Positions 1 through 60,160 of a stretch of 60,160 nucleotides of DNA are shown here, piece after piece (the first letter of the stretch is position 1; every line of letters starts with the position of its first letter). Source of the DNA: Candidatus Zhuqueibacterota bacterium. Lineage in GTDB: Bacteria > BS750m-G25. Both the position numbers and the translations under genes were made by a program. The stretch lies in NCBI GenBank assembly GCA_016783505.1, contig JADHWK010000011.1, positions 1 to 60,160 of the forward strand, written 5' to 3'. A model generated the notes under the pieces. That model searched no databases and had not been told where the DNA came from. It saw only the letters and a list, made by a program, of their open reading frames with translations.

Positions 1-315
1 GTTCCCCAGGCCATCCTGGCAGCCAAGGCCGGGGCCACCTTTGCCAGTCCCTTCGTGGGTCGGTTGGATGACATCAGCCACGTAGGGATGGACCTGGTGC
101 GGGAGATCGTGACCGTCTACGAAAACTATGGATTTGCTACCGAGGTGATCGTGGCCAGTATCCGCAACCCCCTGCATGTGGTGGACGCCGCATTAGCTGG
201 GGCCCATATCGCTACTATCCCCTTTAAGGTGATCGAGATAATCATCAAACACCCCCTTACCGATAGGGGGATCCAAAAATTTCTGGCGGATTGGGAAAAG
301 ATGAGGCCAATCTAA
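1..315 (+). CDS. fructose-6-phosphate aldolase / small transaldolase, C-terminal part
   Basis: The frame is open from the first base, so the gene starts upstream of the window; 104 codons are visible. The residues match the C-terminal part of the small TalC/MipB-type transaldolase family, which makes or cleaves fructose 6-phosphate through a Schiff-base lysine. The catalytic lysine itself would lie upstream and is not visible. Recognisable stretches are [15 protein letters not shown], then VIVASIRNP and the closing [18 protein letters not shown], which form the last strands and helices of the barrel. Cytoplasmic, central carbon metabolism. The family is clear; whether the enzyme is a transaldolase or a fructose-6-phosphate aldolase cannot be decided from this part. 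Confidence 0.85.
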
Positions 316-384
316 CACGGCAAAGCAGCAATTAGTACACACTTAATGAGCTTTGAAGATAAAAATTTTAATTGCTAAAGTAAT

Positions 385-526
385 AATGGAACGATGGAAG
401 AATGGAATTATGGATAAAGGGATAAGTGGATAAATGGATTTATGGAGTGATGGATTGATGAGGCTGCTGAATATTAGCGGGTAAAAAAATTTTCCAATAA
501 TCCAACTATCCAATAATCCATTTATA
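385..526. repeat. degenerate ATGGAT-type repeats with an inverted counterpart
   Basis: Between the aldolase and the next gene there is no coding sequence. Bases 385-460 hold many imperfect copies of ATGGAT/TGGATAAATGG, and 491-526 hold the complementary form, with TCCAATAATCCA appearing twice. The two blocks can pair in part, giving a weak AT-rich hairpin. This looks like drifted intergenic repeat sequence; I see no clear terminator. Confidence 0.5.
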
Positions 527-611
527 TGAGTGTTAGAATTGCAGAGACATTATACTTTACTGACACATATGACCTATATATAATTGTCAATACTTAAGTG
601 GGAGAGTCCCC

Positions 612-842
612 ATGAATGAAGATTTTGAATGGATCCGAACCCATATAGAAGAGTTGGTGGAGAAGTATGCGGGAAACTATGTGGCGGTGGTCGAAAAAAG
701 AGTAGTGGTTGTCAATAAATCAGGCAAGCTCGCTGAGGATAAAGCATTGACTCAGCTTCCAGGCAAAGAACCCTTGGTTTTTCCGGTTCCCAAAAAAGAG
801 GATTTCAATTGTCTGCTATCGTTTTTCCCTATTCGACCCTGA
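612..842 (+). CDS. small DUF5678-like protein
   Basis: A 76-residue soluble protein with the pattern EELVEKYAGNYVAVVEKRVV, followed by a region ending in PGKEPLVFPVPKKED. This resembles the small DUF5678-type proteins that often sit directly upstream of retropepsin-like aspartic protease genes; I recognise the family by pattern only. The ATG follows GGGAGAG at 600-606. Its last 34 bases overlap the next gene in another frame, so the two are probably translationally coupled. Biochemical function is unknown; the pairing suggests a partner or regulator of the protease, but that is inference. Confidence 0.7.
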   Translation: MNEDFEWIRTHIEELVEKYAGNYVAVVEKRVVVVNKSGKLAEDKALTQLPGKEPLVFPVPKKEDFNCLLSFFPIRP

Positions 843-1219
843 AGGATCGTAAAGTTCCTATCGTTCCGATAAATATTTTTGGGAATGGAAGATGGCATTA
901 TTGCTTGGCCTTTGTAGATTCTGGTGCCACTTTCAGCATTTTTAAAAAAGACGAAGCCCAGGGATTGGGCTTGGAATTTGACTCCGGCACTGAGATCTGG
1001 GTTGTAGTAGGTGGCGGAAGTTACATCCCTGTTTACATTCACCGGCTGAAAGTGATGATCGGCGAGGAAGAAATCGAAGCGGACATCGGTTTTTCTGATA
1101 GGTTGGGGGTCGGGTTTAATCTTCTGGGGAGAAAAAATATTTTTGATTGTTTCAGAGTGTGTTTCAACGACAAAGAAGGGATTGTCAGCTTCGAGGCAAA
1201 TAATAGGCAGAACAGTTGA
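809..1219 (+). CDS. retropepsin-like aspartic protease
   Basis: A 136-residue protein with the aspartic protease signature VDSGATFSIF at about residues 36-45. Only one Asp-Ser-Gly motif is present, so the active form would be a homodimer or a heterodimer, as in retroviral-type proteases. A later FNLLGRKNIFD stretch resembles the flap/second conserved region (LLGR) of the family. No signal peptide, so presumably cytoplasmic. The start is taken as TTG at 809, about eight bases after AGAGG, within the end of the upstream DUF5678-like gene. A second protease of the same class follows at once. Substrate unknown. Confidence 0.75.
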   Translation: MSAIVFPYSTLKDRKVPIVPINIFGNGRWHYCLAFVDSGATFSIFKKDEAQGLGLEFDSGTEIWVVVGGGSYIPVYIHRLKVMIGEEEIEADIGFSDRLGVGFNLLGRKNIFDCFRVCFNDKEGIVSFEANNRQNS

Positions 1220-1223
1220 AAAG

Positions 1224-1619
1224 GTGAGTGTTCAAAATTACGGGGATGTATTGAAGGCTGCTGATGGTCTCATCACCGAGGATCAGATCCGCACCGTCGA
1301 GGCGGATGCGGTTGTGGATACGGGAGCTACTTATCTCTGTTTACCTCCCAAGGTCATTAAGAAGCTGGGACTGTTATTTCATACTGATGTAACGGTTAAG
1401 ACTGCCAATGGGGATGCTTATCAAAGGCTGTTTCTCGGTGCAAAGGCCGAAATCCAAGGACGCAGTGCCCTCGTTACCGTAATGGAAAACGATTTGAAAA
1501 CACCACCCCTGATTGGGTATATTATTTTAGAAGAGTTAGATTTGGTGGTTGACCCCCGAACGAAGACCATTATTCCTAATCCCACCCACGAAGGGAAGTG
1601 GACTGCGGATTTGTATTAA
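1224..1619 (+). CDS. second retropepsin-like aspartic protease
   Basis: The protein has the motif VDTGATYLCLP and later the conserved pair PPLIGYIILEELDLVVDP, typical of a bacterial aspartyl protease family of about 130-140 residues. One Asp-Thr-Gly motif, so dimerisation is expected. The start is uncertain. GTG at 1224 lies five bases after the stop of the preceding gene but has a poor ribosome site, and ATG at 1143 would overlap that gene by 77 bases. The conserved N-terminus (GRTVEKVSVQNYGD) begins directly after an ATA codon at 1203, six bases behind GAGG, so a rare AUA start is possible. Substrate unknown. Confidence 0.75.
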   Translation: MSVQNYGDVLKAADGLITEDQIRTVEADAVVDTGATYLCLPPKVIKKLGLLFHTDVTVKTANGDAYQRLFLGAKAEIQGRSALVTVMENDLKTPPLIGYIILEELDLVVDPRTKTIIPNPTHEGKWTADLY

Positions 1620-1646
1620 TCATTAGACATAGTTGTTAGGAAAGAT

Positions 1647-2831
1647 ATGAAATCTTCTGCATTATTGAAGTATTTCATAATCGGCTTTGCCGTCGGTTTA
1701 GCGGGCATTCTCCTGTTTAAGGGATTGCCATATCGGGAAGGGGGGGAAAGTCCGGTAAGGCAGCCCCTGTTGGTGAAAAATATTGCTGCCCAGGAGATAC
1801 AGGACGAGATTACAGCTTCCCGTCAAAACGCCATCACCCGGGCGGTAAAGAAGGCGGGACCAGCCGTGGTGGGGATCAACGTCACCCAGGTGAGGGAATA
1901 CCGGGCCCGGAATCCCTTCTTCAATGATCCCTTTTTTCGGGACTTCTTTCCTCCCCTGATTTATCGTCAGCCCATCAAAAGTCTGGGCTCCGGGCTTCTG
2001 ATCTCCGATGACGGCTACATCCTGACCAATGAACACGTGGTCCACAATGCGGTGGAAATCATCGTCACCCTCACCGACGGGGAACAATATGATGCGGAGC
2101 CGGTGGGGGCGGATTTTAACTCCGACATCGCCCTGTTGAAAATAGAAGGTAATGATTTTCATTCTCTCAAATTTGGCAATTCGGACGATATTATCATCGG
2201 GGAGTGGGTGATCGCCATCGGTAATCCCTACGGATTGTTTTCTATCAATAATGAACCCACGGTAACCGTGGGGGTGGTGAGCGCCGTGAACCGGGATTTT
2301 GGCAAATTACAGAATCGGCGGGTGTATAAGGATATGATCCAGACCGACGCCTCCATCAATCCGGGTAATTCGGGAGGACCCCTGATCAATTCGCTGGGCG
2401 AGGTCATCGGGATGAACACCATGATCTATTCGGAGAGCGGGGGCTCCATCGGGCTGGGGTTTGCCATTCCCATCAATTACGTCAAAGAGATCGTGGATGA
2501 TCTGAGGGAACGGGGCGGGGTAAACCGGAATTACTGGACGGGTTTAAGCATTCAGGACGTGGACCGGCTGATCGCCTGGAGCCTGGGGCTTAAGTCCACC
2601 AAAGGGGTGATTGTCACCGACGTGGAAAAGGGCAGCCCGGCCGAAAAGGTGGGGGTTGAAGTAGCCGACGTGATCCTGGAAATGAATGGGATCGAGATCA
2701 ATAATGATCGGGATGTCCGTGAACTCCTCCAGAATAGCGACCTTAAGGTAGGGGATAAGCTGGAACTTAAAATCTTCCGTGATGGGAAAATCCTCAAGAA
2801 GAAAGTCAAATTGGAGGCGGTGGGGGGATAA
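1647..2831 (+). CDS. HtrA/Deg-family serine protease with one PDZ domain
   Basis: A 394-residue envelope protease of the trypsin-like S1C family, which degrades misfolded periplasmic proteins. Residues 9-28 form an uncleaved-looking membrane anchor. The catalytic triad is visible: His130 (TNEHVV), Asp160 (SDIALL) and Ser242 (GNSGGPL). A single PDZ domain occupies about residues 295-390 with the carboxylate loop near TGLSIQD. It is closer to the DegS layout (anchor, protease, one PDZ) than to DegP, which has two PDZ domains. It is the last chromosomal gene before the integron. Specific substrates cannot be inferred. Confidence 0.93.
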   Translation: MKSSALLKYFIIGFAVGLAGILLFKGLPYREGGESPVRQPLLVKNIAAQEIQDEITASRQNAITRAVKKAGPAVVGINVTQVREYRARNPFFNDPFFRDFFPPLIYRQPIKSLGSGLLISDDGYILTNEHVVHNAVEIIVTLTDGEQYDAEPVGADFNSDIALLKIEGNDFHSLKFGNSDDIIIGEWVIAIGNPYGLFSINNEPTVTVGVVSAVNRDFGKLQNRRVYKDMIQTDASINPGNSGGPLINSLGEVIGMNTMIYSESGGSIGLGFAIPINYVKEIVDDLRERGGVNRNYWTGLSIQDVDRLIAWSLGLKSTKGVIVTDVEKGSPAEKVGVEVADVILEMNGIEINNDRDVRELLQNSDLKVGDKLELKIFRDGKILKKKVKLEAVGG

Positions 2832-2865
2832 TTAGAACATAAATTTTTGAACTGAGGGGGCAGTT

Positions 2866-3193
2866 ATGTCTCCTTTTAGCCAAAATTATACTGTTAAAAA
2901 GAAATCCAAAATTCTTGACCAGATACATTCCGCCATTCGAACCAGGCATTACAGCCTCCGTACTGAAGAAGCTTATGTTAACTGGATCAAAAGATTTATC
3001 CTTTTTCACAAGAAACGGCACCCTCTTGAAATGAGTGAGAAAGAAATAAATCAGTTTTTAACCTACCTTGCGGCATTCATTTGCGACACATCTGTTAGAA
3101 GCTGGATATGATATTCGAACTGTACAAGAATTATTAGGTCACAAAAATCTGGCAACAACGATGATTTATACGCATGTTCTGAATATAGGCTAG
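2866..3193 (+). pseudogene. integron integrase (IntI-type tyrosine recombinase), internally deleted
   Basis: The first 68 codons or so encode the N-terminal SAM-like DNA-binding domain, with the integron-integrase pattern IRTRHYSLRTEEAYVNWIKR. At about 3070 the frame breaks. From 3074 to 3193 another frame encodes the C-terminal catalytic end, [20 protein letters not shown], then LLGHKN and MIYTHVLN, including the His-x-x-His-type motif residues and the nucleophile Tyr in IYTHV. Everything between (roughly 200 residues, including the first catalytic Arg and the IntI-specific patch) is gone. The IYTHVLN ending is characteristic of integron integrases. The deletion plus frame change make it non-functional. 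Confidence 0.88.
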
Positions 3194-3308
3194 TTATTTA
3201 GATTTAACCGCTTGTTATTTAGAATCTATAACCACCAAAATACAAATGAGCTTATCCATCTCATCAAGATGGTTTTGCTGATTTCATTGGAATGGATATA
3301 CTTAGGTT
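3185..3308 (+). repeat. 124-bp direct repeat, copy 1 (candidate attI)
   Basis: This stretch overlaps the last codons of the integrase remnant and is repeated, with scattered substitutions, at 5422-5545. Both copies end at AGGTT, exactly at a G^TT integron core, and diverge immediately after (GTTGGGC here, GTTATGC in copy 2). It holds a short hairpin, CCATCT-CATCA-AGATGG. A sequence beside the integrase that precedes the first cassette and ends at the crossover point is what an attI site should look like. Confidence 0.65.
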
Positions 3309-3600
3309 GGGCGGATGAAATGACATATATTGCGTACACCTAGTTAGACGAAAAGATTGGCTAAATGGAGGACGGATTGAGACGGAGTTTATAGACAATA
3401 GAAAAGGCGAAGTTAAAAGGTGACAGCTAATACAAGACAGACACTCACGATCGAAATGATGATAATGACGATGTTGTTGTTGATAATGATGATGGTGGTG
3501 GTGAACGGTGACGACGTCAACCATGACAATGCTGAGAACATAGGCAAGATGGCTAAAGGCGACAAATCGATTTGACACACTAACCAGTTTGGAGAGTCTC
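3309..3600. other. cassette A leader, non-coding, with low-complexity tract
   Basis: No convincing gene is present. The segment opens with the core heptamer GTTGGGC (3306-3312) and holds a second core-like heptamer, GTTAGAC, at 3343-3349. Bases 3457-3517 are a drifted trinucleotide tract (GAT/GTT/GGT units). The tract produces a spurious His-rich reading frame on the minus strand. TTGGAGAG at 3589-3596 is the ribosome site of the next gene. Confidence 0.6.
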
Positions 3601-5109
3601 ATGGAACAAAGCAGTAATAAAAAGAATACACCACGACAATTGATGGAACTTGCAGTGCAAGAGGGCGAACACTCCATCCCTGAGCATCATGACAAAGAAG
3701 ACCCGTTTGTCGGAGCTATTGTAGCAACCAAGGACGGAAAGATTCTGGCGAAGGCTCATCGTGGAGAACTACGTGTTGGTGAACACTGCGAGTTCACGCT
3801 CCTTGAAAGAAAGCTTCGCGATCAGAACCTTTCCGGTTGTGATCTGTATGTAACCATGGAACCCTGTACTGATGAATCCAGAGGACCTGGAAAGCGGGGT
3901 TGTGCAACCCATATTGCCAGCGCTCGCATCGTGACCGTATATATTGGAATAGATGACCCCAATCCTACGATCGCTCGTGAGGGTATTCGATACCTTATCT
4001 CAAAAAATGTGGTGGTGCACCCGTTCGACGCCGACATGCAGGAGAAAATTAGAGAGAGGAATGCTGCTTTCATCAAGGAGAAAGAAGAAGAGGTAAAGAC
4101 TATTGCTTTGAAGGAGGCTGAGGAAGGAAAGAAGACTCTTCTCGAAAGGTCCAAAGCTGATGCATCATTTGCTGGTCTTTCTAATAACACCCTGCAAAAA
4201 TTCGTCGAGCTTTCTAAACTCCCTTATGCGTTCCCGTCGATAGATTTTAATAAGTGGGCAACTGAATATGGATTGCTGGAACAAACGGATGGAACAACTG
4301 AACCTCGGCCCACTGGGCTAGGGAGCATGCTCTTTGGCCAGCGACCTTCAATTTTTTACCCACAAGTCATTTTCAAGACCGAGATCCAATACGGTACGGG
4401 AGAGCCGGAAATACACGACTTTGAGGATCCGCTTGTGCTTCAATGGCCGCAGATTCGTGAGTATCTCTTAAGCAAGGCTTTCAAACTCCCAATAAATAGA
4501 TCAGGTGGGGAACGCATCGAAACTCCTGATTTTCCAATAGACGTAATTCGCGAAGCCGTGGTCAATGCAATTGTTCATCGCGATTACAACATCGAAGGTG
4601 CGACAAACTATCTCTACATTGATCCTGAGAAGATCATTATTCGGAGCCCGGGAGTTGTTGTTCCGCCAATTACACTTGAAGACCTAAGAGAATTCAAGGC
4701 ATCGTGGTACAGTCGCAATCCGAAAATCATGTATGTGTTCAATCAGATGAGGCTTGCTGAACAGCGGGGCAAAGGGATAAGCAGCATGAAGCAATTGCCC
4801 TCGCTTGGATTTCCTCTTCCCACATTTGAGATTCAGGGGGGTAGCCTAGTTGTTACTTTTGCGAGAACTCGAACTGCGGCGGGTAAAGCTGATATATCAG
4901 CACTGGAGTACAAGGAATTGTTGTTCATTCAGGCCTATGAACCGATTACGCGGGCACAATTCGCTAAAGAGTTCAACCTGCCTACCAGGACTGCCCAAAA
5001 CCATCTCGGCCGGCTTATTGACATGGGTGTCATTTCCCCGAAGGGAAAAGGCAAGGCAATAAAGTATTATCATAAAAGGATGAGCGTAATGGATAGCAAT
5101 GAACTCTGA
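3601..5109 (+). CDS. cytidine-deaminase-like / HATPase_c_4 / winged-helix fusion protein
   Basis: A 502-residue cassette A protein. Residues 1-140 carry a zinc deaminase fold of the dCMP/RibD type, with GEHCEF as the His-x-Glu-like motif and MEPCT...RGCATH as the Pro-Cys...Cys motif. Residues about 310-420 match the ATP-binding domain seen in Schlafen/AlbA-2 and RecG-like regulators (REAVVNAIVHRDY, GKGISSM). The last 65 residues form a winged helix (ITRAQFAKEFNLPTRTAQNH). The usual Schlafen-like N-terminal domain seems replaced by the deaminase. The start is ATG 3601, five bases after GGAGAG; an upstream in-frame TTG at 3589 is less likely. Role unknown; a nucleotide-sensing or phage-defence function is inference. 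Confidence 0.72.
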   Translation: MEQSSNKKNTPRQLMELAVQEGEHSIPEHHDKEDPFVGAIVATKDGKILAKAHRGELRVGEHCEFTLLERKLRDQNLSGCDLYVTMEPCTDESRGPGKRGCATHIASARIVTVYIGIDDPNPTIAREGIRYLISKNVVVHPFDADMQEKIRERNAAFIKEKEEEVKTIALKEAEEGKKTLLERSKADASFAGLSNNTLQKFVELSKLPYAFPSIDFNKWATEYGLLEQTDGTTEPRPTGLGSMLFGQRPSIFYPQVIFKTEIQYGTGEPEIHDFEDPLVLQWPQIREYLLSKAFKLPINRSGGERIETPDFPIDVIREAVVNAIVHRDYNIEGATNYLYIDPEKIIIRSPGVVVPPITLEDLREFKASWYSRNPKIMYVFNQMRLAEQRGKGISSMKQLPSLGFPLPTFEIQGGSLVVTFARTRTAAGKADISALEYKELLFIQAYEPITRAQFAKEFNLPTRTAQNHLGRLIDMGVISPKGKGKAIKYYHKRMSVMDSNEL

Positions 5110-5127
5110 ATCGCACCACAAATCGCA

Positions 5128-5205
5128 CCAACATGGCGCGATTCATGTTTTTTACCTGTTTGGTTAGGATGATCGCGCTATTATGCGAGCCAACATGGCG
5201 CGATT
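5128..5205. repeat. 16-bp direct repeat pair CCAACATGGCGCGATT
   Basis: The same 16 bases occur at 5128-5143 and 5190-5205, 62 bases apart. Each copy is part of an imperfect palindrome; TCGCACC can pair with GGCGCGA around the AACAT loop in the first. The pair lies just after the fusion gene and could be a remnant of an attC body or a small palindromic repeat. Confidence 0.5.
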
Positions 5206-5314
5206 AAGATTACGAAGAAATCTTGCTGGTTCTATTCGTGCCAATCTTCTCCGCCTAACTAAAACGGTAATATGTGCAGAATAGTCAAATATATAGTCTA
5301 AATATTGCCGCCCA

Positions 5315-5365
5315 ACCAGGCATTACAGCCTCCGGACTGAAGAAGCTTATGTTAACTGGATCAAA
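5315..5365 (+). pseudogene. 51-bp duplicate scrap of the integrase gene
   Basis: Matches 2941-2991 of the integrase remnant with a single mismatch (T to G) over 51 bases. It begins at AACC, immediately within the inverted core GCCCAAC, and is followed after 56 unrelated bases by the second 124-bp repeat. Integrase scrap plus 124-bp repeat therefore occur twice in the same order. Confidence 0.8.
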
Positions 5366-5421
5366 GTAATATCAAGGGGATGAGTTTATCCGTCTGATTC
5401 GGATGGATAAACCAGAGCAAA

Positions 5422-5545
5422 ATAGGCTGGTTATTCATATTTAACTGCTTGTTATTTAAAGGTTATAAACATCAAAATTCAAATGAGTTTATCCATCTCA
5501 TCAAGATGGTTTTGCTGATTTCATTGGGATGGATATACTTAGGTT
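5422..5545 (+). repeat. 124-bp direct repeat, copy 2 (candidate attI before cassette B)
   Basis: Aligns without length change to 3185-3308. Ends at AGGTT with the core GTTATGC (5543-5549), which opens cassette B. That heptamer is the exact complement of GCATAAC at 6920, the R'' core at the far end of cassette B. Confidence 0.7.
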
Positions 5546-5573
5546 ATGCTGAAATCTAATGGGGGGTAAAATT

Positions 5574-6902
5574 ATGAAATCATCATATACAAAATGTCTT
5601 AATTGTAACACAGTGAATTTATCAATAAGCATTTTATGCAGTGTATGTTCAAAACTACTAATTAGGCTTCGTTGGTGGTTTTTTATATTACTATTTATAT
5701 CATTTGCTATCTCTAGTTATCTTAGTGGCCAATTAGGATTAATTTGGTTCGAATATGTATATTTGGAATTATTAGTCATAGGTATAATATTTATCTTGTT
5801 AAGAAATCATACAAAACTTTGGCCTTCTTTATTCTTTTTCTTTTTTTTATCTTTTATCTTAATTCTATTACACAATTATTATGATCAATTTTCTTTTCTA
5901 CCAAAGGTTACTACTTCATTTATTAAATTACTAATTGCTATTTATTTACCTATTGCCTATTGGTTTTCTTTTGTTAGAGCCTGTAAAGAAACTGAGCAGA
6001 GCATAATAAAGAGCTTTTCCGTATTTTCATTAGTAGTTTTTATTCTTTTAAATTTATTAAAATTAATCAATAAATATTTCTTATTAGTCGATGAAAATAT
6101 AATATCTGTAATTACCAAGAGTTTATATTTAAGGGAGATATTTTTAATAATATCGATTCTATTCGCTTCATACATTTCTTTTATCAACGCATTGAAAAGA
6201 AGAATTTCTCAACCACAAGACTTATTTTCAAAAATTACACATGTTCCTGATTTTACTTTTAATCCAGAAGTAAATTGGATTAGTTCATTTTTACCAATCA
6301 TTAAAGTAATATATATAGTCACATCAAAAATTTATATAATAATAATTACATTCATAAAAGAGGTCATCAATATTTTTAAAAGAATAATGGAATATTTAGT
6401 AAAATTTCTAAATAACTTTATTTTAGAATTCATACAACTTACCAATAATTTAATAAAAGTATTTCTTAGAAGTGTGAGATTTTATATTACATTAAATATG
6501 ATACCACTTTTCATGTTATTTCTAATATCAATTGTTAATGTTCGCTTATCTCAAAATATCTTTCTTTTTATTAACTCATCAAACAACATAAGTCACTTAT
6601 TTAATATAATGTTAAAGATATTTTATATTGTATTTCTATCTTTTTTCATGTTATGGTCTATTACTGAATATAATTTTAAAAAGTTTAGGGATAGTTATAT
6701 TTTTTCAGCAACGTTTATAATTTTCACTATTTTTATTGGTTCATTGTTATCATCATATGCTCTATATGTATTCGCAAAATTTCTAGACAATTCTGTTTTT
6801 AAAAGCTTCAATATCTTTTTAGTTACTGGTACTATTTTATTAGGAATATTTTTAGTTTCTATGTTTACTTACAGTAAAATTAAGAAGGAAAAGACGATTT
6901 AA
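5574..6902 (+). CDS. AT-rich multi-span membrane protein with N-terminal zinc ribbon
   Basis: A 442-residue cassette B protein. The first 30 residues contain two Cys-x-x-Cys pairs, CLNC and CSVC, eleven residues apart, a treble-clef zinc ribbon at the membrane surface. The rest is mostly hydrophobic, with roughly eight to ten membrane segments rich in Ile, Leu and Phe and a charged loop near the centre (residues about 205-285). The gene is strikingly rich in A and T compared with the chromosome. The start is ATG 5574, seven bases after GGGGGGT; an ATG at 5559 lies before that ribosome site. No family recognised and no function assigned. Confidence 0.75.
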   Translation: MKSSYTKCLNCNTVNLSISILCSVCSKLLIRLRWWFFILLFISFAISSYLSGQLGLIWFEYVYLELLVIGIIFILLRNHTKLWPSLFFFFFLSFILILLHNYYDQFSFLPKVTTSFIKLLIAIYLPIAYWFSFVRACKETEQSIIKSFSVFSLVVFILLNLLKLINKYFLLVDENIISVITKSLYLREIFLIISILFASYISFINALKRRISQPQDLFSKITHVPDFTFNPEVNWISSFLPIIKVIYIVTSKIYIIIITFIKEVINIFKRIMEYLVKFLNNFILEFIQLTNNLIKVFLRSVRFYITLNMIPLFMLFLISIVNVRLSQNIFLFINSSNNISHLFNIMLKIFYIVFLSFFMLWSITEYNFKKFRDSYIFSATFIIFTIFIGSLLSSYALYVFAKFLDNSVFKSFNIFLVTGTILLGIFLVSMFTYSKIKKEKTI

Positions 6903-6919
6903 TAATTCTATAATATTAA

Positions 6920-7106
6920 GCATAACCCAAAAATGCACCGGATGAAAACGCTACCCTCAATTTTCACATTTCAGTTCGGCCAACTCATGTTTCGGGCGTT
7001 GATATTGGTTTTTCTTGTTGGGGTCATTCTTTTCGTTCAGTTGTATATTCGTCCGGTGTTCTGGTAGTTTATCGGTTGGTTTCACCTGTTATGCGAATCG
7101 TTAGGC
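6920..7106 (+). repeat. attC site of cassette B (187 bp)
   Basis: R'' is GCATAAC (6920-6926) and the closing core is GTTAGGC (7100-7106), with crossover after G7100. The arms pair imperfectly: the left arm GGATGAAAACGCTACC resembles the reverse complement of the right arm, with an extra A after GG. A second heptamer, GTTATGC, lies at 7089-7095. The cassette opens at 5543 with GTTATGC, the exact complement of GCATAAC. The long variable loop is typical of large attC sites. Confidence 0.75.
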
Positions 7107-7126
7107 TGAAAAATCGGTAAAACATT

Positions 7127-7843
7127 ATGAATGAAAAAGCACCATCCACACTCACGCTTGATGAAATTGAAGAGATTGAAAAGCTTACGCTTCGTTGGAT
7201 TTTTCAGGCCGTTTTGGACTTTGGGATGGAAGCGCCTGAAATCTTTCTCAAGTCCCCTGATCGTGTAAAAGATATTGCCGAAGATATAACGAGAGAACTG
7301 TTGGATAGATTGCCGGGATATAATGTTCCACAACGTATCTATGGCACTGTGGATTACAAAAAAGCAAGATATATCATTTTGCCGGACCAAACCGTTAGGC
7401 AAACCTTGTTTATCGAGTCTAAAGCGGAAAAAGAACATAGATCAGCAACCATCCAAATGTCGCAACTCTCCATTTGGGTTCGGCAACGACGTTCAGGTAG
7501 TGAGATTAACGAAAAGGGGTTTTTACCGGAAATCTCTGAATACGGGGGGAAGCATTATTTAACAACCACCTCCCTAGTGCATTTTATGTACAAAGACGAA
7601 GGAGGAATGCACCATCTCAAAGAAGTGACCATAGCAGCCGTCCCTAATGGGCTATTACAAGATCGCTATAACCCTACTTGTGAGGACACGATCTGGTTGG
7701 CTGGAAGAAATGCGCCAACACTTGGTGAGGATTTTCGGGTGAGACTGAGTTTCTCAAAACTGAAGCAAAAGGCTTCATGGCGAATTCAAAAAATTATCTA
7801 CGATGAATCTACAGGGGAGTGCACAGGGCAATGGCAGTCGTAA
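7127..7843 (+). CDS. SfiI-type type II restriction endonuclease
   Basis: A 238-residue protein resembling SfiI, a tetrameric type IIF endonuclease that cuts GGCC-N5-GGCC after binding two sites. Matching stretches include AEDITRELLD, GTVDYKKARY, LFIESKAEK, IQMSQL and LLQDRYNP. The active-site pattern is Asp76, Glu97 and Lys99, with the same 21-residue and 2-residue spacings I recall for SfiI (Asp79, Asp100, Lys102), but with Glu in place of the second Asp. Its end overlaps the methyltransferase gene by 13 bases, and both sit in one cassette. Sequence specificity may differ from SfiI. Start ATG 7127; the ribosome site is weak. Confidence 0.85.
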   Translation: MNEKAPSTLTLDEIEEIEKLTLRWIFQAVLDFGMEAPEIFLKSPDRVKDIAEDITRELLDRLPGYNVPQRIYGTVDYKKARYIILPDQTVRQTLFIESKAEKEHRSATIQMSQLSIWVRQRRSGSEINEKGFLPEISEYGGKHYLTTTSLVHFMYKDEGGMHHLKEVTIAAVPNGLLQDRYNPTCEDTIWLAGRNAPTLGEDFRVRLSFSKLKQKASWRIQKIIYDESTGECTGQWQS

Positions 7844-8850
7844 AGATTTCAGAGTATCTTAAATCCAATCACATATATCACGGGGATGCCAGGGTGCTTC
7901 TGAAAAAAATAGAGCCTGAAACCGTTGCATTGAGCTTATGGTCACCGCCCTATTTTGTCGGAAAGGATTATGAAAAGGAGTTAACCTTTGACGACTGGAA
8001 GCATCTTCTTCATGAGACCATTGCCCTGCATTACGAAATCCTAAAACCAGGGGGGTTCTTAGCGATAAATATTGCGGATATTCTATGTTTTAAGGATGAA
8101 TCTATGCCAAAAATCATGGCTGAAAATGTCTCAAGAAGAAAAATTGATCTTACAAGAGCACAAATATTAAAAGTAAAAGATAAGAATCCCGACTGGAATC
8201 GCTATAAGCTCGCAGAATACTTTGGTTGTAGTGAACAAACTATAGATAGAAGGCTACACGGAAACAATATACGAGGCGGCAAATATCAAGCCCAGACGAG
8301 AGTTTTCATTGTGGGTGGGCTTATAGAGAGAATGGCTTTAGATGCTGGTTTATATGCTTATGATAGACGTATTTGGGTAAAAGACGCGGCATGGGAAAGC
8401 TCCAGGTGGCATACGATTTCCTATCGGGCCGTTGATGAATTCGAATATTTGTATGTTTTCTGGAAACCTGGCGTAACAAAAGTGGATCGCTCCAGATTAA
8501 CCAAGCAAGAGTGGATCAACTGGGGGTCGAGAGGCATTTGGGAAATCCCTTCCGTGCGAAGCAATGCGGATCATGAATCAAAATTTCCCATTGAATTACC
8601 CAGAAGGGCTATAAAGCTATTTACAGATTCAGAGGATATTGTGCTGGATTGCTTTATTGGAAGTGGAACAACGGCTTTAGCGGCAATAAGTGAAGGGCGA
8701 AGGTATATTGGAATCGATAAAGAAAAGAGGTCGGTAGAAATATCTAGGGCAGCGGTGGCCTCGTATCATGAATATGCCAAAGAGCCTCAACAAATGGAAT
8801 TAATGGTGCAAGAAATAGAAGCCAAATATGAAGCAAAAACCGAAACCTAA
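7831..8850 (+). CDS. DNA N4-cytosine methyltransferase (SfiI-type modification enzyme)
   Basis: A 339-residue S-adenosylmethionine-dependent methyltransferase. The catalytic motif SPPY is at residues 38-41 and the cofactor loop FIGSGTT at 275-281, so the order is catalytic first, as in beta-class enzymes. SPPY rather than DPPY points to cytosine N4 methylation. Residues about 120-143 form a helix-turn-helix insert (KLAEYFGCSEQTIDRR). It overlaps the nuclease gene and presumably protects host sites from it. The start is taken as ATG 7831; GTG 7819 lies right against AGGGGAG and seems too close. The stop codon lies inside the attC core, a tight cassette. Confidence 0.88.
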   Translation: MAVVKISEYLKSNHIYHGDARVLLKKIEPETVALSLWSPPYFVGKDYEKELTFDDWKHLLHETIALHYEILKPGGFLAINIADILCFKDESMPKIMAENVSRRKIDLTRAQILKVKDKNPDWNRYKLAEYFGCSEQTIDRRLHGNNIRGGKYQAQTRVFIVGGLIERMALDAGLYAYDRRIWVKDAAWESSRWHTISYRAVDEFEYLYVFWKPGVTKVDRSRLTKQEWINWGSRGIWEIPSVRSNADHESKFPIELPRRAIKLFTDSEDIVLDCFIGSGTTALAAISEGRRYIGIDKEKRSVEISRAAVASYHEYAKEPQQMELMVQEIEAKYEAKTET

Positions 8851-8916
8851 CAACAGCTTGCAGTTGACCGCTCCTCTGCTACGCTCCACAGTGGCAACTG
8901 AAGCTGGGCGTTATGC
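8845..8916 (+). repeat. attC site of cassette C (72 bp)
   Basis: R'' is ACCTAAC (8845-8851) and the closing core is GTTATGC (8910-8916). The left arm CAGCTTGCAGTTGACC matches the reverse complement of the right arm, CAGCTTCAGTTGCC, except for an extra G and an extra A. This is the compact, classic attC form with extrahelical bases. Cassette C opens with GTTAGGC (7100), complementary to the R'' core at six of seven positions. Confidence 0.9.
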
Positions 8917-8942
8917 TGTATATTAAAATTTAGAGGTTAATC

Positions 8943-10241
8943 ATGGCATCTAAAATTATTTTAACGGATGAAGAAATAATCACATGCCCTCAATGTTCAA
9001 ATAAATTTTCATTACATCAAGGTATTACGAGACAGACACTTGATAAATATGAAGAAGAATTTAATAATGAAATTAAGGAACAGAGTAAAAGATCAGAAGA
9101 AAGAATACGTGCTGAGTTAGAAAAACAATTGAAATCTGTCTATTCTGTTGAAGTTCAAGAACTCAAGGATAAATTATCAGATAAAGAAGCAATATTAAAT
9201 CGAGCAAGAATCAAGTTTAAAAATTTGCAAACGGAAGAACGCAAAAAACTCGAAGAGGAATTTGAATTAGAGAAAAAAAGCTACTTCGAAGAAATATCAA
9301 GAAAAGACTCAGAATTGAAGAAATTTAGGGAGCAAGAGATAGAATTGAGAAATGAAAAACGTAAACTTGAAGATGACAAAAAGAATATGGAGTTAGAAGT
9401 TCAAAGAAAAATTGATACAGAAAAAGATAAAATGTATGAACAAATATCAAAAGATATATCTGATAAATTTCGACTAAAAGAATCAGAATATCAAAAGAAG
9501 TTGAGCGATGCCCAAAGAGCTAATGAAGAACTTGAAAGAAAATTAAAGCAAGGATCACAACAACTTCAAGGAGAAGTGTTAGAGCTCGAGATAGAAAAAT
9601 TATTATATACAGAATTCCCCCTCGATAATATCAATCCTGTTAAAAAAGGGGAACGTGGTGCTGATATTTTACAAGAAGTATGCACGCCGACTGGTCAAAT
9701 TTGTGGTACTATAATATGGGAAGCCAAAAATCAAAAAAATTGGTCTGATAAATGGATTCAAAAATTAAAGGATGATCAAATAGAAGTCAATGCCGAAATT
9801 GCTGTTATTGTAAGTTCTTCCTTGCCTAAAGATATGCAAGAATTATTTGAACGTAGAGATGATATTTGGATTTCAAGCGATAAAGTAGTTAAACCAGTAG
9901 CTCATTCCTTACGATTAATGTTACTTGAAATGAATAAAATAAAGATGGTAAGTGCAGGTAAAAGCGAAAAAATGGAATTGTTGTATGATTATTTATGTAG
10001 CCATCAATTCACACAAAAAGTAAAAGGAGTCATAGAGACTTTCGTAAATATGAAAACAGAATTAGATCAAGAAAAAAATGCTTTTCAAAGAATTTGGAAA
10101 AAACGTGAAAGTCAAATTGATAGAGTAGTTAATAATATGAGTAGTATGATAGGTGAATTGCAAGGTATTGCACAGCATTCAATTCCACAATTAGAGGATA
10201 TACAACCTCTGTTATTGCCAGTTTCTGATGATGAGTTATAG
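8943..10241 (+). CDS. DUF2130 coiled-coil protein with nuclease-like fold
   Basis: A 432-residue cassette D protein. It starts with a CPQC knuckle, then has a long charged coiled coil (residues about 25-205). Residues about 208-330 match the DUF2130 core, with GERGADIL and Glu260-x-Lys262 in IWEAKNQKNW. Together with Asp241 this looks like a PD-(D/E)xK nuclease-type active site. A second helical coil closes the protein. DUF2130 proteins are widespread and often found on mobile DNA, but their biochemical role is not established to my knowledge. A DNA-processing or defence role is inference. Start ATG follows AGAGG at 8931-8935. Confidence 0.85.
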   Translation: MASKIILTDEEIITCPQCSNKFSLHQGITRQTLDKYEEEFNNEIKEQSKRSEERIRAELEKQLKSVYSVEVQELKDKLSDKEAILNRARIKFKNLQTEERKKLEEEFELEKKSYFEEISRKDSELKKFREQEIELRNEKRKLEDDKKNMELEVQRKIDTEKDKMYEQISKDISDKFRLKESEYQKKLSDAQRANEELERKLKQGSQQLQGEVLELEIEKLLYTEFPLDNINPVKKGERGADILQEVCTPTGQICGTIIWEAKNQKNWSDKWIQKLKDDQIEVNAEIAVIVSSSLPKDMQELFERRDDIWISSDKVVKPVAHSLRLMLLEMNKIKMVSAGKSEKMELLYDYLCSHQFTQKVKGVIETFVNMKTELDQEKNAFQRIWKKRESQIDRVVNNMSSMIGELQGIAQHSIPQLEDIQPLLLPVSDDEL

Positions 10242-10248
10242 ATAATCA

Positions 10249-10378
10249 GCATAACAAAAATTTCAACCTGACTGGAACAGCGATTGGCGAATTTGATTTT
10301 TCGGTACTCGCAATACGTTTTCAAAAATATTGAAATACAATGCGTCGTATGTTCCAGCAGGTTATTTTCACGTTATAC
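10249..10378 (+). repeat. attC site of cassette D (130 bp)
   Basis: R'' is GCATAAC (10249-10255) and the closing core is GTTATAC (10372-10378). The left arm AACCTGACTGGAAC matches the reverse complement of the right arm, AACCTGCTGGAAC, except for one extra A. Cassette D opens with GTTATGC (8910), the exact complement of this R''. Confidence 0.9.
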
Positions 10379-10397
10379 GCGTAAATAGAGGGCTAAA

Positions 10398-11198
10398 ATG
10401 AATCCTGAATTTTGGCGCAATTTTTTCCAATGGATGATGTACATTGCCACTGCATTTATTCTAATTGGTACCATTGGTGTAAATATTTTTACTAAGAAAA
10501 TTGAAAAACTTGAAAAAGATAAAACAGCATTACTTGAAAGGCAGCGTGATGCTGAAATAGAAAAAAATATAAAAAATACAGAAAAACTATTAACACTGAA
10601 TACTTTCCTTGGGGGAATTGATAATCCCGTTGAAAAGCTGTTCTTAATAATTGACTTTTATCGGTCCTGCACAGTTGAAGAACTACAAGGATTTGTATGT
10701 TATTTAAACTTCCATAAAATAAATAGGACTTATGAATTTAAAGTTAGTCACGCAATGAAACATCCTGAAAATGAAATGAGATTATTCTTGAAACAAAAAT
10801 CTGTAAATAGTGGAGAATGGAACTCTAATCCATCTATTATGCAAGCTTTCCACAATAGAGCTGAAACTTCATTTTTAGCATTCGATCTTTGGTACTTTTT
10901 AAAAGAGAAACCGAAAGGATTAAAAATAAGAGATTTAAATTCAGCATTTTTCGAAATTGCTGTTAGCAAGAAACACTCCAATTTAATAAAAGAATTTCAA
11001 ATCAATGTAAATGACTGGACAATAATACATAGAAATTGTATTGATAATAATTGGAAAGATTATAAGTCAGATTGGTTGCCTTCCGATAAAATTGAACTCG
11101 GAGCATATTACTATCGTGATTTTCAAAATAGAGAAATAATAACGCAAAGAATTGATTTTTTCCAAGAAGGTGCCTCTCGTTATTATGTTATGTTTTAA
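10398..11198 (+). CDS. unknown membrane-anchored protein of cassette E
   Basis: A 266-residue protein I do not recognise. Residues about 10-32 form one membrane span (MMYIATAFILIGTIGVNIF), followed by a short charged coiled coil (about 33-65) and then a soluble, mostly helical domain rich in aromatic residues that would lie in the cytoplasm. Short N-terminal anchors with a coil are common in defence and signalling effectors, but nothing here identifies an enzyme. Start ATG 10398 with GAGGG at 10388-10392. The gene is AT-rich like cassettes B and D. Confidence 0.65.
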   Translation: MNPEFWRNFFQWMMYIATAFILIGTIGVNIFTKKIEKLEKDKTALLERQRDAEIEKNIKNTEKLLTLNTFLGGIDNPVEKLFLIIDFYRSCTVEELQGFVCYLNFHKINRTYEFKVSHAMKHPENEMRLFLKQKSVNSGEWNSNPSIMQAFHNRAETSFLAFDLWYFLKEKPKGLKIRDLNSAFFEIAVSKKHSNLIKEFQINVNDWTIIHRNCIDNNWKDYKSDWLPSDKIELGAYYYRDFQNREIITQRIDFFQEGASRYYVMF

Positions 11199-11206
11199 TA
11201 ATTCGC

Positions 11207-11393
11207 CCATAACACAGCAATGCAGGGGATGCGACCGCCCCCTTTCATTCGTTATTTTCGGTTTGGCCTACGGTCGGTTACAGCGTTCATTTATATTGCA
11301 TGAATTGGGTTTCGTTTCATTGTTTTTGTAAGTTAAGGTTTTTTGTTCAGGTCGGTTCGTGGTTGGTCGCACCCCTGATCGCCAACGTTAATC
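11207..11393 (+). repeat. attC site of cassette E, end of the array (187 bp)
   Basis: R'' is CCATAAC (11207-11213) and the closing core is GTTAATC (11387-11393). The left arm CAGGGGATGCGACC matches the reverse complement of the right arm, CAGGGGTGCGACC, with one extra A. The opening core of cassette E, GTTATAC, matches this R'' imperfectly. Beyond 11393 the sequence is the short leader of purB, so this is the last site of the array. Confidence 0.88.
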
Positions 11394-11454
11394 AGCTCAT
11401 TTCTTTTGCCTAATTCAATTGGTTCCATCAATAGTTTAAACTTATAGGAAAAAA

Positions 11455-12771
11455 ATGTTAGAACGCTACACCCTTCCCGAAATGGGGGAGGTTTGGTCGG
11501 AAGAACATAAGTTTGAAACCTGGCTCCGGGTGGAAATTGCCGTCTGTGAAGCCCAGGCCGAAATGGGGTTAATCCCGAAAGAAGCGGTTTCCGTCATCAG
11601 GGAAAAAGCTGCATTTGACGTTGGGCGAATTCAGGAGATCGAAGAAAAGGTCAATCACGACGTCATCGCCTTCCTGACCAACGTGGCCGAAAACGTGGGT
11701 GCCGAGGCCCGGTATGTTCATCTGGGGATGACCTCTTCGGATGTCCTGGATACAGCTTCGGCCCTGAGGTTACAGGAAGCCGGTGACATTATTTCAAGAA
11801 AAATAGAGTCTCTGAAAAGCCTGCTGGCCGGAAAAGCCCTTCAATATCGTGACAGGGTCATGATCGGCCGTACCCACGGGATGCATTCAGAGCCCATTAC
11901 CCTGGGTCTCAAATTCGCCGTCTATTTCTATGAAATGGGTCGTAACATCCAGCGTTTCCAAAGGGCACTGGACGGGATTTCTTTCGGCAAGATCTCCGGG
12001 GCGGTGGGCACTTTTGCTTTCTTAGACCCCAGCATAGAGGAGAAGACCTGTTCCCTTTTGGGTCTGAAGCCGGCTCCCATATCCACCCAGGTCCTGCAAC
12101 GGGACCGTCATGCTGAATTTTTAACAACGCTGGCCATTATTGCCGGTTCGCTTGAAAAAATCGCCACCGAGATCAGGAATTTGCAGCGGACGGAAATTCT
12201 GGAGGTGGAAGAGCCCTTCGGCAAAGGTCAGAAAGGCTCCTCAGCCATGCCCCATAAACGGAACCCTATCACCTGCGAACGGATCGTCGGCTTAGCCCGG
12301 ATGGTCCGGGCCAACGCTATGGTTGCCTTAGAGAATATCGCCCTGTGGCATGAGCGGGATCTCACCCATTCTTCGGCCGAGAGGATCATCTTCCCCGATA
12401 CCACTATTCTTATTGATTACATGCTGGAAAAAACGATCGCTGTTTTAGAAAACCTGACGGTTTATCCGGAGAACATGGAGGCCAATCTTAACCTACTGAA
12501 TGGTCTCATTTTCTCCCAGGCGGTGCTGTTAGCCCTGGTAAAAAAAGGGATGGACCGGGAAGGGGCATACCGAATAGTGCAGCGGAACGCCATGGCGGCT
12601 TCTCGAGCCCGGGAAAATTTTAAAGAGAAAATATCGGGGGATAAAACCATAAAGAAATTATTAACTCTTGAAGAGATAGAAGATTGTTTTGACCTGAAAA
12701 CACACTTGAGAAACATAGACCGGATTTATGAGAGAGCAGGGTTAGGTAGCGTAAATCAGCGGGGTGGATAG
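11455..12771 (+). CDS. purB: adenylosuccinate lyase
   Basis: A 438-residue member of the fumarase/aspartase superfamily. It acts twice in purine synthesis, releasing fumarate from SAICAR and from adenylosuccinate. The signature loop SSAMPHKRNP is at residues 262-271, with Ser263 as the expected catalytic serine. Upstream TSSDVLDTA and RTHGMHSEP carry the other active-site residues. Length and motifs are those of the short bacterial form. The start ATG follows AGGAAAAAA. It abuts purC with no gap, the first gene of a compact plus-strand run, and lies directly downstream of the last attC. Confidence 0.97.
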   Translation: MLERYTLPEMGEVWSEEHKFETWLRVEIAVCEAQAEMGLIPKEAVSVIREKAAFDVGRIQEIEEKVNHDVIAFLTNVAENVGAEARYVHLGMTSSDVLDTASALRLQEAGDIISRKIESLKSLLAGKALQYRDRVMIGRTHGMHSEPITLGLKFAVYFYEMGRNIQRFQRALDGISFGKISGAVGTFAFLDPSIEEKTCSLLGLKPAPISTQVLQRDRHAEFLTTLAIIAGSLEKIATEIRNLQRTEILEVEEPFGKGQKGSSAMPHKRNPITCERIVGLARMVRANAMVALENIALWHERDLTHSSAERIIFPDTTILIDYMLEKTIAVLENLTVYPENMEANLNLLNGLIFSQAVLLALVKKGMDREGAYRIVQRNAMAASRARENFKEKISGDKTIKKLLTLEEIEDCFDLKTHLRNIDRIYERAGLGSVNQRGG

Positions 12772-13503
12772 ATGGAAAAATTGGATCTTTTTTTAGAGGG
12801 AAGGACCAAGCGGCTTTATAGGACGGATAATGAAAACTTCTTGATCCTAGAGTTTAAGGACAATGCCACTGCCTTTGACGGTCAAAAGAAGGGAAAGATC
12901 GAGGGAAAGGGAGCAATAAACAATCAGATTTCCTCTCATTTGTTTAAATATCTTGAAAGCCACCACGTGGCTACCCACTTTGATCGCAGTGTCTCGCCTA
13001 CAGAGATGCTGGTTAAAAAAGTGGAGATTATCCCCATCGAGGTGGTGGTTCGCAATGTGGTGAGCGGACGCATGGTGACCCTGTATGGGTGGAAGGAGGG
13101 GGAAGAACTGAAGTGTCCGGTGGTGGAATACTATCTTAAGGATAATTCTCTTTCCGATCCCATGATCAACGAAAGCCACGTCATGGCTTTTGAACTGGCT
13201 GAGGCTGAGGAGGTAAAGGCCTTAAACCGCATTGCCCGTAAGGTTAACGTAATTCTGCGGCCCTTTTTCGACCGTCGGGAACTGTTGTTGGTAGATTTCA
13301 AATTGGAATTCGGCCGTCACAAAAATTATCTTCTGGTGGCAGATGAGATCTCCCCGGATACCTGCCGGATCTGGGACAAAAAAAGCAAAAAAAAATTGGA
13401 TAGGGATCGTTTTCGCAAGGACATGGGTGGGGTGAAAGATGCCTACCAGGAAGTTTTGACCCGGATTGTGGGAGCTGAATCCTCTCAATCTGTAATAACT
13501 TAA
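12772..13503 (+). CDS. purC: phosphoribosylaminoimidazole-succinocarboxamide synthase
   Basis: A 243-residue ATP-dependent ligase that joins aspartate to CAIR, giving SAICAR, the substrate of PurB encoded immediately upstream. Motifs include KDNATAFDGQKK near the nucleotide site, IPIEVVVRNVVSGRM, and the late signature ADEISPDTCRIWD. The ATG begins at the base after the purB stop, with GGTGG just before it inside purB, so the two are co-translated. Length is normal. Confidence 0.96.
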   Translation: MEKLDLFLEGRTKRLYRTDNENFLILEFKDNATAFDGQKKGKIEGKGAINNQISSHLFKYLESHHVATHFDRSVSPTEMLVKKVEIIPIEVVVRNVVSGRMVTLYGWKEGEELKCPVVEYYLKDNSLSDPMINESHVMAFELAEAEEVKALNRIARKVNVILRPFFDRRELLLVDFKLEFGRHKNYLLVADEISPDTCRIWDKKSKKKLDRDRFRKDMGGVKDAYQEVLTRIVGAESSQSVIT

Positions 13504-13510
13504 CTCAACG

Positions 13511-14149
13511 ATGGCCAGGGAAGGTCGAAAAATTATCTTTATTGCCCTTGGATTTTTCTTTATTTTCGGTCTATTGGCGGGAGTAAAGGGAGGCATTTTC
13601 TGGATGGGGGGTTCCATTTTTTTCTGTCTCGCTTTCCTGTTTGTCCTCTTCTTTTTTCGGGACCCAGAACGGGAGGTTATCCCCGATCCCAGGGTTATTT
13701 TAGCCCCGGCTGATGGCCGGGTGGTCCATGTAGGCGATTTCTTTGACGAACGATTTTTAAAGGGCGAAGCGAAGAAGGTGGATGTCTTTATGTCCCTTTT
13801 CAACGTTCACATCAATAGGATCCCCATGTCAGGAACGGTCCGATTATTGCAACATCTACCCGGTTCATTCTATTCAGCTTTCCGTCCCCAGGCATCCGAG
13901 CGAAATGAGCAGATGCTCATCGGCATTCAAAATGGGGAAACCCGGGTGCTCCTTAAACAGGTAGCCGGCGTTATGGCCCGACGGATCGTCTGCCGATTGC
14001 AGGAGGGGGAAGGGGTGTGTCAAGGGGAACGTTTTGGGATGATCAAATTCGGTTCCAGGGTGGAAGTCGTCTTACCCAAATCTACTATATTAAGGGTTAA
14101 GGTGGGGGATCGGACCAGGGGGGGCGAAACAATTTTAGGAGAATTATAA
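13511..14149 (+). CDS. psd: phosphatidylserine decarboxylase proenzyme (short type)
   Basis: A 212-residue inner-membrane enzyme that converts phosphatidylserine to phosphatidylethanolamine. Two hydrophobic segments (residues about 8-26 and 30-48) lead into the catalytic domain (PADGRVV, FMSLFNVHINR). Self-cleavage at Gly181-Ser182 in KFGSRVEV should generate the pyruvoyl cofactor on the small C-terminal chain. The short length and GS (not LGST) site fit the type II/archaetidylserine-like subgroup. It is followed two bases later by pssA, the previous step in the pathway. Confidence 0.94.
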   Translation: MAREGRKIIFIALGFFFIFGLLAGVKGGIFWMGGSIFFCLAFLFVLFFFRDPEREVIPDPRVILAPADGRVVHVGDFFDERFLKGEAKKVDVFMSLFNVHINRIPMSGTVRLLQHLPGSFYSAFRPQASERNEQMLIGIQNGETRVLLKQVAGVMARRIVCRLQEGEGVCQGERFGMIKFGSRVEVVLPKSTILRVKVGDRTRGGETILGEL

Positions 14150-14151
14150 TA

Positions 14152-14889
14152 ATGAAGTACACCAAACAGATCGTGCCTAGTTTGTTTACGGTGGGCAATC
14201 TGGGCTTTGGCTTTTGGGCGGTGACCAAGGTCCTGACGGGAAGCTTTGAAGCAGCAGCATTTCTAATCATCATCGCTTCCATCTGCGATGGACTCGACGG
14301 GAAAGTAGCCCGCTATGTGAAGGGGCAATCCCAGTTTGGAGTAGAGTTTGATTCCATAGTGGACGCCATTTCCTTCGGGCTGGCACCCGCCATTTTACTC
14401 TATCAGTGGTATTTTTATCAATGGGGTAAGTGGGGGGTACTTGTTTGTTTTTTCTATTTGCTATGTGTGTGTTACCGACTGGCCCGTTACAACGTTCTGC
14501 AGACCGGGTACCCCCAGAAAAGATATCTGGGGCTACCCACCCCGGCAGCGGCTATTACCTTAGCTTCCTTTGTGTTGTTCAATTTTGAATACTGGGATCA
14601 GGTCATTTTGGACCGGATTCTATTAGGCTTAATGGTGATACTGGCCCTCTTGATGGTCAGCCATGTCCGCTATGATGCCCTCCCCAAGCTGAGCTTTAAG
14701 GAATCAAAGAAGAATGTTTGGAATCTCCTTTTACTTTGCTTGGCAGTTATTGCGGTTGCTCTTTATCCTCGCAAGGTTTTCTTTCCCATTATGTCCGGGT
14801 ATATCCTCTTTGGGATGGTAAGATGGTCGGTGCATTTTATCCGGAAGCGCCCCTTTGAAGAAGCGGAACAGAAAAAGGTGATACCATAA
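14152..14889 (+). CDS. pssA: CDP-diacylglycerol--serine O-phosphatidyltransferase
   Basis: A 245-residue integral membrane enzyme making phosphatidylserine from CDP-diacylglycerol and serine. The CDP-alcohol phosphatidyltransferase signature is complete: Asp46-Gly47, Ala53-Arg54, Gly63, Asp67 and Asp71, with the canonical spacing. About six to eight membrane segments follow. The start ATG lies three bases after the psd stop, preceded by TTAGGAGAA, so phosphatidylserine synthesis and decarboxylation are co-expressed. Confidence 0.94.
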   Translation: MKYTKQIVPSLFTVGNLGFGFWAVTKVLTGSFEAAAFLIIIASICDGLDGKVARYVKGQSQFGVEFDSIVDAISFGLAPAILLYQWYFYQWGKWGVLVCFFYLLCVCYRLARYNVLQTGYPQKRYLGLPTPAAAITLASFVLFNFEYWDQVILDRILLGLMVILALLMVSHVRYDALPKLSFKESKKNVWNLLLLCLAVIAVALYPRKVFFPIMSGYILFGMVRWSVHFIRKRPFEEAEQKKVIP

Positions 14890-14893
14890 AATC

Positions 14894-15154
14894 ATGCTAG
14901 CAAAAATCTACATTACATTGAAAGATGGAATCTTAGACCCCCCCGGGAAAACCGTACAACAGGCCTTGACTTCCCTGGGTTATGCCAACGTAGAAGATGT
15001 GCGGATCGGGAAGTACGTTCTGGTTCGTTTTAAGAACGGGGAGCGGACTGATCTTGAAGATCAGACCCGGCAGATGTGCGAGAAACTGTTGGCTAACCCG
15101 GTTATTGAAAGTTTTTCCTTTGAAATTGTTGAAAACCCGGAAAGGGAGAAATGA
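14894..15154 (+). CDS. purS: phosphoribosylformylglycinamidine synthase subunit PurS
   Basis: An 86-residue small subunit that holds together PurQ and PurL in the multi-subunit FGAM synthetase. Characteristic pattern: [18 protein letters not shown] near the start and a closing [11 protein letters not shown]. It overlaps purQ by four bases (ATGA), indicating translational coupling. The start ATG at 14894 is four bases after the pssA stop. Confidence 0.94.
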
Positions 15155-15840
15155 GATTTGGGGTCGTTGTTTTTCCAGGGTCCAATTGTGACCATGACTG
15201 CTATTATGTGTTGAAAAACGTCTTAGGGCAGGACGTTTCATTCGTTTGGCATAAAGAAACCCTCCTGGAGAAATTTGACGGTATCGTCCTTCCGGGGGGG
15301 TTTTCTTATGGGGATTATCTACGTACGGGGGCTGTCGCCAGGTTTTCACCCATTATGGAGGAAATTAGCCGCTATGTTCGCGGTGGAGGATCTGTTCTTG
15401 GTATATGTAACGGCTTTCAGATCCTCTTGGAGTGTGGGTTATTACCCGGGGCCATGTTGCCTAACTCCAACCTCAAGTTTATCTGTAAAAATGTACACCT
15501 GCGGGTGGAAAATACTCTCTCCAATTTTACCCATAATTTCCGGGAGGGCGAGGTTTTAAAAATGCCCATAGCCCACGCAGAAGGCAATTATTACGTAGAC
15601 AAGGAAACCCTGAAAGGGTTAGAAGACAGGGGGCAGATCGTCTTTCGGTATTGTACCCCGGACGGTGAAGTGGTGAGCTCAGCCAATCCCAACGGATCGG
15701 TGGAAAACATAGCGGGCATCTGCGACCAAAGGGGCCGGGTATTGGGTATGATGCCCCATCCTGAGCGATGTGCCGAGGGGATCCTCGGGGGCGTTGACGG
15801 ACGGAAAATCTTTGAATCCTGGCTACAAACTGTAAAGTGA
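15151..15840 (+). CDS. purQ: phosphoribosylformylglycinamidine synthase, glutaminase subunit
   Basis: A 229-residue class I glutamine amidotransferase that supplies ammonia to PurL for FGAM synthesis. The triad is visible: Cys86 in GICNGFQ, His203 and Glu205 in MMPHPE. The [12 protein letters not shown] stretch is typical of PurQ. Its partner purL does not follow; a non-coding gap of 184 bases and a DUF4321 gene come next, so the synthetase subunit must be encoded elsewhere. Confidence 0.96.
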
Positions 15841-16024
15841 GCTGCGAAATGATGGAGAAATGGATTATTGCCTGCCCCGTCCGCCGTGCCCGACTAGGGT
15901 AGGAGGCTATGCTCCCAGGGGATAAAAATTTTCCTTTCTTTTTTCATTTGTCCATCCCAAATTGACTTAAGATTCCATAGTTTGCCGATTTGTTTTTTAA
16001 AGATTTTTAGCATGGAATAAATTT

Positions 16025-16291
16025 ATGATGAGAAAAAGATCTATCTTTATTGTTTTCCTGATTTTGATTCTGGGTGCGGTGTTGGGATCGGTGATGGGGG
16101 AGGTTATTGGCCTGGTGCTGCCCGAGGGGGTCGTCAAGCAGGTTTTTATCAAGGGTCTAAAATTCGAGATAGGTCCAATTACAGTTGATTTAGTTATGTT
16201 CACCTTTACCATAGGGTTTAGCTTAAAGCTGAACTTTATTAGCGTGCTTGGGATTGGAATTAGCGCCTACCTGTTAAAATGGTATCGGTAA
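16025..16291 (+). CDS. DUF4321 small membrane protein
   Basis: An 88-residue protein with two membrane segments (residues about 8-30 and 60-83). The pattern GAVLGSVMGEVIGLVLP, then FEIGPITVDLVMFTFTIGFS, matches the DUF4321 family of small inner-membrane proteins. Function unknown. It precedes tatC by ten bases and probably shares its transcript. ATG at 16025 or 16028 are both possible. Confidence 0.85.
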   Translation: MMRKRSIFIVFLILILGAVLGSVMGEVIGLVLPEGVVKQVFIKGLKFEIGPITVDLVMFTFTIGFSLKLNFISVLGIGISAYLLKWYR

Positions 16292-16301
16292 TTGTGTAAA
16301 A

Positions 16302-17063
16302 ATGACTACCACTAAAACCCGGGAAAAGGGGGAAAAAAAACGAGGTGAAAAGGTAATGTCCTTTGTTGACCACCTGGAAGAACTCCGCCTCCGATTGATT
16401 TATATAATTGTTGGCCTGGTGGTTGCCGCCGTCATATGTTTCATCTTTGCCGGTCGGATCCAGGAAGTTCTGGTCCAGCCCTATTTCAGGGAGGGGGACT
16501 CCTCCCTGGCACTACTCAATCCCACCGAGGGTTTCCTGGTTCAGCTAAAAATCTCTTTGATCGCCGGGTTTTTTCTGGCCTTGCCCTTCATCTTCTATCA
16601 CTTCTGGCACTTTGTGGCCCCAGGTCTCTTGCAAAAAGAAAAGAAATATGTCCTGCCTATCATTTTTTTTTCCACCCTTTCTTTTTTGTTGGGGGGGGTG
16701 TTCGCCTATCATATCTTACCCTACGCTACCCGTTTTTTCCAATCTTTTTCTTCTAATGGGATCGTCAATACCTGGTCTCTGGGAAAATACGTCGGATTTA
16801 TTGCCCGGTTAATGCTGGCTTTTGGGGTGGTCTTTGAACTGCCCATCGTCATCTTTTTCCTGGCCAAAGTGGGCGTAGTTAGTCCCCAGTTTTTAAAGCA
16901 GAAACGGAAACATGTCATTGTCCTTTTTTTTGTCATGGCGGCGGTGATTACCCCACCGGATGTTTTTACCCAGTTAATCTTAGTGGCCCCTTTAATAATC
17001 CTATTTGAGATCAGCATTCTGTTGGCCAAATTAGCCTATCCGAAAGAGGAAACCAGTGGATAG
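16302..17063 (+). CDS. tatC: Sec-independent protein translocase TatC
   Basis: A 253-residue protein with six membrane segments, the twin-arginine signal receptor of the Tat export system. The conserved N-terminal motif MSFVDHLEELRLRL starts at residue 19 and FALPFIFYHFWHFVAPGL-like residues follow segment two. A late LAFGVVFELPI and VITPPDV confirm the family. A basic 18-residue extension precedes the conserved start, so ATG 16359 (MSFVD) could be the true start, but it lacks a clearer ribosome site. tatA/tatB are not in the window. Confidence 0.95.
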   Translation: MTTTKTREKGEKKRGEKVMSFVDHLEELRLRLIYIIVGLVVAAVICFIFAGRIQEVLVQPYFREGDSSLALLNPTEGFLVQLKISLIAGFFLALPFIFYHFWHFVAPGLLQKEKKYVLPIIFFSTLSFLLGGVFAYHILPYATRFFQSFSSNGIVNTWSLGKYVGFIARLMLAFGVVFELPIVIFFLAKVGVVSPQFLKQKRKHVIVLFFVMAAVITPPDVFTQLILVAPLIILFEISILLAKLAYPKEETSG

Positions 17064-17073
17064 CCATAAAACA

Positions 17074-17087
17074 GGTGGTTTTCCACC
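17074..17087 (+). terminator. small hairpin after tatC
   Basis: GGTGG-TTTT-CCACC, eleven bases after the tatC stop. No T-run follows, so it is at best a weak terminator. Confidence 0.35.
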
Positions 17088-17109
17088 CCAATTTAATGGG
17101 TTATCATTA

Positions 17110-17340
17110 CCAAATTGTAGCCACAGGCTTCATGCCCGCGTGTGGTAAATCCGCACCCCGAAGATTCGGGGTGCGACTACGAGCATTTTTTGATTCTTAT
17201 GGGTTAATGTTATCAAGTTGTAGCCGCAGTCCCTGCTCCCGATGGATGTTGTCATCCATCGGCAACCGAAAGGGAAAAGGCTGTCCCGAACCTTTGGGAC
17301 AACATACCCGCCGAACTCCATAGGGATGACAACATCTTAC
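17110..17340. repeat. cluster of perfect palindromes in non-coding DNA
   Basis: Three hairpins follow one another: an 11-bp perfect stem with a two-base GA loop (17152-17162 / 17165-17175), a 10-bp perfect stem CCGATGGATG with loop TTGT (17239-17262), and TGTCCCGAA/TTTGGGACA (17282-17301). The phrase GTAGCC(A/G)CAG occurs twice (near 17117 and 17220). Apparent reading frames across it are mirrored on both strands, as expected from palindromes. This looks like a REP- or MITE-like intergenic repeat. Confidence 0.7.
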
Positions 17341-17607
17341 CATTTCCGCACTCCACTTTCATTACTGTTAGAATTACAAAAACATTTAATTTGCCTGCAC
17401 AAAAGATAAAAACTCTATTTTGATACTCTAAATGTGGTCTTACTCTGAAATTCGGTCTCGACTTATGAGTGATGAGATCAGTAGGTTGAAGTGGTGCGGC
17501 ATTATTTGCAAATGATAAAAGATAACGGATAGTTAAATGCTTTTGTCTCCTTATTCGAGCAGGAGGGATTAAAGGAGGCGGCACGGATAGATCGTAAAAT
17601 TAAGGGG

Positions 17608-17868
17608 GTGCGCCGTGAAATTGGCCGGTATGATCCTGTGAATCAAGGATTTGATCGTTGTGAAAGATCAGCCCCTGAGCTGTGCCTCCCTCGTTATGAT
17701 GCAAAACTGTTAACTTCTTCCAAAGAACTGGCCGATTATTATGAAAAGGTCGTCAAAATAGTGGGTGATGCCAAAATATCTTCAAGGGAAAAAGTCGCTC
17801 CTTGGGTTTTTTATGGGTCAGGTAATGCGAAAAACGGGAGGCCGAGCAAATCCTAAGAACCTTGAATT
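17608..17868 (+). pseudogene. fragment of gatB (Asp/Glu-tRNA amidotransferase subunit B)
   Basis: One frame encodes LPRYDAKLLTSSKELADYYE followed by VGDAKIS, matching the C-terminal third of GatB. The homology then moves to another frame near 17800, giving FMGQVMRKTGGRANPK. The rest of the gene is absent. It is a short, frameshifted relic, not a functional amidotransferase. Identification is by recalled pattern and rests on about 70 residues. Confidence 0.6.
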
Positions 17869-17885
17869 CATTGTTGAAAGAAAAA

Positions 17886-18000
17886 TTGTCGAAAATGCTT
17901 ACATCAGAATAGATGCATTTTTTGTAAAAAATTTATCCAAACTCTGCATTTTTCTCTTGACATTTTGAAAAAAATTGTTAAATTATAATATAACATATGA
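17886..18000 (+). promoter_or_regulatory. promoter region shared with the second receptor operon (copy 1)
   Basis: TTGACA at 17957-17962 is followed by TAAATT (16-base spacing) and TATAAT (21-base spacing, 17984-17989). The 70 bases upstream match 48296-48363, including GTCGAAAATGCTTA and ATCAGAATAGA. Both copies lie ahead of a TonB-dependent receptor gene, so I take this as the operon promoter. Confidence 0.6.
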
Positions 18001-18002
18001 TT

Positions 18003-18033
18003 TATATCACATGAAGTAGTGATGTATATCACA
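18003..18033 (+). promoter_or_regulatory. CRP/FNR-like palindrome
   Basis: GTGATGTATATCAC (18019-18032) is a perfect GTGA-N6-TCAC palindrome, the spacing used by CRP/FNR-family regulators. TATATCACA occurs twice, 22 bases apart (18003-18011 and 18025-18033), two helical turns. It lies about 30 bases beyond the -10 box, a position that would suit repression or a second promoter. Confidence 0.4.
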
Positions 18034-18080
18034 AAGTTCTATATCATTATGCATATTTCAAATGGGGGTAAGTTAATGGA

Positions 18081-18115
18081 AAGCCGATTTTAGAGCGACT
18101 AATCGGCTTTTTTTA
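18081..18115 (+). terminator. intrinsic terminator in the leader of the receptor operon
   Basis: AAGCCGATT (18081-18089) pairs perfectly with AATCGGCTT (18101-18109) around an 11-base loop and runs into TTTTTTT. It lies between the promoter near 17960 and the receptor gene at 18256. It would end a short leader RNA of roughly 110-120 bases or act as an attenuator. Confidence 0.75.
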
Positions 18116-18255
18116 TTTTAAAATGATATTTTAGGGTTAAAAACGTGAAATATATAATTTAAGGGTCTATTGAAAGGAGGTGATGAGGAAAAAGTGGCTA
18201 AAAATCTTTTTAAAAAACAGAAAGCAAAACACCCATAACAGGGAGGAGTTGAAAA

Positions 18256-21200
18256 ATGTATCGAAAGATCTTTTTAGTGGCTACTTTGTTGTTCCTTCTG
18301 CCTGCCTTGATATTTGCTACAGAGGGTAAATTGCGCGGCGTGGTAACAGACGAGGAAACAGGTGAGCCACTCCCCGGCGCGAACGTTATACTTGAGGAAA
18401 CCGTCCTCGGTGCATCCACCGATTTGGAAGGTGTGTATGTCGTGCTCGCCGTTTCGCCCGGAAGGTACACGGTGCGAGTCAGCTACATTGGGTACCAGAC
18501 GTTAGCGGTCTCCAACATCCGCGTCAGCGCAAACCTCACCACCACGAAAGATTTCCAGCTCACCCCAACAACAATAGATCTCGGGGCAATCGAAGTGGTG
18601 GCAGAGCGCCCGCTGATCCAACGGAATACCACCAATACCATCCGGATGACGACCCAGGAAGATATTCAGAACATGCCAATCCGTGGGTTGGATAATATCC
18701 TGGCGCTGGAAGCAGGCACAGTGCTGCAGGACGGCATACTGCACATACGTGGCGGTCGCGAACGTGAAGTGGCATACTTCATTGATAATGCCACAGCGAC
18801 AGTTCCCTACGTTGAGATCGGCCTTGGGGGTAGGGGCATGCAGTCGCAAAACCCCGGACTTGGAGAGGACCCTAACTACAGCGTTATACAAGAGTCAATT
18901 GAAGAAATTCAGATGCAGGCAGGGGGTTACACGGCGGAGTTCGGGGGTGGAAACTCAGCCATAGTACGCACCACCATGCGCTCCGGTGGCCCCAGACTCA
19001 GGGCGACAGTTGATTACCGGACGGACGCCTTTGCGAAGGAAGGCGAACAGTTTCTTGGAACATCGTCGTATGGCTACCAAAACGCCGTGCTCACCTTGAG
19101 TGGACCTATGCCCTTAATTCCTAAACTCAGGTTCTTTGCCGCGGGTCAGTACAACTATATGGACAACCGAACCCCAAGTTTTATTGAGCCCTTCAAGTTT
19201 GAGGGTCTGACAGAGGATGGTTATGCGGGGAGATCAGCTTATACCGATTCCCTGCTACCTGAAAATGGTACGGTCGAGTTCAAGCGGAATCATCTGCCCG
19301 ACAACTGGAGGAAAGACGGCTCTATCCAGGGAACGTTGCTGTATCCCCTGACAGATGCCTTCAAATTGCGGTTTACGGGTAGTTATCGCGGCTTAAGCCA
19401 GCTCACCGAGGGTCACCTCTTTGGGGGAACTCAAGCATCAAATTCCCCTTCATCTTTATACAACTATTTCAATATGGATAGAAGGCCGGAAAGAAGGGAG
19501 AGGTGGGGGTTAACCAGCCTGCGAGCCACCCATATTTTAAACCCCAAGACCTTCTATGAAGTTACCCTTTCCTACTCGAATCGGTCCTACAAGAGATTTG
19601 ACCCGGAATTCGAGGATGACTGGAGGTCCTATCCAGACAGCATAGCCAACTATGAAAAGGGATACGGGGTAGACTCAACCAACCAATGGCTGTCAAGGTA
19701 TCGGCCCCCCATTGAGTACAGTACCATCAACAATTTTGAATTCCAACCCCCAGGTTTCCCCACCAACCAATACGAGAAAAATAGCCAGTCGGATATCGGG
19801 GCGGCCCTCGACTTCACCACCCAGATGACGAAAACCTGGGAGTTAAAAGCAGGCGGCCGATTCGACCAGTGGACCATGCGCCGTTTCAACATTCGGGATA
19901 TCAGTGATTTAATGGAGGTTGAGTATGGTCCAGACGGAAGTTTAGACCCTGACAGATTTGCCAGCGACTATGAACGGTGGGTGAAACTTGCTAGATCAGG
20001 TGATAGACTCCGCCCGATCATCTACGGATACGACATTGATGGGGAGGAATACGACGAATTTCCCAATGGTCCCCGTAAGCCGTTATTCGCCTCCTTCTAC
20101 CTCCAGAATAAGTTCGAACACCGCGACATGATCCTCAACCTCGGTCTCCGCTTCGAAAGGATTGACATCAACGCCCCGATGCCAAAAAATCTTGAGGAAC
20201 CCGCCTTTGACGAGGACCTCGACTGGATAATCGAAGACGAAATGGAGGAGAGTGATCCCTATGACTACTGGCTGCCACGGGTCACCTTTTCGTTCCCGGT
20301 GACCGATAAAACGGTATTTTACACCTTATATGGCAAATACGTACAGATGCCGAACCTGAGTTCCATCTATCATGGGGTTCCGAAAATCAGTATGACCGTC
20401 AGTGAGGTCACCCGTCGTCCATACGGTTACTTTGGAGATTGGGTAGGGTTTTCTGCCAAGCCGGAGCATACTACCCAATACGAAATGGGTATCCGCCAAT
20501 CAATAACTGACAATTTTGCCCTCACCGCTACCGGGTTTTATAAGGACCTTCGGGATCAACTCCGATGGGATGTTGTCCGAGCAGTAGGAGAAGAATACGA
20601 TACAGAAGGTGAAATACAGTATGCGGGTCGTCTCAACAATGACTTTGGTACGGTGAAAGGGGTGGAGCTGACCCTGGAACTTCGACGCACCAAGCGGCTA
20701 ACTTCCAGGGCTAATTACACCTGGTCTGATACCCGGGGAACGGGATCCGATTCCAGACAATCAAGGGTCTGCGTGAGCGACGAAGTGATCGCAGAGTATC
20801 CCACCCTCATCTTCCCGCTCGACCATCACCAGCCCCATAGGGGTTCGGTGATGTTGGACTACCGCTTTGGCAAGGGTGATGGTGGTAAGCTACGCCAGGG
20901 TATGGGGATGAATTTGCTATTGACCTTCAACAGCGGCCATGCCTACACCAAGATTGTGGAGCCGCAAAACCTCGGTCAGGCAAATGCGTGGAATGTGGGC
21001 GTGCGTGCATTGGGTGACTCCCGCTTCCGAAACCCTGAAGAGCCGCTAAACTCTTCCCTGACGCCCTGGAATTTTAACGTTGACCTCAACTTGAATAAGT
21101 TATTCTACCTTGGCGGGATTAACGTAGATGTGTATGTGAACGTGTTGAACCTGTTTGACACCAAACATGTCATCAACGTCTATCCCATGACGGGAACTGC

Positions 21201-21378
21201 CGAAGATGATGGATGGTTGAGGGCTCCGCTGGCGGCTCCGTTTAATGCAATCCCCAACTATACCGATTTCTACAGGGCGATCAACTCCGATAACCGGTGG
21301 GCGTTTCAGGGGGTATGGGGGCAAGACCTCTATGGTACCCCCCGTCAGATACGCTTCGGCGTAAGGCTGGAACTCTGA
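18256..21378 (+). CDS. TonB-dependent receptor with carboxypeptidase-regulatory-like domain
   Basis: A 1040-residue outer-membrane transporter. Residues 1-21 are a signal peptide, 24-105 a carboxypeptidase-regulatory-like domain (GVVTDEETGEPLPGANV), about 115-245 the plug (LHIRGGRE, GGYTAEFGGG), and the rest the 22-strand barrel, ending in an aromatic-poor RFGVRLEL. It resembles SusC/CirA-type receptors that import substrates bound at the surface using TonB energy. GGGAGGAG precedes the ATG. First gene of a three-gene module (receptor, secreted protein, PorV-like barrel), paralogous to the module at 48513. No SusD-type partner is present. Substrate unknown. Confidence 0.93.
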   Translation: MYRKIFLVATLLFLLPALIFATEGKLRGVVTDEETGEPLPGANVILEETVLGASTDLEGVYVVLAVSPGRYTVRVSYIGYQTLAVSNIRVSANLTTTKDFQLTPTTIDLGAIEVVAERPLIQRNTTNTIRMTTQEDIQNMPIRGLDNILALEAGTVLQDGILHIRGGREREVAYFIDNATATVPYVEIGLGGRGMQSQNPGLGEDPNYSVIQESIEEIQMQAGGYTAEFGGGNSAIVRTTMRSGGPRLRATVDYRTDAFAKEGEQFLGTSSYGYQNAVLTLSGPMPLIPKLRFFAAGQYNYMDNRTPSFIEPFKFEGLTEDGYAGRSAYTDSLLPENGTVEFKRNHLPDNWRKDGSIQGTLLYPLTDAFKLRFTGSYRGLSQLTEGHLFGGTQASNSPSSLYNYFNMDRRPERRERWGLTSLRATHILNPKTFYEVTLSYSNRSYKRFDPEFEDDWRSYPDSIANYEKGYGVDSTNQWLSRYRPPIEYSTINNFEFQPPGFPTNQYEKNSQSDIGAALDFTTQMTKTWELKAGGRFDQWTMRRFNIRDISDLMEVEYGPDGSLDPDRFASDYERWVKLARSGDRLRPIIYGYDIDGEEYDEFPNGPRKPLFASFYLQNKFEHRDMILNLGLRFERIDINAPMPKNLEEPAFDEDLDWIIEDEMEESDPYDYWLPRVTFSFPVTDKTVFYTLYGKYVQMPNLSSIYHGVPKISMTVSEVTRRPYGYFGDWVGFSAKPEHTTQYEMGIRQSITDNFALTATGFYKDLRDQLRWDVVRAVGEEYDTEGEIQYAGRLNNDFGTVKGVELTLELRRTKRLTSRANYTWSDTRGTGSDSRQSRVCVSDEVIAEYPTLIFPLDHHQPHRGSVMLDYRFGKGDGGKLRQGMGMNLLLTFNSGHAYTKIVEPQNLGQANAWNVGVRALGDSRFRNPEEPLNSSLTPWNFNVDLNLNKLFYLGGINVDVYVNVLNLFDTKHVINVYPMTGTAEDDGWLRAPLAAPFNAIPNYTDFYRAINSDNRWAFQGVWGQDLYGTPRQIRFGVRLEL

Positions 21379-21438
21379 TAAATTGGTTTACCGATTGGAT
21401 TGTTTGAACTAAGATTCAAAAAAGAGGAGTTAGGAACC

Positions 21439-24400
21439 ATGAGGAAAATAATTATTCTATCCATTGTTGCCGCGGTTGCCTTGCTCAGCATGCTGGTGGG
21501 ATCGGTTTCCTTTGCTAAAGAGGAAGCCAATGAGACAATGAGCGGCAGGGGCTCGCTTTACAAGTCCAGCGATTATAAGCCGGATCGTTACCAGGTTCTC
21601 AACATTAATAACCTGTGGACCTGGACGCGCAGCGACGGTATCTCCAACCATTCGCCGTTGGGGGATAACGGGACCTTCTTTCCGCGGGGGACAGCCTGGC
21701 TCATCTACACGGACGGCATCATGTGGGGTGGCAAATGTTACAAAGATGCTGCATTGACAGAGCCCGCTCCACTTGGTCAACTAATTCGAGTGGGCGGCAC
21801 CAATTACGTCACTGGGTGTCGTGAAGGGCACATTGAAGGCACCGATGCTACCGCTGAGCCGTCCCCTCCTGGCGATGCTCTTATCTATAGAATCCGCCGC
21901 GACTACGCATCCATGTCCACGGAAGAATTGCAGAGGGATGCGGCGGAATCTAACGAGACCTCCGTCTCCAGCATAACCAGTGCAGAGACGGATGAGATCT
22001 ACGATCGGTACGAGTTAGATTGGGAAAATTGGCCGGTTGACCTTGGTGCCCCCTATATTGATAGAAACGGGGATGGGTTATACACCGCGCCGCCCCCCTT
22101 CAGTGCAACCTTCACCGTAGATGATCTCATCGCTGGGGGTCACGATGAACCGGGAATTGCTGGGGCCGACCCCAACTCACCAGCAGACCAGGTGGTATGG
22201 ACGGTTTTCAATGACCTCGACAGTGAGCAATGTATTGTCCTGCAGGGTTCCCATCCGATGGGTATGGAAGTGCAAATCACGGTTTGGGGCTACAAACGCA
22301 CCGACGCCCTGGGCAGTATCTATTTCCGCCGGGCAAGGATTATTAACAAGGGAGGCGTTGACACCAATGGTGATGGTAGCGCGGACGGCTCTTTCTGGGT
22401 TGACAGCATGTATGTGGCCCAGTGGTCAGATCCAGATTTGGGCTCAGCGGGTGACGACCTGTTGGGTTGCGATACCACCTTGAGCATAGGGTATGTGTAT
22501 AATGGCAATGCCAACGATAACGAGTATGTTAAGTTTGGTCTGCCCCCGCCTACGGCAGGGTATGACTTTCTGCAAGGTCCGATTGTGGCAGACAGCGGCT
22601 CTGTTGCGGTGTTCGACCTCAAATACCGAAACGATTTCAAGAATTTACCCATGACGTCCTTTTCGTGGTTTTCCGCCGGGAGTCCTATCTCTGATCCACC
22701 GCGTGACTATGGTACAGGGACGTTGCGCTGGTACAAAATGCTTCGGGGATATGTCCCCTTAGATGGACCCCTTGCATATTATCCATTCCCTGCGGGTGTA
22801 ACACCGAATACGTTTCCGTATTCTGGGGATCCAGTCACACAAACAGGTCTTCTTGATGGTCAGGGAACGCCCGACTCGTTTGCTCCGGGCGACCGCCGAC
22901 TCAACGTCAGCACCGGTCCCTTTACCTTAGCCCCTGGGGACACCCAGGAAGTTGTTGTGGCTGTTGTATGTGGAATCGGTGCCGATAGATTCTCCAGTAT
23001 TTCGGTGATGAAGTTCAACGACCGTTTTGCCCAGAACACCTACGACGCCCTCTTCCAGGTTCCCAGTCCGTCAAAAGCACCAACTGTGGTTGTAACTGAA
23101 TTGGATGGTCAGGTGGTTCTGGAGTGGGGGACCGATCTGGCGCGCGTTACCGACATAGAGACCACGGTGAACGAGCCCGGCGGTTTTGTGTTCGAAGGTT
23201 ACAACGTGTATCAATTCCCAAGTGCAGGTGCCTCCATCACCACCGAAGGAACAAAACGTATTGCCACCTATGACCTACCAACTGACCCCACGGTAATTCA
23301 AGACGAGCAATTTGACGTAAGCTCCGGTCTTGTTCGGTTTATGCCCGTTCAATTTGGCACAAACAGCGGCATAAAGCGTTTCTTCGAATTTGACCGTGAT
23401 TATGTCCTGGATGTTGACAAAATCTACAACGGGCAGGAGTATTATTTAGCCGTTACGGCCTACTCACGGGCCACGGTGTCCGGATACTTACCGGCGGCCC
23501 TGGAGTCGAGCCCGACAATCCTTACAGCTGTCCCCAAAGTGCCGTTTGGAGTCACCTATTATTCGGCGTACAATGACACACTTGCTGTTGAGCATGTTAG
23601 TGGAACCAGTGACGGTGTTGTACGTCCTATCGTTCTCGATCCCACGTTAAGTACGGGTGATACTTACGAGGTCAGTTTTGTAGCTACGGACAGTACTCCG
23701 GTGTGGAAATTGACGAATATCACGGATAATGTAGTTCTCCTCGATAACCAAACTAACCAAAGCGGAGACGATGAGTACAAGTTTGTTGATGGTCTCAACT
23801 TGAAGGTGGAAGGTCCACCACTTGAAGGAAACTCCTGGTCGGCTGAGGAAATAACGGGCGAGCGCTGGTTCTCGGGAGCGGGTGATGGCGAACTGCTGTA
23901 CGGAGGCGCCTACCTCGCTCCAAACTTCACTGGCAGTGGAATGGATCCCGCCGATTATAAGACAGTGGAGATCCGCTTTGTTGCGAAGACAGGCTACACA
24001 GATGACAACGGCAACGGAGCGTACGATATTGGTGAACCGTATACAATGCCAGAAACTGGCACACAGAAAGCCTGGCTTTATCAGACCTGGAATGATGAGG
24101 ATGCGTACCGAGGATTTTTCGATGTGCCTTTCACTGCATGGGATGTTCAAGGGGCGAATCCCCGTCAACTGAATGTTATCGTCCGGGATTATGATGATAA
24201 TGGCCAATGGGATTTGCATGACGACGATGTTTCTCCGTACAACTATACCTGGATCGCGGATACTGACTACGATCCGACGGGCGTGTTGCACGGTCCTCCC
24301 TCGCTGGGTGGTACAGGGTGGCTTTTCGATCAGAGCGATAAACCGGCACTCTGGACCTTGTGGCTAGGTCAACGTGGTTCGAGAGAACCTTATGGAGCAG

Positions 24401-24834
24401 ATGTCACATTGACGTTGGTGCCAAACTTCGTTAACACTGTGACTGACGTTTTTGGATTCAGCGCCCCCATGCCAAGAACAGGTTCTGATGATGAAGAATT
24501 TAGTGCAGAAAAGGTAGGCGTGTTCCCAAATCCGTACTACGCCTATAACCCAGCGGAGAGAAGCAAGCTTGCCAGGTTCGTCACCTTTAACAACTTACCG
24601 CCAGTGGCGACTATCAGAATCTTCAACTTAGCCGGTCAGTTGGTGCGAAAGATAGAGAAAGACAATACCTCACAGTTCCAACAGTGGAATCTGCTGAATC
24701 ATGATTCCCTTCCGGTGGCCAGCGGTATGTACATTGCGCATATTGAGATGACATTGCCTACAGGCAATAAGAAGTCCACCAAGATTCTGAAGCTAGCGAT
24801 CATCCAAGAGCAAGAAGTGCTCGATGTGTATTAA
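21439..24834 (+). CDS. large secreted protein with C-terminal FlgD-like/type IX-style sorting domain
   Basis: A 1131-residue exported protein with a signal peptide (residues 1-26). The middle contains a conserved block (STGPFTLAPGDTQEVVVAVV) and a fibronectin-III-like region (FEGYNVYQF) also found in the paralogue at 51714. The C-terminus has VGVFPNPYYAYNP, then an FNLAGQLV strand and SGMYIAHIEM, the FlgD-like domain used as a type IX-style sorting signal. Probably surface-bound next to the receptor encoded upstream. ATG 21439 has AGAGGAG nine bases ahead. No enzymatic motif recognised. Confidence 0.82.
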   Translation: MRKIIILSIVAAVALLSMLVGSVSFAKEEANETMSGRGSLYKSSDYKPDRYQVLNINNLWTWTRSDGISNHSPLGDNGTFFPRGTAWLIYTDGIMWGGKCYKDAALTEPAPLGQLIRVGGTNYVTGCREGHIEGTDATAEPSPPGDALIYRIRRDYASMSTEELQRDAAESNETSVSSITSAETDEIYDRYELDWENWPVDLGAPYIDRNGDGLYTAPPPFSATFTVDDLIAGGHDEPGIAGADPNSPADQVVWTVFNDLDSEQCIVLQGSHPMGMEVQITVWGYKRTDALGSIYFRRARIINKGGVDTNGDGSADGSFWVDSMYVAQWSDPDLGSAGDDLLGCDTTLSIGYVYNGNANDNEYVKFGLPPPTAGYDFLQGPIVADSGSVAVFDLKYRNDFKNLPMTSFSWFSAGSPISDPPRDYGTGTLRWYKMLRGYVPLDGPLAYYPFPAGVTPNTFPYSGDPVTQTGLLDGQGTPDSFAPGDRRLNVSTGPFTLAPGDTQEVVVAVVCGIGADRFSSISVMKFNDRFAQNTYDALFQVPSPSKAPTVVVTELDGQVVLEWGTDLARVTDIETTVNEPGGFVFEGYNVYQFPSAGASITTEGTKRIATYDLPTDPTVIQDEQFDVSSGLVRFMPVQFGTNSGIKRFFEFDRDYVLDVDKIYNGQEYYLAVTAYSRATVSGYLPAALESSPTILTAVPKVPFGVTYYSAYNDTLAVEHVSGTSDGVVRPIVLDPTLSTGDTYEVSFVATDSTPVWKLTNITDNVVLLDNQTNQSGDDEYKFVDGLNLKVEGPPLEGNSWSAEEITGERWFSGAGDGELLYGGAYLAPNFTGSGMDPADYKTVEIRFVAKTGYTDDNGNGAYDIGEPYTMPETGTQKAWLYQTWNDEDAYRGFFDVPFTAWDVQGANPRQLNVIVRDYDDNGQWDLHDDDVSPYNYTWIADTDYDPTGVLHGPPSLGGTGWLFDQSDKPALWTLWLGQRGSREPYGADVTLTLVPNFVNTVTDVFGFSAPMPRTGSDDEEFSAEKVGVFPNPYYAYNPAERSKLARFVTFNNLPPVATIRIFNLAGQLVRKIEKDNTSQFQQWNLLNHDSLPVASGMYIAHIEMTLPTGNKKSTKILKLAIIQEQEVLDVY

Positions 24835-24886
24835 TGCCACGCTGAATCATTTTTGGATTTAAACAACTGAATAAGGAGATAATGCC

Positions 24887-25942
24887 ATGAAAAACAGAGT
24901 CATATTTTCTTTGGTGGTCCTCTGCGTGGTGATGGCCGTGATGGTCAGCAGCCTTGATGCGCAGGAGGCACGGAACAGGAGGATCGGGAGCGCGGCAGCG
25001 ACGGAGCTTCTGATCCCGGTTGGGGCGCGGGACATGGCCATGGGGGGTTCGAGCATCGCAGTCTCGGAGGGTGTTGAGGCTATTCACTGGAACCCTGCCG
25101 GTCTGGCACTTCTTCCTACCTCTGCTGAGGCACTGGTCTCTTCGATGTCGTACATAGCTGACATCCAGCTAAACTATGGTGCTGTTGGGGTTTCCTTCGG
25201 CCGTTTAGGTGTGCTGGGGCTCAGCGTTAGGTCTTTGAGCTTCGGCGACATCCTCCTGACTACAAATGATGATCCCGAGGGCGAGGCGGGCAGGACATTC
25301 TCACCCGCCTTTATTACTGTAGGACTGAGCTATGCTATAGCGTTTACCGATAGGGTCAATGCTGGGGCTACCATTAAAGCAATCTCTGAGAAGATGGGTC
25401 GAGCGTACGGTTCCGGGTTTGCCGTGGACCTCGGCGTGCAATACCATGGGCTCGCTGAGGTTCCTGGACTCAACGTCGGCATTGCCATGAAGAACTTCGG
25501 TCCCCAGGTTGAGTTTGGTGGATCCGGCTTATTACGCAGAGCCACCTCGAGCGAGGGGCGGCGCCCGGAACAGCACTACCAGAGCCAAGCGGCCAGCTAC
25601 GAGCTACCCTCCGTAGTGGAAATTGGTGTAACCTACGAGCGCTCCTTAGGCGAGAACCTGGATTTGAGACTAAACAGCGCCTTCGTAAACAATAACCTGG
25701 CGCTCGATTCATACCGGTTAGGCGGCGAAGTGGGCTTTGGCCTACAAAAGGCCCGCTTGTTTGGCCGCGGCGGTATTGAACTCGCCCCGACAGAAGACAT
25801 TGACGAGTTTATTTTTGGTCCTACCCTGGGGTTTGGTCTGTACTACGAGGCCGTTGGGATCAACTTTATGCTGGATTATGCTTGGCGGCAAGTCGAATAC
25901 TTCAATGACAATTCGGTGTTTTCGTTGAAGTTTGGCTTCTAG
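24887..25942 (+). CDS. PorV/PorQ-family outer-membrane barrel protein
   Basis: A 351-residue protein with a signal peptide (cleavage near SLDAQEA) and the family pattern VGARDMAMGGSSIAVSEG followed by HWNPAGLA. It then has alternating strands of a FadL-like 14-strand barrel and a terminal Phe (SLKFGF). In type IX secretion PorV acts as a shuttle for cargo with C-terminal sorting domains, which fits the sorting-domain protein encoded just upstream. Third gene of the module; AAGGAG precedes the ATG. Confidence 0.88.
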   Translation: MKNRVIFSLVVLCVVMAVMVSSLDAQEARNRRIGSAAATELLIPVGARDMAMGGSSIAVSEGVEAIHWNPAGLALLPTSAEALVSSMSYIADIQLNYGAVGVSFGRLGVLGLSVRSLSFGDILLTTNDDPEGEAGRTFSPAFITVGLSYAIAFTDRVNAGATIKAISEKMGRAYGSGFAVDLGVQYHGLAEVPGLNVGIAMKNFGPQVEFGGSGLLRRATSSEGRRPEQHYQSQAASYELPSVVEIGVTYERSLGENLDLRLNSAFVNNNLALDSYRLGGEVGFGLQKARLFGRGGIELAPTEDIDEFIFGPTLGFGLYYEAVGINFMLDYAWRQVEYFNDNSVFSLKFGF

Positions 25943-26046
25943 GATTCGCCCCAAGATATTTCCAACCGTAAAGTATTTCTTGAGATTAAGAGAAAGGCTG
26001 TCTTTCGTGGACAGCCTTTCTCTTGTTGACCAACAGCAGGGGATAA

Positions 26047-28401
26047 ATGTTAAGACGTTTCTTTGGCGCCCCAGAGTCGTTACTTTTATGCTTACTTTAT
26101 TCCTCGACTTTCCTCTTTTCCTGTGAGCAACACCCGCCTCCTAAATCCTACTTTCCTGAAACTGGTCGAAATGCACTTTATCAGCGTTCCCTCGACCTGC
26201 GAAGCAATCTTAACGTTCTATCTATAGCGATTCAACCCGGTCATGAGGATCTCTCTGCCTTAGCGTTTTTCCGCCTTGGGCGGGGTGCAACAATTATGAG
26301 TGCCTACCTCACAAACGGGGAAGCTGGTGAGAGCGATGTCCAGGCAGAATATCCTCCGTATCTTGCCGCGATCCGCCGGGAGGAAGCCTCGAAGGCCCTT
26401 TCGTATCTGGGCGGCGGGGTTCATTTTCTTAATATGCCCGACATCGCCGCAGCGAGGGATTCGGCAAGGGTTCGGGAATTGTGGCCAAGCGACGCCCTCC
26501 AGGCGCGTCTGGTCAAACTTTTTTCCCAATTCAAGCCTGATATAGTCATGGTAGCTCGCGATTGGGCGGCTGAGGGGAAAAGCCCGTGGTGGGATGCTCT
26601 GTGTTCCGATGTGTTGGTTGCAGTTAAAAAGATCGTCCCAGCTAAATCGCAAAAAAATTTAGTGGGTACCAAATATCACCGGTTCTGGGGTATTGATCGT
26701 GTTTTTATTGATGATGGGAAAAGAAAAGGTATTTCAATTCCCGTTGACCAGCGTCATCCACGTTGGAAAAAAACCTATCGCGCCATCGGAGGGGAGGCTG
26801 CGCGGTTCTATGGTTCATTAGCGATCCAGCGGCGCCTGTGGATAAACGGCGAGGAACCATCCTACCGTCTTGTCTACCCGACTCCACCGTTATCAATTAG
26901 TGAAATTGATGCGGGGTTACCAGAGGCGAGTACGGCACGGTTACGCTTGATAGAGCAGGAAATCGAACAACTCACTAAGGCTACACTCCAGGGGAAGACT
27001 AAGAATCCATTAAGACGCCTGGTAGCCATCCTGGACTCCGTTAATTTTTACCTTGTACGACGATACACCTTACACGCCCGCGAACAGAAAACGTTGTTGC
27101 ACTGGAAAAGGGGGCTTGAAAACCTTCGCTGCACGTTGCTCGGTGTCGAAGTGGAATATTCAATCAGCGATACGGCTCTTACCGAGCGGCAATTGACTTT
27201 TCTGTCAATTGACACAGTTAAGGGGATAAGTTCTGAAGGGGACACAGATATATATTTTACTGACCTTGATCCAGGATGGGCCATCAATGAAGAACTGGAA
27301 CGAAGACTGCCGCTCAGGCTCCACCAGAAGTACCGTTTGCTCTCACCGTCACGTGTTGACTATACCTTTCCGCCCGGACTACATAAGTTACAATCCCCAA
27401 CCTTTGGAAAGCCATTTAGCTTTTTCATCATTCATCGTGCCCCATCAAAAGAACGAAGCTTTGTACACCGCACCACCATAGAGCTTTCGTTCGCCCCAAG
27501 ATTCGTCCCTGAGATTCTGACGCCCATCGTTCGCATGGTGCCAGGCGAGCGGGTCGTATTTCGACTCACGAATCTCTCGCGGGATGGCGTGGCAGACACC
27601 ATCAGAGTTGAAGATTCACTTGCTTCTTCAACAGAGAGCGCATTTCGCTTGAGCTATAAAGGAAGCTCCCATCTCGATACGCTGTTCATTACCTGGAAGG
27701 GAAATCCAGATGATGGAACCCATTTGATACCGGTACAGATTGACGGAATAACGGTAGCAAATTTCGCGGCAAGAAAGTTCCATACCAAGGTTGATACATC
27801 CAAAAAAATTGGAATTGTCACAGGATTACAGAATAGCCCCACAGAAAATGCCCTTCGCCGCTTGAACGTTAAATTTTCCACTGTCGGGTTAGGTCGAACG
27901 TTTTCACAGCAGATTGATTCATTAGACGTCCTCATTATTGACAGACGGGTACTCTCGTTGAAGCCGCAAATGGGAGATTTTAAGAATGAGATGGACAATT
28001 TCGTCAACCGGGGGGGTCATTTGGTTGTTCTATCGCAAGATGCTGCAACGTGGAACGCTAAACCGCTTTGGGCCGGGATGCACTTAACACCAACGTTACT
28101 ATTCGATGAAAATATCCCACTTGAGTTGGACTCAACGCATACACTTCTCACCTATTCCAATCTCATTTCTCCCGAGGATTGGAACGGATGGCTTTATTTG
28201 CGGGGTTACAACGTTGTCTCAGGTAGCGCCCTAGAAGACGCCCAGCTTCCGGTGAAAGTGAAGCGTGAAGGCGTACCGCTCATTGTTTTCCTGAGAGAGG
28301 GCAAGGGGAAACGGACTTATATTGATTTGGCACTTGGCCACCAGTGGATGAACATTCACCCCGGGGCATTTCGATTACTAGCAAACCTCATTTCATATTG
28401 A
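26047..28401 (+). CDS. PIG-L-like lipoprotein with degenerate metal site
   Basis: A 784-residue protein with a lipoprotein-type N-terminus (hydrophobic run ending LFSC near residue 27). Residues about 50-290 resemble the PIG-L/LmbE N-acetylglucosaminyl deacetylase fold (MSAYLTNGEAGESD, RREEASKALSYLG). The zinc motif normally AHPDDE reads PGHEDL here (His66-Glu67-Asp68), and the second His-x-x-His motif is absent (ARDWAAEGKSPWW). Deacetylase activity is therefore doubtful. The C-terminal half is beta-rich with a late Rossmann-like domain similar to glutamine-amidotransferase folds. Follows the PorV-like gene; role unknown. Confidence 0.72.
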   Translation: MLRRFFGAPESLLLCLLYSSTFLFSCEQHPPPKSYFPETGRNALYQRSLDLRSNLNVLSIAIQPGHEDLSALAFFRLGRGATIMSAYLTNGEAGESDVQAEYPPYLAAIRREEASKALSYLGGGVHFLNMPDIAAARDSARVRELWPSDALQARLVKLFSQFKPDIVMVARDWAAEGKSPWWDALCSDVLVAVKKIVPAKSQKNLVGTKYHRFWGIDRVFIDDGKRKGISIPVDQRHPRWKKTYRAIGGEAARFYGSLAIQRRLWINGEEPSYRLVYPTPPLSISEIDAGLPEASTARLRLIEQEIEQLTKATLQGKTKNPLRRLVAILDSVNFYLVRRYTLHAREQKTLLHWKRGLENLRCTLLGVEVEYSISDTALTERQLTFLSIDTVKGISSEGDTDIYFTDLDPGWAINEELERRLPLRLHQKYRLLSPSRVDYTFPPGLHKLQSPTFGKPFSFFIIHRAPSKERSFVHRTTIELSFAPRFVPEILTPIVRMVPGERVVFRLTNLSRDGVADTIRVEDSLASSTESAFRLSYKGSSHLDTLFITWKGNPDDGTHLIPVQIDGITVANFAARKFHTKVDTSKKIGIVTGLQNSPTENALRRLNVKFSTVGLGRTFSQQIDSLDVLIIDRRVLSLKPQMGDFKNEMDNFVNRGGHLVVLSQDAATWNAKPLWAGMHLTPTLLFDENIPLELDSTHTLLTYSNLISPEDWNGWLYLRGYNVVSGSALEDAQLPVKVKREGVPLIVFLREGKGKRTYIDLALGHQWMNIHPGAFRLLANLISY

Positions 28402-28432
28402 TATATTATAAGTGGTTAGCCATCTGAAGAAA

Positions 28433-28458
28433 GTGCACTAAATTATAATCTAATGCAC
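28433..28458. promoter_or_regulatory. imperfect 26-bp palindrome upstream of the GWxTD gene
   Basis: GTGCA and TGCAC flank an AT-rich centre with TTATAA; 22 of 26 positions are symmetric. It lies about 90 bases ahead of the next gene and could be an operator or a weak hairpin. A second inverted pair, TTAGCCAT (28416) and ATGGCTAA (28499), encloses it. Confidence 0.35.
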
Positions 28459-28546
28459 CCAATCTAGGAAGGATGGCCTATTTTTGCTGATTACTTCACA
28501 TGGCTAAATAATTACGATATATTGAAGAAAAGGAGGGCGATTCACT

Positions 28547-29914
28547 ATGAAGAAACTTTTTTTCTTGGTTGTTCTCATTGCCTTCTCTTGTGCTGAACTA
28601 TTAGCACAGGAGCTCACCCCGACTGGTTCATTTGTACTCAATCTGGATTACGCAAGATTTCGCAACGATGATCAGTCTGGATACTTAGAAATCTATTATG
28701 GGTTTTATCCCCACCTTCTCACCTACCAATGGTCGGAAGGCAAATATAGGGCTGGGGTGCAACTGTGGACTCGACTGCGGAACAACAAGACGAAGGCGCT
28801 TGTGATGAGTGAACGAGCGCTGCTGCCTATGGTGGCAACTGATACGAGCGAGGCTTCGTTCCGTTACCCGTTCATCACCCAAGCCGGCTATGCCCTTCCA
28901 TTGGGCGACTATACCCTTGAAGTGGTCGCCAACGACTCACTCGCCCCGTCGCGTCGTGATAACATCAGCTTGGCGATCAGCGTCAATGCATATCCCAGTG
29001 GGGTGGGGTGCAGCGATTTGGAATTATGCAGCAATATCAAATCTTCCCAACAAAAGGACGATCCCTTCTTCAAAAACTCACTGGAGGTTGTCCCCAACCC
29101 TACATTAGTCTTTGGCATCACCGTTCATCCGGTGGTGTTCAACTACTTGGAGCTGTACAACTTAAACCCCGAAGAAACATACAGGGTGAAAACACTCATA
29201 ATTGACTCTGAAGGGAATATAGCACGAGAGTCATCAAAAACACGTAAATATGGGGTGAGGAATGCGATTGAGGTGGGTACCACAAACGTGACGTCAATCC
29301 TATCAGGGAAATATCGTTTTCGGCATTTGCTTTTTGACCACAGTTCAAGCGAACTAGGTCGAACAGAGAAAACGTTTTTCGTATATAATCCACATCTGCA
29401 AGGCCCTTCGTTAACCGGCCCTTTTTTCCAAATGAGCGAGCTAGCCGGACTGTCAGAAGAGGAACTGACAGCGGAGTTTCGTCAGGCACAGTACATTGCA
29501 ACAGACCGAGAGATCAAGTTGTTCGCACAAGTTGACTCCGAAGCCGGTAAGCGGGAGTTCCTGGCAAAATTCTGGGTTGATGTTGCGAAAGGGCGCTTCG
29601 ACCGTCCACCGATTAAGCGTGCGCAGCATTTGCAACGCGTCGCTGTTGCCAACGAACGGTACCGTTCAATGGGAAAAGAGGGTTGGCAGACAGATCGAGG
29701 CCGCGTCTATGTCCTATACGGGGAACCAGATGAAATCGATCGATTCCCCAGCCTAGGTGAAAGTAAGCCTTACGAGATTTGGCGTTTCCATAGAATCGAG
29801 AGCGGTGTGGAATTCGTATTTGTAGATGATTTTGGATTTGGATTCTATAGATTAGTTCACTCTACTAAGCGCGGCGAGTTGTGGGATGATCAATGGGAAA
29901 GCTATTTGAAATAG
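28547..29914 (+). CDS. GWxTD domain-containing secreted protein
   Basis: A 455-residue protein with a signal peptide (residues 1-21). Near residue 375 the motif GWQTDRGRVYVLYGEPDEI defines the GWxTD family, found in many FCB-group and Acidobacteria genomes. The domain runs to the C-terminus (YEIWRFH, FVFVDDFGFG). The N-terminal half is beta-rich. Function is not established. AGGAGGG stands before the ATG. Confidence 0.87.
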   Translation: MKKLFFLVVLIAFSCAELLAQELTPTGSFVLNLDYARFRNDDQSGYLEIYYGFYPHLLTYQWSEGKYRAGVQLWTRLRNNKTKALVMSERALLPMVATDTSEASFRYPFITQAGYALPLGDYTLEVVANDSLAPSRRDNISLAISVNAYPSGVGCSDLELCSNIKSSQQKDDPFFKNSLEVVPNPTLVFGITVHPVVFNYLELYNLNPEETYRVKTLIIDSEGNIARESSKTRKYGVRNAIEVGTTNVTSILSGKYRFRHLLFDHSSSELGRTEKTFFVYNPHLQGPSLTGPFFQMSELAGLSEEELTAEFRQAQYIATDREIKLFAQVDSEAGKREFLAKFWVDVAKGRFDRPPIKRAQHLQRVAVANERYRSMGKEGWQTDRGRVYVLYGEPDEIDRFPSLGESKPYEIWRFHRIESGVEFVFVDDFGFGFYRLVHSTKRGELWDDQWESYLK

Positions 29915-30084
29915 CAGCCTTATGATTTGTCGGCCGGTGTGTATGAAGTATAAATATTAGATCATGGAGGTGAATGGTCACACAATACCACCTTCGAGAA
30001 GAATGGCTGTTCCAAGGGGTCCCGGCTAGTCTATTATGTTGGTTTCGTCTCCTCACTATTATTTTCATTGATTAAGAAAAAGAG

Positions 30085-32354
30085 ATGGCAGCTCAAAGAA
30101 TCAAAATTCTGTTGCTCGCTTTTTTAGTTTGTGCCTACGCTGCTATGGCCTATGCCCAGGAAGTCACAATTACCGGATTCGTGCGCGATATGAATACCTA
30201 CCGAGAAATTGGCAATGTAAACATTTATATCAAAGGTACACAAATTGGTACCAGTAGCGACTTTGCGGGAAGATATTTGCTTCGAGTGCCTGTTACTACC
30301 GGACAAATGGTGGTAGTTTTCCGACACATTGCTTACGAGCCACGGGAGATTCCACTCGAATCGCTCTCGGAGATGCGGCAGGTTTATCTGCAGCCGCGTG
30401 TGATTCCATTAAGGGGCGTTACAATTGAGGAGAAAAGATACCAATCAATAGAGATAGAAAAGGATTTGCCCCAAACTGTTTCCATGGTTGAAGCACGGAA
30501 TTTTGAAATTCGGGGGTACGTTGATGCTGGCGACTTGCTTAGAATAGATCACAGTGTTCAGGTGGATGAAGAACTGAGCGGTAAAAAAACGGCCTCTATT
30601 CGCGGTGGCAACCCGGACGAAGTCTTGGTGTTGTATAACGGTATCAAAATGAACAACCCGTATGACAATACCTTTGATCTGTCACTGATTGATTTGGAGG
30701 ATATTGAAAGGTTTGAGATCATCAAGGGCAGCAATACGGCGCTCTACGGCCCTGAAGCATTTTCCGGTATAATCAACATCGTCCCCAAGGTGCAGCACGA
30801 TTACAATATTAGATTTCAGCAGCGGCTTGGCACCTATCGTTCCGGAAACTGGGGACTACACCTCTATCACAAGCTTAACCGTCTGCACGGATCTTGCAGT
30901 TTAAAACGCGGTGGTGCCAAAAGGAATTTTGTTGACGTGGCCGATGACAAAGGACGGCTGGAAAACACCTCCCTGCATCATACCGCCAACCTCACCTACA
31001 TTTTTTCGGATCATTCCGATGGGCGGCCGGCAAATTCTCTGGGCGCCATGTATATCTACTCGTCCATGAGGTATGACAACCAGCGTGACGTCGAGAGCTT
31101 GTCGAATCTAAACGAATTGCTGTCGTTTCAATACACCGGGGATATTGCCAGATTAAAAGACCTCGATGTGTCCGTATCGCAAGGTTGGAGGAGGAACAGT
31201 TTCTGGCCAGCGGCACTGGTGCACTCCACCGGTGTATAGAGGATCGGGCCATTTATATCAATACAAAGAAGGGTCTGAAATTCGGCCTGGTGGACTTATT
31301 ATTAGCGTATCAGTTTCAACACGCCGAGCTCGATTTCAGCGACGAACGAAGAAATCTCCAGGAGCAACCTGTTGGTTTGGAGTCCGCCCAATTTAAGCGG
31401 CAACACCATGGTCTGGTGTCCATTGCCAAATTAAATGAAGACATCGGCTCGGGGTTTCTTAAGACAATTGAGGTGAGTGGCAGTTTGCGTCGTGATTGGG
31501 TGCAGGATGAGCAAGCCAATCCAATACTACGTAGCGAGCCGCCGGAAGGCGAGCAAGGAAGTACCGTGGGCGTTTTCAACGAAAATAAGTGGCAAGAGAA
31601 TATGATTAAGTTTGCTCTGAGCCTATCTGGGGATCGGAAGGATCTCACATTTAACGGCTATTTAAGCTTTGGTATGAATACCAAATTTCCGACCCTGTTT
31701 CAGCAGATCAGCTCACCGATTTTGCTAACGGAGGCCGCCTCCCGTCCAAATCTTAGTCCGGAAAAAAACCGCAGCTCGGAATTGAGCGTTGTCGTAACCA
31801 GGGACATTCGCGGGAAAGGAAGCATCTACGGCTGGCAAATTTCCGGGAATTTTTTCCAGAACTACTACGACAATAAATTTCGCGTTTCAGCCATACCGGG
31901 CGTTCCGGTGGCCTTTTATGATAACGTTCCAAATGCACGAATTTCTGGAGTTGAAACCAAGTCAAGCGTTTTCTTCTTCCGCAAGAAGGTGACTGTGGAA
32001 TTGGGTATGTCCCGCTACTTTATCTCGGAAAAAGCCGCCTTTCCCTTTAAGTCCGACTTCAAACGAACGCTGAACTTCATCGTTGACCATGCTGGCTATT
32101 CATTTCAGATTCACTGGTTCAAAGAAGGGGAGCAGGCGGGATGGCTACGCCAGCAAAATGGCCACTTTGCGGAGATAACTCTTCCTGACTATTCAAACCT
32201 TGATTTACATCTGAGTAAGGCATTCCAGATGGGCAAACTAAAGCTATTTGCAAACGCCAGCGGTCGTAACTTGTTGTATGATGATGAGGTAGTCTTACAG
32301 GGTCTGGCCATCCGCGATCGCCGGTTCTACCTCACCGTGGGTGCGCAGTACTGA
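30085..32354 (+). pseudogene. TonB-dependent receptor, frameshifted
   Basis: The first 384 codons encode a signal peptide (to YAQE), a carboxypeptidase-regulatory-like domain (GFVRDMNTYREIGNVN), and a complete plug (SIRGGNPDEVLVLYNGIKMN, GSNTALYGPEAFSGIINIVP). The frame ends at 31239. The barrel continues in another frame from about 31185 to 32354, ending GAQY. The switch lies in or close to GGAGGAGGAACAG around 31185-31200. About 750 residues in total, shorter than the other two receptors. Either a recent frameshift or a sequencing error; the rest of the coding sequence looks well preserved. Confidence 0.82.
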
Positions 32355-32396
32355 GACAACCGTTTTCAATGATTAAAACTCAGAGGGTAAACGTGC

Positions 32397-33266
32397 ATGA
32401 AAACAGGGCGATGCATTGAGAAGGTTTTGTTCGGAGGGTTGTGTCTTTCAATTCTTTGGGGCTGTACCGAGAATCCCTTTACCTTCAGTGAGGAAGATAT
32501 CTCCTATGGGTCTCGCCAAATTCGCGGTAAGGTTATACTCAGTGACGGATCGAGCCCCGAGGGAGTTTATGTCTGGCTTGAGGGTTTTAATATCGATATG
32601 CGCACCGATGAGGCCGGCCAGTTCCAAGTGACTTTGCCACCACCAGCGAGTCAGGGAACGCCAGGGGGCGTGAGCGGCGTGTTTGACCTCTATTTCTATC
32701 TCGCCAACTATCACCTTACCTCCTCCCGGGTGATCGTTCGAAATGGCACATTTTCTTACGGTCAAGGAGACATTGATAAAAACGGCGAACTGATGGGGCC
32801 AATAATCTTGACGAAGTTTCTTCACATCAGTACCCAAGTGACACCCGCCTTTATTGATACAGATTTTGATGGCTCGGTATACGTAAAGATCACGTTGCAA
32901 GCCACTACTGACACAGTCACAGTGGTTTTCCCCAGGTTGGCCCAAGACCTAGTAGGCAGTGTGTTTTTGAGAAAACTAGATTCAGACGAAGTCTTTATTT
33001 TAACAACCAATAGTGTCGGCTATATAACGAATAGTGCAGAACTCATCGGACGGTCGCCATACAACCGGACAATGGTATTTGCCTTTCGTTCTGGAGCTTA
33101 CCCACCAGGAGACTATGAGGTTATTCCATACCTGTTGGTCAAACATGAAGTCATTCCGCAAGGACTGATTGAGAGTTTTGGTGAGAACGTCGAGGAACTT
33201 GGGCCAAATTATCTTAAAATCCCATTCCAGCGCCAGGGAGGACGGTTTGAGATCAGAAACTATTAA
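32397..33266 (+). CDS. lipoprotein with carboxypeptidase-regulatory-like domain
   Basis: A 289-residue protein with a lipoprotein signal (ILWGC, Cys near residue 23). Residues about 40-130 resemble a carboxypeptidase-regulatory-like beta sandwich (IRGKVILSDGSSPEGVYVWL). The C-terminal end, ESFGENVEELGPNYLKIPF, is closely similar to a relic at 48071-48169. Placed directly after the frameshifted receptor, it is probably its surface or periplasmic partner. No enzyme motif. Start ATG 32397. Confidence 0.75.
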   Translation: MKTGRCIEKVLFGGLCLSILWGCTENPFTFSEEDISYGSRQIRGKVILSDGSSPEGVYVWLEGFNIDMRTDEAGQFQVTLPPPASQGTPGGVSGVFDLYFYLANYHLTSSRVIVRNGTFSYGQGDIDKNGELMGPIILTKFLHISTQVTPAFIDTDFDGSVYVKITLQATTDTVTVVFPRLAQDLVGSVFLRKLDSDEVFILTTNSVGYITNSAELIGRSPYNRTMVFAFRSGAYPPGDYEVIPYLLVKHEVIPQGLIESFGENVEELGPNYLKIPFQRQGGRFEIRNY

Positions 33267-33536
33267 GATACAATTTGAAGTAAACTCTTGTGTCGTTTAA
33301 CCGATGCGCTTAACAAAACGAAGGTAAGTGGTTGCATAGGGTCTTACCATTGGTGTGTATAACATCAGGCGTTTGCAAGGCTTACAAATAGATTTATTGA
33401 ACTATGCCCGGAATAACCTTATGGCCTTCAAAGTATTACCTTTTTTCAATATTCACAATGATAAAATCCCGAAATTTTCACCTCAAAACAATATTACTGT
33501 ATTAGTATGTATCTGACCTTATATGATGGAGGTAGT
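33267..33536. other. 270-bp non-coding gap
   Basis: No gene, strong hairpin or clear promoter seen. The ribosome site GGAGGT at 33528-33533 belongs to the next gene. Confidence 0.5.
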
Positions 33537-34523
33537 ATGAGCGGGAAAAATCTTTGTATGACGATCGTGTTATTCCTGGCTGCAAACATTCAAGCCCAGG
33601 AAGGGTTTTTGCGGCCCGTGCATACATATTCCATTGTGGCTCGGGATTCTGTGACAGGTGAAATGGGCGTTGCCGTCCAGTCGCACTGGTTTTCTGTGGG
33701 GAGTGTGGTTACCTGGGCTGAGGCGGGTGTTGGTGCCGTGGCAACTCAATCCTTTGTGGAGGTTTCGTATGGACCTTTGGGACTTGAATTGATGAAAGCT
33801 GGTAAGACGGCACTGGAGGCATTGTCCGCTTTGCTGAAAGCCGATCCAAACCCCAACGTGCGACAGGTGGCGATGGTTGACAAACACGGCAATGTGGCTG
33901 TGCACACCGGGGCCAATTGTATTGAAGCTGCGGGGCACCATCTGGGGAAGCAGTATACCACACAGGCTAATCTGATGGAAAAGGATACTGTCTGGGATGC
34001 CATGGCAAAAGCGTACGAAACGACTTCTGGTGACCTCATTAATAGATTAATGGCTTCGTTAGAGGCTGCAGAGCAAGAGGGTGGGGATATCCGCGGAATG
34101 CAGTCGGCGGCTATTTTGGTCGTGCCAGGAACATCGCAAGGAGCCCCGTGGCGAGAAAAAGTTATTGAACTGCGCGTCGAGGATCATCCCCGGCCGCTTG
34201 AAGAATTAAAACGTTTGATCCGCGTTCACCGAGCTTACGAACACATGAACAAGGGAGACGAACTGCTCGCCGAAAACGATATGGAAGGCGCATTGATGGA
34301 ATATTCTAAAGCAAGTGAGCTGTGTCCTGAGAACGTGGAGATTATTTACTGGCAGGCTGTTACCATGGTAGGGGCTGGAGATGTAGAGAAAGCGCTGCCG
34401 CTATTCCGAAAGGTGTTTGAGAAAGATCCAAATTGGGTGGAACTAACTCGGCGTCTGCCAGCATCAGGATTGCTGCCTGATGATCCGGACCTTGTGCAAA
34501 AAATCATTTCAGTGGCACGGTGA
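33537..34523 (+). CDS. DUF1028 family protein with C-terminal TPR-like region
   Basis: A 328-residue protein with a signal peptide (to ANIQAQE). Residues about 25-220 match DUF1028, related to the Ntn-hydrolase fold, with HTYSIVARDSVTGEMGVAVQ and the conserved GVGAVATQSFVEVSYGPLGL. The last 100 residues look like TPR helices (LAENDMEGALMEYSKASELC). Family members are commonly found near peptidases; an amidohydrolase role is suspected but not shown. ATG 33537 has GGAGGT five bases ahead; an ATG at 33507 is less likely. Followed 16 bases later by a CocE-type hydrolase. Confidence 0.88.
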   Translation: MSGKNLCMTIVLFLAANIQAQEGFLRPVHTYSIVARDSVTGEMGVAVQSHWFSVGSVVTWAEAGVGAVATQSFVEVSYGPLGLELMKAGKTALEALSALLKADPNPNVRQVAMVDKHGNVAVHTGANCIEAAGHHLGKQYTTQANLMEKDTVWDAMAKAYETTSGDLINRLMASLEAAEQEGGDIRGMQSAAILVVPGTSQGAPWREKVIELRVEDHPRPLEELKRLIRVHRAYEHMNKGDELLAENDMEGALMEYSKASELCPENVEIIYWQAVTMVGAGDVEKALPLFRKVFEKDPNWVELTRRLPASGLLPDDPDLVQKIISVAR

Positions 34524-34539
34524 GAAGGAGGAAACGGTC

Positions 34540-36417
34540 ATGAAATCCTTCACTGTTCGAACTATAGGCTTGCTCTGGCTTTGCTGTTTCGGCATTTTTG
34601 ACGGGCTATCCGCTCAAGATTCATTATACATCAGAACTCACTACACGAAGTCCGAGCACATGGTCCCCATGCGTGACGGGGTCAAGCTTTTTACCGCCGT
34701 TTATGCACCAAAAGACCCCTCGCAAACACACCCCATTATGCTTACGCGCACACCATATAGCTGTTCTCCCTACGGACTTGATGCCTATAAGAAATCCCTG
34801 GGACCTTCCGGCGATTTTGCAAAGGAGGGCTACATCTTTGTGTATCAGGATGTGCGGGGGAGATTCATGTCCGAGGGAGAATTCGTAATGATGAGACCCC
34901 ATAATCCAAAGAAAAAGGGACCAACCGATATTGATGAGAGCAGCGATACCTACGACACGATCGAATGGTTGTTGAAGAATATTCCCAACGATAATGGCCG
35001 AGTCGGCATGTGGGGTATTTCCTATCGGGGCTTTTACGTCACTAAGGGGATCATTGATTCGCATCCTGCCCTGAAAGCGGCTTCCCCGCAAGCTCCTATA
35101 GCTGATATGTTCATTGGAGATGATTTTCACCACAACGGTGCCTTCTTCCTCGCCCATGCATTCCGATTCCTATCGGTCTTTGGTAAGCCAAGATTGGGTC
35201 CAACAACCGAATGGCCGGAACGCTTTGATTACGGCACACCAGATGGCTATAATTTTTTCCTTAAGATGGGACCTCTTTCTAATGCAAACGATAAATATTT
35301 CAAGAACGAGATATCCATTTGGAACGATTATATGGATCATCCCAACTATGATGAATACTGGAAGGCCCAAAACGTGCTGCCACACCTCAAGAATATTAAA
35401 TCCGCAGTAATGACCGTTGGGGGCTGGTTCGATTCTGAGGACTCATATGCCCCACTAAACGTTTACGAGACGATTGAGAAGGAGAATCCAAACATCATTA
35501 ACACAGTTGTGATGGGGCCATGGTCTCACGGGGGTTGGGCTCGTACGGATGGTGATAAACTGGGGAACATTCAGTTCGGCTATAAGACCGGCCTTTATTT
35601 CAGAAAAAAGATTGAACTACTCTTCTTCAATTACTATTTGAAAGATAGTGGCGAACTAAATCTTCCCGAAGCATTGGTATTTGAGACAGGGACGAACGAA
35701 TGGAGATCTTATGACCGATGGCCACCTAAGGATATCGAGGTGAAGAATCTGTATTTTCACGCTAATGGAAAACTATCGTTCGACCATCCTATGGAGAAAT
35801 CTGAGCGGGCTTTCGATGAATACATTAGTGATCCGAGCAAACCTGTTCCCTTCACGGCCGAAATTACAACTTCAATGGGTCACACTTTTATGGTTGAGGA
35901 TCAACGCTTTGCATGGACTCGTCCTGACGTGCTAGTTTATGAGAGTGATGTATTGACTGAAGATATCACGATTGCCGGGCCAATCATAGCGAACCTATAT
36001 GTCTCGACTACAGGAACCGACTCAGACTGGATTGTAAAGTTCATTGACGTGTATCCTGACAACGCACCGGATAATGAACCGAATCCTTGCAACGTGAGAA
36101 TGGGTGGGTATCAAATGTTGCTTGCGGGTGAAGTCATGCGAGCCAAGTTTAGAAATAGTTACGAAAGGCCGAAGCCGATGGTATCCAATAAAGTCACCAA
36201 GTTGGAATTTGAATTGCGAGATAAGTATCATACATTTTTAGAAGGACACAAGATTATGGTGCAAGTTCAGAGCACATGGTTTCCACTTGTGGATCTCAAC
36301 CCACAGAAATTTGTAAATATTTACAGAGCAACTGATGCGGATTTTCAAAGAGTCACCCAAAGAGTTTATCATTCTAAGAGATATAGCTCCCATCTGAAGT
36401 TACCTATTATAAAATAG
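34540..36417 (+). CDS. CocE/X-Pro dipeptidyl-peptidase-type serine hydrolase
   Basis: A 625-residue exported alpha/beta hydrolase (signal peptide to SAQD). The nucleophile is Ser161 in GMWGISYRGF. A candidate acid is in GGWFDSEDSY and the His in GPWSHGGW. The last 200 residues form the jelly-roll domain of this family. Relatives include X-Pro dipeptidyl peptidases, glutaryl-7-ACA acylase and cocaine esterase, all cutting amide or ester bonds next to unusual residues. ATG 34540 follows GAAGGAGG. Context with DUF1028 and M1 genes favours a peptide substrate (inference). Confidence 0.9.
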   Translation: MKSFTVRTIGLLWLCCFGIFDGLSAQDSLYIRTHYTKSEHMVPMRDGVKLFTAVYAPKDPSQTHPIMLTRTPYSCSPYGLDAYKKSLGPSGDFAKEGYIFVYQDVRGRFMSEGEFVMMRPHNPKKKGPTDIDESSDTYDTIEWLLKNIPNDNGRVGMWGISYRGFYVTKGIIDSHPALKAASPQAPIADMFIGDDFHHNGAFFLAHAFRFLSVFGKPRLGPTTEWPERFDYGTPDGYNFFLKMGPLSNANDKYFKNEISIWNDYMDHPNYDEYWKAQNVLPHLKNIKSAVMTVGGWFDSEDSYAPLNVYETIEKENPNIINTVVMGPWSHGGWARTDGDKLGNIQFGYKTGLYFRKKIELLFFNYYLKDSGELNLPEALVFETGTNEWRSYDRWPPKDIEVKNLYFHANGKLSFDHPMEKSERAFDEYISDPSKPVPFTAEITTSMGHTFMVEDQRFAWTRPDVLVYESDVLTEDITIAGPIIANLYVSTTGTDSDWIVKFIDVYPDNAPDNEPNPCNVRMGGYQMLLAGEVMRAKFRNSYERPKPMVSNKVTKLEFELRDKYHTFLEGHKIMVQVQSTWFPLVDLNPQKFVNIYRATDADFQRVTQRVYHSKRYSSHLKLPIIK

Positions 36418-36495
36418 CACCTAATCAATGCCTATTATCTGTAGGATGGTAAGCTGTTCCATTCATACGGATAGTAGATTTTTAGGAGAAAGATA

Positions 36496-39000
36496 ATGAA
36501 TAAACTAAAAGTGCTTAAATGGATTTTATCGGTGATTTTCATCCTCAGCTTGCTTAATTCAACACATGCCCAAAGCTTGCCCAAGGGAAAGTACCATCGA
36601 AATCGGGAACGGGTTATTGACATTATTCACTATAAAGCTGAGATGAATTTTGATTTCAGTAAAAAAGAGGTAGCGGGAAAAGTGACTGTGATTTTCTGTC
36701 CACTGAATAAAATAAACAAATTTTCCTTAGATGCAATGCGACTAAAATTCGAGGAAGTTAATCTCATTCGGAAGACTGTAATCAAACCGTTAAAATTCGA
36801 TCATCTTGACCAAGCCCTTGAAATAACCCTTGATCGAATGTATTTACCGAGAGATACTGTGACTGTGTCTATACGTTATACAGCCCAACCCAATGCCGGC
36901 ATGTATTTTTTGAAGGATTATACACACGATGGCCAGTTCTATATTTACACCTACGGAGAAGGGGGCCTTCATTCGAACTGGCTTCCCATTTACAACGAAC
37001 TCAACGATAAATTCTCGACGGAGATGGTGGTAACCGTACCGTCTCCTTACACAGTTATTTCCAATGGAAAATTGTTAAATGTTGAAAACCAGCAGAATGG
37101 AGAACAGACTTTTCACTGGAAACAGGATTTACCCCATTCGAATTATCTCATTTCCATTTATGTGGGTGAATTTGAAAAAGGGGATTTACCTCCTGCATTC
37201 GGCACAATTCCGCTTAGTTACTGGGTTCCAAAAGGGAGATTGAAAGAGGGGGCTTATGCATTTCGAAATACTTCTAAGATGGTGGAATTCTTTTCCAACC
37301 GATTTGATTATAAATATCCCTGGGATAAGTATGATCAAATTGCTTTTCCGGATTATGCCATAGGGGCAATGGAACATACCTCGATCACGGGACATCGGGC
37401 TTCGATGTTAAGGGATGAATATGCGCCTTCAAATTTTGGCCCCCCGGATTTCGAGAGTTATCATAATGTTTGGACTGCTGAGGGTATAATTGCCCATGAA
37501 TTGGCGCATCACTGGTTTGGGAATAATCTAACCTGCCGTAATCTAAACTTCCTCTGGCTGAATGAAAGTTTTGCCACGTATTGTCAGATGCTATGGGATG
37601 AAGAATCACTTGGGAAAGAAACGCTTCTTCTTGACAGGCAGGATGCTTTGGATCGTTACATGGACTATGTGGCCACAGAACATCTTATTCGCCCATTGGA
37701 GTATTCATATTACGATGCGGTCGGAGAAATTTATACGATAGAACTTACTTACCTCAAAGGGGCTATCATCCTTCATATGTTAAGAAACATCCTGGGGGAT
37801 GAAGATTTCTTTCAGGCCTGGAGTTATTATCTCCGCAAGCATGAATTCTCCAATGTGGAAAGCACAGATTTTAAGATAGCGATTGAAGAGGCTACAGGAA
37901 AAAACCTTGACTGGTTTTTTGATGATTGGGTTTATGACGGTGGATACCCGATTTTTGAAGTCAATTATACCTATCTAAAAGATCGTAAACTCATTGACCT
38001 AACTGTAAGACAAGTCCAACCGATCATCGAGGGTCAGGATCTATTTACCTTACCTGTTGAGATAACCATCGCCACTTCAAAAGGAGTAAAAAGGGAAACC
38101 ATCTGGGTGAAAACCAAGGAAGATCAATTCCTCCTTGGTTGCGGCGAGGAACCACTGATGGTCAGTTTTGATGGCAAGGGTGCTCTGGTAGCAGAGATCA
38201 GATTCGACAAGTCACTTGATGAACTGCTTTATGAGATAGAAAATGGTGAACTTCCCGGTCGCATCTGGGCGATGAGGGAAATTGTCCATTGGTTTCCGGT
38301 ACATCCAAAATCCTTACAAGCAATTTCAAACACCATATCAGGTGCTTCATTTTGGGGGCTGAAAGCCGAAGCAGCTCTTCTTTTAGGTAAACTCCGCACC
38401 CCAGAAGCAGAAAAGGTGATCTCAAAGGCATTGAAGTCATCCGATTATGGAATTCGAAAAGCTGCTGTTTTGGCCTTACCAAATTTCAGGATACATTTTG
38501 CCGAGAAGATATTGAAAAATATCATAAAAAAAGACCCACATTCTGATGTGGTTGCAACAGCAATTATGGCATTGGCAAAAACCAACCCAGATGCAAATGT
38601 AGACTTCATAAGAAAGCAAATTAACCGTTCCGCTTGGTATGAGGAGATCACCATAGCTTGTTTGGAAGCTTATGAAATCATTGGCGACAATCGATTGGTT
38701 TCAGATATTGAACCATTTACGAACGAAAAATATAATGAGTATGTTCGAAATGCCGCTTTGGAAGCCTGGAAAAGTTGCATACCTCAAGATCAGAAATTAC
38801 ATGAAGTTTTGATGAGTAATGCAAAAAACGCGCAGTCCGGGATAAAACTGTCGTCTATAGAATTATTAGGATCTTTACACGTGGCGCAGGCTATTCCAGT
38901 TCTCGAAAAGATTGTCAACACATCTGGAGATATTGATTTCAGGGTTGCGGCAAAAAAGGCGCTGGTTGAAATAAAGAGAGTGGCGGAATCAAGTAAATAA
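36496..39000 (+). CDS. M1 family metallo-aminopeptidase with HEAT-like repeats
   Basis: An 834-residue exported protein (signal peptide to THAQ). The zinc site is complete: His334-Glu335-x-x-His338 and Glu357 (HELAHH...NESFATY). The substrate-anchoring motif reads GAMEH near residue 292 instead of the usual GAMEN. A beta domain follows, and the last 270 residues are HEAT-like helical repeats (AAVLALPNFR, RNAALEAWKS). It should remove N-terminal residues from periplasmic peptides. TAGGAGAAAG precedes the ATG. Confidence 0.93.
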   Translation: MNKLKVLKWILSVIFILSLLNSTHAQSLPKGKYHRNRERVIDIIHYKAEMNFDFSKKEVAGKVTVIFCPLNKINKFSLDAMRLKFEEVNLIRKTVIKPLKFDHLDQALEITLDRMYLPRDTVTVSIRYTAQPNAGMYFLKDYTHDGQFYIYTYGEGGLHSNWLPIYNELNDKFSTEMVVTVPSPYTVISNGKLLNVENQQNGEQTFHWKQDLPHSNYLISIYVGEFEKGDLPPAFGTIPLSYWVPKGRLKEGAYAFRNTSKMVEFFSNRFDYKYPWDKYDQIAFPDYAIGAMEHTSITGHRASMLRDEYAPSNFGPPDFESYHNVWTAEGIIAHELAHHWFGNNLTCRNLNFLWLNESFATYCQMLWDEESLGKETLLLDRQDALDRYMDYVATEHLIRPLEYSYYDAVGEIYTIELTYLKGAIILHMLRNILGDEDFFQAWSYYLRKHEFSNVESTDFKIAIEEATGKNLDWFFDDWVYDGGYPIFEVNYTYLKDRKLIDLTVRQVQPIIEGQDLFTLPVEITIATSKGVKRETIWVKTKEDQFLLGCGEEPLMVSFDGKGALVAEIRFDKSLDELLYEIENGELPGRIWAMREIVHWFPVHPKSLQAISNTISGASFWGLKAEAALLLGKLRTPEAEKVISKALKSSDYGIRKAAVLALPNFRIHFAEKILKNIIKKDPHSDVVATAIMALAKTNPDANVDFIRKQINRSAWYEEITIACLEAYEIIGDNRLVSDIEPFTNEKYNEYVRNAALEAWKSCIPQDQKLHEVLMSNAKNAQSGIKLSSIELLGSLHVAQAIPVLEKIVNTSGDIDFRVAAKKALVEIKRVAESSK

Positions 39001-39074
39001 ACTAAAATTAATCTTGATGTTAAGATGCAATCTATTCATTATTCAATAGTACATAACTGAATTTGGAGGAAAAA

Positions 39075-40616
39075 ATGATCAAACTATTGCAAAAAACCAC
39101 GGGAGCGGGTCTGCTTCTTCTTTTCCTACTGTTGATTGTTGTCCCAACGTACGCTCAGGAGGACCATCTCAACGATCTGAATGACTATGTCGAAAAAGCC
39201 ATGCGGGATTGGAAGGTTCCTGGGGTAGCAATTTCGATTGTTAAGGATGATTCTGTTGTTTTTGCAAAAGGTTATGGGATTAGGGAACTCGGCAAGGAGG
39301 CGAAAGTGGATGAATATACACTCTTTTCCGTCGCCTCGAATACAAAGGCATTTACTGCTGCACTGCTCGGCATGCTTGTGGATGAAAGTAAACTCAATTG
39401 GGATGATCGGGTAACCGATTACTTAAGAGAATTCCAGATGTATGATCCTTATGTCACGCGCGAGATCAATATTCGCGACCTGCTCACACACCGCAGCGGA
39501 CTGCCAACCTTCGGGGGTGATCATTTATGGATCGGTAACTCTCTAAGTCGAGATGAAATAATAGCCCGTATTCGTCATCTGAAGCCGAGTGCGCAATTTC
39601 GCACCAAATTTCAATATCAGAATCTTATGTTTCTGGTAGCGGGACAGGTTATTCCGGAAATTACAGGCAAGAGCTGGGAGGTGACCATTAAGGAGCGGAT
39701 ACTCATACCCTTAGGCATGATGGAAAGTAACACGAGCATTCGAGATCTGAAGGGCAAGATAAATGTTGCCACCCCACATGAGATAGTTGGGGGTAAATTA
39801 GTACCAATCGAATATGATAATGTTGATAATACCGCTCCTGCAGGTGCGATTAACTCAAACGTGGTGGAAATGGCTCGGTGGATGCGACTCAATCTAAACG
39901 GCGGCGTTTACAATGGCAAACAGATTCTTAGTGCCGAAGTCATGCGAGAAATGCATACCATTCAAATGCCAATCCCAATATCAGCAGATAGAGAGAAGAT
40001 GCTGGGGACGCATTTCTTGGGATACGGCTTAGGCTGGGGAATTTCAGACTACAGAGGACGTAAATTGGTGAGCCACGGCGGTGGGCTTTCAGGTATGATT
40101 TCCCTTCAGACATTGATCCCTGAGGAAAATCTCGGTGTGATCATTCTCACCAACTTTGCCCCCCACTCATTGACCAGAGCATTGACCTATAAAGTAATAG
40201 ACGCCTTTCTCGGGGAACCGGAGCGGGATTGGAGTGCCGAATACTTAGAGCGCAGAAAAGAATCAAAAGAAAAACAGAAAAAAGCTGAAAAAGAATTGCA
40301 AACAAAGCGGGTTAAAAGAACCAAACCATCACTTAAGTTAAAAAATTACAGCGGTATATATTCTGACGAGTTATCAGGCGAGGCAGAGGTCAGACTTGAG
40401 AACCGTAAACTTGTCTTTAATTACAATCCAAGGCATATTGGTGATTTAGAACACTGGCATTACGATACATTTCGTGTTACTTGGCGTAATCCTATTTACG
40501 ATATGCCTGAAAGGACCTTTCTTACATTTTATTTGGATGAAATGGGGAAGGTGGCTAAATTAAAAGTTACATTTTATGATCCCATCTATTTTAAAAAGGT
40601 CCCCAGGTCTGAATAA
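39075..40616 (+). CDS. serine beta-lactamase-like hydrolase (class C type)
   Basis: A 513-residue exported protein of the penicillin-binding-protein/beta-lactamase fold. Motifs: Ser88-x-x-Lys91 (ASNTK), Tyr181-x-Asn183 (YQN), and HGGG near residue 334 in place of KTG. The HxG third motif is usual for esterases and D-aminopeptidases of this fold rather than true beta-lactamases. The C-terminal 100 residues are a DUF3471-like lipocalin-type domain (YSGIYSDELSGEAEVRL). In this context hydrolysis of D-residue peptides is possible. GGAGG precedes ATG 39075. Confidence 0.9.
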   Translation: MIKLLQKTTGAGLLLLFLLLIVVPTYAQEDHLNDLNDYVEKAMRDWKVPGVAISIVKDDSVVFAKGYGIRELGKEAKVDEYTLFSVASNTKAFTAALLGMLVDESKLNWDDRVTDYLREFQMYDPYVTREINIRDLLTHRSGLPTFGGDHLWIGNSLSRDEIIARIRHLKPSAQFRTKFQYQNLMFLVAGQVIPEITGKSWEVTIKERILIPLGMMESNTSIRDLKGKINVATPHEIVGGKLVPIEYDNVDNTAPAGAINSNVVEMARWMRLNLNGGVYNGKQILSAEVMREMHTIQMPIPISADREKMLGTHFLGYGLGWGISDYRGRKLVSHGGGLSGMISLQTLIPEENLGVIILTNFAPHSLTRALTYKVIDAFLGEPERDWSAEYLERRKESKEKQKKAEKELQTKRVKRTKPSLKLKNYSGIYSDELSGEAEVRLENRKLVFNYNPRHIGDLEHWHYDTFRVTWRNPIYDMPERTFLTFYLDEMGKVAKLKVTFYDPIYFKKVPRSE

Positions 40617-40683
40617 ATATTAGGCTTGAAGTTTGTTATTGAAACTCTGTAAAGCTCATAATATTGAGCTAAAGGCGTTTAGT

Positions 40684-41451
40684 ATGAAAAAGATTCTCAT
40701 AATGTTTTTTATCCTTATGGTTTTTAAGTCACAATTATGGGCACAGCATTATATTACGCTTGGTTTGGGATTTAGTGGAGCGTTTTTTGATTCCGAAGAT
40801 CTGGATCGTTTTAAGGAGACATATAATTCAGTGAATAGCCCATATCTTGCGAACTATATGCGTGGGATCGGAGGGGCCATGGGTTTACGGTGGGAAATCG
40901 GTTATCGGTATATTGGTCGTTTAGGTACTGCCGTTTTAATTGGCATGCAAAATTATAAAAGTAATGATGCAGCCCAATATCAGAATGGTGAAGTGAGAAA
41001 TTTAGAACTAAAAATGAACAGCATGTATGTCGAATCTGAAATAGGGCATACCCGTAAGAACTTCTTTGTGAATGGTGTTTTAACATTATTTTTCGATCGA
41101 AAATTGACCCTTAAGAGTAAATATTCAGGACCAACAAGCGAAGCGGTAAAAAATCCTTTGAATGGAACTTACAATAGCGATACATCAATTTCAACAGATA
41201 TGGGGATTGCTATAGGGATTATTAAAGAACCGATTATTCTCACCGGTAAAATAACCTATCCCCTATTTACTGGGGGTGGATCCAATATTTTACAAGATAA
41301 ACGAGTCGAAAAAATTGAAAATGGGACAGATATTTTTCCAAATGATTATGAGGATTATTGCTTTGATAAGACCTACGATGGGGTCGCAAGCGATATTGAT
41401 GGATTGAAGATTTTGGTGACAATTGCCTTGGTGATTCCGTTAAAGAAGTAA
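40684..41451 (+). CDS. hypothetical outer-membrane beta-barrel protein
   Basis: A 255-residue protein with a signal peptide (to LWAQ) and alternating beta strands typical of a small eight-to-ten-strand barrel (ITLGLGFSGAFF, MGLRWEIGYRYIGRLG). It ends LVTIALVIPLKK without a terminal aromatic residue. No family recognised. ATG 40684 is preferred because the signal peptide starts there; ribosome site weak. Lies between the beta-lactamase-like hydrolase and the ureohydrolase. Confidence 0.65.
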   Translation: MKKILIMFFILMVFKSQLWAQHYITLGLGFSGAFFDSEDLDRFKETYNSVNSPYLANYMRGIGGAMGLRWEIGYRYIGRLGTAVLIGMQNYKSNDAAQYQNGEVRNLELKMNSMYVESEIGHTRKNFFVNGVLTLFFDRKLTLKSKYSGPTSEAVKNPLNGTYNSDTSISTDMGIAIGIIKEPIILTGKITYPLFTGGGSNILQDKRVEKIENGTDIFPNDYEDYCFDKTYDGVASDIDGLKILVTIALVIPLKK

Positions 41452-41646
41452 TTGTGGAACCCAAATCCATAGTTGAGCTCTTACCCATTTTATCTAAATC
41501 TTGAGTAGATCAACTGGGAAGGATATCAAGAAGGAGAGAGGTGATAATGTAGATAATATGATCTGGTTTGACAAATACCATTACGATATTTCCGATAAAG
41601 ATTGAGGAAATTACATTATTCAAATTGTAAGAGAGGAGATTTTGAA

Positions 41647-42612
41647 TTGCTCAATCAGAAACCGAAAAACCAAGATCTTAATTGGCCCATGACTTTACCC
41701 CGCTATATGGAGATTCCAACCTTTATGCGGACCCCGCTGATCAAAGATCCAACCGAGTTTGACATCGCAATGATCGGGATACCCTATGATGGAGCGGTTA
41801 CAAACCGACCGGGGGCGCGGCATGGTCCGCGTGAGATCCGCAACTCATCCAGCATGATGCGGGCGATTCACCATGTAACCCGGGTAAATCCTTATGAACT
41901 TTGCCGGATTGGCGATGCAGGTGATGTGCCTTTTACCAGGGTTTATAATGTAGAAGAAACTCATCATGACATTACCCGCTTTTTTGCCCAATTTTACCAG
42001 GCTGGGATTTTGCCGCTATCAGCGGGGGGCGATCATTCAGTCACTCTGCCGATTCTTCGAGCACTTGCTGAAGACGCTCCGATCGGTATGGTCCATATTG
42101 ATGCACATACGGATACCTGGGATGAACTTATGGGCTGTAAATTCAGCCATGGTGCACCGTTCCGTCGGGCAGTGGAGGAAAACCTGCTAGATCCAAAGCG
42201 CACAGTGCAAATTGGCATTCGCGGCGCCCAGAATACGAGCGAGGGCTGGGATTACTCCATTGACAGTGGTATGCGAGTCATTTTTATGGAGGAATTTACG
42301 AAGCTCGGCGTAGATGCGGTAGTCGCTGAAACGCGCCGGTTCGTGGGTAATGGGCCGACCTATATTTCCTTCGACATTGACAGTCTGGACCCGGTTTATG
42401 CTCCCGGCACTGGAACCCCGGAGATCGGTGGCCTCACCACGATCGAGGCCCAAGCCCTGCTACGGGGTCTTCGCAGGCTGAACCTGATCGGGGCCGATGT
42501 GGTGGAAGTCTCACCACCATTTGATCCAAGCGGGAACACCGCACTGGTCGGTGCCACTATCATGTATGAAATTCTGTGCCTGCTGGCAGAAACAGTTGCA
42601 GCGCGCTCCTGA
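41647..42612 (+). CDS. agmatinase/arginase-family ureohydrolase
   Basis: A manganese-dependent hydrolase of about 321 residues. The metal ligands are visible in GGDHSV, HIDAHTD and SFDIDSLDP. The pattern GIPYDGAVTNRPGARHGPR resembles agmatinases and guanidinobutyrase-type enzymes. It would split a guanidino group to urea. The start is taken as TTG 41647, eight bases after GAGAGGAG; an upstream TTG (41602) has no comparable ribosome site. No signal peptide, so cytoplasmic. Placement beside the symporter suggests it acts on an imported guanidino compound. Confidence 0.9.
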   Translation: MLNQKPKNQDLNWPMTLPRYMEIPTFMRTPLIKDPTEFDIAMIGIPYDGAVTNRPGARHGPREIRNSSSMMRAIHHVTRVNPYELCRIGDAGDVPFTRVYNVEETHHDITRFFAQFYQAGILPLSAGGDHSVTLPILRALAEDAPIGMVHIDAHTDTWDELMGCKFSHGAPFRRAVEENLLDPKRTVQIGIRGAQNTSEGWDYSIDSGMRVIFMEEFTKLGVDAVVAETRRFVGNGPTYISFDIDSLDPVYAPGTGTPEIGGLTTIEAQALLRGLRRLNLIGADVVEVSPPFDPSGNTALVGATIMYEILCLLAETVAARS

Positions 42613-42676
42613 TTGCGACTTGCCTTGCACAAATTTCTAACCCGTGGCCACTTGACCTCTTTAAGGAGGTATACAA

Positions 42677-42946
42677 ATGAAATTTGTTGAAGATCCAAGA
42701 ATAAGGGAAGGCCGTAAGACCCTTGCCCTGGCCTGGCTCTATTTTTTCATCTATCTTATCGTCATTATGGGTTCGTCATATTTTTTAGGGATAAAACCCT
42801 ACTTATGGGGATTACCTCGCTGGGTGGCAATTGGTAACATAGTGGTCCCCATCGTATTTGTAATAATGCTAATATTTGTGGTGGAAAAATTCATACCTGA
42901 TATCCCCCTGACAGATGACGAAGAAGAATCGGAGGAAAAAGAATGA
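42677..42946 (+). CDS. YhdT/DUF997-type small subunit of a sodium:solute symporter
   Basis: An 89-residue protein with two membrane segments and the family pattern EDPRIREGRKTL, GLPRWVAIGNIVVP and a closing FIPDIPL. Such small proteins precede PanF-like sodium symporters. Its ATGA overlap with the next gene (four bases) signals stoichiometric coupling. AAGGAGGT precedes the ATG. Confidence 0.85.
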   Translation: MKFVEDPRIREGRKTLALAWLYFFIYLIVIMGSSYFLGIKPYLWGLPRWVAIGNIVVPIVFVIMLIFVVEKFIPDIPLTDDEEESEEKE

Positions 42947-44427
42947 ATGCGGCAATAGTTACCTTCTTGGCTTATACAGCAATATTGATTGCAATTGGAA
43001 TATGGTCATATCGGATTGTAGAAAAAGTACCCATCGCAAAATACGAAAAGGAATTCTATGCAGCAGGCAGAGGGCTGGGGGGAATTGTGGTGGCCTTAAT
43101 CATTGCCGGAGGGCTTGCCAGCGCGGGAACCTTTATCGCCGGTCCTGGAATGACCTATGCTTATGGCTATTCCTGGGTGCTTTTCAATAACTTCCAGATT
43201 TTTATGAACCTTGCATTATTGGCTCCAATAGGTATAATAGTCGGAATTGTAGCACGGCGAGTGAATGCTGTAACCTACCTGGACATATTCAAAGCCAGAT
43301 ATCAAAGCAAGGCTATTATAATATTACTTGCAGTTTTAGTGACAATATTTTTAATACCATATATGTCGGTCCAGTTTGTAGGTTCGGCCAGGGTTATTGC
43401 TCAAATGACAGATATGGGATTTTTTCCGTCTCTTGCTCTCGGATCTCTGGTCGTATTGGTTTATTGTGTATTGGGTGGTATGCGTGGGACATCTCTAGCG
43501 ATTCTTATACAAGGCATTGTCATAACCGTTGGATGCATATTGCTGTTTATAGGCACAGTAAATTATGCAGGGGGATTCAAAAGGTCTACTGAGATCCTTG
43601 CCGCCCAGGACATTAACTTTCTTTCACCAACTATGGGCGGTGCATTTTCCCCAGCGTTTGCTTTTTCAATTGCTTGCATCACAGGTCTTTTTGTAGTTGG
43701 CATGCCGCATGCAATGCTCGGTGCTCTTACATACAAAAATACAAGAGCGCTTAAAAGAGGCATCTGGATGGGAGGGATATTGGTTTTAATATGGACACTT
43801 CTTTTGTGTATGGCAGGAGTAATAGGCCGTTCAATAAAACCTGATCTTGCAGTACCGGATGAAATTGCTCCTTGGTTAGCAATGCATGTGATGCCGGAAG
43901 CTCTGGGAGGAGTTGTCCTCGCAGGTATTGTGGCAGGAATCCAGACGACTGTTGCGGCAATGGCCATAATCATAACCTCAAGTATAGCAAAAAATCTTCT
44001 CAGAGAACTCAAACCAGATATATCAAGCGAAAAAATTAAATCAGCCTCAAGATGGACTATGGGGGGCTGCCTGGCAATCGCGATAGCATTAGCCCTGCTG
44101 CAGCCCCCATTAATTCAGTGGATCATCTTCTTTTCAATCGGGGGACTGCAAACTGCTACATTTGGACCGATCCTTTTGGGTATGTTTTGGAAAAGAGGAA
44201 ATCAGTGGGGAACGATCGCATCCATTACCTGGGGAATGATCACCTATGCGCTTGCCAAAACAATCGTTCCACAAATTGCCCTATGGGGGACGTTTGAATC
44301 TTTTGTTCCCACAATTACTTCTGTTATCGTTTACGTTGTGGTCAGCCTGGCTACACCTAATCCATCTGATAAAATCATATGGACATTTTGGGGACCAGCC
44401 ATGAGAACGTTAAAAAGCAACTATTAG
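42943..44427 (+). CDS. sodium:solute symporter (SSS family)
   Basis: A 494-residue membrane transporter with about 13 segments. Typical SSS features are the early GRGLGGIVVALIIAGGLASA (sodium-site helix 1) and the Ser-rich helix IIITSSIAKN. It couples sodium entry to uptake of a small organic solute. Pantothenate, proline and sugar carriers are in the same family, so the substrate cannot be named. Cotranscribed with its small subunit, the ureohydrolase upstream and the epimerase downstream. Confidence 0.92.
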   Translation: MNAAIVTFLAYTAILIAIGIWSYRIVEKVPIAKYEKEFYAAGRGLGGIVVALIIAGGLASAGTFIAGPGMTYAYGYSWVLFNNFQIFMNLALLAPIGIIVGIVARRVNAVTYLDIFKARYQSKAIIILLAVLVTIFLIPYMSVQFVGSARVIAQMTDMGFFPSLALGSLVVLVYCVLGGMRGTSLAILIQGIVITVGCILLFIGTVNYAGGFKRSTEILAAQDINFLSPTMGGAFSPAFAFSIACITGLFVVGMPHAMLGALTYKNTRALKRGIWMGGILVLIWTLLLCMAGVIGRSIKPDLAVPDEIAPWLAMHVMPEALGGVVLAGIVAGIQTTVAAMAIIITSSIAKNLLRELKPDISSEKIKSASRWTMGGCLAIAIALALLQPPLIQWIIFFSIGGLQTATFGPILLGMFWKRGNQWGTIASITWGMITYALAKTIVPQIALWGTFESFVPTITSVIVYVVVSLATPNPSDKIIWTFWGPAMRTLKSNY

Positions 44428-44533
44428 ATCTACACTATATATATTTTTTATAGAGAAGGGCTTTTGCTTTTTCAAACAAAAAAATTAATGGGTTTATCTA
44501 AGGATTAGAAAATTTTAAAAAGGAGAAAGAAAC

Positions 44534-45646
44534 GTGAAGGAAAAATTAAAAATCACCAGTGTTGATATCTATAAAGCTGATATCGAATTCAAAGAGCCGT
44601 TCAGGATAGCAATCATGGAAATCCTCAGCGCCCAGAGTGTCTTTATAAAAATCAATACAAATGAGGATTTATATGGGCTTGGCGAAGCAAATCCCACCTG
44701 GGGGATCACAGGTGAGACGCAATCTATCAATCTTGCCGGAGCCGTTGACCTTGCCAGGTTATTGCTCAATAAGGATCCCCTAAATATTGAAGGGCGGATG
44801 AGAGAAATTGACAGATTTTTAATCCACAACAGCACACTGCGGAGTGCTTTCGATATGGCATTGTATGACCTTCTGGGCAAGGTTGCCGAACTTCCGTTGT
44901 ATGCTGTTCTTGGAGGAGGAAAGCGTTCCTTCTGGACGGATAACACAATAGGAATCGCCGATCCTGATTACATGGCTAAAAAAGCCCTTGATTACAAGAA
45001 TCAAGGGTTCCAGGCTATAAAAGTTAAACTCGGGACCACCACAGATCAGGACATCGAAAGAATCAAAAAGATCAGAAAAGCCATAGGAGATGATCTGCCA
45101 ATCCGGATTGATGCTAACCAGGGTTGGGATTATAAAACTGCTGTAGTTACTCTCCAAGGTCTGGAATCAATGGGAATTGAGTATTGCGAGCAGCCCATTG
45201 CTTGTTGGGACTATGAGAATATGCGGCGGATCAGACAGAATACTTCGATTGCGATCATGGCTGATGAGTCCTTGTTTGACCATCATGACGCGTTTAAACT
45301 TGCATCCATGGGGTGCTGCGACTATTTTAATATTAAATTGGCAAAGTCTGGAGGCATCCATACCGCTCTGAAGATCAATGCGATAGCTGAAAGTGCCGGT
45401 ATTCGCTGCATGGTAGGTTGCATGACTGAGACACGGCTGGGTTTGACAGCGGCGGCGCATGTGGTTTCCGCGCGGCCCAATATTCAATATGCGGACCTCG
45501 ATGGTTATTTAATGTTGAAAGAAGACCCAGTCATCGGCGGTGCCCATTACAATGTCGGAGAAATTAATCTACCCGACACTCCCGGTCACGGTGCAGATAT
45601 AGATCCTGATTTCCTGAAACATTGTGAATCTACGACGGTCAAGTAG
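44534..45646 (+). CDS. dipeptide epimerase (enolase superfamily)
   Basis: A 370-residue muconate-lactonising/mandelate-racemase-type enzyme. Visible active-site residues: the Lys pair in IKVKLG, metal ligands Asp (RIDANQGW), Glu (CEQP) and Asp (MADES), and the opposite Lys in NIKLAKSGG. A late DLDG in YADLDGYL is the Asp-x-Asp motif that binds the dipeptide amino group in L-Ala-D/L-Glu-type epimerases. It should interconvert L,D and L,L dipeptides. AAAAGGAG precedes the GTG/ATG region. Strong clue that the locus handles dipeptides, including D-residues. Confidence 0.92.
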   Translation: MKEKLKITSVDIYKADIEFKEPFRIAIMEILSAQSVFIKINTNEDLYGLGEANPTWGITGETQSINLAGAVDLARLLLNKDPLNIEGRMREIDRFLIHNSTLRSAFDMALYDLLGKVAELPLYAVLGGGKRSFWTDNTIGIADPDYMAKKALDYKNQGFQAIKVKLGTTTDQDIERIKKIRKAIGDDLPIRIDANQGWDYKTAVVTLQGLESMGIEYCEQPIACWDYENMRRIRQNTSIAIMADESLFDHHDAFKLASMGCCDYFNIKLAKSGGIHTALKINAIAESAGIRCMVGCMTETRLGLTAAAHVVSARPNIQYADLDGYLMLKEDPVIGGAHYNVGEINLPDTPGHGADIDPDFLKHCESTTVK

Positions 45647-45715
45647 CAGCAATAGTGATGTGTTTCAATATGAGAAAAACAAGTTTACAGAATACCAAAA
45701 AAGGAGGGTTATGTT

Positions 45716-46522
45716 ATGAAGGGAATGAACAATCTATTGAAAAAATGGCCGGTACTTATCTTCGTCGGTCTTGCATTTGCAGCCTGTAGGCAAGCTCAAG
45801 ATTTCAAGGCGGGATTACTGGATATGACGTATCCCTTTGATGAAAACACCATTTACTGGCCAACTGCAAAACCCTTTAAGTTACAGAAGGGTGCCTGGGG
45901 AATCACTGAGAAAGGCTATTGGTACGCTTCTAACGAATATAGTGCCGCAGAACACGGAGGAACCCATGTAGACGCACCTATTCATTTTGCCCAGAATGGG
46001 CGGACTATTGACCAAATTCCCCTGGATGAATGGATCGGGCCCGCAGTCAAGATAGATGTTACCGAAAAATGCGAAAGAAATCGGGATTACCTCCTTAGTG
46101 TCGATGATATTAGAGACTGGGAGAAGAAATATGGCAGAATTCCTGATCATGCCTGGGTAATCATGTACACTGGTATAGATACTAAATATTACCCTGATAA
46201 AGAAAAAGTCCTGGGAACGGACAGAACAGGCGAAGCAGCAATTCCTGAGTTGAGTTTCCCAGGTTTTTCACCTGAATCAGTTGAGTTTTTGATAAGAGAG
46301 AGAAACATCACGGGAATAGCCCTTGACACTCCTAGTATAGATTACGGAAAATCAAAGGACTTTAAAGTTCACCAAACTCTCTTTGCCGCTGATAAACTTG
46401 CTTTGGAAAATATAGCCAATTTAGATAAGCTTCCATCTTCTGGATCGATGCTTTATGTAATGCCGATGCTCATCAAAGATGGAACAGGTGCGCCAGCTCG
46501 AGTTTTCGCGATGCTTCCTTAA
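45716..46522 (+). CDS. cyclase/kynurenine-formamidase-family lipoprotein
   Basis: A 268-residue protein of the metal-dependent cyclase family. The metal motif HGGTHVDAPIHF is present near residue 82. The N-terminus is a lipoprotein signal (LAFAAC, Cys near 24), so it is likely held on the outer face of a membrane. Relatives hydrolyse N-formylkynurenine or similar amides; the substrate here is unknown. AAGGAGG precedes the ATG. Confidence 0.87.
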   Translation: MKGMNNLLKKWPVLIFVGLAFAACRQAQDFKAGLLDMTYPFDENTIYWPTAKPFKLQKGAWGITEKGYWYASNEYSAAEHGGTHVDAPIHFAQNGRTIDQIPLDEWIGPAVKIDVTEKCERNRDYLLSVDDIRDWEKKYGRIPDHAWVIMYTGIDTKYYPDKEKVLGTDRTGEAAIPELSFPGFSPESVEFLIRERNITGIALDTPSIDYGKSKDFKVHQTLFAADKLALENIANLDKLPSSGSMLYVMPMLIKDGTGAPARVFAMLP

Positions 46523-46635
46523 GTTTTTATAAAATACCACCAAACACATTAAAAACACGAAAAGGAGACAGTCCCTTAATCACTTAAAAATTGAGTTTTG
46601 TAAAACTTTTTTCAAAAAAATACATGGAGGACAAA

Positions 46636-48034
46636 ATGCGCAGAAGAATTTTAAAAATCTTACTCGTTGCCTTTTTCATCGGCAATTTGTCTCTTGCGAC
46701 AGCGCAGAACTTGACCGGAAGAGAAAAACAATGGCTGGCAAAAGCTTATCGAAATGATAAGAATGGCTGGATATTCTTGCATATTGAAGGAGGACCTTTT
46801 GAAAGAGGGTTCCAGCGTGGTTACTTGACTGCTAACGAAATTGATGAGTTCTTAAAAACAGTAGCTTATTTAGAAAAATTTGAGACTGCCAAAGAAATTG
46901 ATTTTTTTGTTAAAGCTGCTAATATACTTTTCAAGAATAAAGTCTCTAAAGAATATATTGAAGAGATGAAAGGGACGGTGGCGGGGATGGAAAAAGCGGG
47001 GAGAAAAGTAACTTTTGAGGAAATGCTTTTTATGAATGGATTTATTGATGTGCTCTGGCACTGGTGGCCTCAGGAGAAGGATAAAATTAAAATGCCTGGC
47101 CCTGGTTGTAGTGCTTTTATTGCCACCGGAGAGGTGACTTCCGATGGCAAAATAGTAATGGCTCATAATTCATGGTATTTCTATTCTTAGATTTTGTAAT
47201 ATTATTGTGGACATCGTTCCAGACAAGGGACACCGAATCCTGATGCAATCCTGGGGACCTTGTTTATATAGCGCCACTGATTTTTTCATCACTGGGGCAG
47301 GGTTAATTGGTACAGAAACTACAATTGGAGGTTTTAGCGGATTCGATCCAGAGGGGATACCTGTTTTTGAAAGAGCCAGGAAAGCAATGCAATATGCCAA
47401 TAGCATTGATGAATGGGTTAAAATAATGATTGAAAACAATAATGGGGCCTATGCCAATTCCTGGCTATTGGGAGATATTAGAACTAATGAGATTGCCCGG
47501 CTTGAGCTTGGTTTGAAACATCACAGTATAGAGAAAAAGAAGGATGGGTATTTTACGGGTTCAAATATTGTGGATAATATAGAAATTTTAAGAGAGGAGA
47601 CCGATGCGACTTATGATGATGTAAGAAATTTTTCTGTAGCTCGCAGGGTGCGTTGGAAACAGTTAATGAAAAAGTATTATGGGAAAATTGATGTGGAAAT
47701 TGCCAGAAGAATGCTGGCTGACCATTATGATGTCTATTTAGAAAAAGAAATACCAAGCTCCAGAACAATATGCGGTCACTGGGAATTAGATAATGGAAGT
47801 GTTCCGGGAAGTCTAGGTGCTTATCTACCAGGCGGAGCCATCGATGGAAAAGTCGTTAGCTCAAATATGGCAAAGAATTGGAAGATCTGGGCAAAATGGG
47901 GAAGCTCTTGCGACATTGGTTTCGATGCTAAAAAGTTTTTAGAAAAACACCCACAGTATGAATGGCTGCAAGGATATTTAAAAGATCTACCTGCCAAACC
48001 TTGGACTATATTCCCTTTTAACGAAAGTAAATAA
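46636..48034 (+). pseudogene. C45/phospholipase-B-like Ntn hydrolase, frameshifted
   Basis: The 5' part (46636-47190) has a signal peptide (to ATAQ), the family pattern GWIFLHIEGGPFERGFQRGY, and the expected nucleophile Cys158 in GPGCSAFIATG; it stops at 47190. The rest (to 48034) continues in another frame, beginning about NIIVDIVPDKGHRILMQSWG and ending with intact family features. The switch is close to the TTCTATTCTTAG tract at 47178-47190 and fits one inserted base. Either a new frameshift or a sequencing error. Family members are amidases or acyltransferases. Confidence 0.8.
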
Positions 48035-48070
48035 TTTTGCACCAATTTTTCTGCTTATTATTACTTAATT

Positions 48071-48169
48071 GATAAATTTGGTGAAGACATTGAAGAGCCT
48101 TTTCCTGGTTATCTTAATATTCCATTCAAGGTTGAAGGTGGGGATTTCAGCATCACCGCACTCGATTAA
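48071..48169 (+). pseudogene. C-terminal relic of a lipoprotein related to the one at 32397
   Basis: Thirty-two codons ending in TAA encode DKFGEDIEEPFPGYLNIPF followed by KVEGGDFSI. This matches ESFGENVEELGPNYLKIPF and QRQGGRFEI at the end of the 32397-33266 protein. The same frame is closed by a stop at 48032, so only the tail survives. Confidence 0.7.
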
Positions 48170-48512
48170 TTGAATCTGAAGCATAATTAAGCTAAGTCAC
48201 TGATATCAAATAAATTAATTTTTGGTGCCGTCTCAATTTTGTGTCGTCAATATCGAAAACTATGTCCCTTAGTCCTTTTGTTGTTAAAAGAAGAGTTGTC
48301 GAAAATGCTTATATCAGAATAGACTTGCTTATTGTGAAATTTCATTCAACCCTCATTTTTTTCTTGACATTTACCAAAAAATTATTAAATTATAAATAAA
48401 CATAATTTGTCTTCATATAGAAAACTTTAGAAAGCCGAGTTAGGATGAAAATATTGGCTTCATTCATTTTAGGTGGTTGTTGTTTTAGGGGGTAAATAAG
48501 GAGGAGGCTAAG
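48170..48512. other. 343-bp non-coding leader of the second receptor operon
   Basis: No gene seen. It holds the promoter described next, an inverted pair AAGCCGA (48432-48438) / TTGGCTT (48454-48460) at the place where copy 1 has its terminator, and the ribosome site AAGGAGGAGG at 48499-48508. The hairpin lacks a T-run. Confidence 0.6.
48296..48408 (+). promoter_or_regulatory. promoter region shared with the first receptor operon (copy 2)
   Basis: TTGACA at 48364-48369 is followed by TAAATT (16-base spacing) and TATAAA (21-base spacing, 48391-48396), the same geometry as at 17957. Upstream bases match copy 1, including TTGTCGAAAATGCTTA and ATCAGAATAGA. The CRP-like palindrome of copy 1 is not present here. 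Confidence 0.6.
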
Positions 48513-51500
48513 ATGAATAGCAGATCAATCTTGCGTATTGGCACGCTGATTATGCTTTTGGCGGTGCCGATTTTCATCTGGGCGGGGACTACGGGAAAGA
48601 TCGCCGGCAGGATATTTGATGAAAGCACCGGGGATCCCTTGCCCGGGGCTAACATTATCGTGATGGGTACTACCATGGGGGCCATGGCGGACATGAACGG
48701 GGAGTATTTCATTATCAATATCCCCCCTGGTAAGTATACGGTGAAGGCCACTATGATGGGATATAAGGCCCTGGTAGTGGAGAACGTACGGGTCATTTCG
48801 GACCTGACGACTACCCAGGATTTTGCACTGCCAGCGACCGTTCTGGACATCGGGGAAGAGGTGACCATCGTGGCGGAGAGACCTTTAATCGAGATGGACA
48901 TGACCGCCTCCCGCACCATCACCACTGCCGAGGATATTTTGGCCATGCCGGTGGAGGACATTGATGATATTGTGGCGCTGACCGCCGGGGCTACGACAGA
49001 GGAAAACATCCGGGGGGGCCGGGATGAAGAGATAGTCTATAAACTGGATGGAATAACTCTCAAGGATCCGGTGGACGGGAACCTGGATAGCGATATCCCC
49101 CTGCTATCGCTGCAAGAGATGTCGGTGGAAACCGGGGGGTTCAGCGCCGAATACGGGGAGGCCATGTCCGGGATCGTCAGCATGGTATTTAAAGAAGGGG
49201 GACCGTCATATTCGGGTCAGGTGAGGTATAAAACCAACGATATAGGCTCACCCGGCTTCCAGGAAAAACTGGGCGACCATCACACTACCCTAATTGATAT
49301 GAAAGATAACAAGATGATAACCAGTGAAATGCGGCGTGCCGAGAAGATGCGGAACGTTGAATTTTCCCTGGGCGGTCCTGAACCCCTCACCATGGTTCTG
49401 TTTCCTATTCTAGGGATTAAGCCTCCGGGAACCGCAAACATGCACCTCGGGGGGGAATATACTGACACTCACGGTAGGTTCCCCGGTCAGCGGGATATCA
49501 AATATACCGTCAATGGAAAATTAAGCTATCGGCCATCGCCGAACTATAAGTTGACTTTTCATGGCTTCGTAACGGACCGGGATCGAAGAATCTACAGTCA
49601 CAGTTGGAAAAATACCACTTATGAGAGCGAATTAGGAGAGGATTTAAATCACGATGGTGATATGACCGACGTTTTCAGCATGCTGGACAATTTACCCCGG
49701 TATGAATACAATACCGATCAACAGGCCTTAACCTGGACCCACACCTTGAGTCCCCGGACGTTTTATGAAGTGAGAATGAGCCGGTATATGACTAAACGGT
49801 TAATGCAGTGTATTGAGAACATTAACGAAGATACCGATGGGGATGGTCATCTGGACCTATACTATGATGTTGATGGGGATGGTGTTAAAGAGGACGTGGA
49901 TGGGGACGGCGATAATAGCCATGAGGACCTGAACGGTAACTTGGTCTGGGATTGGAACGTCTACGGGCCGAACACTGACCTGTACCTGGATGAAAACGAC
50001 AATGATTTCATAGATGCTTCTGAAGGTAGGCCGCGAAGCGAATGGCTGCGATGGGAGGATCTTCCTACCCAAAGATATAAAGATACGAATAATTTCTACA
50101 TTTATGGTTATAATGAGACCATCTCATTCCCCAGGGCGGCCCAGTGGTACAATGACAAAAAAGAAATATATACGGCCAAGGTGGATTTAACCAGTCAGGT
50201 GACCCCGAGGCATCTGTTCAAAATGGGGGGTGAAGCTGTTTATATGGAAGTGTTTTCGCATACGGTGGATCTGGCTTCAGGGGGCAATGTTTACGGAGAA
50301 AATTACAAAACCTATCCCAATCAAGGCGGCTTATATATTACCGATAAGATGGAATACCAAGGGATGATCGTCAACGCCGGGATGCGTTTTGACTGGTTCG
50401 ATGCCAATTGGGATAACTTTCCGGCAGACCCCACCGATCCCGTTCCTGATTCAGTTATCACCGTGGGGGGGATTATCAAGAATCCCATCAAGGTTTCCCG
50501 GAAAACCTATTGGGAGCCGAGGCTGGGTGTTGCCTATCCCATTACGGAGCAGGATGTGCTGTATTTCAGCTATGGAAGGTTTATGCAGCAGCCTGTGCTC
50601 CGTAACATTTTCAGAAATGTGAACTTTGACCTTAGCGGGGCCTTCGGGCTGATGGGAAACGCCAACTTAGAGCCCCAGCGCACCACCGCCTATGAAATCG
50701 GGGTTAAACATCAGTTTCTCCGCCCCACTGGGCAGTCCTTTTCGGCAAAATTTTTAAGCTCCATTATGCCTGATCTACTGAAAGTCAATGGATTCTTTAA
50801 GGATATCACCGGTTTGGTGGATGTCCAGCAGACATATTATTCTATTGCCGACTGGTATGGCCTTTACATTAATGAAGATTACGGCAACATTCGGGGCTTT
50901 GAGATCAATTTGGTTAGACGCCGCTATCCGGGGGATTACTTCTCCGGTTCCGCCAACTACACATATATGGTGGCCAAGGGCAAGAGCTCCAGCGACCGGT
51001 TGAACTATGATACCGTTTGGGCCGAGGATATTGTTCCTACCACGGAAAACTATCTGGATTGGGATCAGCGGCATACGGTGAACACCAACCTGGAATTCCG
51101 GGTGCCCCGCAACAGAAAGCTACTGTTCGGCACCTCGGTGCTGGACGATGCCGGTATGAACGTGATCTTCCGGTATGGCAGCGGCATGCCCTATTCCCCG
51201 CCCAAGCGGAGCAAAGAGCCTGAAATAAACACCGAGCGATTTCCCTGGTATTCAACCACTGACGTTCGCTTTGACAAGAGGATTGGTATTGGGAAAAAGG
51301 GTCGCGCTACCTTCTTCGTCTGGATTGACAATATCTTCAACCGGCTGAATATTGACGGGGAACTGGTGACATACTATGGGTACGAGACATGGTATCATAC
51401 TTTTACCAAAGCCCAGGAAGCATACGATGAGGGCGTGATGTCCTATGAAGATTATATGTCTTTGATGGACGCTCAAGATCCCAACGATGCAAACGGGAAT

Positions 51501-51629
51501 GGTATCACCGAAGAGGGTGACGGTGTGGTTGACTACAATAAAAAATATCCCGCCGGCGGACCGAGACTCGACCCCCGGGTCTACATGCCTATGAGGAGGA
51601 TCCGGTTTGGGATTCAATTTGAATTTTAA
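48513..51629 (+). CDS. TonB-dependent receptor with acidic calcium-type loops
   Basis: A 1038-residue outer-membrane transporter, paralogous to the receptor at 18256. Signal peptide to about residue 25, carboxypeptidase-regulatory-like domain (GRIFDESTGDPLPGANIIVM), plug (NIRGGRDEEIVYKLDGI, GGFSAEYGEAMSGIV) and barrel ending in RRIRFGIQFEF with the terminal Phe used for outer-membrane assembly. Residues about 440-510 carry several DxDGDG-type acidic loops, and a second acidic stretch lies near residue 990, both likely in surface loops. AAGGAGGAGG precedes the ATG. Confidence 0.94.
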   Translation: MNSRSILRIGTLIMLLAVPIFIWAGTTGKIAGRIFDESTGDPLPGANIIVMGTTMGAMADMNGEYFIINIPPGKYTVKATMMGYKALVVENVRVISDLTTTQDFALPATVLDIGEEVTIVAERPLIEMDMTASRTITTAEDILAMPVEDIDDIVALTAGATTEENIRGGRDEEIVYKLDGITLKDPVDGNLDSDIPLLSLQEMSVETGGFSAEYGEAMSGIVSMVFKEGGPSYSGQVRYKTNDIGSPGFQEKLGDHHTTLIDMKDNKMITSEMRRAEKMRNVEFSLGGPEPLTMVLFPILGIKPPGTANMHLGGEYTDTHGRFPGQRDIKYTVNGKLSYRPSPNYKLTFHGFVTDRDRRIYSHSWKNTTYESELGEDLNHDGDMTDVFSMLDNLPRYEYNTDQQALTWTHTLSPRTFYEVRMSRYMTKRLMQCIENINEDTDGDGHLDLYYDVDGDGVKEDVDGDGDNSHEDLNGNLVWDWNVYGPNTDLYLDENDNDFIDASEGRPRSEWLRWEDLPTQRYKDTNNFYIYGYNETISFPRAAQWYNDKKEIYTAKVDLTSQVTPRHLFKMGGEAVYMEVFSHTVDLASGGNVYGENYKTYPNQGGLYITDKMEYQGMIVNAGMRFDWFDANWDNFPADPTDPVPDSVITVGGIIKNPIKVSRKTYWEPRLGVAYPITEQDVLYFSYGRFMQQPVLRNIFRNVNFDLSGAFGLMGNANLEPQRTTAYEIGVKHQFLRPTGQSFSAKFLSSIMPDLLKVNGFFKDITGLVDVQQTYYSIADWYGLYINEDYGNIRGFEINLVRRRYPGDYFSGSANYTYMVAKGKSSSDRLNYDTVWAEDIVPTTENYLDWDQRHTVNTNLEFRVPRNRKLLFGTSVLDDAGMNVIFRYGSGMPYSPPKRSKEPEINTERFPWYSTTDVRFDKRIGIGKKGRATFFVWIDNIFNRLNIDGELVTYYGYETWYHTFTKAQEAYDEGVMSYEDYMSLMDAQDPNDANGNGITEEGDGVVDYNKKYPAGGPRLDPRVYMPMRRIRFGIQFEF

Positions 51630-51713
51630 CGTTCCATTAAATCGTTTTTCAGATTGAATTCTTAGTCAAGCCATTTATTTGATTAGCCATAGGTTAGGTA
51701 GGGAGATAACATC

Positions 51714-54071
51714 ATGAAAATGAAAATAATTTTGCTGGCAGTAATCTCTTCCTTTCTCCTTCTCCTGTTGGGAATAGATTCATCACAGGCCCGGAGGAGG
51801 GGTTCCACCGGGGGTCACCAGATTCAAAAGACTACAGACAGACCGGTAAAGGATTTTCGGGTCCATCAGGTGGGCACCTTATGGAATATGGTGACCAATT
51901 ATGGGGGCTACGGGGATCCCAATTCCGCCAATCCCTCAATGGATTGGCCCGGGGGCAGTGAGACCTACTATCTCTGGGAAGGACGCTTCTGGATCGGGGC
52001 CATCGTGGGGGGGGAGAAGCTGTGTTCCCATGCCGATTATGGGGACTATGAGTTTTACCCTACGGAGGGGAGCGAATTCTTTTTCGGGCCGGGGAAGGCC
52101 ATTCAAGATCACACGGTGGTGTTCGATGATCTATATGAACAGGGAGAGCACATCCCCATCGGGTTTGAGGTGCACGAGCGGGGGATGACCTGGAGTATGC
52201 CCGACTACGACGATTTCCTTATATATGAATATGAAATAATTAACGTCAGTGGAAGCACATTAAATGGCGTTTTTACAGGTTGGATTTATGACGCCGATGT
52301 TGCCGCGTTGGCGGATCCCTCTTCCCCGCATATTGACGATATGGTGGACTACGATGGCTGGGATGGGGATGACAGCGATACCGATGAGGCGGACTGGGTG
52401 GACCCCATGGACCTGGATGGGGATGGGGAGACGGGATATGATGAATGGGGTTGGCCCTACGGGTATGCCATGATGAGCGGGCCGCTTCCCAGGAATCCCA
52501 ATTACGATCCCTCCAGGATCGAACCTGACGGCCTTTATGATGAATTTACTGTCATCGAAGATGAAAGGGGTGAAGCCATACTTTTTGACACCGATGTGAC
52601 CATAGGCGATGTTTCATATTCCGCCGGGGATATGGTGATAAAAGCCGATGGTTCTCCCTTGATAGGATGGAAGATCTCCCGGAACAGCTCCTACATATGG
52701 GACGGGGACGATCCGATGTCTGCTGAAAACGACATCGGGGAACGGGGGGCACCCACCAAGATCCCTGGTTTGATCGCCGGTCGCTTGATCTATTCGGACA
52801 TCTGCAAAAAGGACGCCAGCGGAAACTATATGTTTGGGGACGTATTTCCTTACAATCAACTTCCCGATTTTCAGAATTTCCCTGAAGATACCCTGCTCAG
52901 GCCCTACGCCCATCAATGGTGGAACTGGGAGAGCGACCCCGGGGACGATATTGAAAAATATGATTACTTAAGCGCCCAGCATTCCGCATCCACCCAGATG
53001 GGTGAACACTATTACTTTTTGCGTCATCCCTTCGATTATAATGCCCCGGTGTTTGACTATCGCTTTATAATGTCCACCGGGCCTTTCAATGGCTTCGGTC
53101 CCTTAGATACCCTGAGGTTCGTATTCGCTGCCGGGGTGGGAAGGGGCCACCAGGGGATGAGGGAGGTCATGGACAATGCCCTGAAGGCCTATTATGCGGG
53201 CAGCGGGCACAGCGATCCCTACAATCCTTCCGATTTCGTATCCGATGATCACTATGTACTGCCCATCCCCCCCCCGATGCCCCAATTGACCTACAGCCCC
53301 ATGGACAAGGGGGTGAGATTAGCCTGGGATAATCTGGCAGAGACTGCCATTGATGCCATGTTGGGGGCACCGGATTTTGAGGGATATAAGATCTACCGCT
53401 CCATGTATAACCCCTCTGGTTGGGAAATGATCGCTGCCTTCGATAATCTACCTGATTCAGTAGTATACGTCATCAATACAGACGGGGATACCCTGAACCC
53501 CGGCAATCCGGTTGACCTTCCCGACCTGGAGTATGTCTATGAGGACACCGGGGGTACCTTCCTGGGAATGCCCGTCAGTCGTCCTGTGAACGGGCTGAAA
53601 TATTTCTACAGCGTGGTTGCCTACGATCCCTACAAGCCGTCCACGCCCCTTTCTCCGAGCCTGCCATCCATGGAATCGTCAAAAGCAAACTATATGAAGG
53701 AGGAATCCGGTGCTCCATCGCCGGTCATTCCTACCAAGTTATACGAAGTTGAAGAAATTGGGGTCAAACACGACCTCACGAGGATTAAAGTCGTACCCAA
53801 TCCCTATAAGGGCACGGCGTTGTTTGAGTCACGCTACGAGGATAAGGTTCGATTCACCCAGCTACCCCCAGCCTGTAAGATATCCATCTTCACCCTGACC
53901 GGGGATCTGGTGAACACCATATATCATACCGACGGATCCGATGCGGAACTGTGGAATCTCCTCTCCCGAAACGGCCAGGCAGTGGTGAGCGGGCTATATC
54001 TTTTTGTGGTAGAGGTAGAAGAACCAGGCTACGATAAGTACATTGGGAAATTTGTCATTATTCGAGGATAA
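51714..54071 (+). CDS. secreted protein with acidic repeats and C-terminal sorting domain
   Basis: A 785-residue exported protein (signal peptide to SSQA), second gene of the module. It shares with the protein at 21439 a STGPF block, a fibronectin-III-like FEGYKIYRS stretch, and a C-terminal FlgD-like domain (IKVVPNPYKG, ISIFTLTGDLV, SGLYLFVVEV). Residues about 215-245 are very acidic (DGDDSDTDEAD, DLDGDGETGYDE), suggesting calcium binding. No catalytic motif recognised. Likely a surface partner of the receptor. GGGAG precedes the ATG. Confidence 0.82.
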   Translation: MKMKIILLAVISSFLLLLLGIDSSQARRRGSTGGHQIQKTTDRPVKDFRVHQVGTLWNMVTNYGGYGDPNSANPSMDWPGGSETYYLWEGRFWIGAIVGGEKLCSHADYGDYEFYPTEGSEFFFGPGKAIQDHTVVFDDLYEQGEHIPIGFEVHERGMTWSMPDYDDFLIYEYEIINVSGSTLNGVFTGWIYDADVAALADPSSPHIDDMVDYDGWDGDDSDTDEADWVDPMDLDGDGETGYDEWGWPYGYAMMSGPLPRNPNYDPSRIEPDGLYDEFTVIEDERGEAILFDTDVTIGDVSYSAGDMVIKADGSPLIGWKISRNSSYIWDGDDPMSAENDIGERGAPTKIPGLIAGRLIYSDICKKDASGNYMFGDVFPYNQLPDFQNFPEDTLLRPYAHQWWNWESDPGDDIEKYDYLSAQHSASTQMGEHYYFLRHPFDYNAPVFDYRFIMSTGPFNGFGPLDTLRFVFAAGVGRGHQGMREVMDNALKAYYAGSGHSDPYNPSDFVSDDHYVLPIPPPMPQLTYSPMDKGVRLAWDNLAETAIDAMLGAPDFEGYKIYRSMYNPSGWEMIAAFDNLPDSVVYVINTDGDTLNPGNPVDLPDLEYVYEDTGGTFLGMPVSRPVNGLKYFYSVVAYDPYKPSTPLSPSLPSMESSKANYMKEESGAPSPVIPTKLYEVEEIGVKHDLTRIKVVPNPYKGTALFESRYEDKVRFTQLPPACKISIFTLTGDLVNTIYHTDGSDAELWNLLSRNGQAVVSGLYLFVVEVEEPGYDKYIGKFVIIRG

Positions 54072-54095
54072 GTCAAGATAATCGGGGAGGATATT

Positions 54096-55208
54096 GTGAA
54101 GAAAAAAATTACTATATATAGTATACTGTTTATATTATTGCTGATTATCCCACTCGCCTTAAGCCATGCTCAGGAGTTCGCTAAGGTGGGAACGGTGGGG
54201 GCCCAGTTTCTGAAGATCGGGATGGGAGCGCGGGCGGTGGGGATGGGGGAAGCCTTTGCAGCGGTTGGCAACGACGTTTCCGCTTTGTTCTGGAACCCGG
54301 CTGGTTTGACCGGGGTAAAAAATAATTCTCTATTTTTGGCCAGGGCTGAATGGCTGGCCGATATTGATTATACCGCAGCGGGGTTTGCCAAGAACATACC
54401 TGGCGTGGGCACGGTCGGGGTCAGCTTTGCTTCCCTCAATTCTGGGGACATGGATGAGACCACCGTAGCGCAGCAGGAGGGCACGGGACGGACCTTCCAC
54501 ACCGGTGATCTAATGATAGGGGTCGCCTTCGCCCGCATGCTAACGGATAAGTTTGCCCTGGGGGGAAACGTTAAATATATTCGGGAAGGATTGGTTCAGG
54601 GCCTTGGTGGCGGTGATGATGAAGCGGCCACCGCCTGGGCGGTAGACCTGGGGACCCTTTACTATACCGGTTTTCGATCCCTTCGAATGGGGTTGTCTGT
54701 CCGGAATTTCGGCCCCGAGTTAAAATTCGCCGGCACCTATAATGACTGGGATAACGGCACCCTGGTCATTGATCCCAACACCGGTGAGCCCTGGAAATTC
54801 GAATATTTACCATACCATATGCCGTTGACCTTCAAGCTGGGGTTGGCCATGGAACCGGTGGTGATGGATAATCAAAAGCTGACGGTGGCTATGGATCTGG
54901 TGCATCCCAACGACAATGTAGAACGGATTCACTTCGGTGCCGAATATACCTTAATGAACATGATTGTTCTGCGGGCGGGTTACGTTGGCCTGTTCGGAAT
55001 TCTGGGTCGGGTTGATACAGAAATTGAGGATGAGGGGGAAGAGAACGAGAGGGAATATGATATTCACAACTATGCCCAGAACCTGAGCGCCGGGTTGGGA
55101 TTTCGACTGAACTTAGGCGGTTTGGGGAAGGTGAATATTGACTATGCCTACTCCGACTTTGGTGTGTTGGATTGGGTTCATAGGGCATCTTTAAACATTG
55201 ACTTTTAA
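54096..55208 (+). CDS. PorV/PorQ-family outer-membrane barrel protein
   Basis: A 370-residue paralogue of the 24887 protein, with signal peptide (to SHAQ), IGMGARAVGMGEAFAAVG and FWNPAGL near the start. A barrel follows, and the protein ends ASLNIDF. Probably the shuttle for sorting-domain proteins encoded on either side. The GTG/ATG start region follows GGGGAGG; the next gene begins about 28 bases after its stop. Confidence 0.9.
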   Translation: MKKKITIYSILFILLLIIPLALSHAQEFAKVGTVGAQFLKIGMGARAVGMGEAFAAVGNDVSALFWNPAGLTGVKNNSLFLARAEWLADIDYTAAGFAKNIPGVGTVGVSFASLNSGDMDETTVAQQEGTGRTFHTGDLMIGVAFARMLTDKFALGGNVKYIREGLVQGLGGGDDEAATAWAVDLGTLYYTGFRSLRMGLSVRNFGPELKFAGTYNDWDNGTLVIDPNTGEPWKFEYLPYHMPLTFKLGLAMEPVVMDNQKLTVAMDLVHPNDNVERIHFGAEYTLMNMIVLRAGYVGLFGILGRVDTEIEDEGEENEREYDIHNYAQNLSAGLGFRLNLGGLGKVNIDYAYSDFGVLDWVHRASLNIDF

Positions 55209-55235
55209 GATGCTTTGCATATAATGGAGGCGAGA

Positions 55236-58200
55236 ATGTTGAGGAAAGGTAACGGTTTCTTATTGCCCTTGGTTTTGGTTATTTCCGTTATGGTTCTGGG
55301 GCCGGCACTTTCCTACGGCCAAAACCCACAGGTAATCTCGGCTGCTTACATTGATAGCACAAACGTTTTACAGTTTGTCTTTAACCGTCCGGTCTTCACC
55401 GATTCTTCCCGGGTTATCCGGGGTGGGATAACCCTGGATGGGGATAACGGTGGTGACTATCCGGATGTAACCCTGACCGGGGGAACCTTTATAAATCCTG
55501 CCAATCCGGACACTGTTGTAAGCATTTACGCGAGTCTGGAGGATCAGAAAAAGATTGAGGGAATGGTAGATCGAAACAGCCTGGAGTTGGTTCTATCAGC
55601 AAATACCTTTGTTGATGCCAATTACGGGGGCAATTCAGAATTAACCACCGACGACGATCTTCCGGTAGATTTTATAGAAGACCGCAACCCACCGACACCG
55701 ATTGCCGTTCGGTATGATGCTGGCATAAATCATTTGACCATAATGTTCAGCGAGCCGGTACAAATCGGCGGTCCGAATGCCGCAAAGATCTTGTTACCGG
55801 GTATGGCTCTCGATGATGATTTTGGCGGTCCCAACATGGACGCCATGCTTACTCGCCAGAATGCTGAGGTTATGACCGATTCGACCGGGTATGCGTTTAA
55901 TGACATCGTCCTAGTGGATATCAAACCCAGTCTACAGCAGGTCATCGAAGCTTTTACTGAATCCACAATCATCTTGAAACTGGACCCGTTTACGTTTTTG
56001 GATGACGACCACCGTAACAGCAATAAAGCGCTAACCGTAAACGACAGTATTAATGTTAACTATCTGCCCGACCTCGATCCCACCGGTATTGACAGCGCTT
56101 CTTACAATGCTGGTGAGAATAAACTCTACATCCATTTTGACGAGGCGGTCACCAATAGCTTTGAGGGGGAAGAGTGGGTGGATTACTCAAAGATTGTCTT
56201 TGACGATGACTGGGGCGGTCCTAACCCCGACATCACCCTATCCGGGGGACTATCCGAGGTTTCGGGCCTGACAACCCTGAAGATCGAAGTAACCACTGAA
56301 GACCAACAGGCCATCGAGGCGCTGACCAATAAGGATTCCTTTGTGCTTACCCTGGGTGCCTATGCAGTGCTGGACGCTGGTTATAACGGCATCCGGGAAT
56401 TTACGTTGGATGACAGCATCCTGGTTCGATACATCGAGGAGGGGGAGGGCGATAAGCCGGTGGTGGATTCTGTAAAATATGACGCCGGATTGAATGAACT
56501 AACCCTGTTTTTTGACAAGAGGATGGATAGGGATTTTTTTGTGTTGACCGGGATCACCTTAGACGACGATAATGGGGGACCTAACCCTAATGTGACCCTT
56601 ACCGGGGCCGATACGGTCATCATCAGGCGGTCAGAAGTAAAGATTGGGGTAAACATTAACGATGAGGTGGGGATTGAAGGGATGGCGGCGAAAGATTTCC
56701 TGAAGTTAGTCTTAGCGCCTTATTCTTTTATTGATCGCACTAATGGAAATGGGAATGTTGCTGTTAGTCTGGGAAGTAACCTGTTTGTATCATATCAGCC
56801 GGATACTGTAGCCCCTGAAATTCTTTCGGTAAAATATGATTTCCGTAATGATGAACTTTTGTTTGCTTTTGATAAATCTGTAAAGCATGGGGATTTAACC
56901 GGGATTAGCCTTGGTGAAATAACTTTGACTGGTGGGGAAGTGAAAGAGACGGTAGATACCACAACCATAACCATAGGGGTCAACGCGGATGACCAAGCCA
57001 ACATTGAGGGGCTTGCTAATTCTGTTAAGTCTAACCTGACCGTTTCTGTGGCCGCCCAGACCTTTAAGAACCTGGATGATGTTCCCAATTCGGACCTTTC
57101 TTTTCAGGATAGTGATACCACCGCATCGGGTGATACGCTCTTCGTTGGATACGGTCGTAAATTCTGGGATAAGAGCTTTGAAGCGTTCCCCACCGTTGAT
57201 GAATGGGTTCCCGCTTCTTTAAGGGCGGCGGGAGACCATTCCTACTTCTACGTGGCCGATGGCCAATGGCGGGTTACCGTTACCCAGGCCGATGTGGATA
57301 GCCTGCTGACCGCCTTTGAAGTCAGCACCCCTGCTGATCCTACCCGGGGCATCTACCAGATCTGCCGGGATGTATTTGGCGAGGAAGGGGATACCGACGG
57401 TGACAGTCTGATTACCATCCTTCTGATGGACCTGAGGGATGAATTTGGCCAGGGTCGGGCAGCCAGGTATGCCGACCTGCCAAAGGCGGGTTATTTCGAC
57501 CCCCGAAATGAGCTGCCCGATACTGTTTATGCCCATTCCAATGAAGTGGATATGTTCTACATTGATACCGATCCTATTATATTAGAAGCTGGCACCGCCG
57601 GCAACGCCCTGGCGGATATGTTCCAGCGAATGATTTCCCACCATGTAGATCCCGATGAAGAGGAATGGCTGATGGAGGGGATGTCGGCTATGGCCCAGGT
57701 GATAACTGGGTATGGGTTTTCCAGCTATCAGTATCCTGAAAAAGATCCCACACCGGCGGCCGGCAACGATATGACATCCTGGACTGAATGGCAGGCTGGA
57801 TATCCCATTGACCTTGACGATCTTTACAACACTTTCTTGTTCCATCTTTACCTTTATGAACAATACGATAGTGTGGTTACCATTTCCGCCATTGCCACCG
57901 ATACCGCCAACGGGCTGGCCAGTATAGATAGCAATCTTTCATCCCTGGGTTATTCCCAGAGTGTATCGCAGATCTTCGACGATTTTGCGGTGGCCTGTTT
58001 CTTCGATACTTTGGATCACCCTGTCTACGGGAATAAATATGGCTTTGAACTGGTTGATCTGGGAACGCCCATTACAGAAAAGATCAAGTGGACGCGAGAT
58101 GACTATATTTTAGAACAGGCCCAATGGTCCTTCTCCAATTTTATCGTGATAGAAAAAGAAAAAGTTCCTCAAACCTTACTGTTCAATGGAAACGATGAGA

Positions 58201-59432
58201 CGGAATTTAGTTTCATTATGGCAACAATGGAGGAGATAAGGCCGGGGGTTTATAATTTAGGTTCTGTAGAAATAGGGATACCGGATACCCTCTTCAATGA
58301 GCTCTCCATGGATCTCGATACCACCTCATTTGCCTTCCTGGTTTCTTGCAGTAAAACTGCGGGGGGGCCGGTGCCATCATCCTTTGTCATCTCCAGAGAT
58401 CTTACCCCGCCGGAGATCAGTCTCGGTGTTTTCCAGAATCCATCGGTGGACGAGTTTCTGGATATTCATGTAATCTCCTCGGAAAGATTGTATGAAGATA
58501 TGACCGATGAGGGCCCGGTGATAGCCGTTACCCTGTATACCACTACGGATACCACTACCAATGAAATGGTGGCTGACCTCAATTTCACCGACCCCGGGGA
58601 GACGATGTTCAATTATCATGCTGAATTTACCCTGTGGACAAGCGGCGACTATGTGGTAAAGGCTATCGGTCAGGATATTAGTGGGAACGATTTTGTGCCG
58701 GATTCCACCGTCCTTACCGCTCAGAAGATTCTGGCCAATCAGGGTGGTGCCATCAAGGATGTTCAGGGGAAGGCGTCGCTGGTGCTGCCCCCGGGGTCTG
58801 TTGGGCGGGATGTCTATATTACCCTCCAGGTTGTAGAGACCGAGAAACCCGGGGCCCTTTTCCAAAAGGGTTCCCTGTCCCCGAGACCTGGAGAACGGGA
58901 GTCCATAGGGCCGGCCTTTCGCTTCGGGCCGGCGGGGATTACGCTCTCCATACCCGCTTCCCTGACGTTGTCCTGGGAAGGGGATATTCCCGAGGCCCCC
59001 TTGGGTATCTACCGCATGCGGGATACTACCTGGGTTTATGTGGGTGGGGTTACCGATCGGGAAAAGCGGACGGTAGTGGCCCAGGTTACAAAGTTGGGTC
59101 AGTTCCAGATCCAGGCCGGGGCACCGGGGGAGGAAGGTCCTGAAGTGCCGAGGACATATTATTTATCCCAGAATTTTCCCAATCCCTTCAACCCCATCAC
59201 CACCATTGAGTATGGACTGCCGGAGGCCAGCCGGGTTACCCTGACAGTTTACAATATCCTGGGTCAGGCATTGGTAACCTTAGTGGATGGTCATCAAAAC
59301 CCGGGGTTTTTCCTAGTCGGGTTTGATGCCACCCCCTATGCTTCAGGCGTTTACTTCTATAAAATTAATGCCCTGGCTGAGGCCGGTGAAAGGAAATTTA
59401 GCCAGATTAAAAAGATGGTAGTGCTTAAATAG
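55236..59432 (+). CDS. large modular secreted protein with inactive M30-like domain and sorting domain
   Basis: A 1398-residue exported protein (signal peptide to SYGQ). Residues about 30-620 are five Ig-like modules of roughly 115-130 residues, each with a DDDNGGPNP-type acidic turn. Residues about 640-960 resemble the hyicolysin-like metallopeptidases (SNEVDMFYID, DPDEEEWLMEGMSA), but the HEFQH site reads Asp794-Met-Phe-Gln-Arg798. Residues about 1175-1260 look ZU5-like (GKASLVLPPGSVGRDVYI). The C-terminus is a type IX-style sorting domain (YYLSQNFPNPFNPITTIEYG, ASGVYFYKI). ATG 55236 follows ATGGAGG. Probably adhesive or substrate-binding rather than proteolytic. Confidence 0.83.
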   Translation: MLRKGNGFLLPLVLVISVMVLGPALSYGQNPQVISAAYIDSTNVLQFVFNRPVFTDSSRVIRGGITLDGDNGGDYPDVTLTGGTFINPANPDTVVSIYASLEDQKKIEGMVDRNSLELVLSANTFVDANYGGNSELTTDDDLPVDFIEDRNPPTPIAVRYDAGINHLTIMFSEPVQIGGPNAAKILLPGMALDDDFGGPNMDAMLTRQNAEVMTDSTGYAFNDIVLVDIKPSLQQVIEAFTESTIILKLDPFTFLDDDHRNSNKALTVNDSINVNYLPDLDPTGIDSASYNAGENKLYIHFDEAVTNSFEGEEWVDYSKIVFDDDWGGPNPDITLSGGLSEVSGLTTLKIEVTTEDQQAIEALTNKDSFVLTLGAYAVLDAGYNGIREFTLDDSILVRYIEEGEGDKPVVDSVKYDAGLNELTLFFDKRMDRDFFVLTGITLDDDNGGPNPNVTLTGADTVIIRRSEVKIGVNINDEVGIEGMAAKDFLKLVLAPYSFIDRTNGNGNVAVSLGSNLFVSYQPDTVAPEILSVKYDFRNDELLFAFDKSVKHGDLTGISLGEITLTGGEVKETVDTTTITIGVNADDQANIEGLANSVKSNLTVSVAAQTFKNLDDVPNSDLSFQDSDTTASGDTLFVGYGRKFWDKSFEAFPTVDEWVPASLRAAGDHSYFYVADGQWRVTVTQADVDSLLTAFEVSTPADPTRGIYQICRDVFGEEGDTDGDSLITILLMDLRDEFGQGRAARYADLPKAGYFDPRNELPDTVYAHSNEVDMFYIDTDPIILEAGTAGNALADMFQRMISHHVDPDEEEWLMEGMSAMAQVITGYGFSSYQYPEKDPTPAAGNDMTSWTEWQAGYPIDLDDLYNTFLFHLYLYEQYDSVVTISAIATDTANGLASIDSNLSSLGYSQSVSQIFDDFAVACFFDTLDHPVYGNKYGFELVDLGTPITEKIKWTRDDYILEQAQWSFSNFIVIEKEKVPQTLLFNGNDETEFSFIMATMEEIRPGVYNLGSVEIGIPDTLFNELSMDLDTTSFAFLVSCSKTAGGPVPSSFVISRDLTPPEISLGVFQNPSVDEFLDIHVISSERLYEDMTDEGPVIAVTLYTTTDTTTNEMVADLNFTDPGETMFNYHAEFTLWTSGDYVVKAIGQDISGNDFVPDSTVLTAQKILANQGGAIKDVQGKASLVLPPGSVGRDVYITLQVVETEKPGALFQKGSLSPRPGERESIGPAFRFGPAGITLSIPASLTLSWEGDIPEAPLGIYRMRDTTWVYVGGVTDREKRTVVAQVTKLGQFQIQAGAPGEEGPEVPRTYYLSQNFPNPFNPITTIEYGLPEASRVTLTVYNILGQALVTLVDGHQNPGFFLVGFDATPYASGVYFYKINALAEAGERKFSQIKKMVVLK

Positions 59433-59462
59433 TAAAACCTTAGCAAAAATCAAATAAACGAT

Positions 59463-59564
59463 AAGACCCATAGGGTCTTGCCCAAGGAATTATTAACTAA
59501 GGTCATTTCAAGCTTTTATCTTCAATAGTTCGAAGTTTCTTAAGACAAGGTCATAGACCTTGTC
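59463..59564. repeat. two hairpins with ATA loops after the modular protein gene
   Basis: AAGACCC-ATA-GGGTCTT (59463-59479) and GACAAGGTC-ATA-GACCTTGTC (59544-59564) are both perfect, and both have the same three-base loop. No T-run follows either, so they are not standard terminators. The shared AAGGTC/AAGACC theme suggests related repeat units. Confidence 0.55.
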
Positions 59565-59643
59565 AAATCTTAGTGATTAAAAAATTGGCCCAAGTTTAGT
59601 AAATAAAACTGGGGTTTCAGGTATCTTGGGATTTGAGGAGGTT

Positions 59644-60160
59644 ATGAGCATGTTTTCTAAAAAAGCGGGCATAAGCATTATACTTGTTATGGCTGTTCTC
59701 ATAGGGGGCTGTGAGCGGAAGGGGAAACACATACCCACTGATCCCTCAACCATCGTCTCCAACACTACTGATGGATGGGCGGCTTTTGAGGACGGGGATT
59801 ATGAGGCGGCTATCGTTTACTTCAACGATGCCAAGAACCGGGACGCCTCCAGTGAGGAAGCCTACAGCGGCCTGGGATGGGCCTATTCCCGGGATCGCCA
59901 GTTCATATTTTCCTATCCCAACTTCGGTCTCCTTCTGTCACTCACCGAGGATTCCACCTTGATAACGGATGCCTATGCTGGGCTGGCTTTTACCTATTCC
60001 GCCGATCCCGAAAAGCGGGACGACCAGGAAGGGGATTCGCTGGCGATCAGGTTCGCCAGGGAAGCCCTCAGCCTGGATCCTGATTATCAGTTTAGCCATG
60101 ATCAGTCCATTGATGCCGTTATCCTGCACGCCCTGATTGCCCAGAGTTTCTATAATCGTA
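59644..60160 (+). CDS. TPR lipoprotein, N-terminal part
   Basis: Open to the end of the window, 172 complete codons. The lipoprotein signal ends LIGGC (Cys at residue 23). From about residue 40 helical TPR-type repeats are visible (GWAAFEDGDYEAAIVYFNDA, AYSGLGWAYSR, AREALSLDPDY). Likely a periplasmic or outer-membrane scaffold. GAGGAGG precedes the ATG by two to eight bases. Confidence 0.8.
   Translation, partial: MSMFSKKAGISIILVMAVLIGGCERKGKHIPTDPSTIVSNTTDGWAAFEDGDYEAAIVYFNDAKNRDASSEEAYSGLGWAYSRDRQFIFSYPNFGLLLSLTEDSTLITDAYAGLAFTYSADPEKRDDQEGDSLAIRFAREALSLDPDYQFSHDQSIDAVILHALIAQSFYNR

Follow-up and report, generated by a model that had tools for sequence, protein, structure and literature searches.

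A decayed reverse integron with five cassettes and a duplicated putative attI between htrA and purB in a Candidatus Zhuqueibacterota genome

The window analyzed here, a stretch of 60,160 nucleotides from Candidatus Zhuqueibacterota bacterium (contig JADHWK010000011.1), carries a decayed integron at 2866-11393 on the + strand, situated between the gene of an HtrA-like protease and purB. In the reading that we favor, with a probability of about 0.88, a reverse integron came to occupy the htrA-purB gap, its attI and a part of intI came to be present twice, and the integrases decayed, leaving five cassettes behind. Integrons whose cassettes run in the direction of intI were reported for Treponema (PMC3607928), the layout was named the reverse integron (PMC7691350), and the IntI proteins of Spirochaetota are generally in reverse orientation (PMC9668308). 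Pseudogenes make up about one third of the intI genes surveyed (PMC2426708), and it has been proposed that clusters of attC sites lacking an integrase (CALIN) represent degraded integrons (PMC9024848). As reverse layout, intI pseudogenes and CALIN have all been described before, the locus is of a known kind, namely a decayed reverse integron, and its layout is common to several other phyla. New relative to a preliminary description of this DNA are the second attI, a further piece of intI and the recognition of the empty site, as seen in other genomes.

Position in the genome

The integron is flanked by the following genes:
1647..2831, + strand: HtrA/DegP-like serine protease, ORF, left flank
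11455..12771, + strand: purB (adenylosuccinate lyase), ORF, right flank

Homologues of purB were found in 56 of the 59 genomes searched. Among the 11 purB neighborhoods examined, three (L151, L153 and L158), all from phyla other than that of the host as are the comparison genomes in general, have htrA directly 5' of purB, the two matches being 29-72 nt apart. In each of the three, a homologue of the gene that occupies window 1-315, which we take to be transaldolase-like, lies ahead of the HtrA gene, and psd follows purB, with purC placed between purB and psd in two of them. On the strength of this short gap in three other genomes, the integron fills what was, judging from gene order, a short gap originally. 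The placement beside purB given in the preliminary description holds, and the comparison of purB-HtrA neighborhoods that it had suggested shows the empty site in these three genomes; the locus is a sedentary chromosomal integron in that it lies in the chromosome, off any mobile element. A search of the window against Rfam at gathering thresholds gave 0 matches.

The integrase pseudogene

Two pieces of an intI gene open the locus:
2866..3072, + strand: intI pseudogene, N-terminal piece (SAM-like domain PF13495, E 1.3e-18; TIGR02249, E 4.6e-17)
3062..3193, + strand: intI pseudogene, C-terminal piece (TIGR02249 positions 264-304; alignment to intact relatives)

The N-terminal piece aligns to positions 1-54 of the integron integrase model TIGR02249, and no XerC or XerD model is among its matches in the profile search. 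The C-terminal piece, the catalytic end, scores 76.7 bits with TIGR02249 vs 69.7 with XerC and 66.2 with XerD; it carries HSFATHLL and IYTHV, with the catalytic Tyr retained and the first His of HxxR gone. TIGR02249 is therefore the best model for both pieces, as for an IntI-type tyrosine recombinase. The 100 retained residues are 72-78% identical to the best IntI vs 35-40% to the genome's own Xer-type proteins. The intact IntI relatives used for comparison, from a Neomarinimicrobiota, Bacteroidetes, Calditrichia and others, match the full length of TIGR02249 at 436-488 bits (cut-off 265), and the IntI-specific insert near patch III falls within the part deleted from the pseudogene.

About 205 codons are absent between the two pieces, which lie in different frames; on account of this deletion and frameshift the locus has no functional integrase and is classed as a decayed integron. 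The preliminary description had recognized here a dead integron integrase, rather than a Xer protein, with its middle missing, and it was right on each count. The deletion junction reads CCTACCTTGCGGCATTC, and the intact relatives have CCTCGC or TCTTGC at the N-terminal side of the deletion and CCCTGCGACA at its C-terminal side; this comparison makes it plausible that the middle was deleted at a short repeat.

The attC sites

Four attC sites close cassettes 2 to 5:
6920..7106, + strand: attC of cassette 2; weak, degenerate (R2 16.8 bits, E 0.13, rank 4 in 60 kb)
8845..8916, + strand: attC of cassette 3; strong (R1 46.4 bits, E 1.1e-9; R2 42.9 bits, E 1.5e-7)
10249..10378, + strand: attC of cassette 4; strong (R1 18.7 bits, E 0.011; R2 36.2 bits, E 4.9e-6)
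11207..11393, + strand: attC of cassette 5, array end; moderate to weak (R2 17.7 bits, E 0.079, from 11210)

Two covariance models were searched over the whole 60-kb window. To avoid circularity, R1 was trained only on 37 textbook attC of other genomes, obtained by scanning IntI-bearing loci for R''/L''/L'/R' hairpins, with the R and L helices written by hand. With filters off, its top two matches were 8845-8916 and 10249-10378, and the 6920 and 11207 sites were not reported in the window. On other contigs of the genome R1 matched many attC. A second model, R2, was therefore built from the genome's own attC (27 matches in 12 stretches on other contigs, the window's contig being excluded) and run on both strands. 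It ranked the 8845, 10249, 11207 and 6920 sites 1-4 in the 60 kb, followed by a match of 10.6 bits. These are exactly the positions at which the preliminary description had placed four attC, for which it had proposed a covariance-model check: R2 recovers all four and R1 two, and two are individually significant. The 6920 and 11207 sites are non-significant singly with R2 and weak on their own, and are supported by filling both remaining gaps between cassettes.

A separate pairing scan gave scores of 17, 14 and 13 at 10249, 8845 and 11207, values reached in shuffles at most 0.025, 0.18 and 0.28 times per 60 kb; 6920-7073 scored 9, which is non-significant alone. With tight spacer limits the scan returned two of the four attC, and with a wider spacer the third, plus the fourth only weakly. 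The bottom-strand fold of 10249-10378 has a z of -5.2. In the three better sites one extrahelical base lies in the L'' arm, which fixes the R''-to-R' orientation on the + strand; thus cassettes, attC and intI point the same way. A weak match at 5310-5357, which overlaps an intI fragment, was rejected as an attC.

The proposed attI and its second copy

The following repeats were found:
3244..3308, + strand: proposed attI, copy 1 (65 nt, 2 differences from 5481-5545; crossover G^TT at 3306-3308)
5314..5365, + strand: intI fragment, second copy (52 nt, 98% identical to 2940-2991)
5481..5545, + strand: proposed attI, copy 2 (crossover G^TT at 5543-5545)

The stretch 3182-3308, after the intI stop codon, is repeated at 5419-5545, and the two copies diverge directly after GTT into GGGCGG and ATGCTG, the starts of two cassettes. 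We propose from this pattern that the paired repeats are two attI and that a cassette entered each of them at G^TT, the first crossover lying about 115 bp past the intI stop codon. A complete attI1 is likewise 65 nt long, and active IntI1 of class 1 integrons removes a cassette flanked on both sides by a complete attI at a rate of 100% (PMC12901181); by this analogy, the survival of an attI-cassette-attI arrangement fits an inactive integrase.

The copies differ at 1 of 52 positions in the intI piece (2%), 12 of 62 in the spacer (19%) and 2 of 65 in the attI core (3%), the spacer contrasting modestly with the attI core (p 0.03) and the intI piece (p 0.003). Such uneven divergence is not fully explained by simple duplication in place followed by neutral decay, and hints that the copies may have accumulated differences while still working and come together only afterwards. 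A small terminator-like hairpin lies inside both attI copies, its count being near chance. Promoter-like sites in 2800-5700 occur at chance level.

Cassettes and cargo

The array comprises five cassettes:
3307..5313, + strand: cassette 1; ORF 3589-5109 with cytidine-deaminase-like (PF00383, 2.4e-11) and RecG-C-type ATPase-like (PF13749, 4.9e-13) domains
5544..7106, + strand: cassette 2; AT-rich (23% GC) membrane protein ORF 5559-6902, attC at end
7101..8916, + strand: cassette 3; SfiI-like endonuclease 7127-7843 and N6/N4 DNA methylase 7819-8850
8911..10378, + strand: cassette 4; DUF2130 protein 8943-10241 (PF09903, 1.3e-61)
10373..11393, + strand: cassette 5; ORF 10398-11198

These cassettes hold six genes, every reading frame of which is open despite the ruined intI, and their GC content ranges from 0.23 to 0.47, vs 0.52 in htrA and 0.51 in purB. 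Cassette 3 carries a type II restriction-modification pair in a single cassette (PF11487, 7e-88, and PF01555, 1e-38; PADLOC REase_II, 1e-33, and MTase_II, 1.7e-143). Neither the membrane protein of cassette 2 nor the cassette 5 protein has a Pfam or PADLOC match.

The one platform with five cassettes of the preliminary description holds as to the five cassettes but has to be amended at the first. Its attC is missing or cut short at the 3' end, where GCCTAAC stands at about 5253 and the junction falls at 5313, and cassette 1 runs into the second intI fragment and then the second attI. The junction at its end, GCCCAACCAGGCATT, looks like the left portion of an attC (as does GCCCAACCAGGCATTCAAGC in L061); given this likeness, an attC could have recombined with intI through the shared AACCAGGCATT.

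Reverse layout and its distribution

With intI, cassette ORFs and attC all on the + strand and attI at the 3' end of intI, the locus is a reverse integron. The same-strand layout with the 3' end of the integrase toward the cassettes had thus been described correctly; what was presented as an inverted arrangement is, however, the known reverse form, which also occurs beyond Treponema. Layout was scored from R1 and R2 matches around IntI of other genomes in a sample of the closest 80 relatives, Treponema being absent from both sample and tree. About 40 loci could be classified, 15 as same-strand (attC on the + strand, downstream of intI) and about 26 as canonical (attC on the - strand, upstream). 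The same-strand relatives belong to Acidobacteriota, Myxococcota/Deltaproteobacteria, Nitrospirota, Methylomirabilota, Bacteroidota and Tectomicrobia.

In a maximum-likelihood tree of 68 IntI rows, two layout changes suffice among the labelled rows. Thirteen of the 14 same-strand rows then labelled form one group without canonical members, at a weak support of 83/35; L068, labelled same-strand later, also falls inside it, and the outlier, L014 (Acidobacteria), can be placed with it at no penalty (p-AU 0.516). The fossil IntI of the window, with its 100 residues, is unplaced in the tree, and its joining the same-strand group is not rejected (p-AU 0.479). In these comparisons the reverse layout appears to fall, for the most part, within a single IntI group that extends across at least six phyla; because the sample is limited to the closest 80 relatives, without Treponema, the pattern is a lead rather than a census.

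Discussion

On the favored reading, a reverse integron would have entered, or been assembled within, the htrA-purB intergenic gap. A working IntI would have recombined single-stranded attC hairpins with attI at G^TT, and since this attI ends about 115 bp beyond the intI stop, cassettes joined there run in the intI direction. Through a rearrangement, attI and part of intI would have come to be present twice, each attI having its own cassette junction. Deletions would then have struck both intI copies, the first losing about 205 codons and its frame, so that the local platform is unable to produce an integrase and the five cassettes would stay unless an IntI acted from elsewhere. The intI remnants, the attC sites, the attI-like duplication, the orientation and the insertion as compared with other genomes are shown by the sequence; the order of events, the past activity and the present immobility are inferences drawn from it.

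How far the array is at rest depends on the remainder of the genome. The preliminary description had the five cassettes frozen by the death of the integrase; the local integrase is indeed dead, and we infer that the cassettes are likely frozen, although about 30 further attC matches lie on at least 15 other contigs, several near contig ends, and contig C39 (6 kb) is an unbroken cassette array. As the assembly is 60% complete, an intact integrase in its unassembled part could act in trans, leaving the array dynamic with only the local integrase dead, and the 8845 and 10249 sites have the appearance of intact attC. On the other side, no IntI exceeds the cut-off in the 2.5 Mb searched, the only other intI fragment found, on C11, bears an in-frame stop, and an active IntI would be expected to resolve the two attI around cassette 1 (PMC12901181). 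Continued mobility is thus possible, with the odds leaning against it. The TIGR02249 fragments of C82 and C62, being incomplete and confined to the C-terminal part, are not counted as IntI.

The origin of the second attI is more evenly balanced. Instead of a rearrangement within one platform, two reverse integrons, or an integron and a stray attI-bearing fragment of a related one, may have been joined, a proposal that concerns this copy only, is otherwise compatible with the favored reading, and falls somewhat short of an even chance. The greater divergence of the spacer than of the attI core and intI piece would suggest selection on attI and intI during the divergence of the copies, and C11 supplies a second intI fossil; yet only short fragments are left, selection on one active copy together with gene conversion could yield the same pattern, and the statistical contrast is modest. 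That the remnant is XerC/XerD-like, with hairpins that are ordinary repeats or terminators and no integron at all, is very improbable: the C-terminal piece does match XerC and XerD as well, but the N-terminal piece matches IntI alone of these, the retained residues are far closer to IntI than to the genome's own Xer-type proteins, and the four attC rank first in the 60 kb.

Among known systems, the reverse integron of Treponema denticola (PMC3607928; PMC7691350) shares with the locus attC built of R'', L'', L' and R' and cassettes mostly of unknown function; unlike it, the locus has a pseudogene for an integrase and attI twice. Like a CALIN as defined by IntegronFinder (PMC9024848), the locus holds an array of four attC with no intact integrase nearby, and the rules of that program would probably class it as one; it differs in keeping recognizable remnants of integrase and attI, through which origin by integrase decay is visible. 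With the attI-flanked and delta-attI cassettes of class 1 and 2 integrons (PMC12901181) it has in common an attI after the cassette in place of a complete attC, whereas here the second attI is accompanied by an intI fragment and lies in a chromosomal integron.

The presence of attI in two copies lets a core of 65 nt, as long as attI1, be delimited naturally in an integron from outside the Proteobacteria. At this locus the remnant of the integrase is legible together with attI, the attC array and the empty site, which shows how a CALIN arises through integrase decay. Tentatively, and with somewhat more doubt than confidence, the same-strand layout may be one ancient trait of a single IntI lineage in at least six phyla, the fossil a member from a sparsely sampled phylum and the paired attI the record of two such platforms that fused ahead of the loss of both integrases. 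The distribution of the layout suggests that reverse integrons, far from being peculiar to Treponema, form a phylogenetically coherent group of wide occurrence, a point testable on full IntI collections.

Sequence features around the decayed integron

Upstream of htrA and beside the second proposed attI copy, the following features were recorded:

Window 370-530: short low-complexity stretch with repeated ATGGAT-type words, upstream of the retropepsin-like protease genes
Window 809-1619: two retropepsin-like aspartyl protease genes, side by side, preceded by the gene at 1-315 and followed by htrA
Window 5380-5413: short palindrome, GTTTATCC...GGATAAAC, which follows the intI fragment and precedes attI copy 2

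Judging by spacing, both protease genes are missing from the corresponding gap in three other genomes with htrA directly before purB (L151, L153 and L158). The palindrome is similar to the hairpin within both attI copies (3246-3303 and 5483-5540).

A second intI fossil and attC-like sites elsewhere in the genome

The same assembly (G000) carries a second intI N-terminal fossil with ~53% identity to that of the window:

L007:1500-1630 (G000:C11:8994-9107): intI N-terminal fossil

It contains an in-frame stop codon and lies near a contig end. Beyond the window, ~30 additional attC-like sites are grouped in several arrays, on contigs C39, C17, C73, C53, C77, C13, C72 and others (stretches L129-L140), and no intact integrase was detected with these arrays. 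Cassettes extend along the entire 6-kb contig C39, where lipoprotein-like genes are frequent and one strand carries nearly all of the cassettes.

Reverse integrons in other genomes

Reverse integrons, with intI and cassettes on the same strand, were found across several phyla (loci L014, L025, L028, L041, L045, L050, L052, L068, L070 and L072), and their IntI proteins fall mostly into one group.

What the first reader, a model, noticed from the sequence alone, without database searches (positions are those of the whole stretch)
26047..48034. Putative peptide-utilisation locus including a dipeptide epimerase
Between the modules lie a CocE/X-Pro-type hydrolase, an M1 aminopeptidase, a beta-lactamase-fold hydrolase with HxG motif, a DUF1028 protein, a C45-type hydrolase, a formamidase-type lipoprotein, an arginase-family enzyme, a sodium symporter with small subunit and a dipeptide epimerase. 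All are on one strand. The set fits uptake and breakdown of peptides that contain proline, D-residues or blocked ends, perhaps cell-wall peptides. Analogous to polysaccharide utilisation loci but for peptides.
Basis: inference. Interest (0 to 1): 0.65.

Follow-up and report, generated by a model that had tools for sequence, protein, structure and literature searches.

The report
Dipeptide-salvage module with unusual sodium symporter
Inside a loose run of secreted hydrolase genes lies a small gene set, shared by several little-known bacterial phyla, that pairs a dipeptide epimerase with a sodium symporter and its small partner, hinting that a transporter family not known to carry peptides may import peptide fragments containing D-amino acids.

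Summary
The listed genes are present, all on the + strand (as is nearly every gene in the window). Corrections: the 'X-Pro' enzyme most resembles alpha-amino-acid ester hydrolases; the 'C45' hydrolase and an unlisted TonB receptor are each one gene broken by a frameshift; the 'arginase' is closest to guanidino-acid hydrolases. The 22-kb set is not a conserved unit: in 11 genomes with close epimerases, the ester hydrolase, M1, DUF1028, cyclase and guanidino hydrolase are absent or mostly elsewhere.

A core is conserved: DUF997, SSF symporter, dipeptide epimerase, usually with an S12 or Ntn hydrolase nearby. Ten SSF orthologs were found, the window's included. The epimerase is adjacent in eight, two of them found by an independent SSF-seeded search. 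In a ninth, the SSF lies beside D-aminopeptidase (M55) and dipeptidase (M19) genes. The epimerase keeps all dipeptide-epimerase residues but lacks the Arg24 of L-Ala-D/L-Glu enzymes.

Best reading: exported hydrolases make short peptides, the symporter imports them, and the epimerase turns a C-terminal D residue to L for cytosolic peptidases. This is a variant of the murein-peptide operons with an SSF replacing the ABC importer. Substrate and transport are inferred, not shown.

The parts
42677..42946 (+). DUF997 small membrane protein (YhdT-like); stop overlaps the SSF start by 4 bases (ATGA). Core of the module
   Evidence: Pfam PF06196 39.7 bits, cut-off 26.3; the same overlap in all eight SSF starts checked
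42943..44427 (+). SSF-family sodium:solute symporter, PanF-like; predicted importer. Core of the module
   Evidence: Pfam SSF 162 bits; PanF model 307.6 bits, below its cut-off of 328.05; orthologs 64-81% identical over full length
44534..45646 (+). Dipeptide epimerase, enolase superfamily, MLE subgroup. Core of the module
   Evidence: PDB 3jva 281 bits, 3q45 277, 1jpm 255; K163/K165, D193, E219, D244, K268 and DxD D321/D323 present
39075..40616 (+). Exported S12 beta-lactamase-fold hydrolase with DUF3471 (candidate D-aminopeptidase-like or peptide hydrolase); recurrent partner
   Evidence: Pfam; homologues 17 within four genes of epimerases against 1 further out; next to the module in L016, L023, L032, L110 and L105
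46636..48034 (+). C45-type Ntn hydrolase with signal peptide, one gene broken by a frameshift near 47183-47190
   Evidence: NCBIfam C45; intact 500-aa homologue 52% identical in L099; a C45 gene also lies directly upstream of DUF997-SSF-epimerase in L015
34540..36417 (+). Exported S15 hydrolase of alpha-amino-acid ester hydrolase type; association with the module is loose
   Evidence: PDB 1mpx/2b4k 420 bits; orthologs not near the epimerase in five genomes; a distant S15 gene follows the epimerase in L109
36496..39000 (+). Exported M1 aminopeptidase with C-terminal HEAT repeats; neighbour, not a conserved partner
   Evidence: Pfam; homologues elsewhere
33537..34523 (+). Exported DUF1028 protein with TPR; neighbour, not a conserved partner
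   Evidence: Pfam 236.9 bits; orthologs dispersed
40684..41451 (+). Unknown exported protein, barrel-like by eye
   Evidence: no Pfam or NCBIfam match
41602..42612 (+). Guanidino-acid hydrolase of the arginase/agmatinase family, cytosolic; not found in other copies of the module
   Evidence: PDB 3-guanidinopropionase 409 bits, guanidinobutyrase 300; no ortholog above 41% in 11 genomes
45716..46522 (+). PF04199 cyclase-family lipoprotein, isatin-hydrolase-like; neighbour
   Evidence: Pfam, PDB; orthologs 74-78% in two genomes, not next to the module
26047..28401 (+). PIG-L-domain lipoprotein; part of a separate neighbourhood
   Evidence: Pfam; ortholog only in the JdFR-76 genome
28547..29914 (+). 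GWxTD-domain protein
   Evidence: Pfam and NCBIfam
30085..32354 (+). TonB-dependent receptor split over two frames
   Evidence: Plug in the first frame, barrel in the second

Best explanation
The interval is a neighbourhood of exported hydrolases in which one conserved module is embedded: DUF997, SSF symporter, dipeptide epimerase, usually with an S12 and/or Ntn hydrolase. Exported hydrolases release short peptides or de-blocked dipeptides. The DUF997/SSF pair imports a dipeptide (or a similar amide) with sodium. The cytosolic epimerase inverts the C-terminal residue, so that dipeptides with a D residue become L,L and can be cut by ordinary dipeptidases. Shown here: gene identities, the epimerase's catalytic residues and conserved linkage. 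Inferred: the transported substrate, the direction of flow, the epimerase's substrate, and co-expression.
For: All catalytic and DxD residues of dipeptide epimerases are present, and the best PDB matches are three characterised dipeptide epimerases. DUF997-SSF-epimerase recurs in L015, L016, L023, L032 and, cut by a contig end, L028. An SSF-seeded search of 297 genomes found three orthologs; two have the epimerase next door (L109, L110) and the third sits between a class-IV aminotransferase and M55 D-aminopeptidase/M19 dipeptidase genes. S12 homologues cluster near epimerases: 17 within four genes against 1 beyond (p about 5e-4; 0.019 without the Cytophagales). C45 (L015) and C69 (L023) hydrolases lie upstream of the module. 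Predicted locations fit: the hydrolases have signal peptides, the epimerase none.
Against: No SSF protein is known to me to carry peptides, and no paper found says so. The SSF is close to PanF, so pantothenate is a live alternative. In most epimerase genomes examined beyond this set the SSF ortholog is absent. Many related epimerases sit beside a BioF/Kbl-like enzyme instead. The C45 gene is broken in this assembly.
Confidence: 0.55

Rival explanations
1. One reading: the whole 26-48 kb run is one dedicated peptide-utilisation locus.
For: Same strand, short gaps, several peptidases with export signals, lower GC3 than the flanking TonB-receptor modules.
Against: Orthologs of most members are dispersed or absent in genomes with the epimerase; the cyclase sits beside 5'-nucleotidase genes in two places; strand is uninformative here.
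Confidence: 0.15
2. A murein-recycling locus: the epimerase acts on L-Ala-D/L-Glu.
For: The best-known epimerases of this group do this; Bacteroidales relatives lie near S66 and S13 cell-wall peptidases.
Against: YkfB Arg24 is Met28 in the window and no Arg occurs at this place in the relatives aligned; a Glu follows it in all 17 members of its clade. Both Ala-Glu epimerase models are far below cut-off (219/500 and 112/343). No S66, NlpC/P60 or Opp/Dpp gene was found in the window proteins scanned.
Confidence: 0.17
3. The SSF/DUF997 pair is a pantothenate (PanF/YhdT-type) importer that merely lies next to the epimerase.
For: PanF model 307.6 bits, just below the cut-off of 328.05; DUF997 is the YhdT partner.
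Against: Adjacency to the epimerase in 8 of 10 orthologs and to peptidases in the others is not expected of a vitamin importer.
Confidence: 0.13
4. A guanidino-compound or beta-alanine pathway: the SSF brings in a guanidino acid for the arginase-family enzyme, as in Pseudomonas gpu genes (recalled from memory).
For: Closest solved enzyme is 3-guanidinopropionase; SSF and DUF997 follow directly.
Against: The guanidino hydrolase is missing from every other copy of the module; the specificity residue matches neither GpuA nor GbuA.
Confidence: 0.05

Closest known systems
Murein-peptide operons with a dipeptide epimerase (B. subtilis ykfABCD, E. coli ycjG region)
   Same: A dipeptide epimerase of the MLE subgroup beside peptidase genes and an importer
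   Different: SSF/DUF997 instead of an ABC importer; S12 and Ntn hydrolases instead of S66 and NlpC/P60; Arg24 not conserved
Dipeptide epimerases 3JVA (Enterococcus faecalis) and 3Q45 (Cytophaga hutchinsonii)
   Same: Closest solved relatives; all catalytic and DxD residues shared
   Different: The window enzyme is in a clade with Met/Ile/Ala-Glu in the 20s loop where these have Gly-Thr/Ile
PanF/YhdT pantothenate symporter
   Same: SSF with a DUF997 partner directly upstream
   Different: Below the PanF cut-off; peptide-gene context
Alpha-amino-acid ester hydrolases (1MPX, 2B4K)
   Same: Full-length match, catalytic Ser, Asp, His and the acidic cluster in the alignment
   Different: Substrate of the window protein unknown

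Membership tests
Dipeptide epimerase (enolase superfamily, MLE subgroup) | KxK and second Lys bases, Asp/Glu/Asp metal ligands, DxD that binds the dipeptide amino end | tested here: met
   motif table; base residues per PMC5808125
Dipeptide epimerase (enolase superfamily, MLE subgroup) | epimerase activity on dipeptides | not testable with these tools
   needs an enzyme assay
L-Ala-D/L-Glu epimerase | Arg24 of YkfB (its role in Glu binding is recalled, not tested) | tested here: not met
   Met28 in the window
L-Ala-D/L-Glu epimerase | NCBIfam equivalog cut-offs | tested here: not met
   219 of 500 and 112.2 of 343 bits
Murein-peptide operon (ykf/dpp type) | S66 carboxypeptidase, NlpC/P60 endopeptidase, ABC peptide importer beside the epimerase | tested here: not met
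   30 window proteins scanned, none match
Polysaccharide-utilisation-type locus (SusC/SusD) | SusC-type receptor with SusD lipoprotein | tested here: not met
   SusC model 56 of 368 bits; no SusD match
PanF pantothenate symporter | NCBIfam panF cut-off | tested here: not met
   307.6 of 328.05 bits
PanF pantothenate symporter | DUF997 (YhdT) partner gene upstream | tested here: met
   39.7 bits, cut-off 26.3
Alpha-amino-acid ester hydrolase | Catalytic Ser/Asp/His and acidic cluster | tested here: met
   GISYRG, WFDSED, GDDFHHNG and GPWSHG align with 1MPX
C45 autoproteolytic hydrolase | NCBIfam cut-off and nucleophile Cys | tested here: inconclusive
   the two frames score 67 and 66 of 85 bits because of the frameshift; a GCS motif is present
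3-guanidinopropionase | Tyr157 of GpuA (its role is recalled) | tested here: not met
   Leu at the aligned place

The most novel reading that the evidence does not exclude
The DUF997/SSF pair is a sodium-coupled importer of dipeptides, including ones with D residues: a peptide transporter in a family known for amino acids, sugars and vitamins, working with a dipeptide epimerase of a new specificity class.
Probability: 0.3. Interest if true: 0.65.

Novelty: new variant of a known kind. Interest (0 to 1): 0.4.

Why it matters
Bacterial peptide uptake is usually put down to ABC importers and proton-coupled POT/OPT carriers. A linked SSF symporter and dipeptide epimerase would add a route for salvaging D-residue peptides, a stable part of old organic matter, in uncultured lineages such as Aminicenantes and Latescibacterota. 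It gives a two- or three-gene set that can be tested in E. coli.

Tried and rejected
A search of 59 relatives of G000 gave only genomes of the same domain, with no informative neighbour. Relatives of G068 held no SSF ortholog at 1e-100; that search also missed G068's own truncated copy, so it shows little. Pfam tallies of genes next to the epimerase against distant genes showed only a modest excess of peptidases, the main signal being the BioF-like enzyme; the S12 clustering was therefore tested by homology instead. The promoter and terminator scan was at shuffle level. No solved structure matches the SSF by sequence. Paper searches for an SSF peptide transporter or a DUF1611 link found nothing useful. 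One hit (PMC4159871) reports sodium solute symporters near cyclodipeptide synthase genes, thought there to export. A first guess that the common neighbour was DUF1611 was wrong: it is a BioF/Kbl-like PLP enzyme.

Full report
What is there. The window is one whole contig (G000:C44) of a genome of 2.5 Mb in 89 contigs, about 60% complete. Two genes are broken: the C45-type hydrolase (frames 46636-47190 and 47207-48034, frameshift near 47183-47190, intact 500-aa homologue 52% identical in L099) and the TonB receptor at 30085-32354. Whether these are assembly errors or decay cannot be told here.

Identity of the enzymes. The S15 protein is of the alpha-amino-acid ester hydrolase type (420-439 bits, against about 190 for cocaine esterase), with the catalytic residues and acidic cluster aligned. 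The arginase-family enzyme is closest to 3-guanidinopropionase (409 bits; guanidinobutyrase 300, agmatinase 202), but the residue recalled as deciding specificity is Leu, neither Tyr nor Met. The cyclase-family lipoprotein is isatin-hydrolase-like. The M1 protein is only distantly related to solved aminopeptidases.

The epimerase. Its best solved relatives are dipeptide epimerases (3jva 281 bits, 3q45 277, 1jpm 255). The bases K165 and K268, metal ligands D193, E219 and D244, and DxD (D321, D323) are all present (mechanism in PMC5808125). Arg24 of the B. subtilis L-Ala-D/L-Glu enzyme is Met28 here. A tree puts the window enzyme in a clade of 17 (support 0.90) in which the next residue is always Glu. 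The substrate is therefore probably not L-Ala-D/L-Glu, but it is not known. The role of Arg24 is from memory.

Is the 22 kb one locus? Eleven genomes carrying close epimerases were searched with the other genes. The ester hydrolase has orthologs of 48-63% in five genomes, none near the epimerase. DUF1028 orthologs of 51-73% are dispersed. M1 homologues lie elsewhere. Cyclase orthologs occur in two genomes, not next to the module, and in one of them beside 5'-nucleotidase genes twice. The guanidino hydrolase has no ortholog above 41%. PIG-L occurs only in G068. So the interval is not a conserved unit. In G063 the ester hydrolase and DUF1028 are about 4 kb apart, and in G068 a PIG-L end, GWxTD and C45 share one 4.5-kb contig, so looser linkages exist.

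The conserved core. Among 80 epimerase relatives (51-82% identity), DUF997-SSF-epimerase in the window's order recurs in L015 (Latescibacterota), L016 (unnamed bacterium), L023 (Aminicenantes) and L032 (Thermoanaerobaculales), and SSF-epimerase at a contig edge in L028 (Deferribacteres JdFR-76). As an independent test, 297 genomes of the Aminicenantes-side group were searched with the SSF alone: three orthologs, two with the epimerase adjacent (L109, L110) and one, L104, between a class-IV aminotransferase and M55 D-aminopeptidase, aspartyl-protease-like and M19 dipeptidase genes. In L105 the SSF is followed by an S12 hydrolase, with the epimerase about 19 kb away on the same contig. In all eight SSF starts checked, DUF997 and SSF overlap by ATGA. 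S12 hydrolases cluster near epimerases beyond chance (17 against 1, p about 5e-4; 0.019 without the Cytophagales). Species sampling is uneven, so these p-values are guides only.

Mechanism. Exported hydrolases (S12, C45/C69, sometimes S15) cut or de-block peptides; the SSF/DUF997 pair imports the product with sodium; the epimerase inverts the C-terminal residue so that ordinary dipeptidases can act. Linkage, signal peptides and catalytic residues are shown. Transport and substrate are inferred. The chief rival for the SSF is pantothenate import: it scores just under the PanF cut-off.

Comparison. Epimerase-containing peptide operons are known (ykf in Bacillus, ycjG in E. coli; PMC5808125), with S66 and NlpC/P60 peptidases and ABC importers. 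None of those partners was found among the window proteins scanned. This is a variant of a known kind, with a possibly new transporter function; no paper found describes an SSF peptide importer.

Verdict. Interest is moderate.

Noticed in passing
L014:1366-2508 and 30 other loci: A BioF/Kbl-like PLP enzyme below all NCBIfam cut-offs lies next to the dipeptide epimerase in 31 of 80 loci (30 near, 0 far; p about 3e-8). Its role with a dipeptide epimerase is not known to me; it is absent from the window interval.
   Followed up: partly
L014, L020, L024: Epimerase, BioF-like enzyme and a DUF819 membrane protein in a row in three genomes; DUF819 may be another importer.
   Followed up: no
18256-25942 and 48513-59432: Two modules of TonB receptor, large unknown protein and PorV-like protein (31%, short C-terminal match 36%, 28% alike), the second with a type IX sorted protein, flank the interval.
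   Followed up: partly
47183-47190 and about 31180-31240: Two frameshifts in otherwise well-conserved genes within 16 kb.
   Followed up: partly
L104:5037-11873: SSF/DUF997 in a row with class-IV aminotransferase, M55 D-aminopeptidase, aspartyl-protease-like and M19 dipeptidase genes.
   Followed up: yes
L099: PIG-L end, GWxTD and an intact C45 gene on one contig of JdFR-76, matching three window genes that are 18 kb apart here.
   Followed up: partly
L106 and L108: Cyclase-family lipoproteins 75-78% identical to the window's lie near similar 5'-nucleotidase-like genes twice in one genome.
   Followed up: no
L080, L082, L093 and other Bacteroidales loci: Epimerase, BioF-like enzyme, NhaC-type antiporter and S66 LD-carboxypeptidase, with a second diverged epimerase on the other strand.
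   Followed up: no
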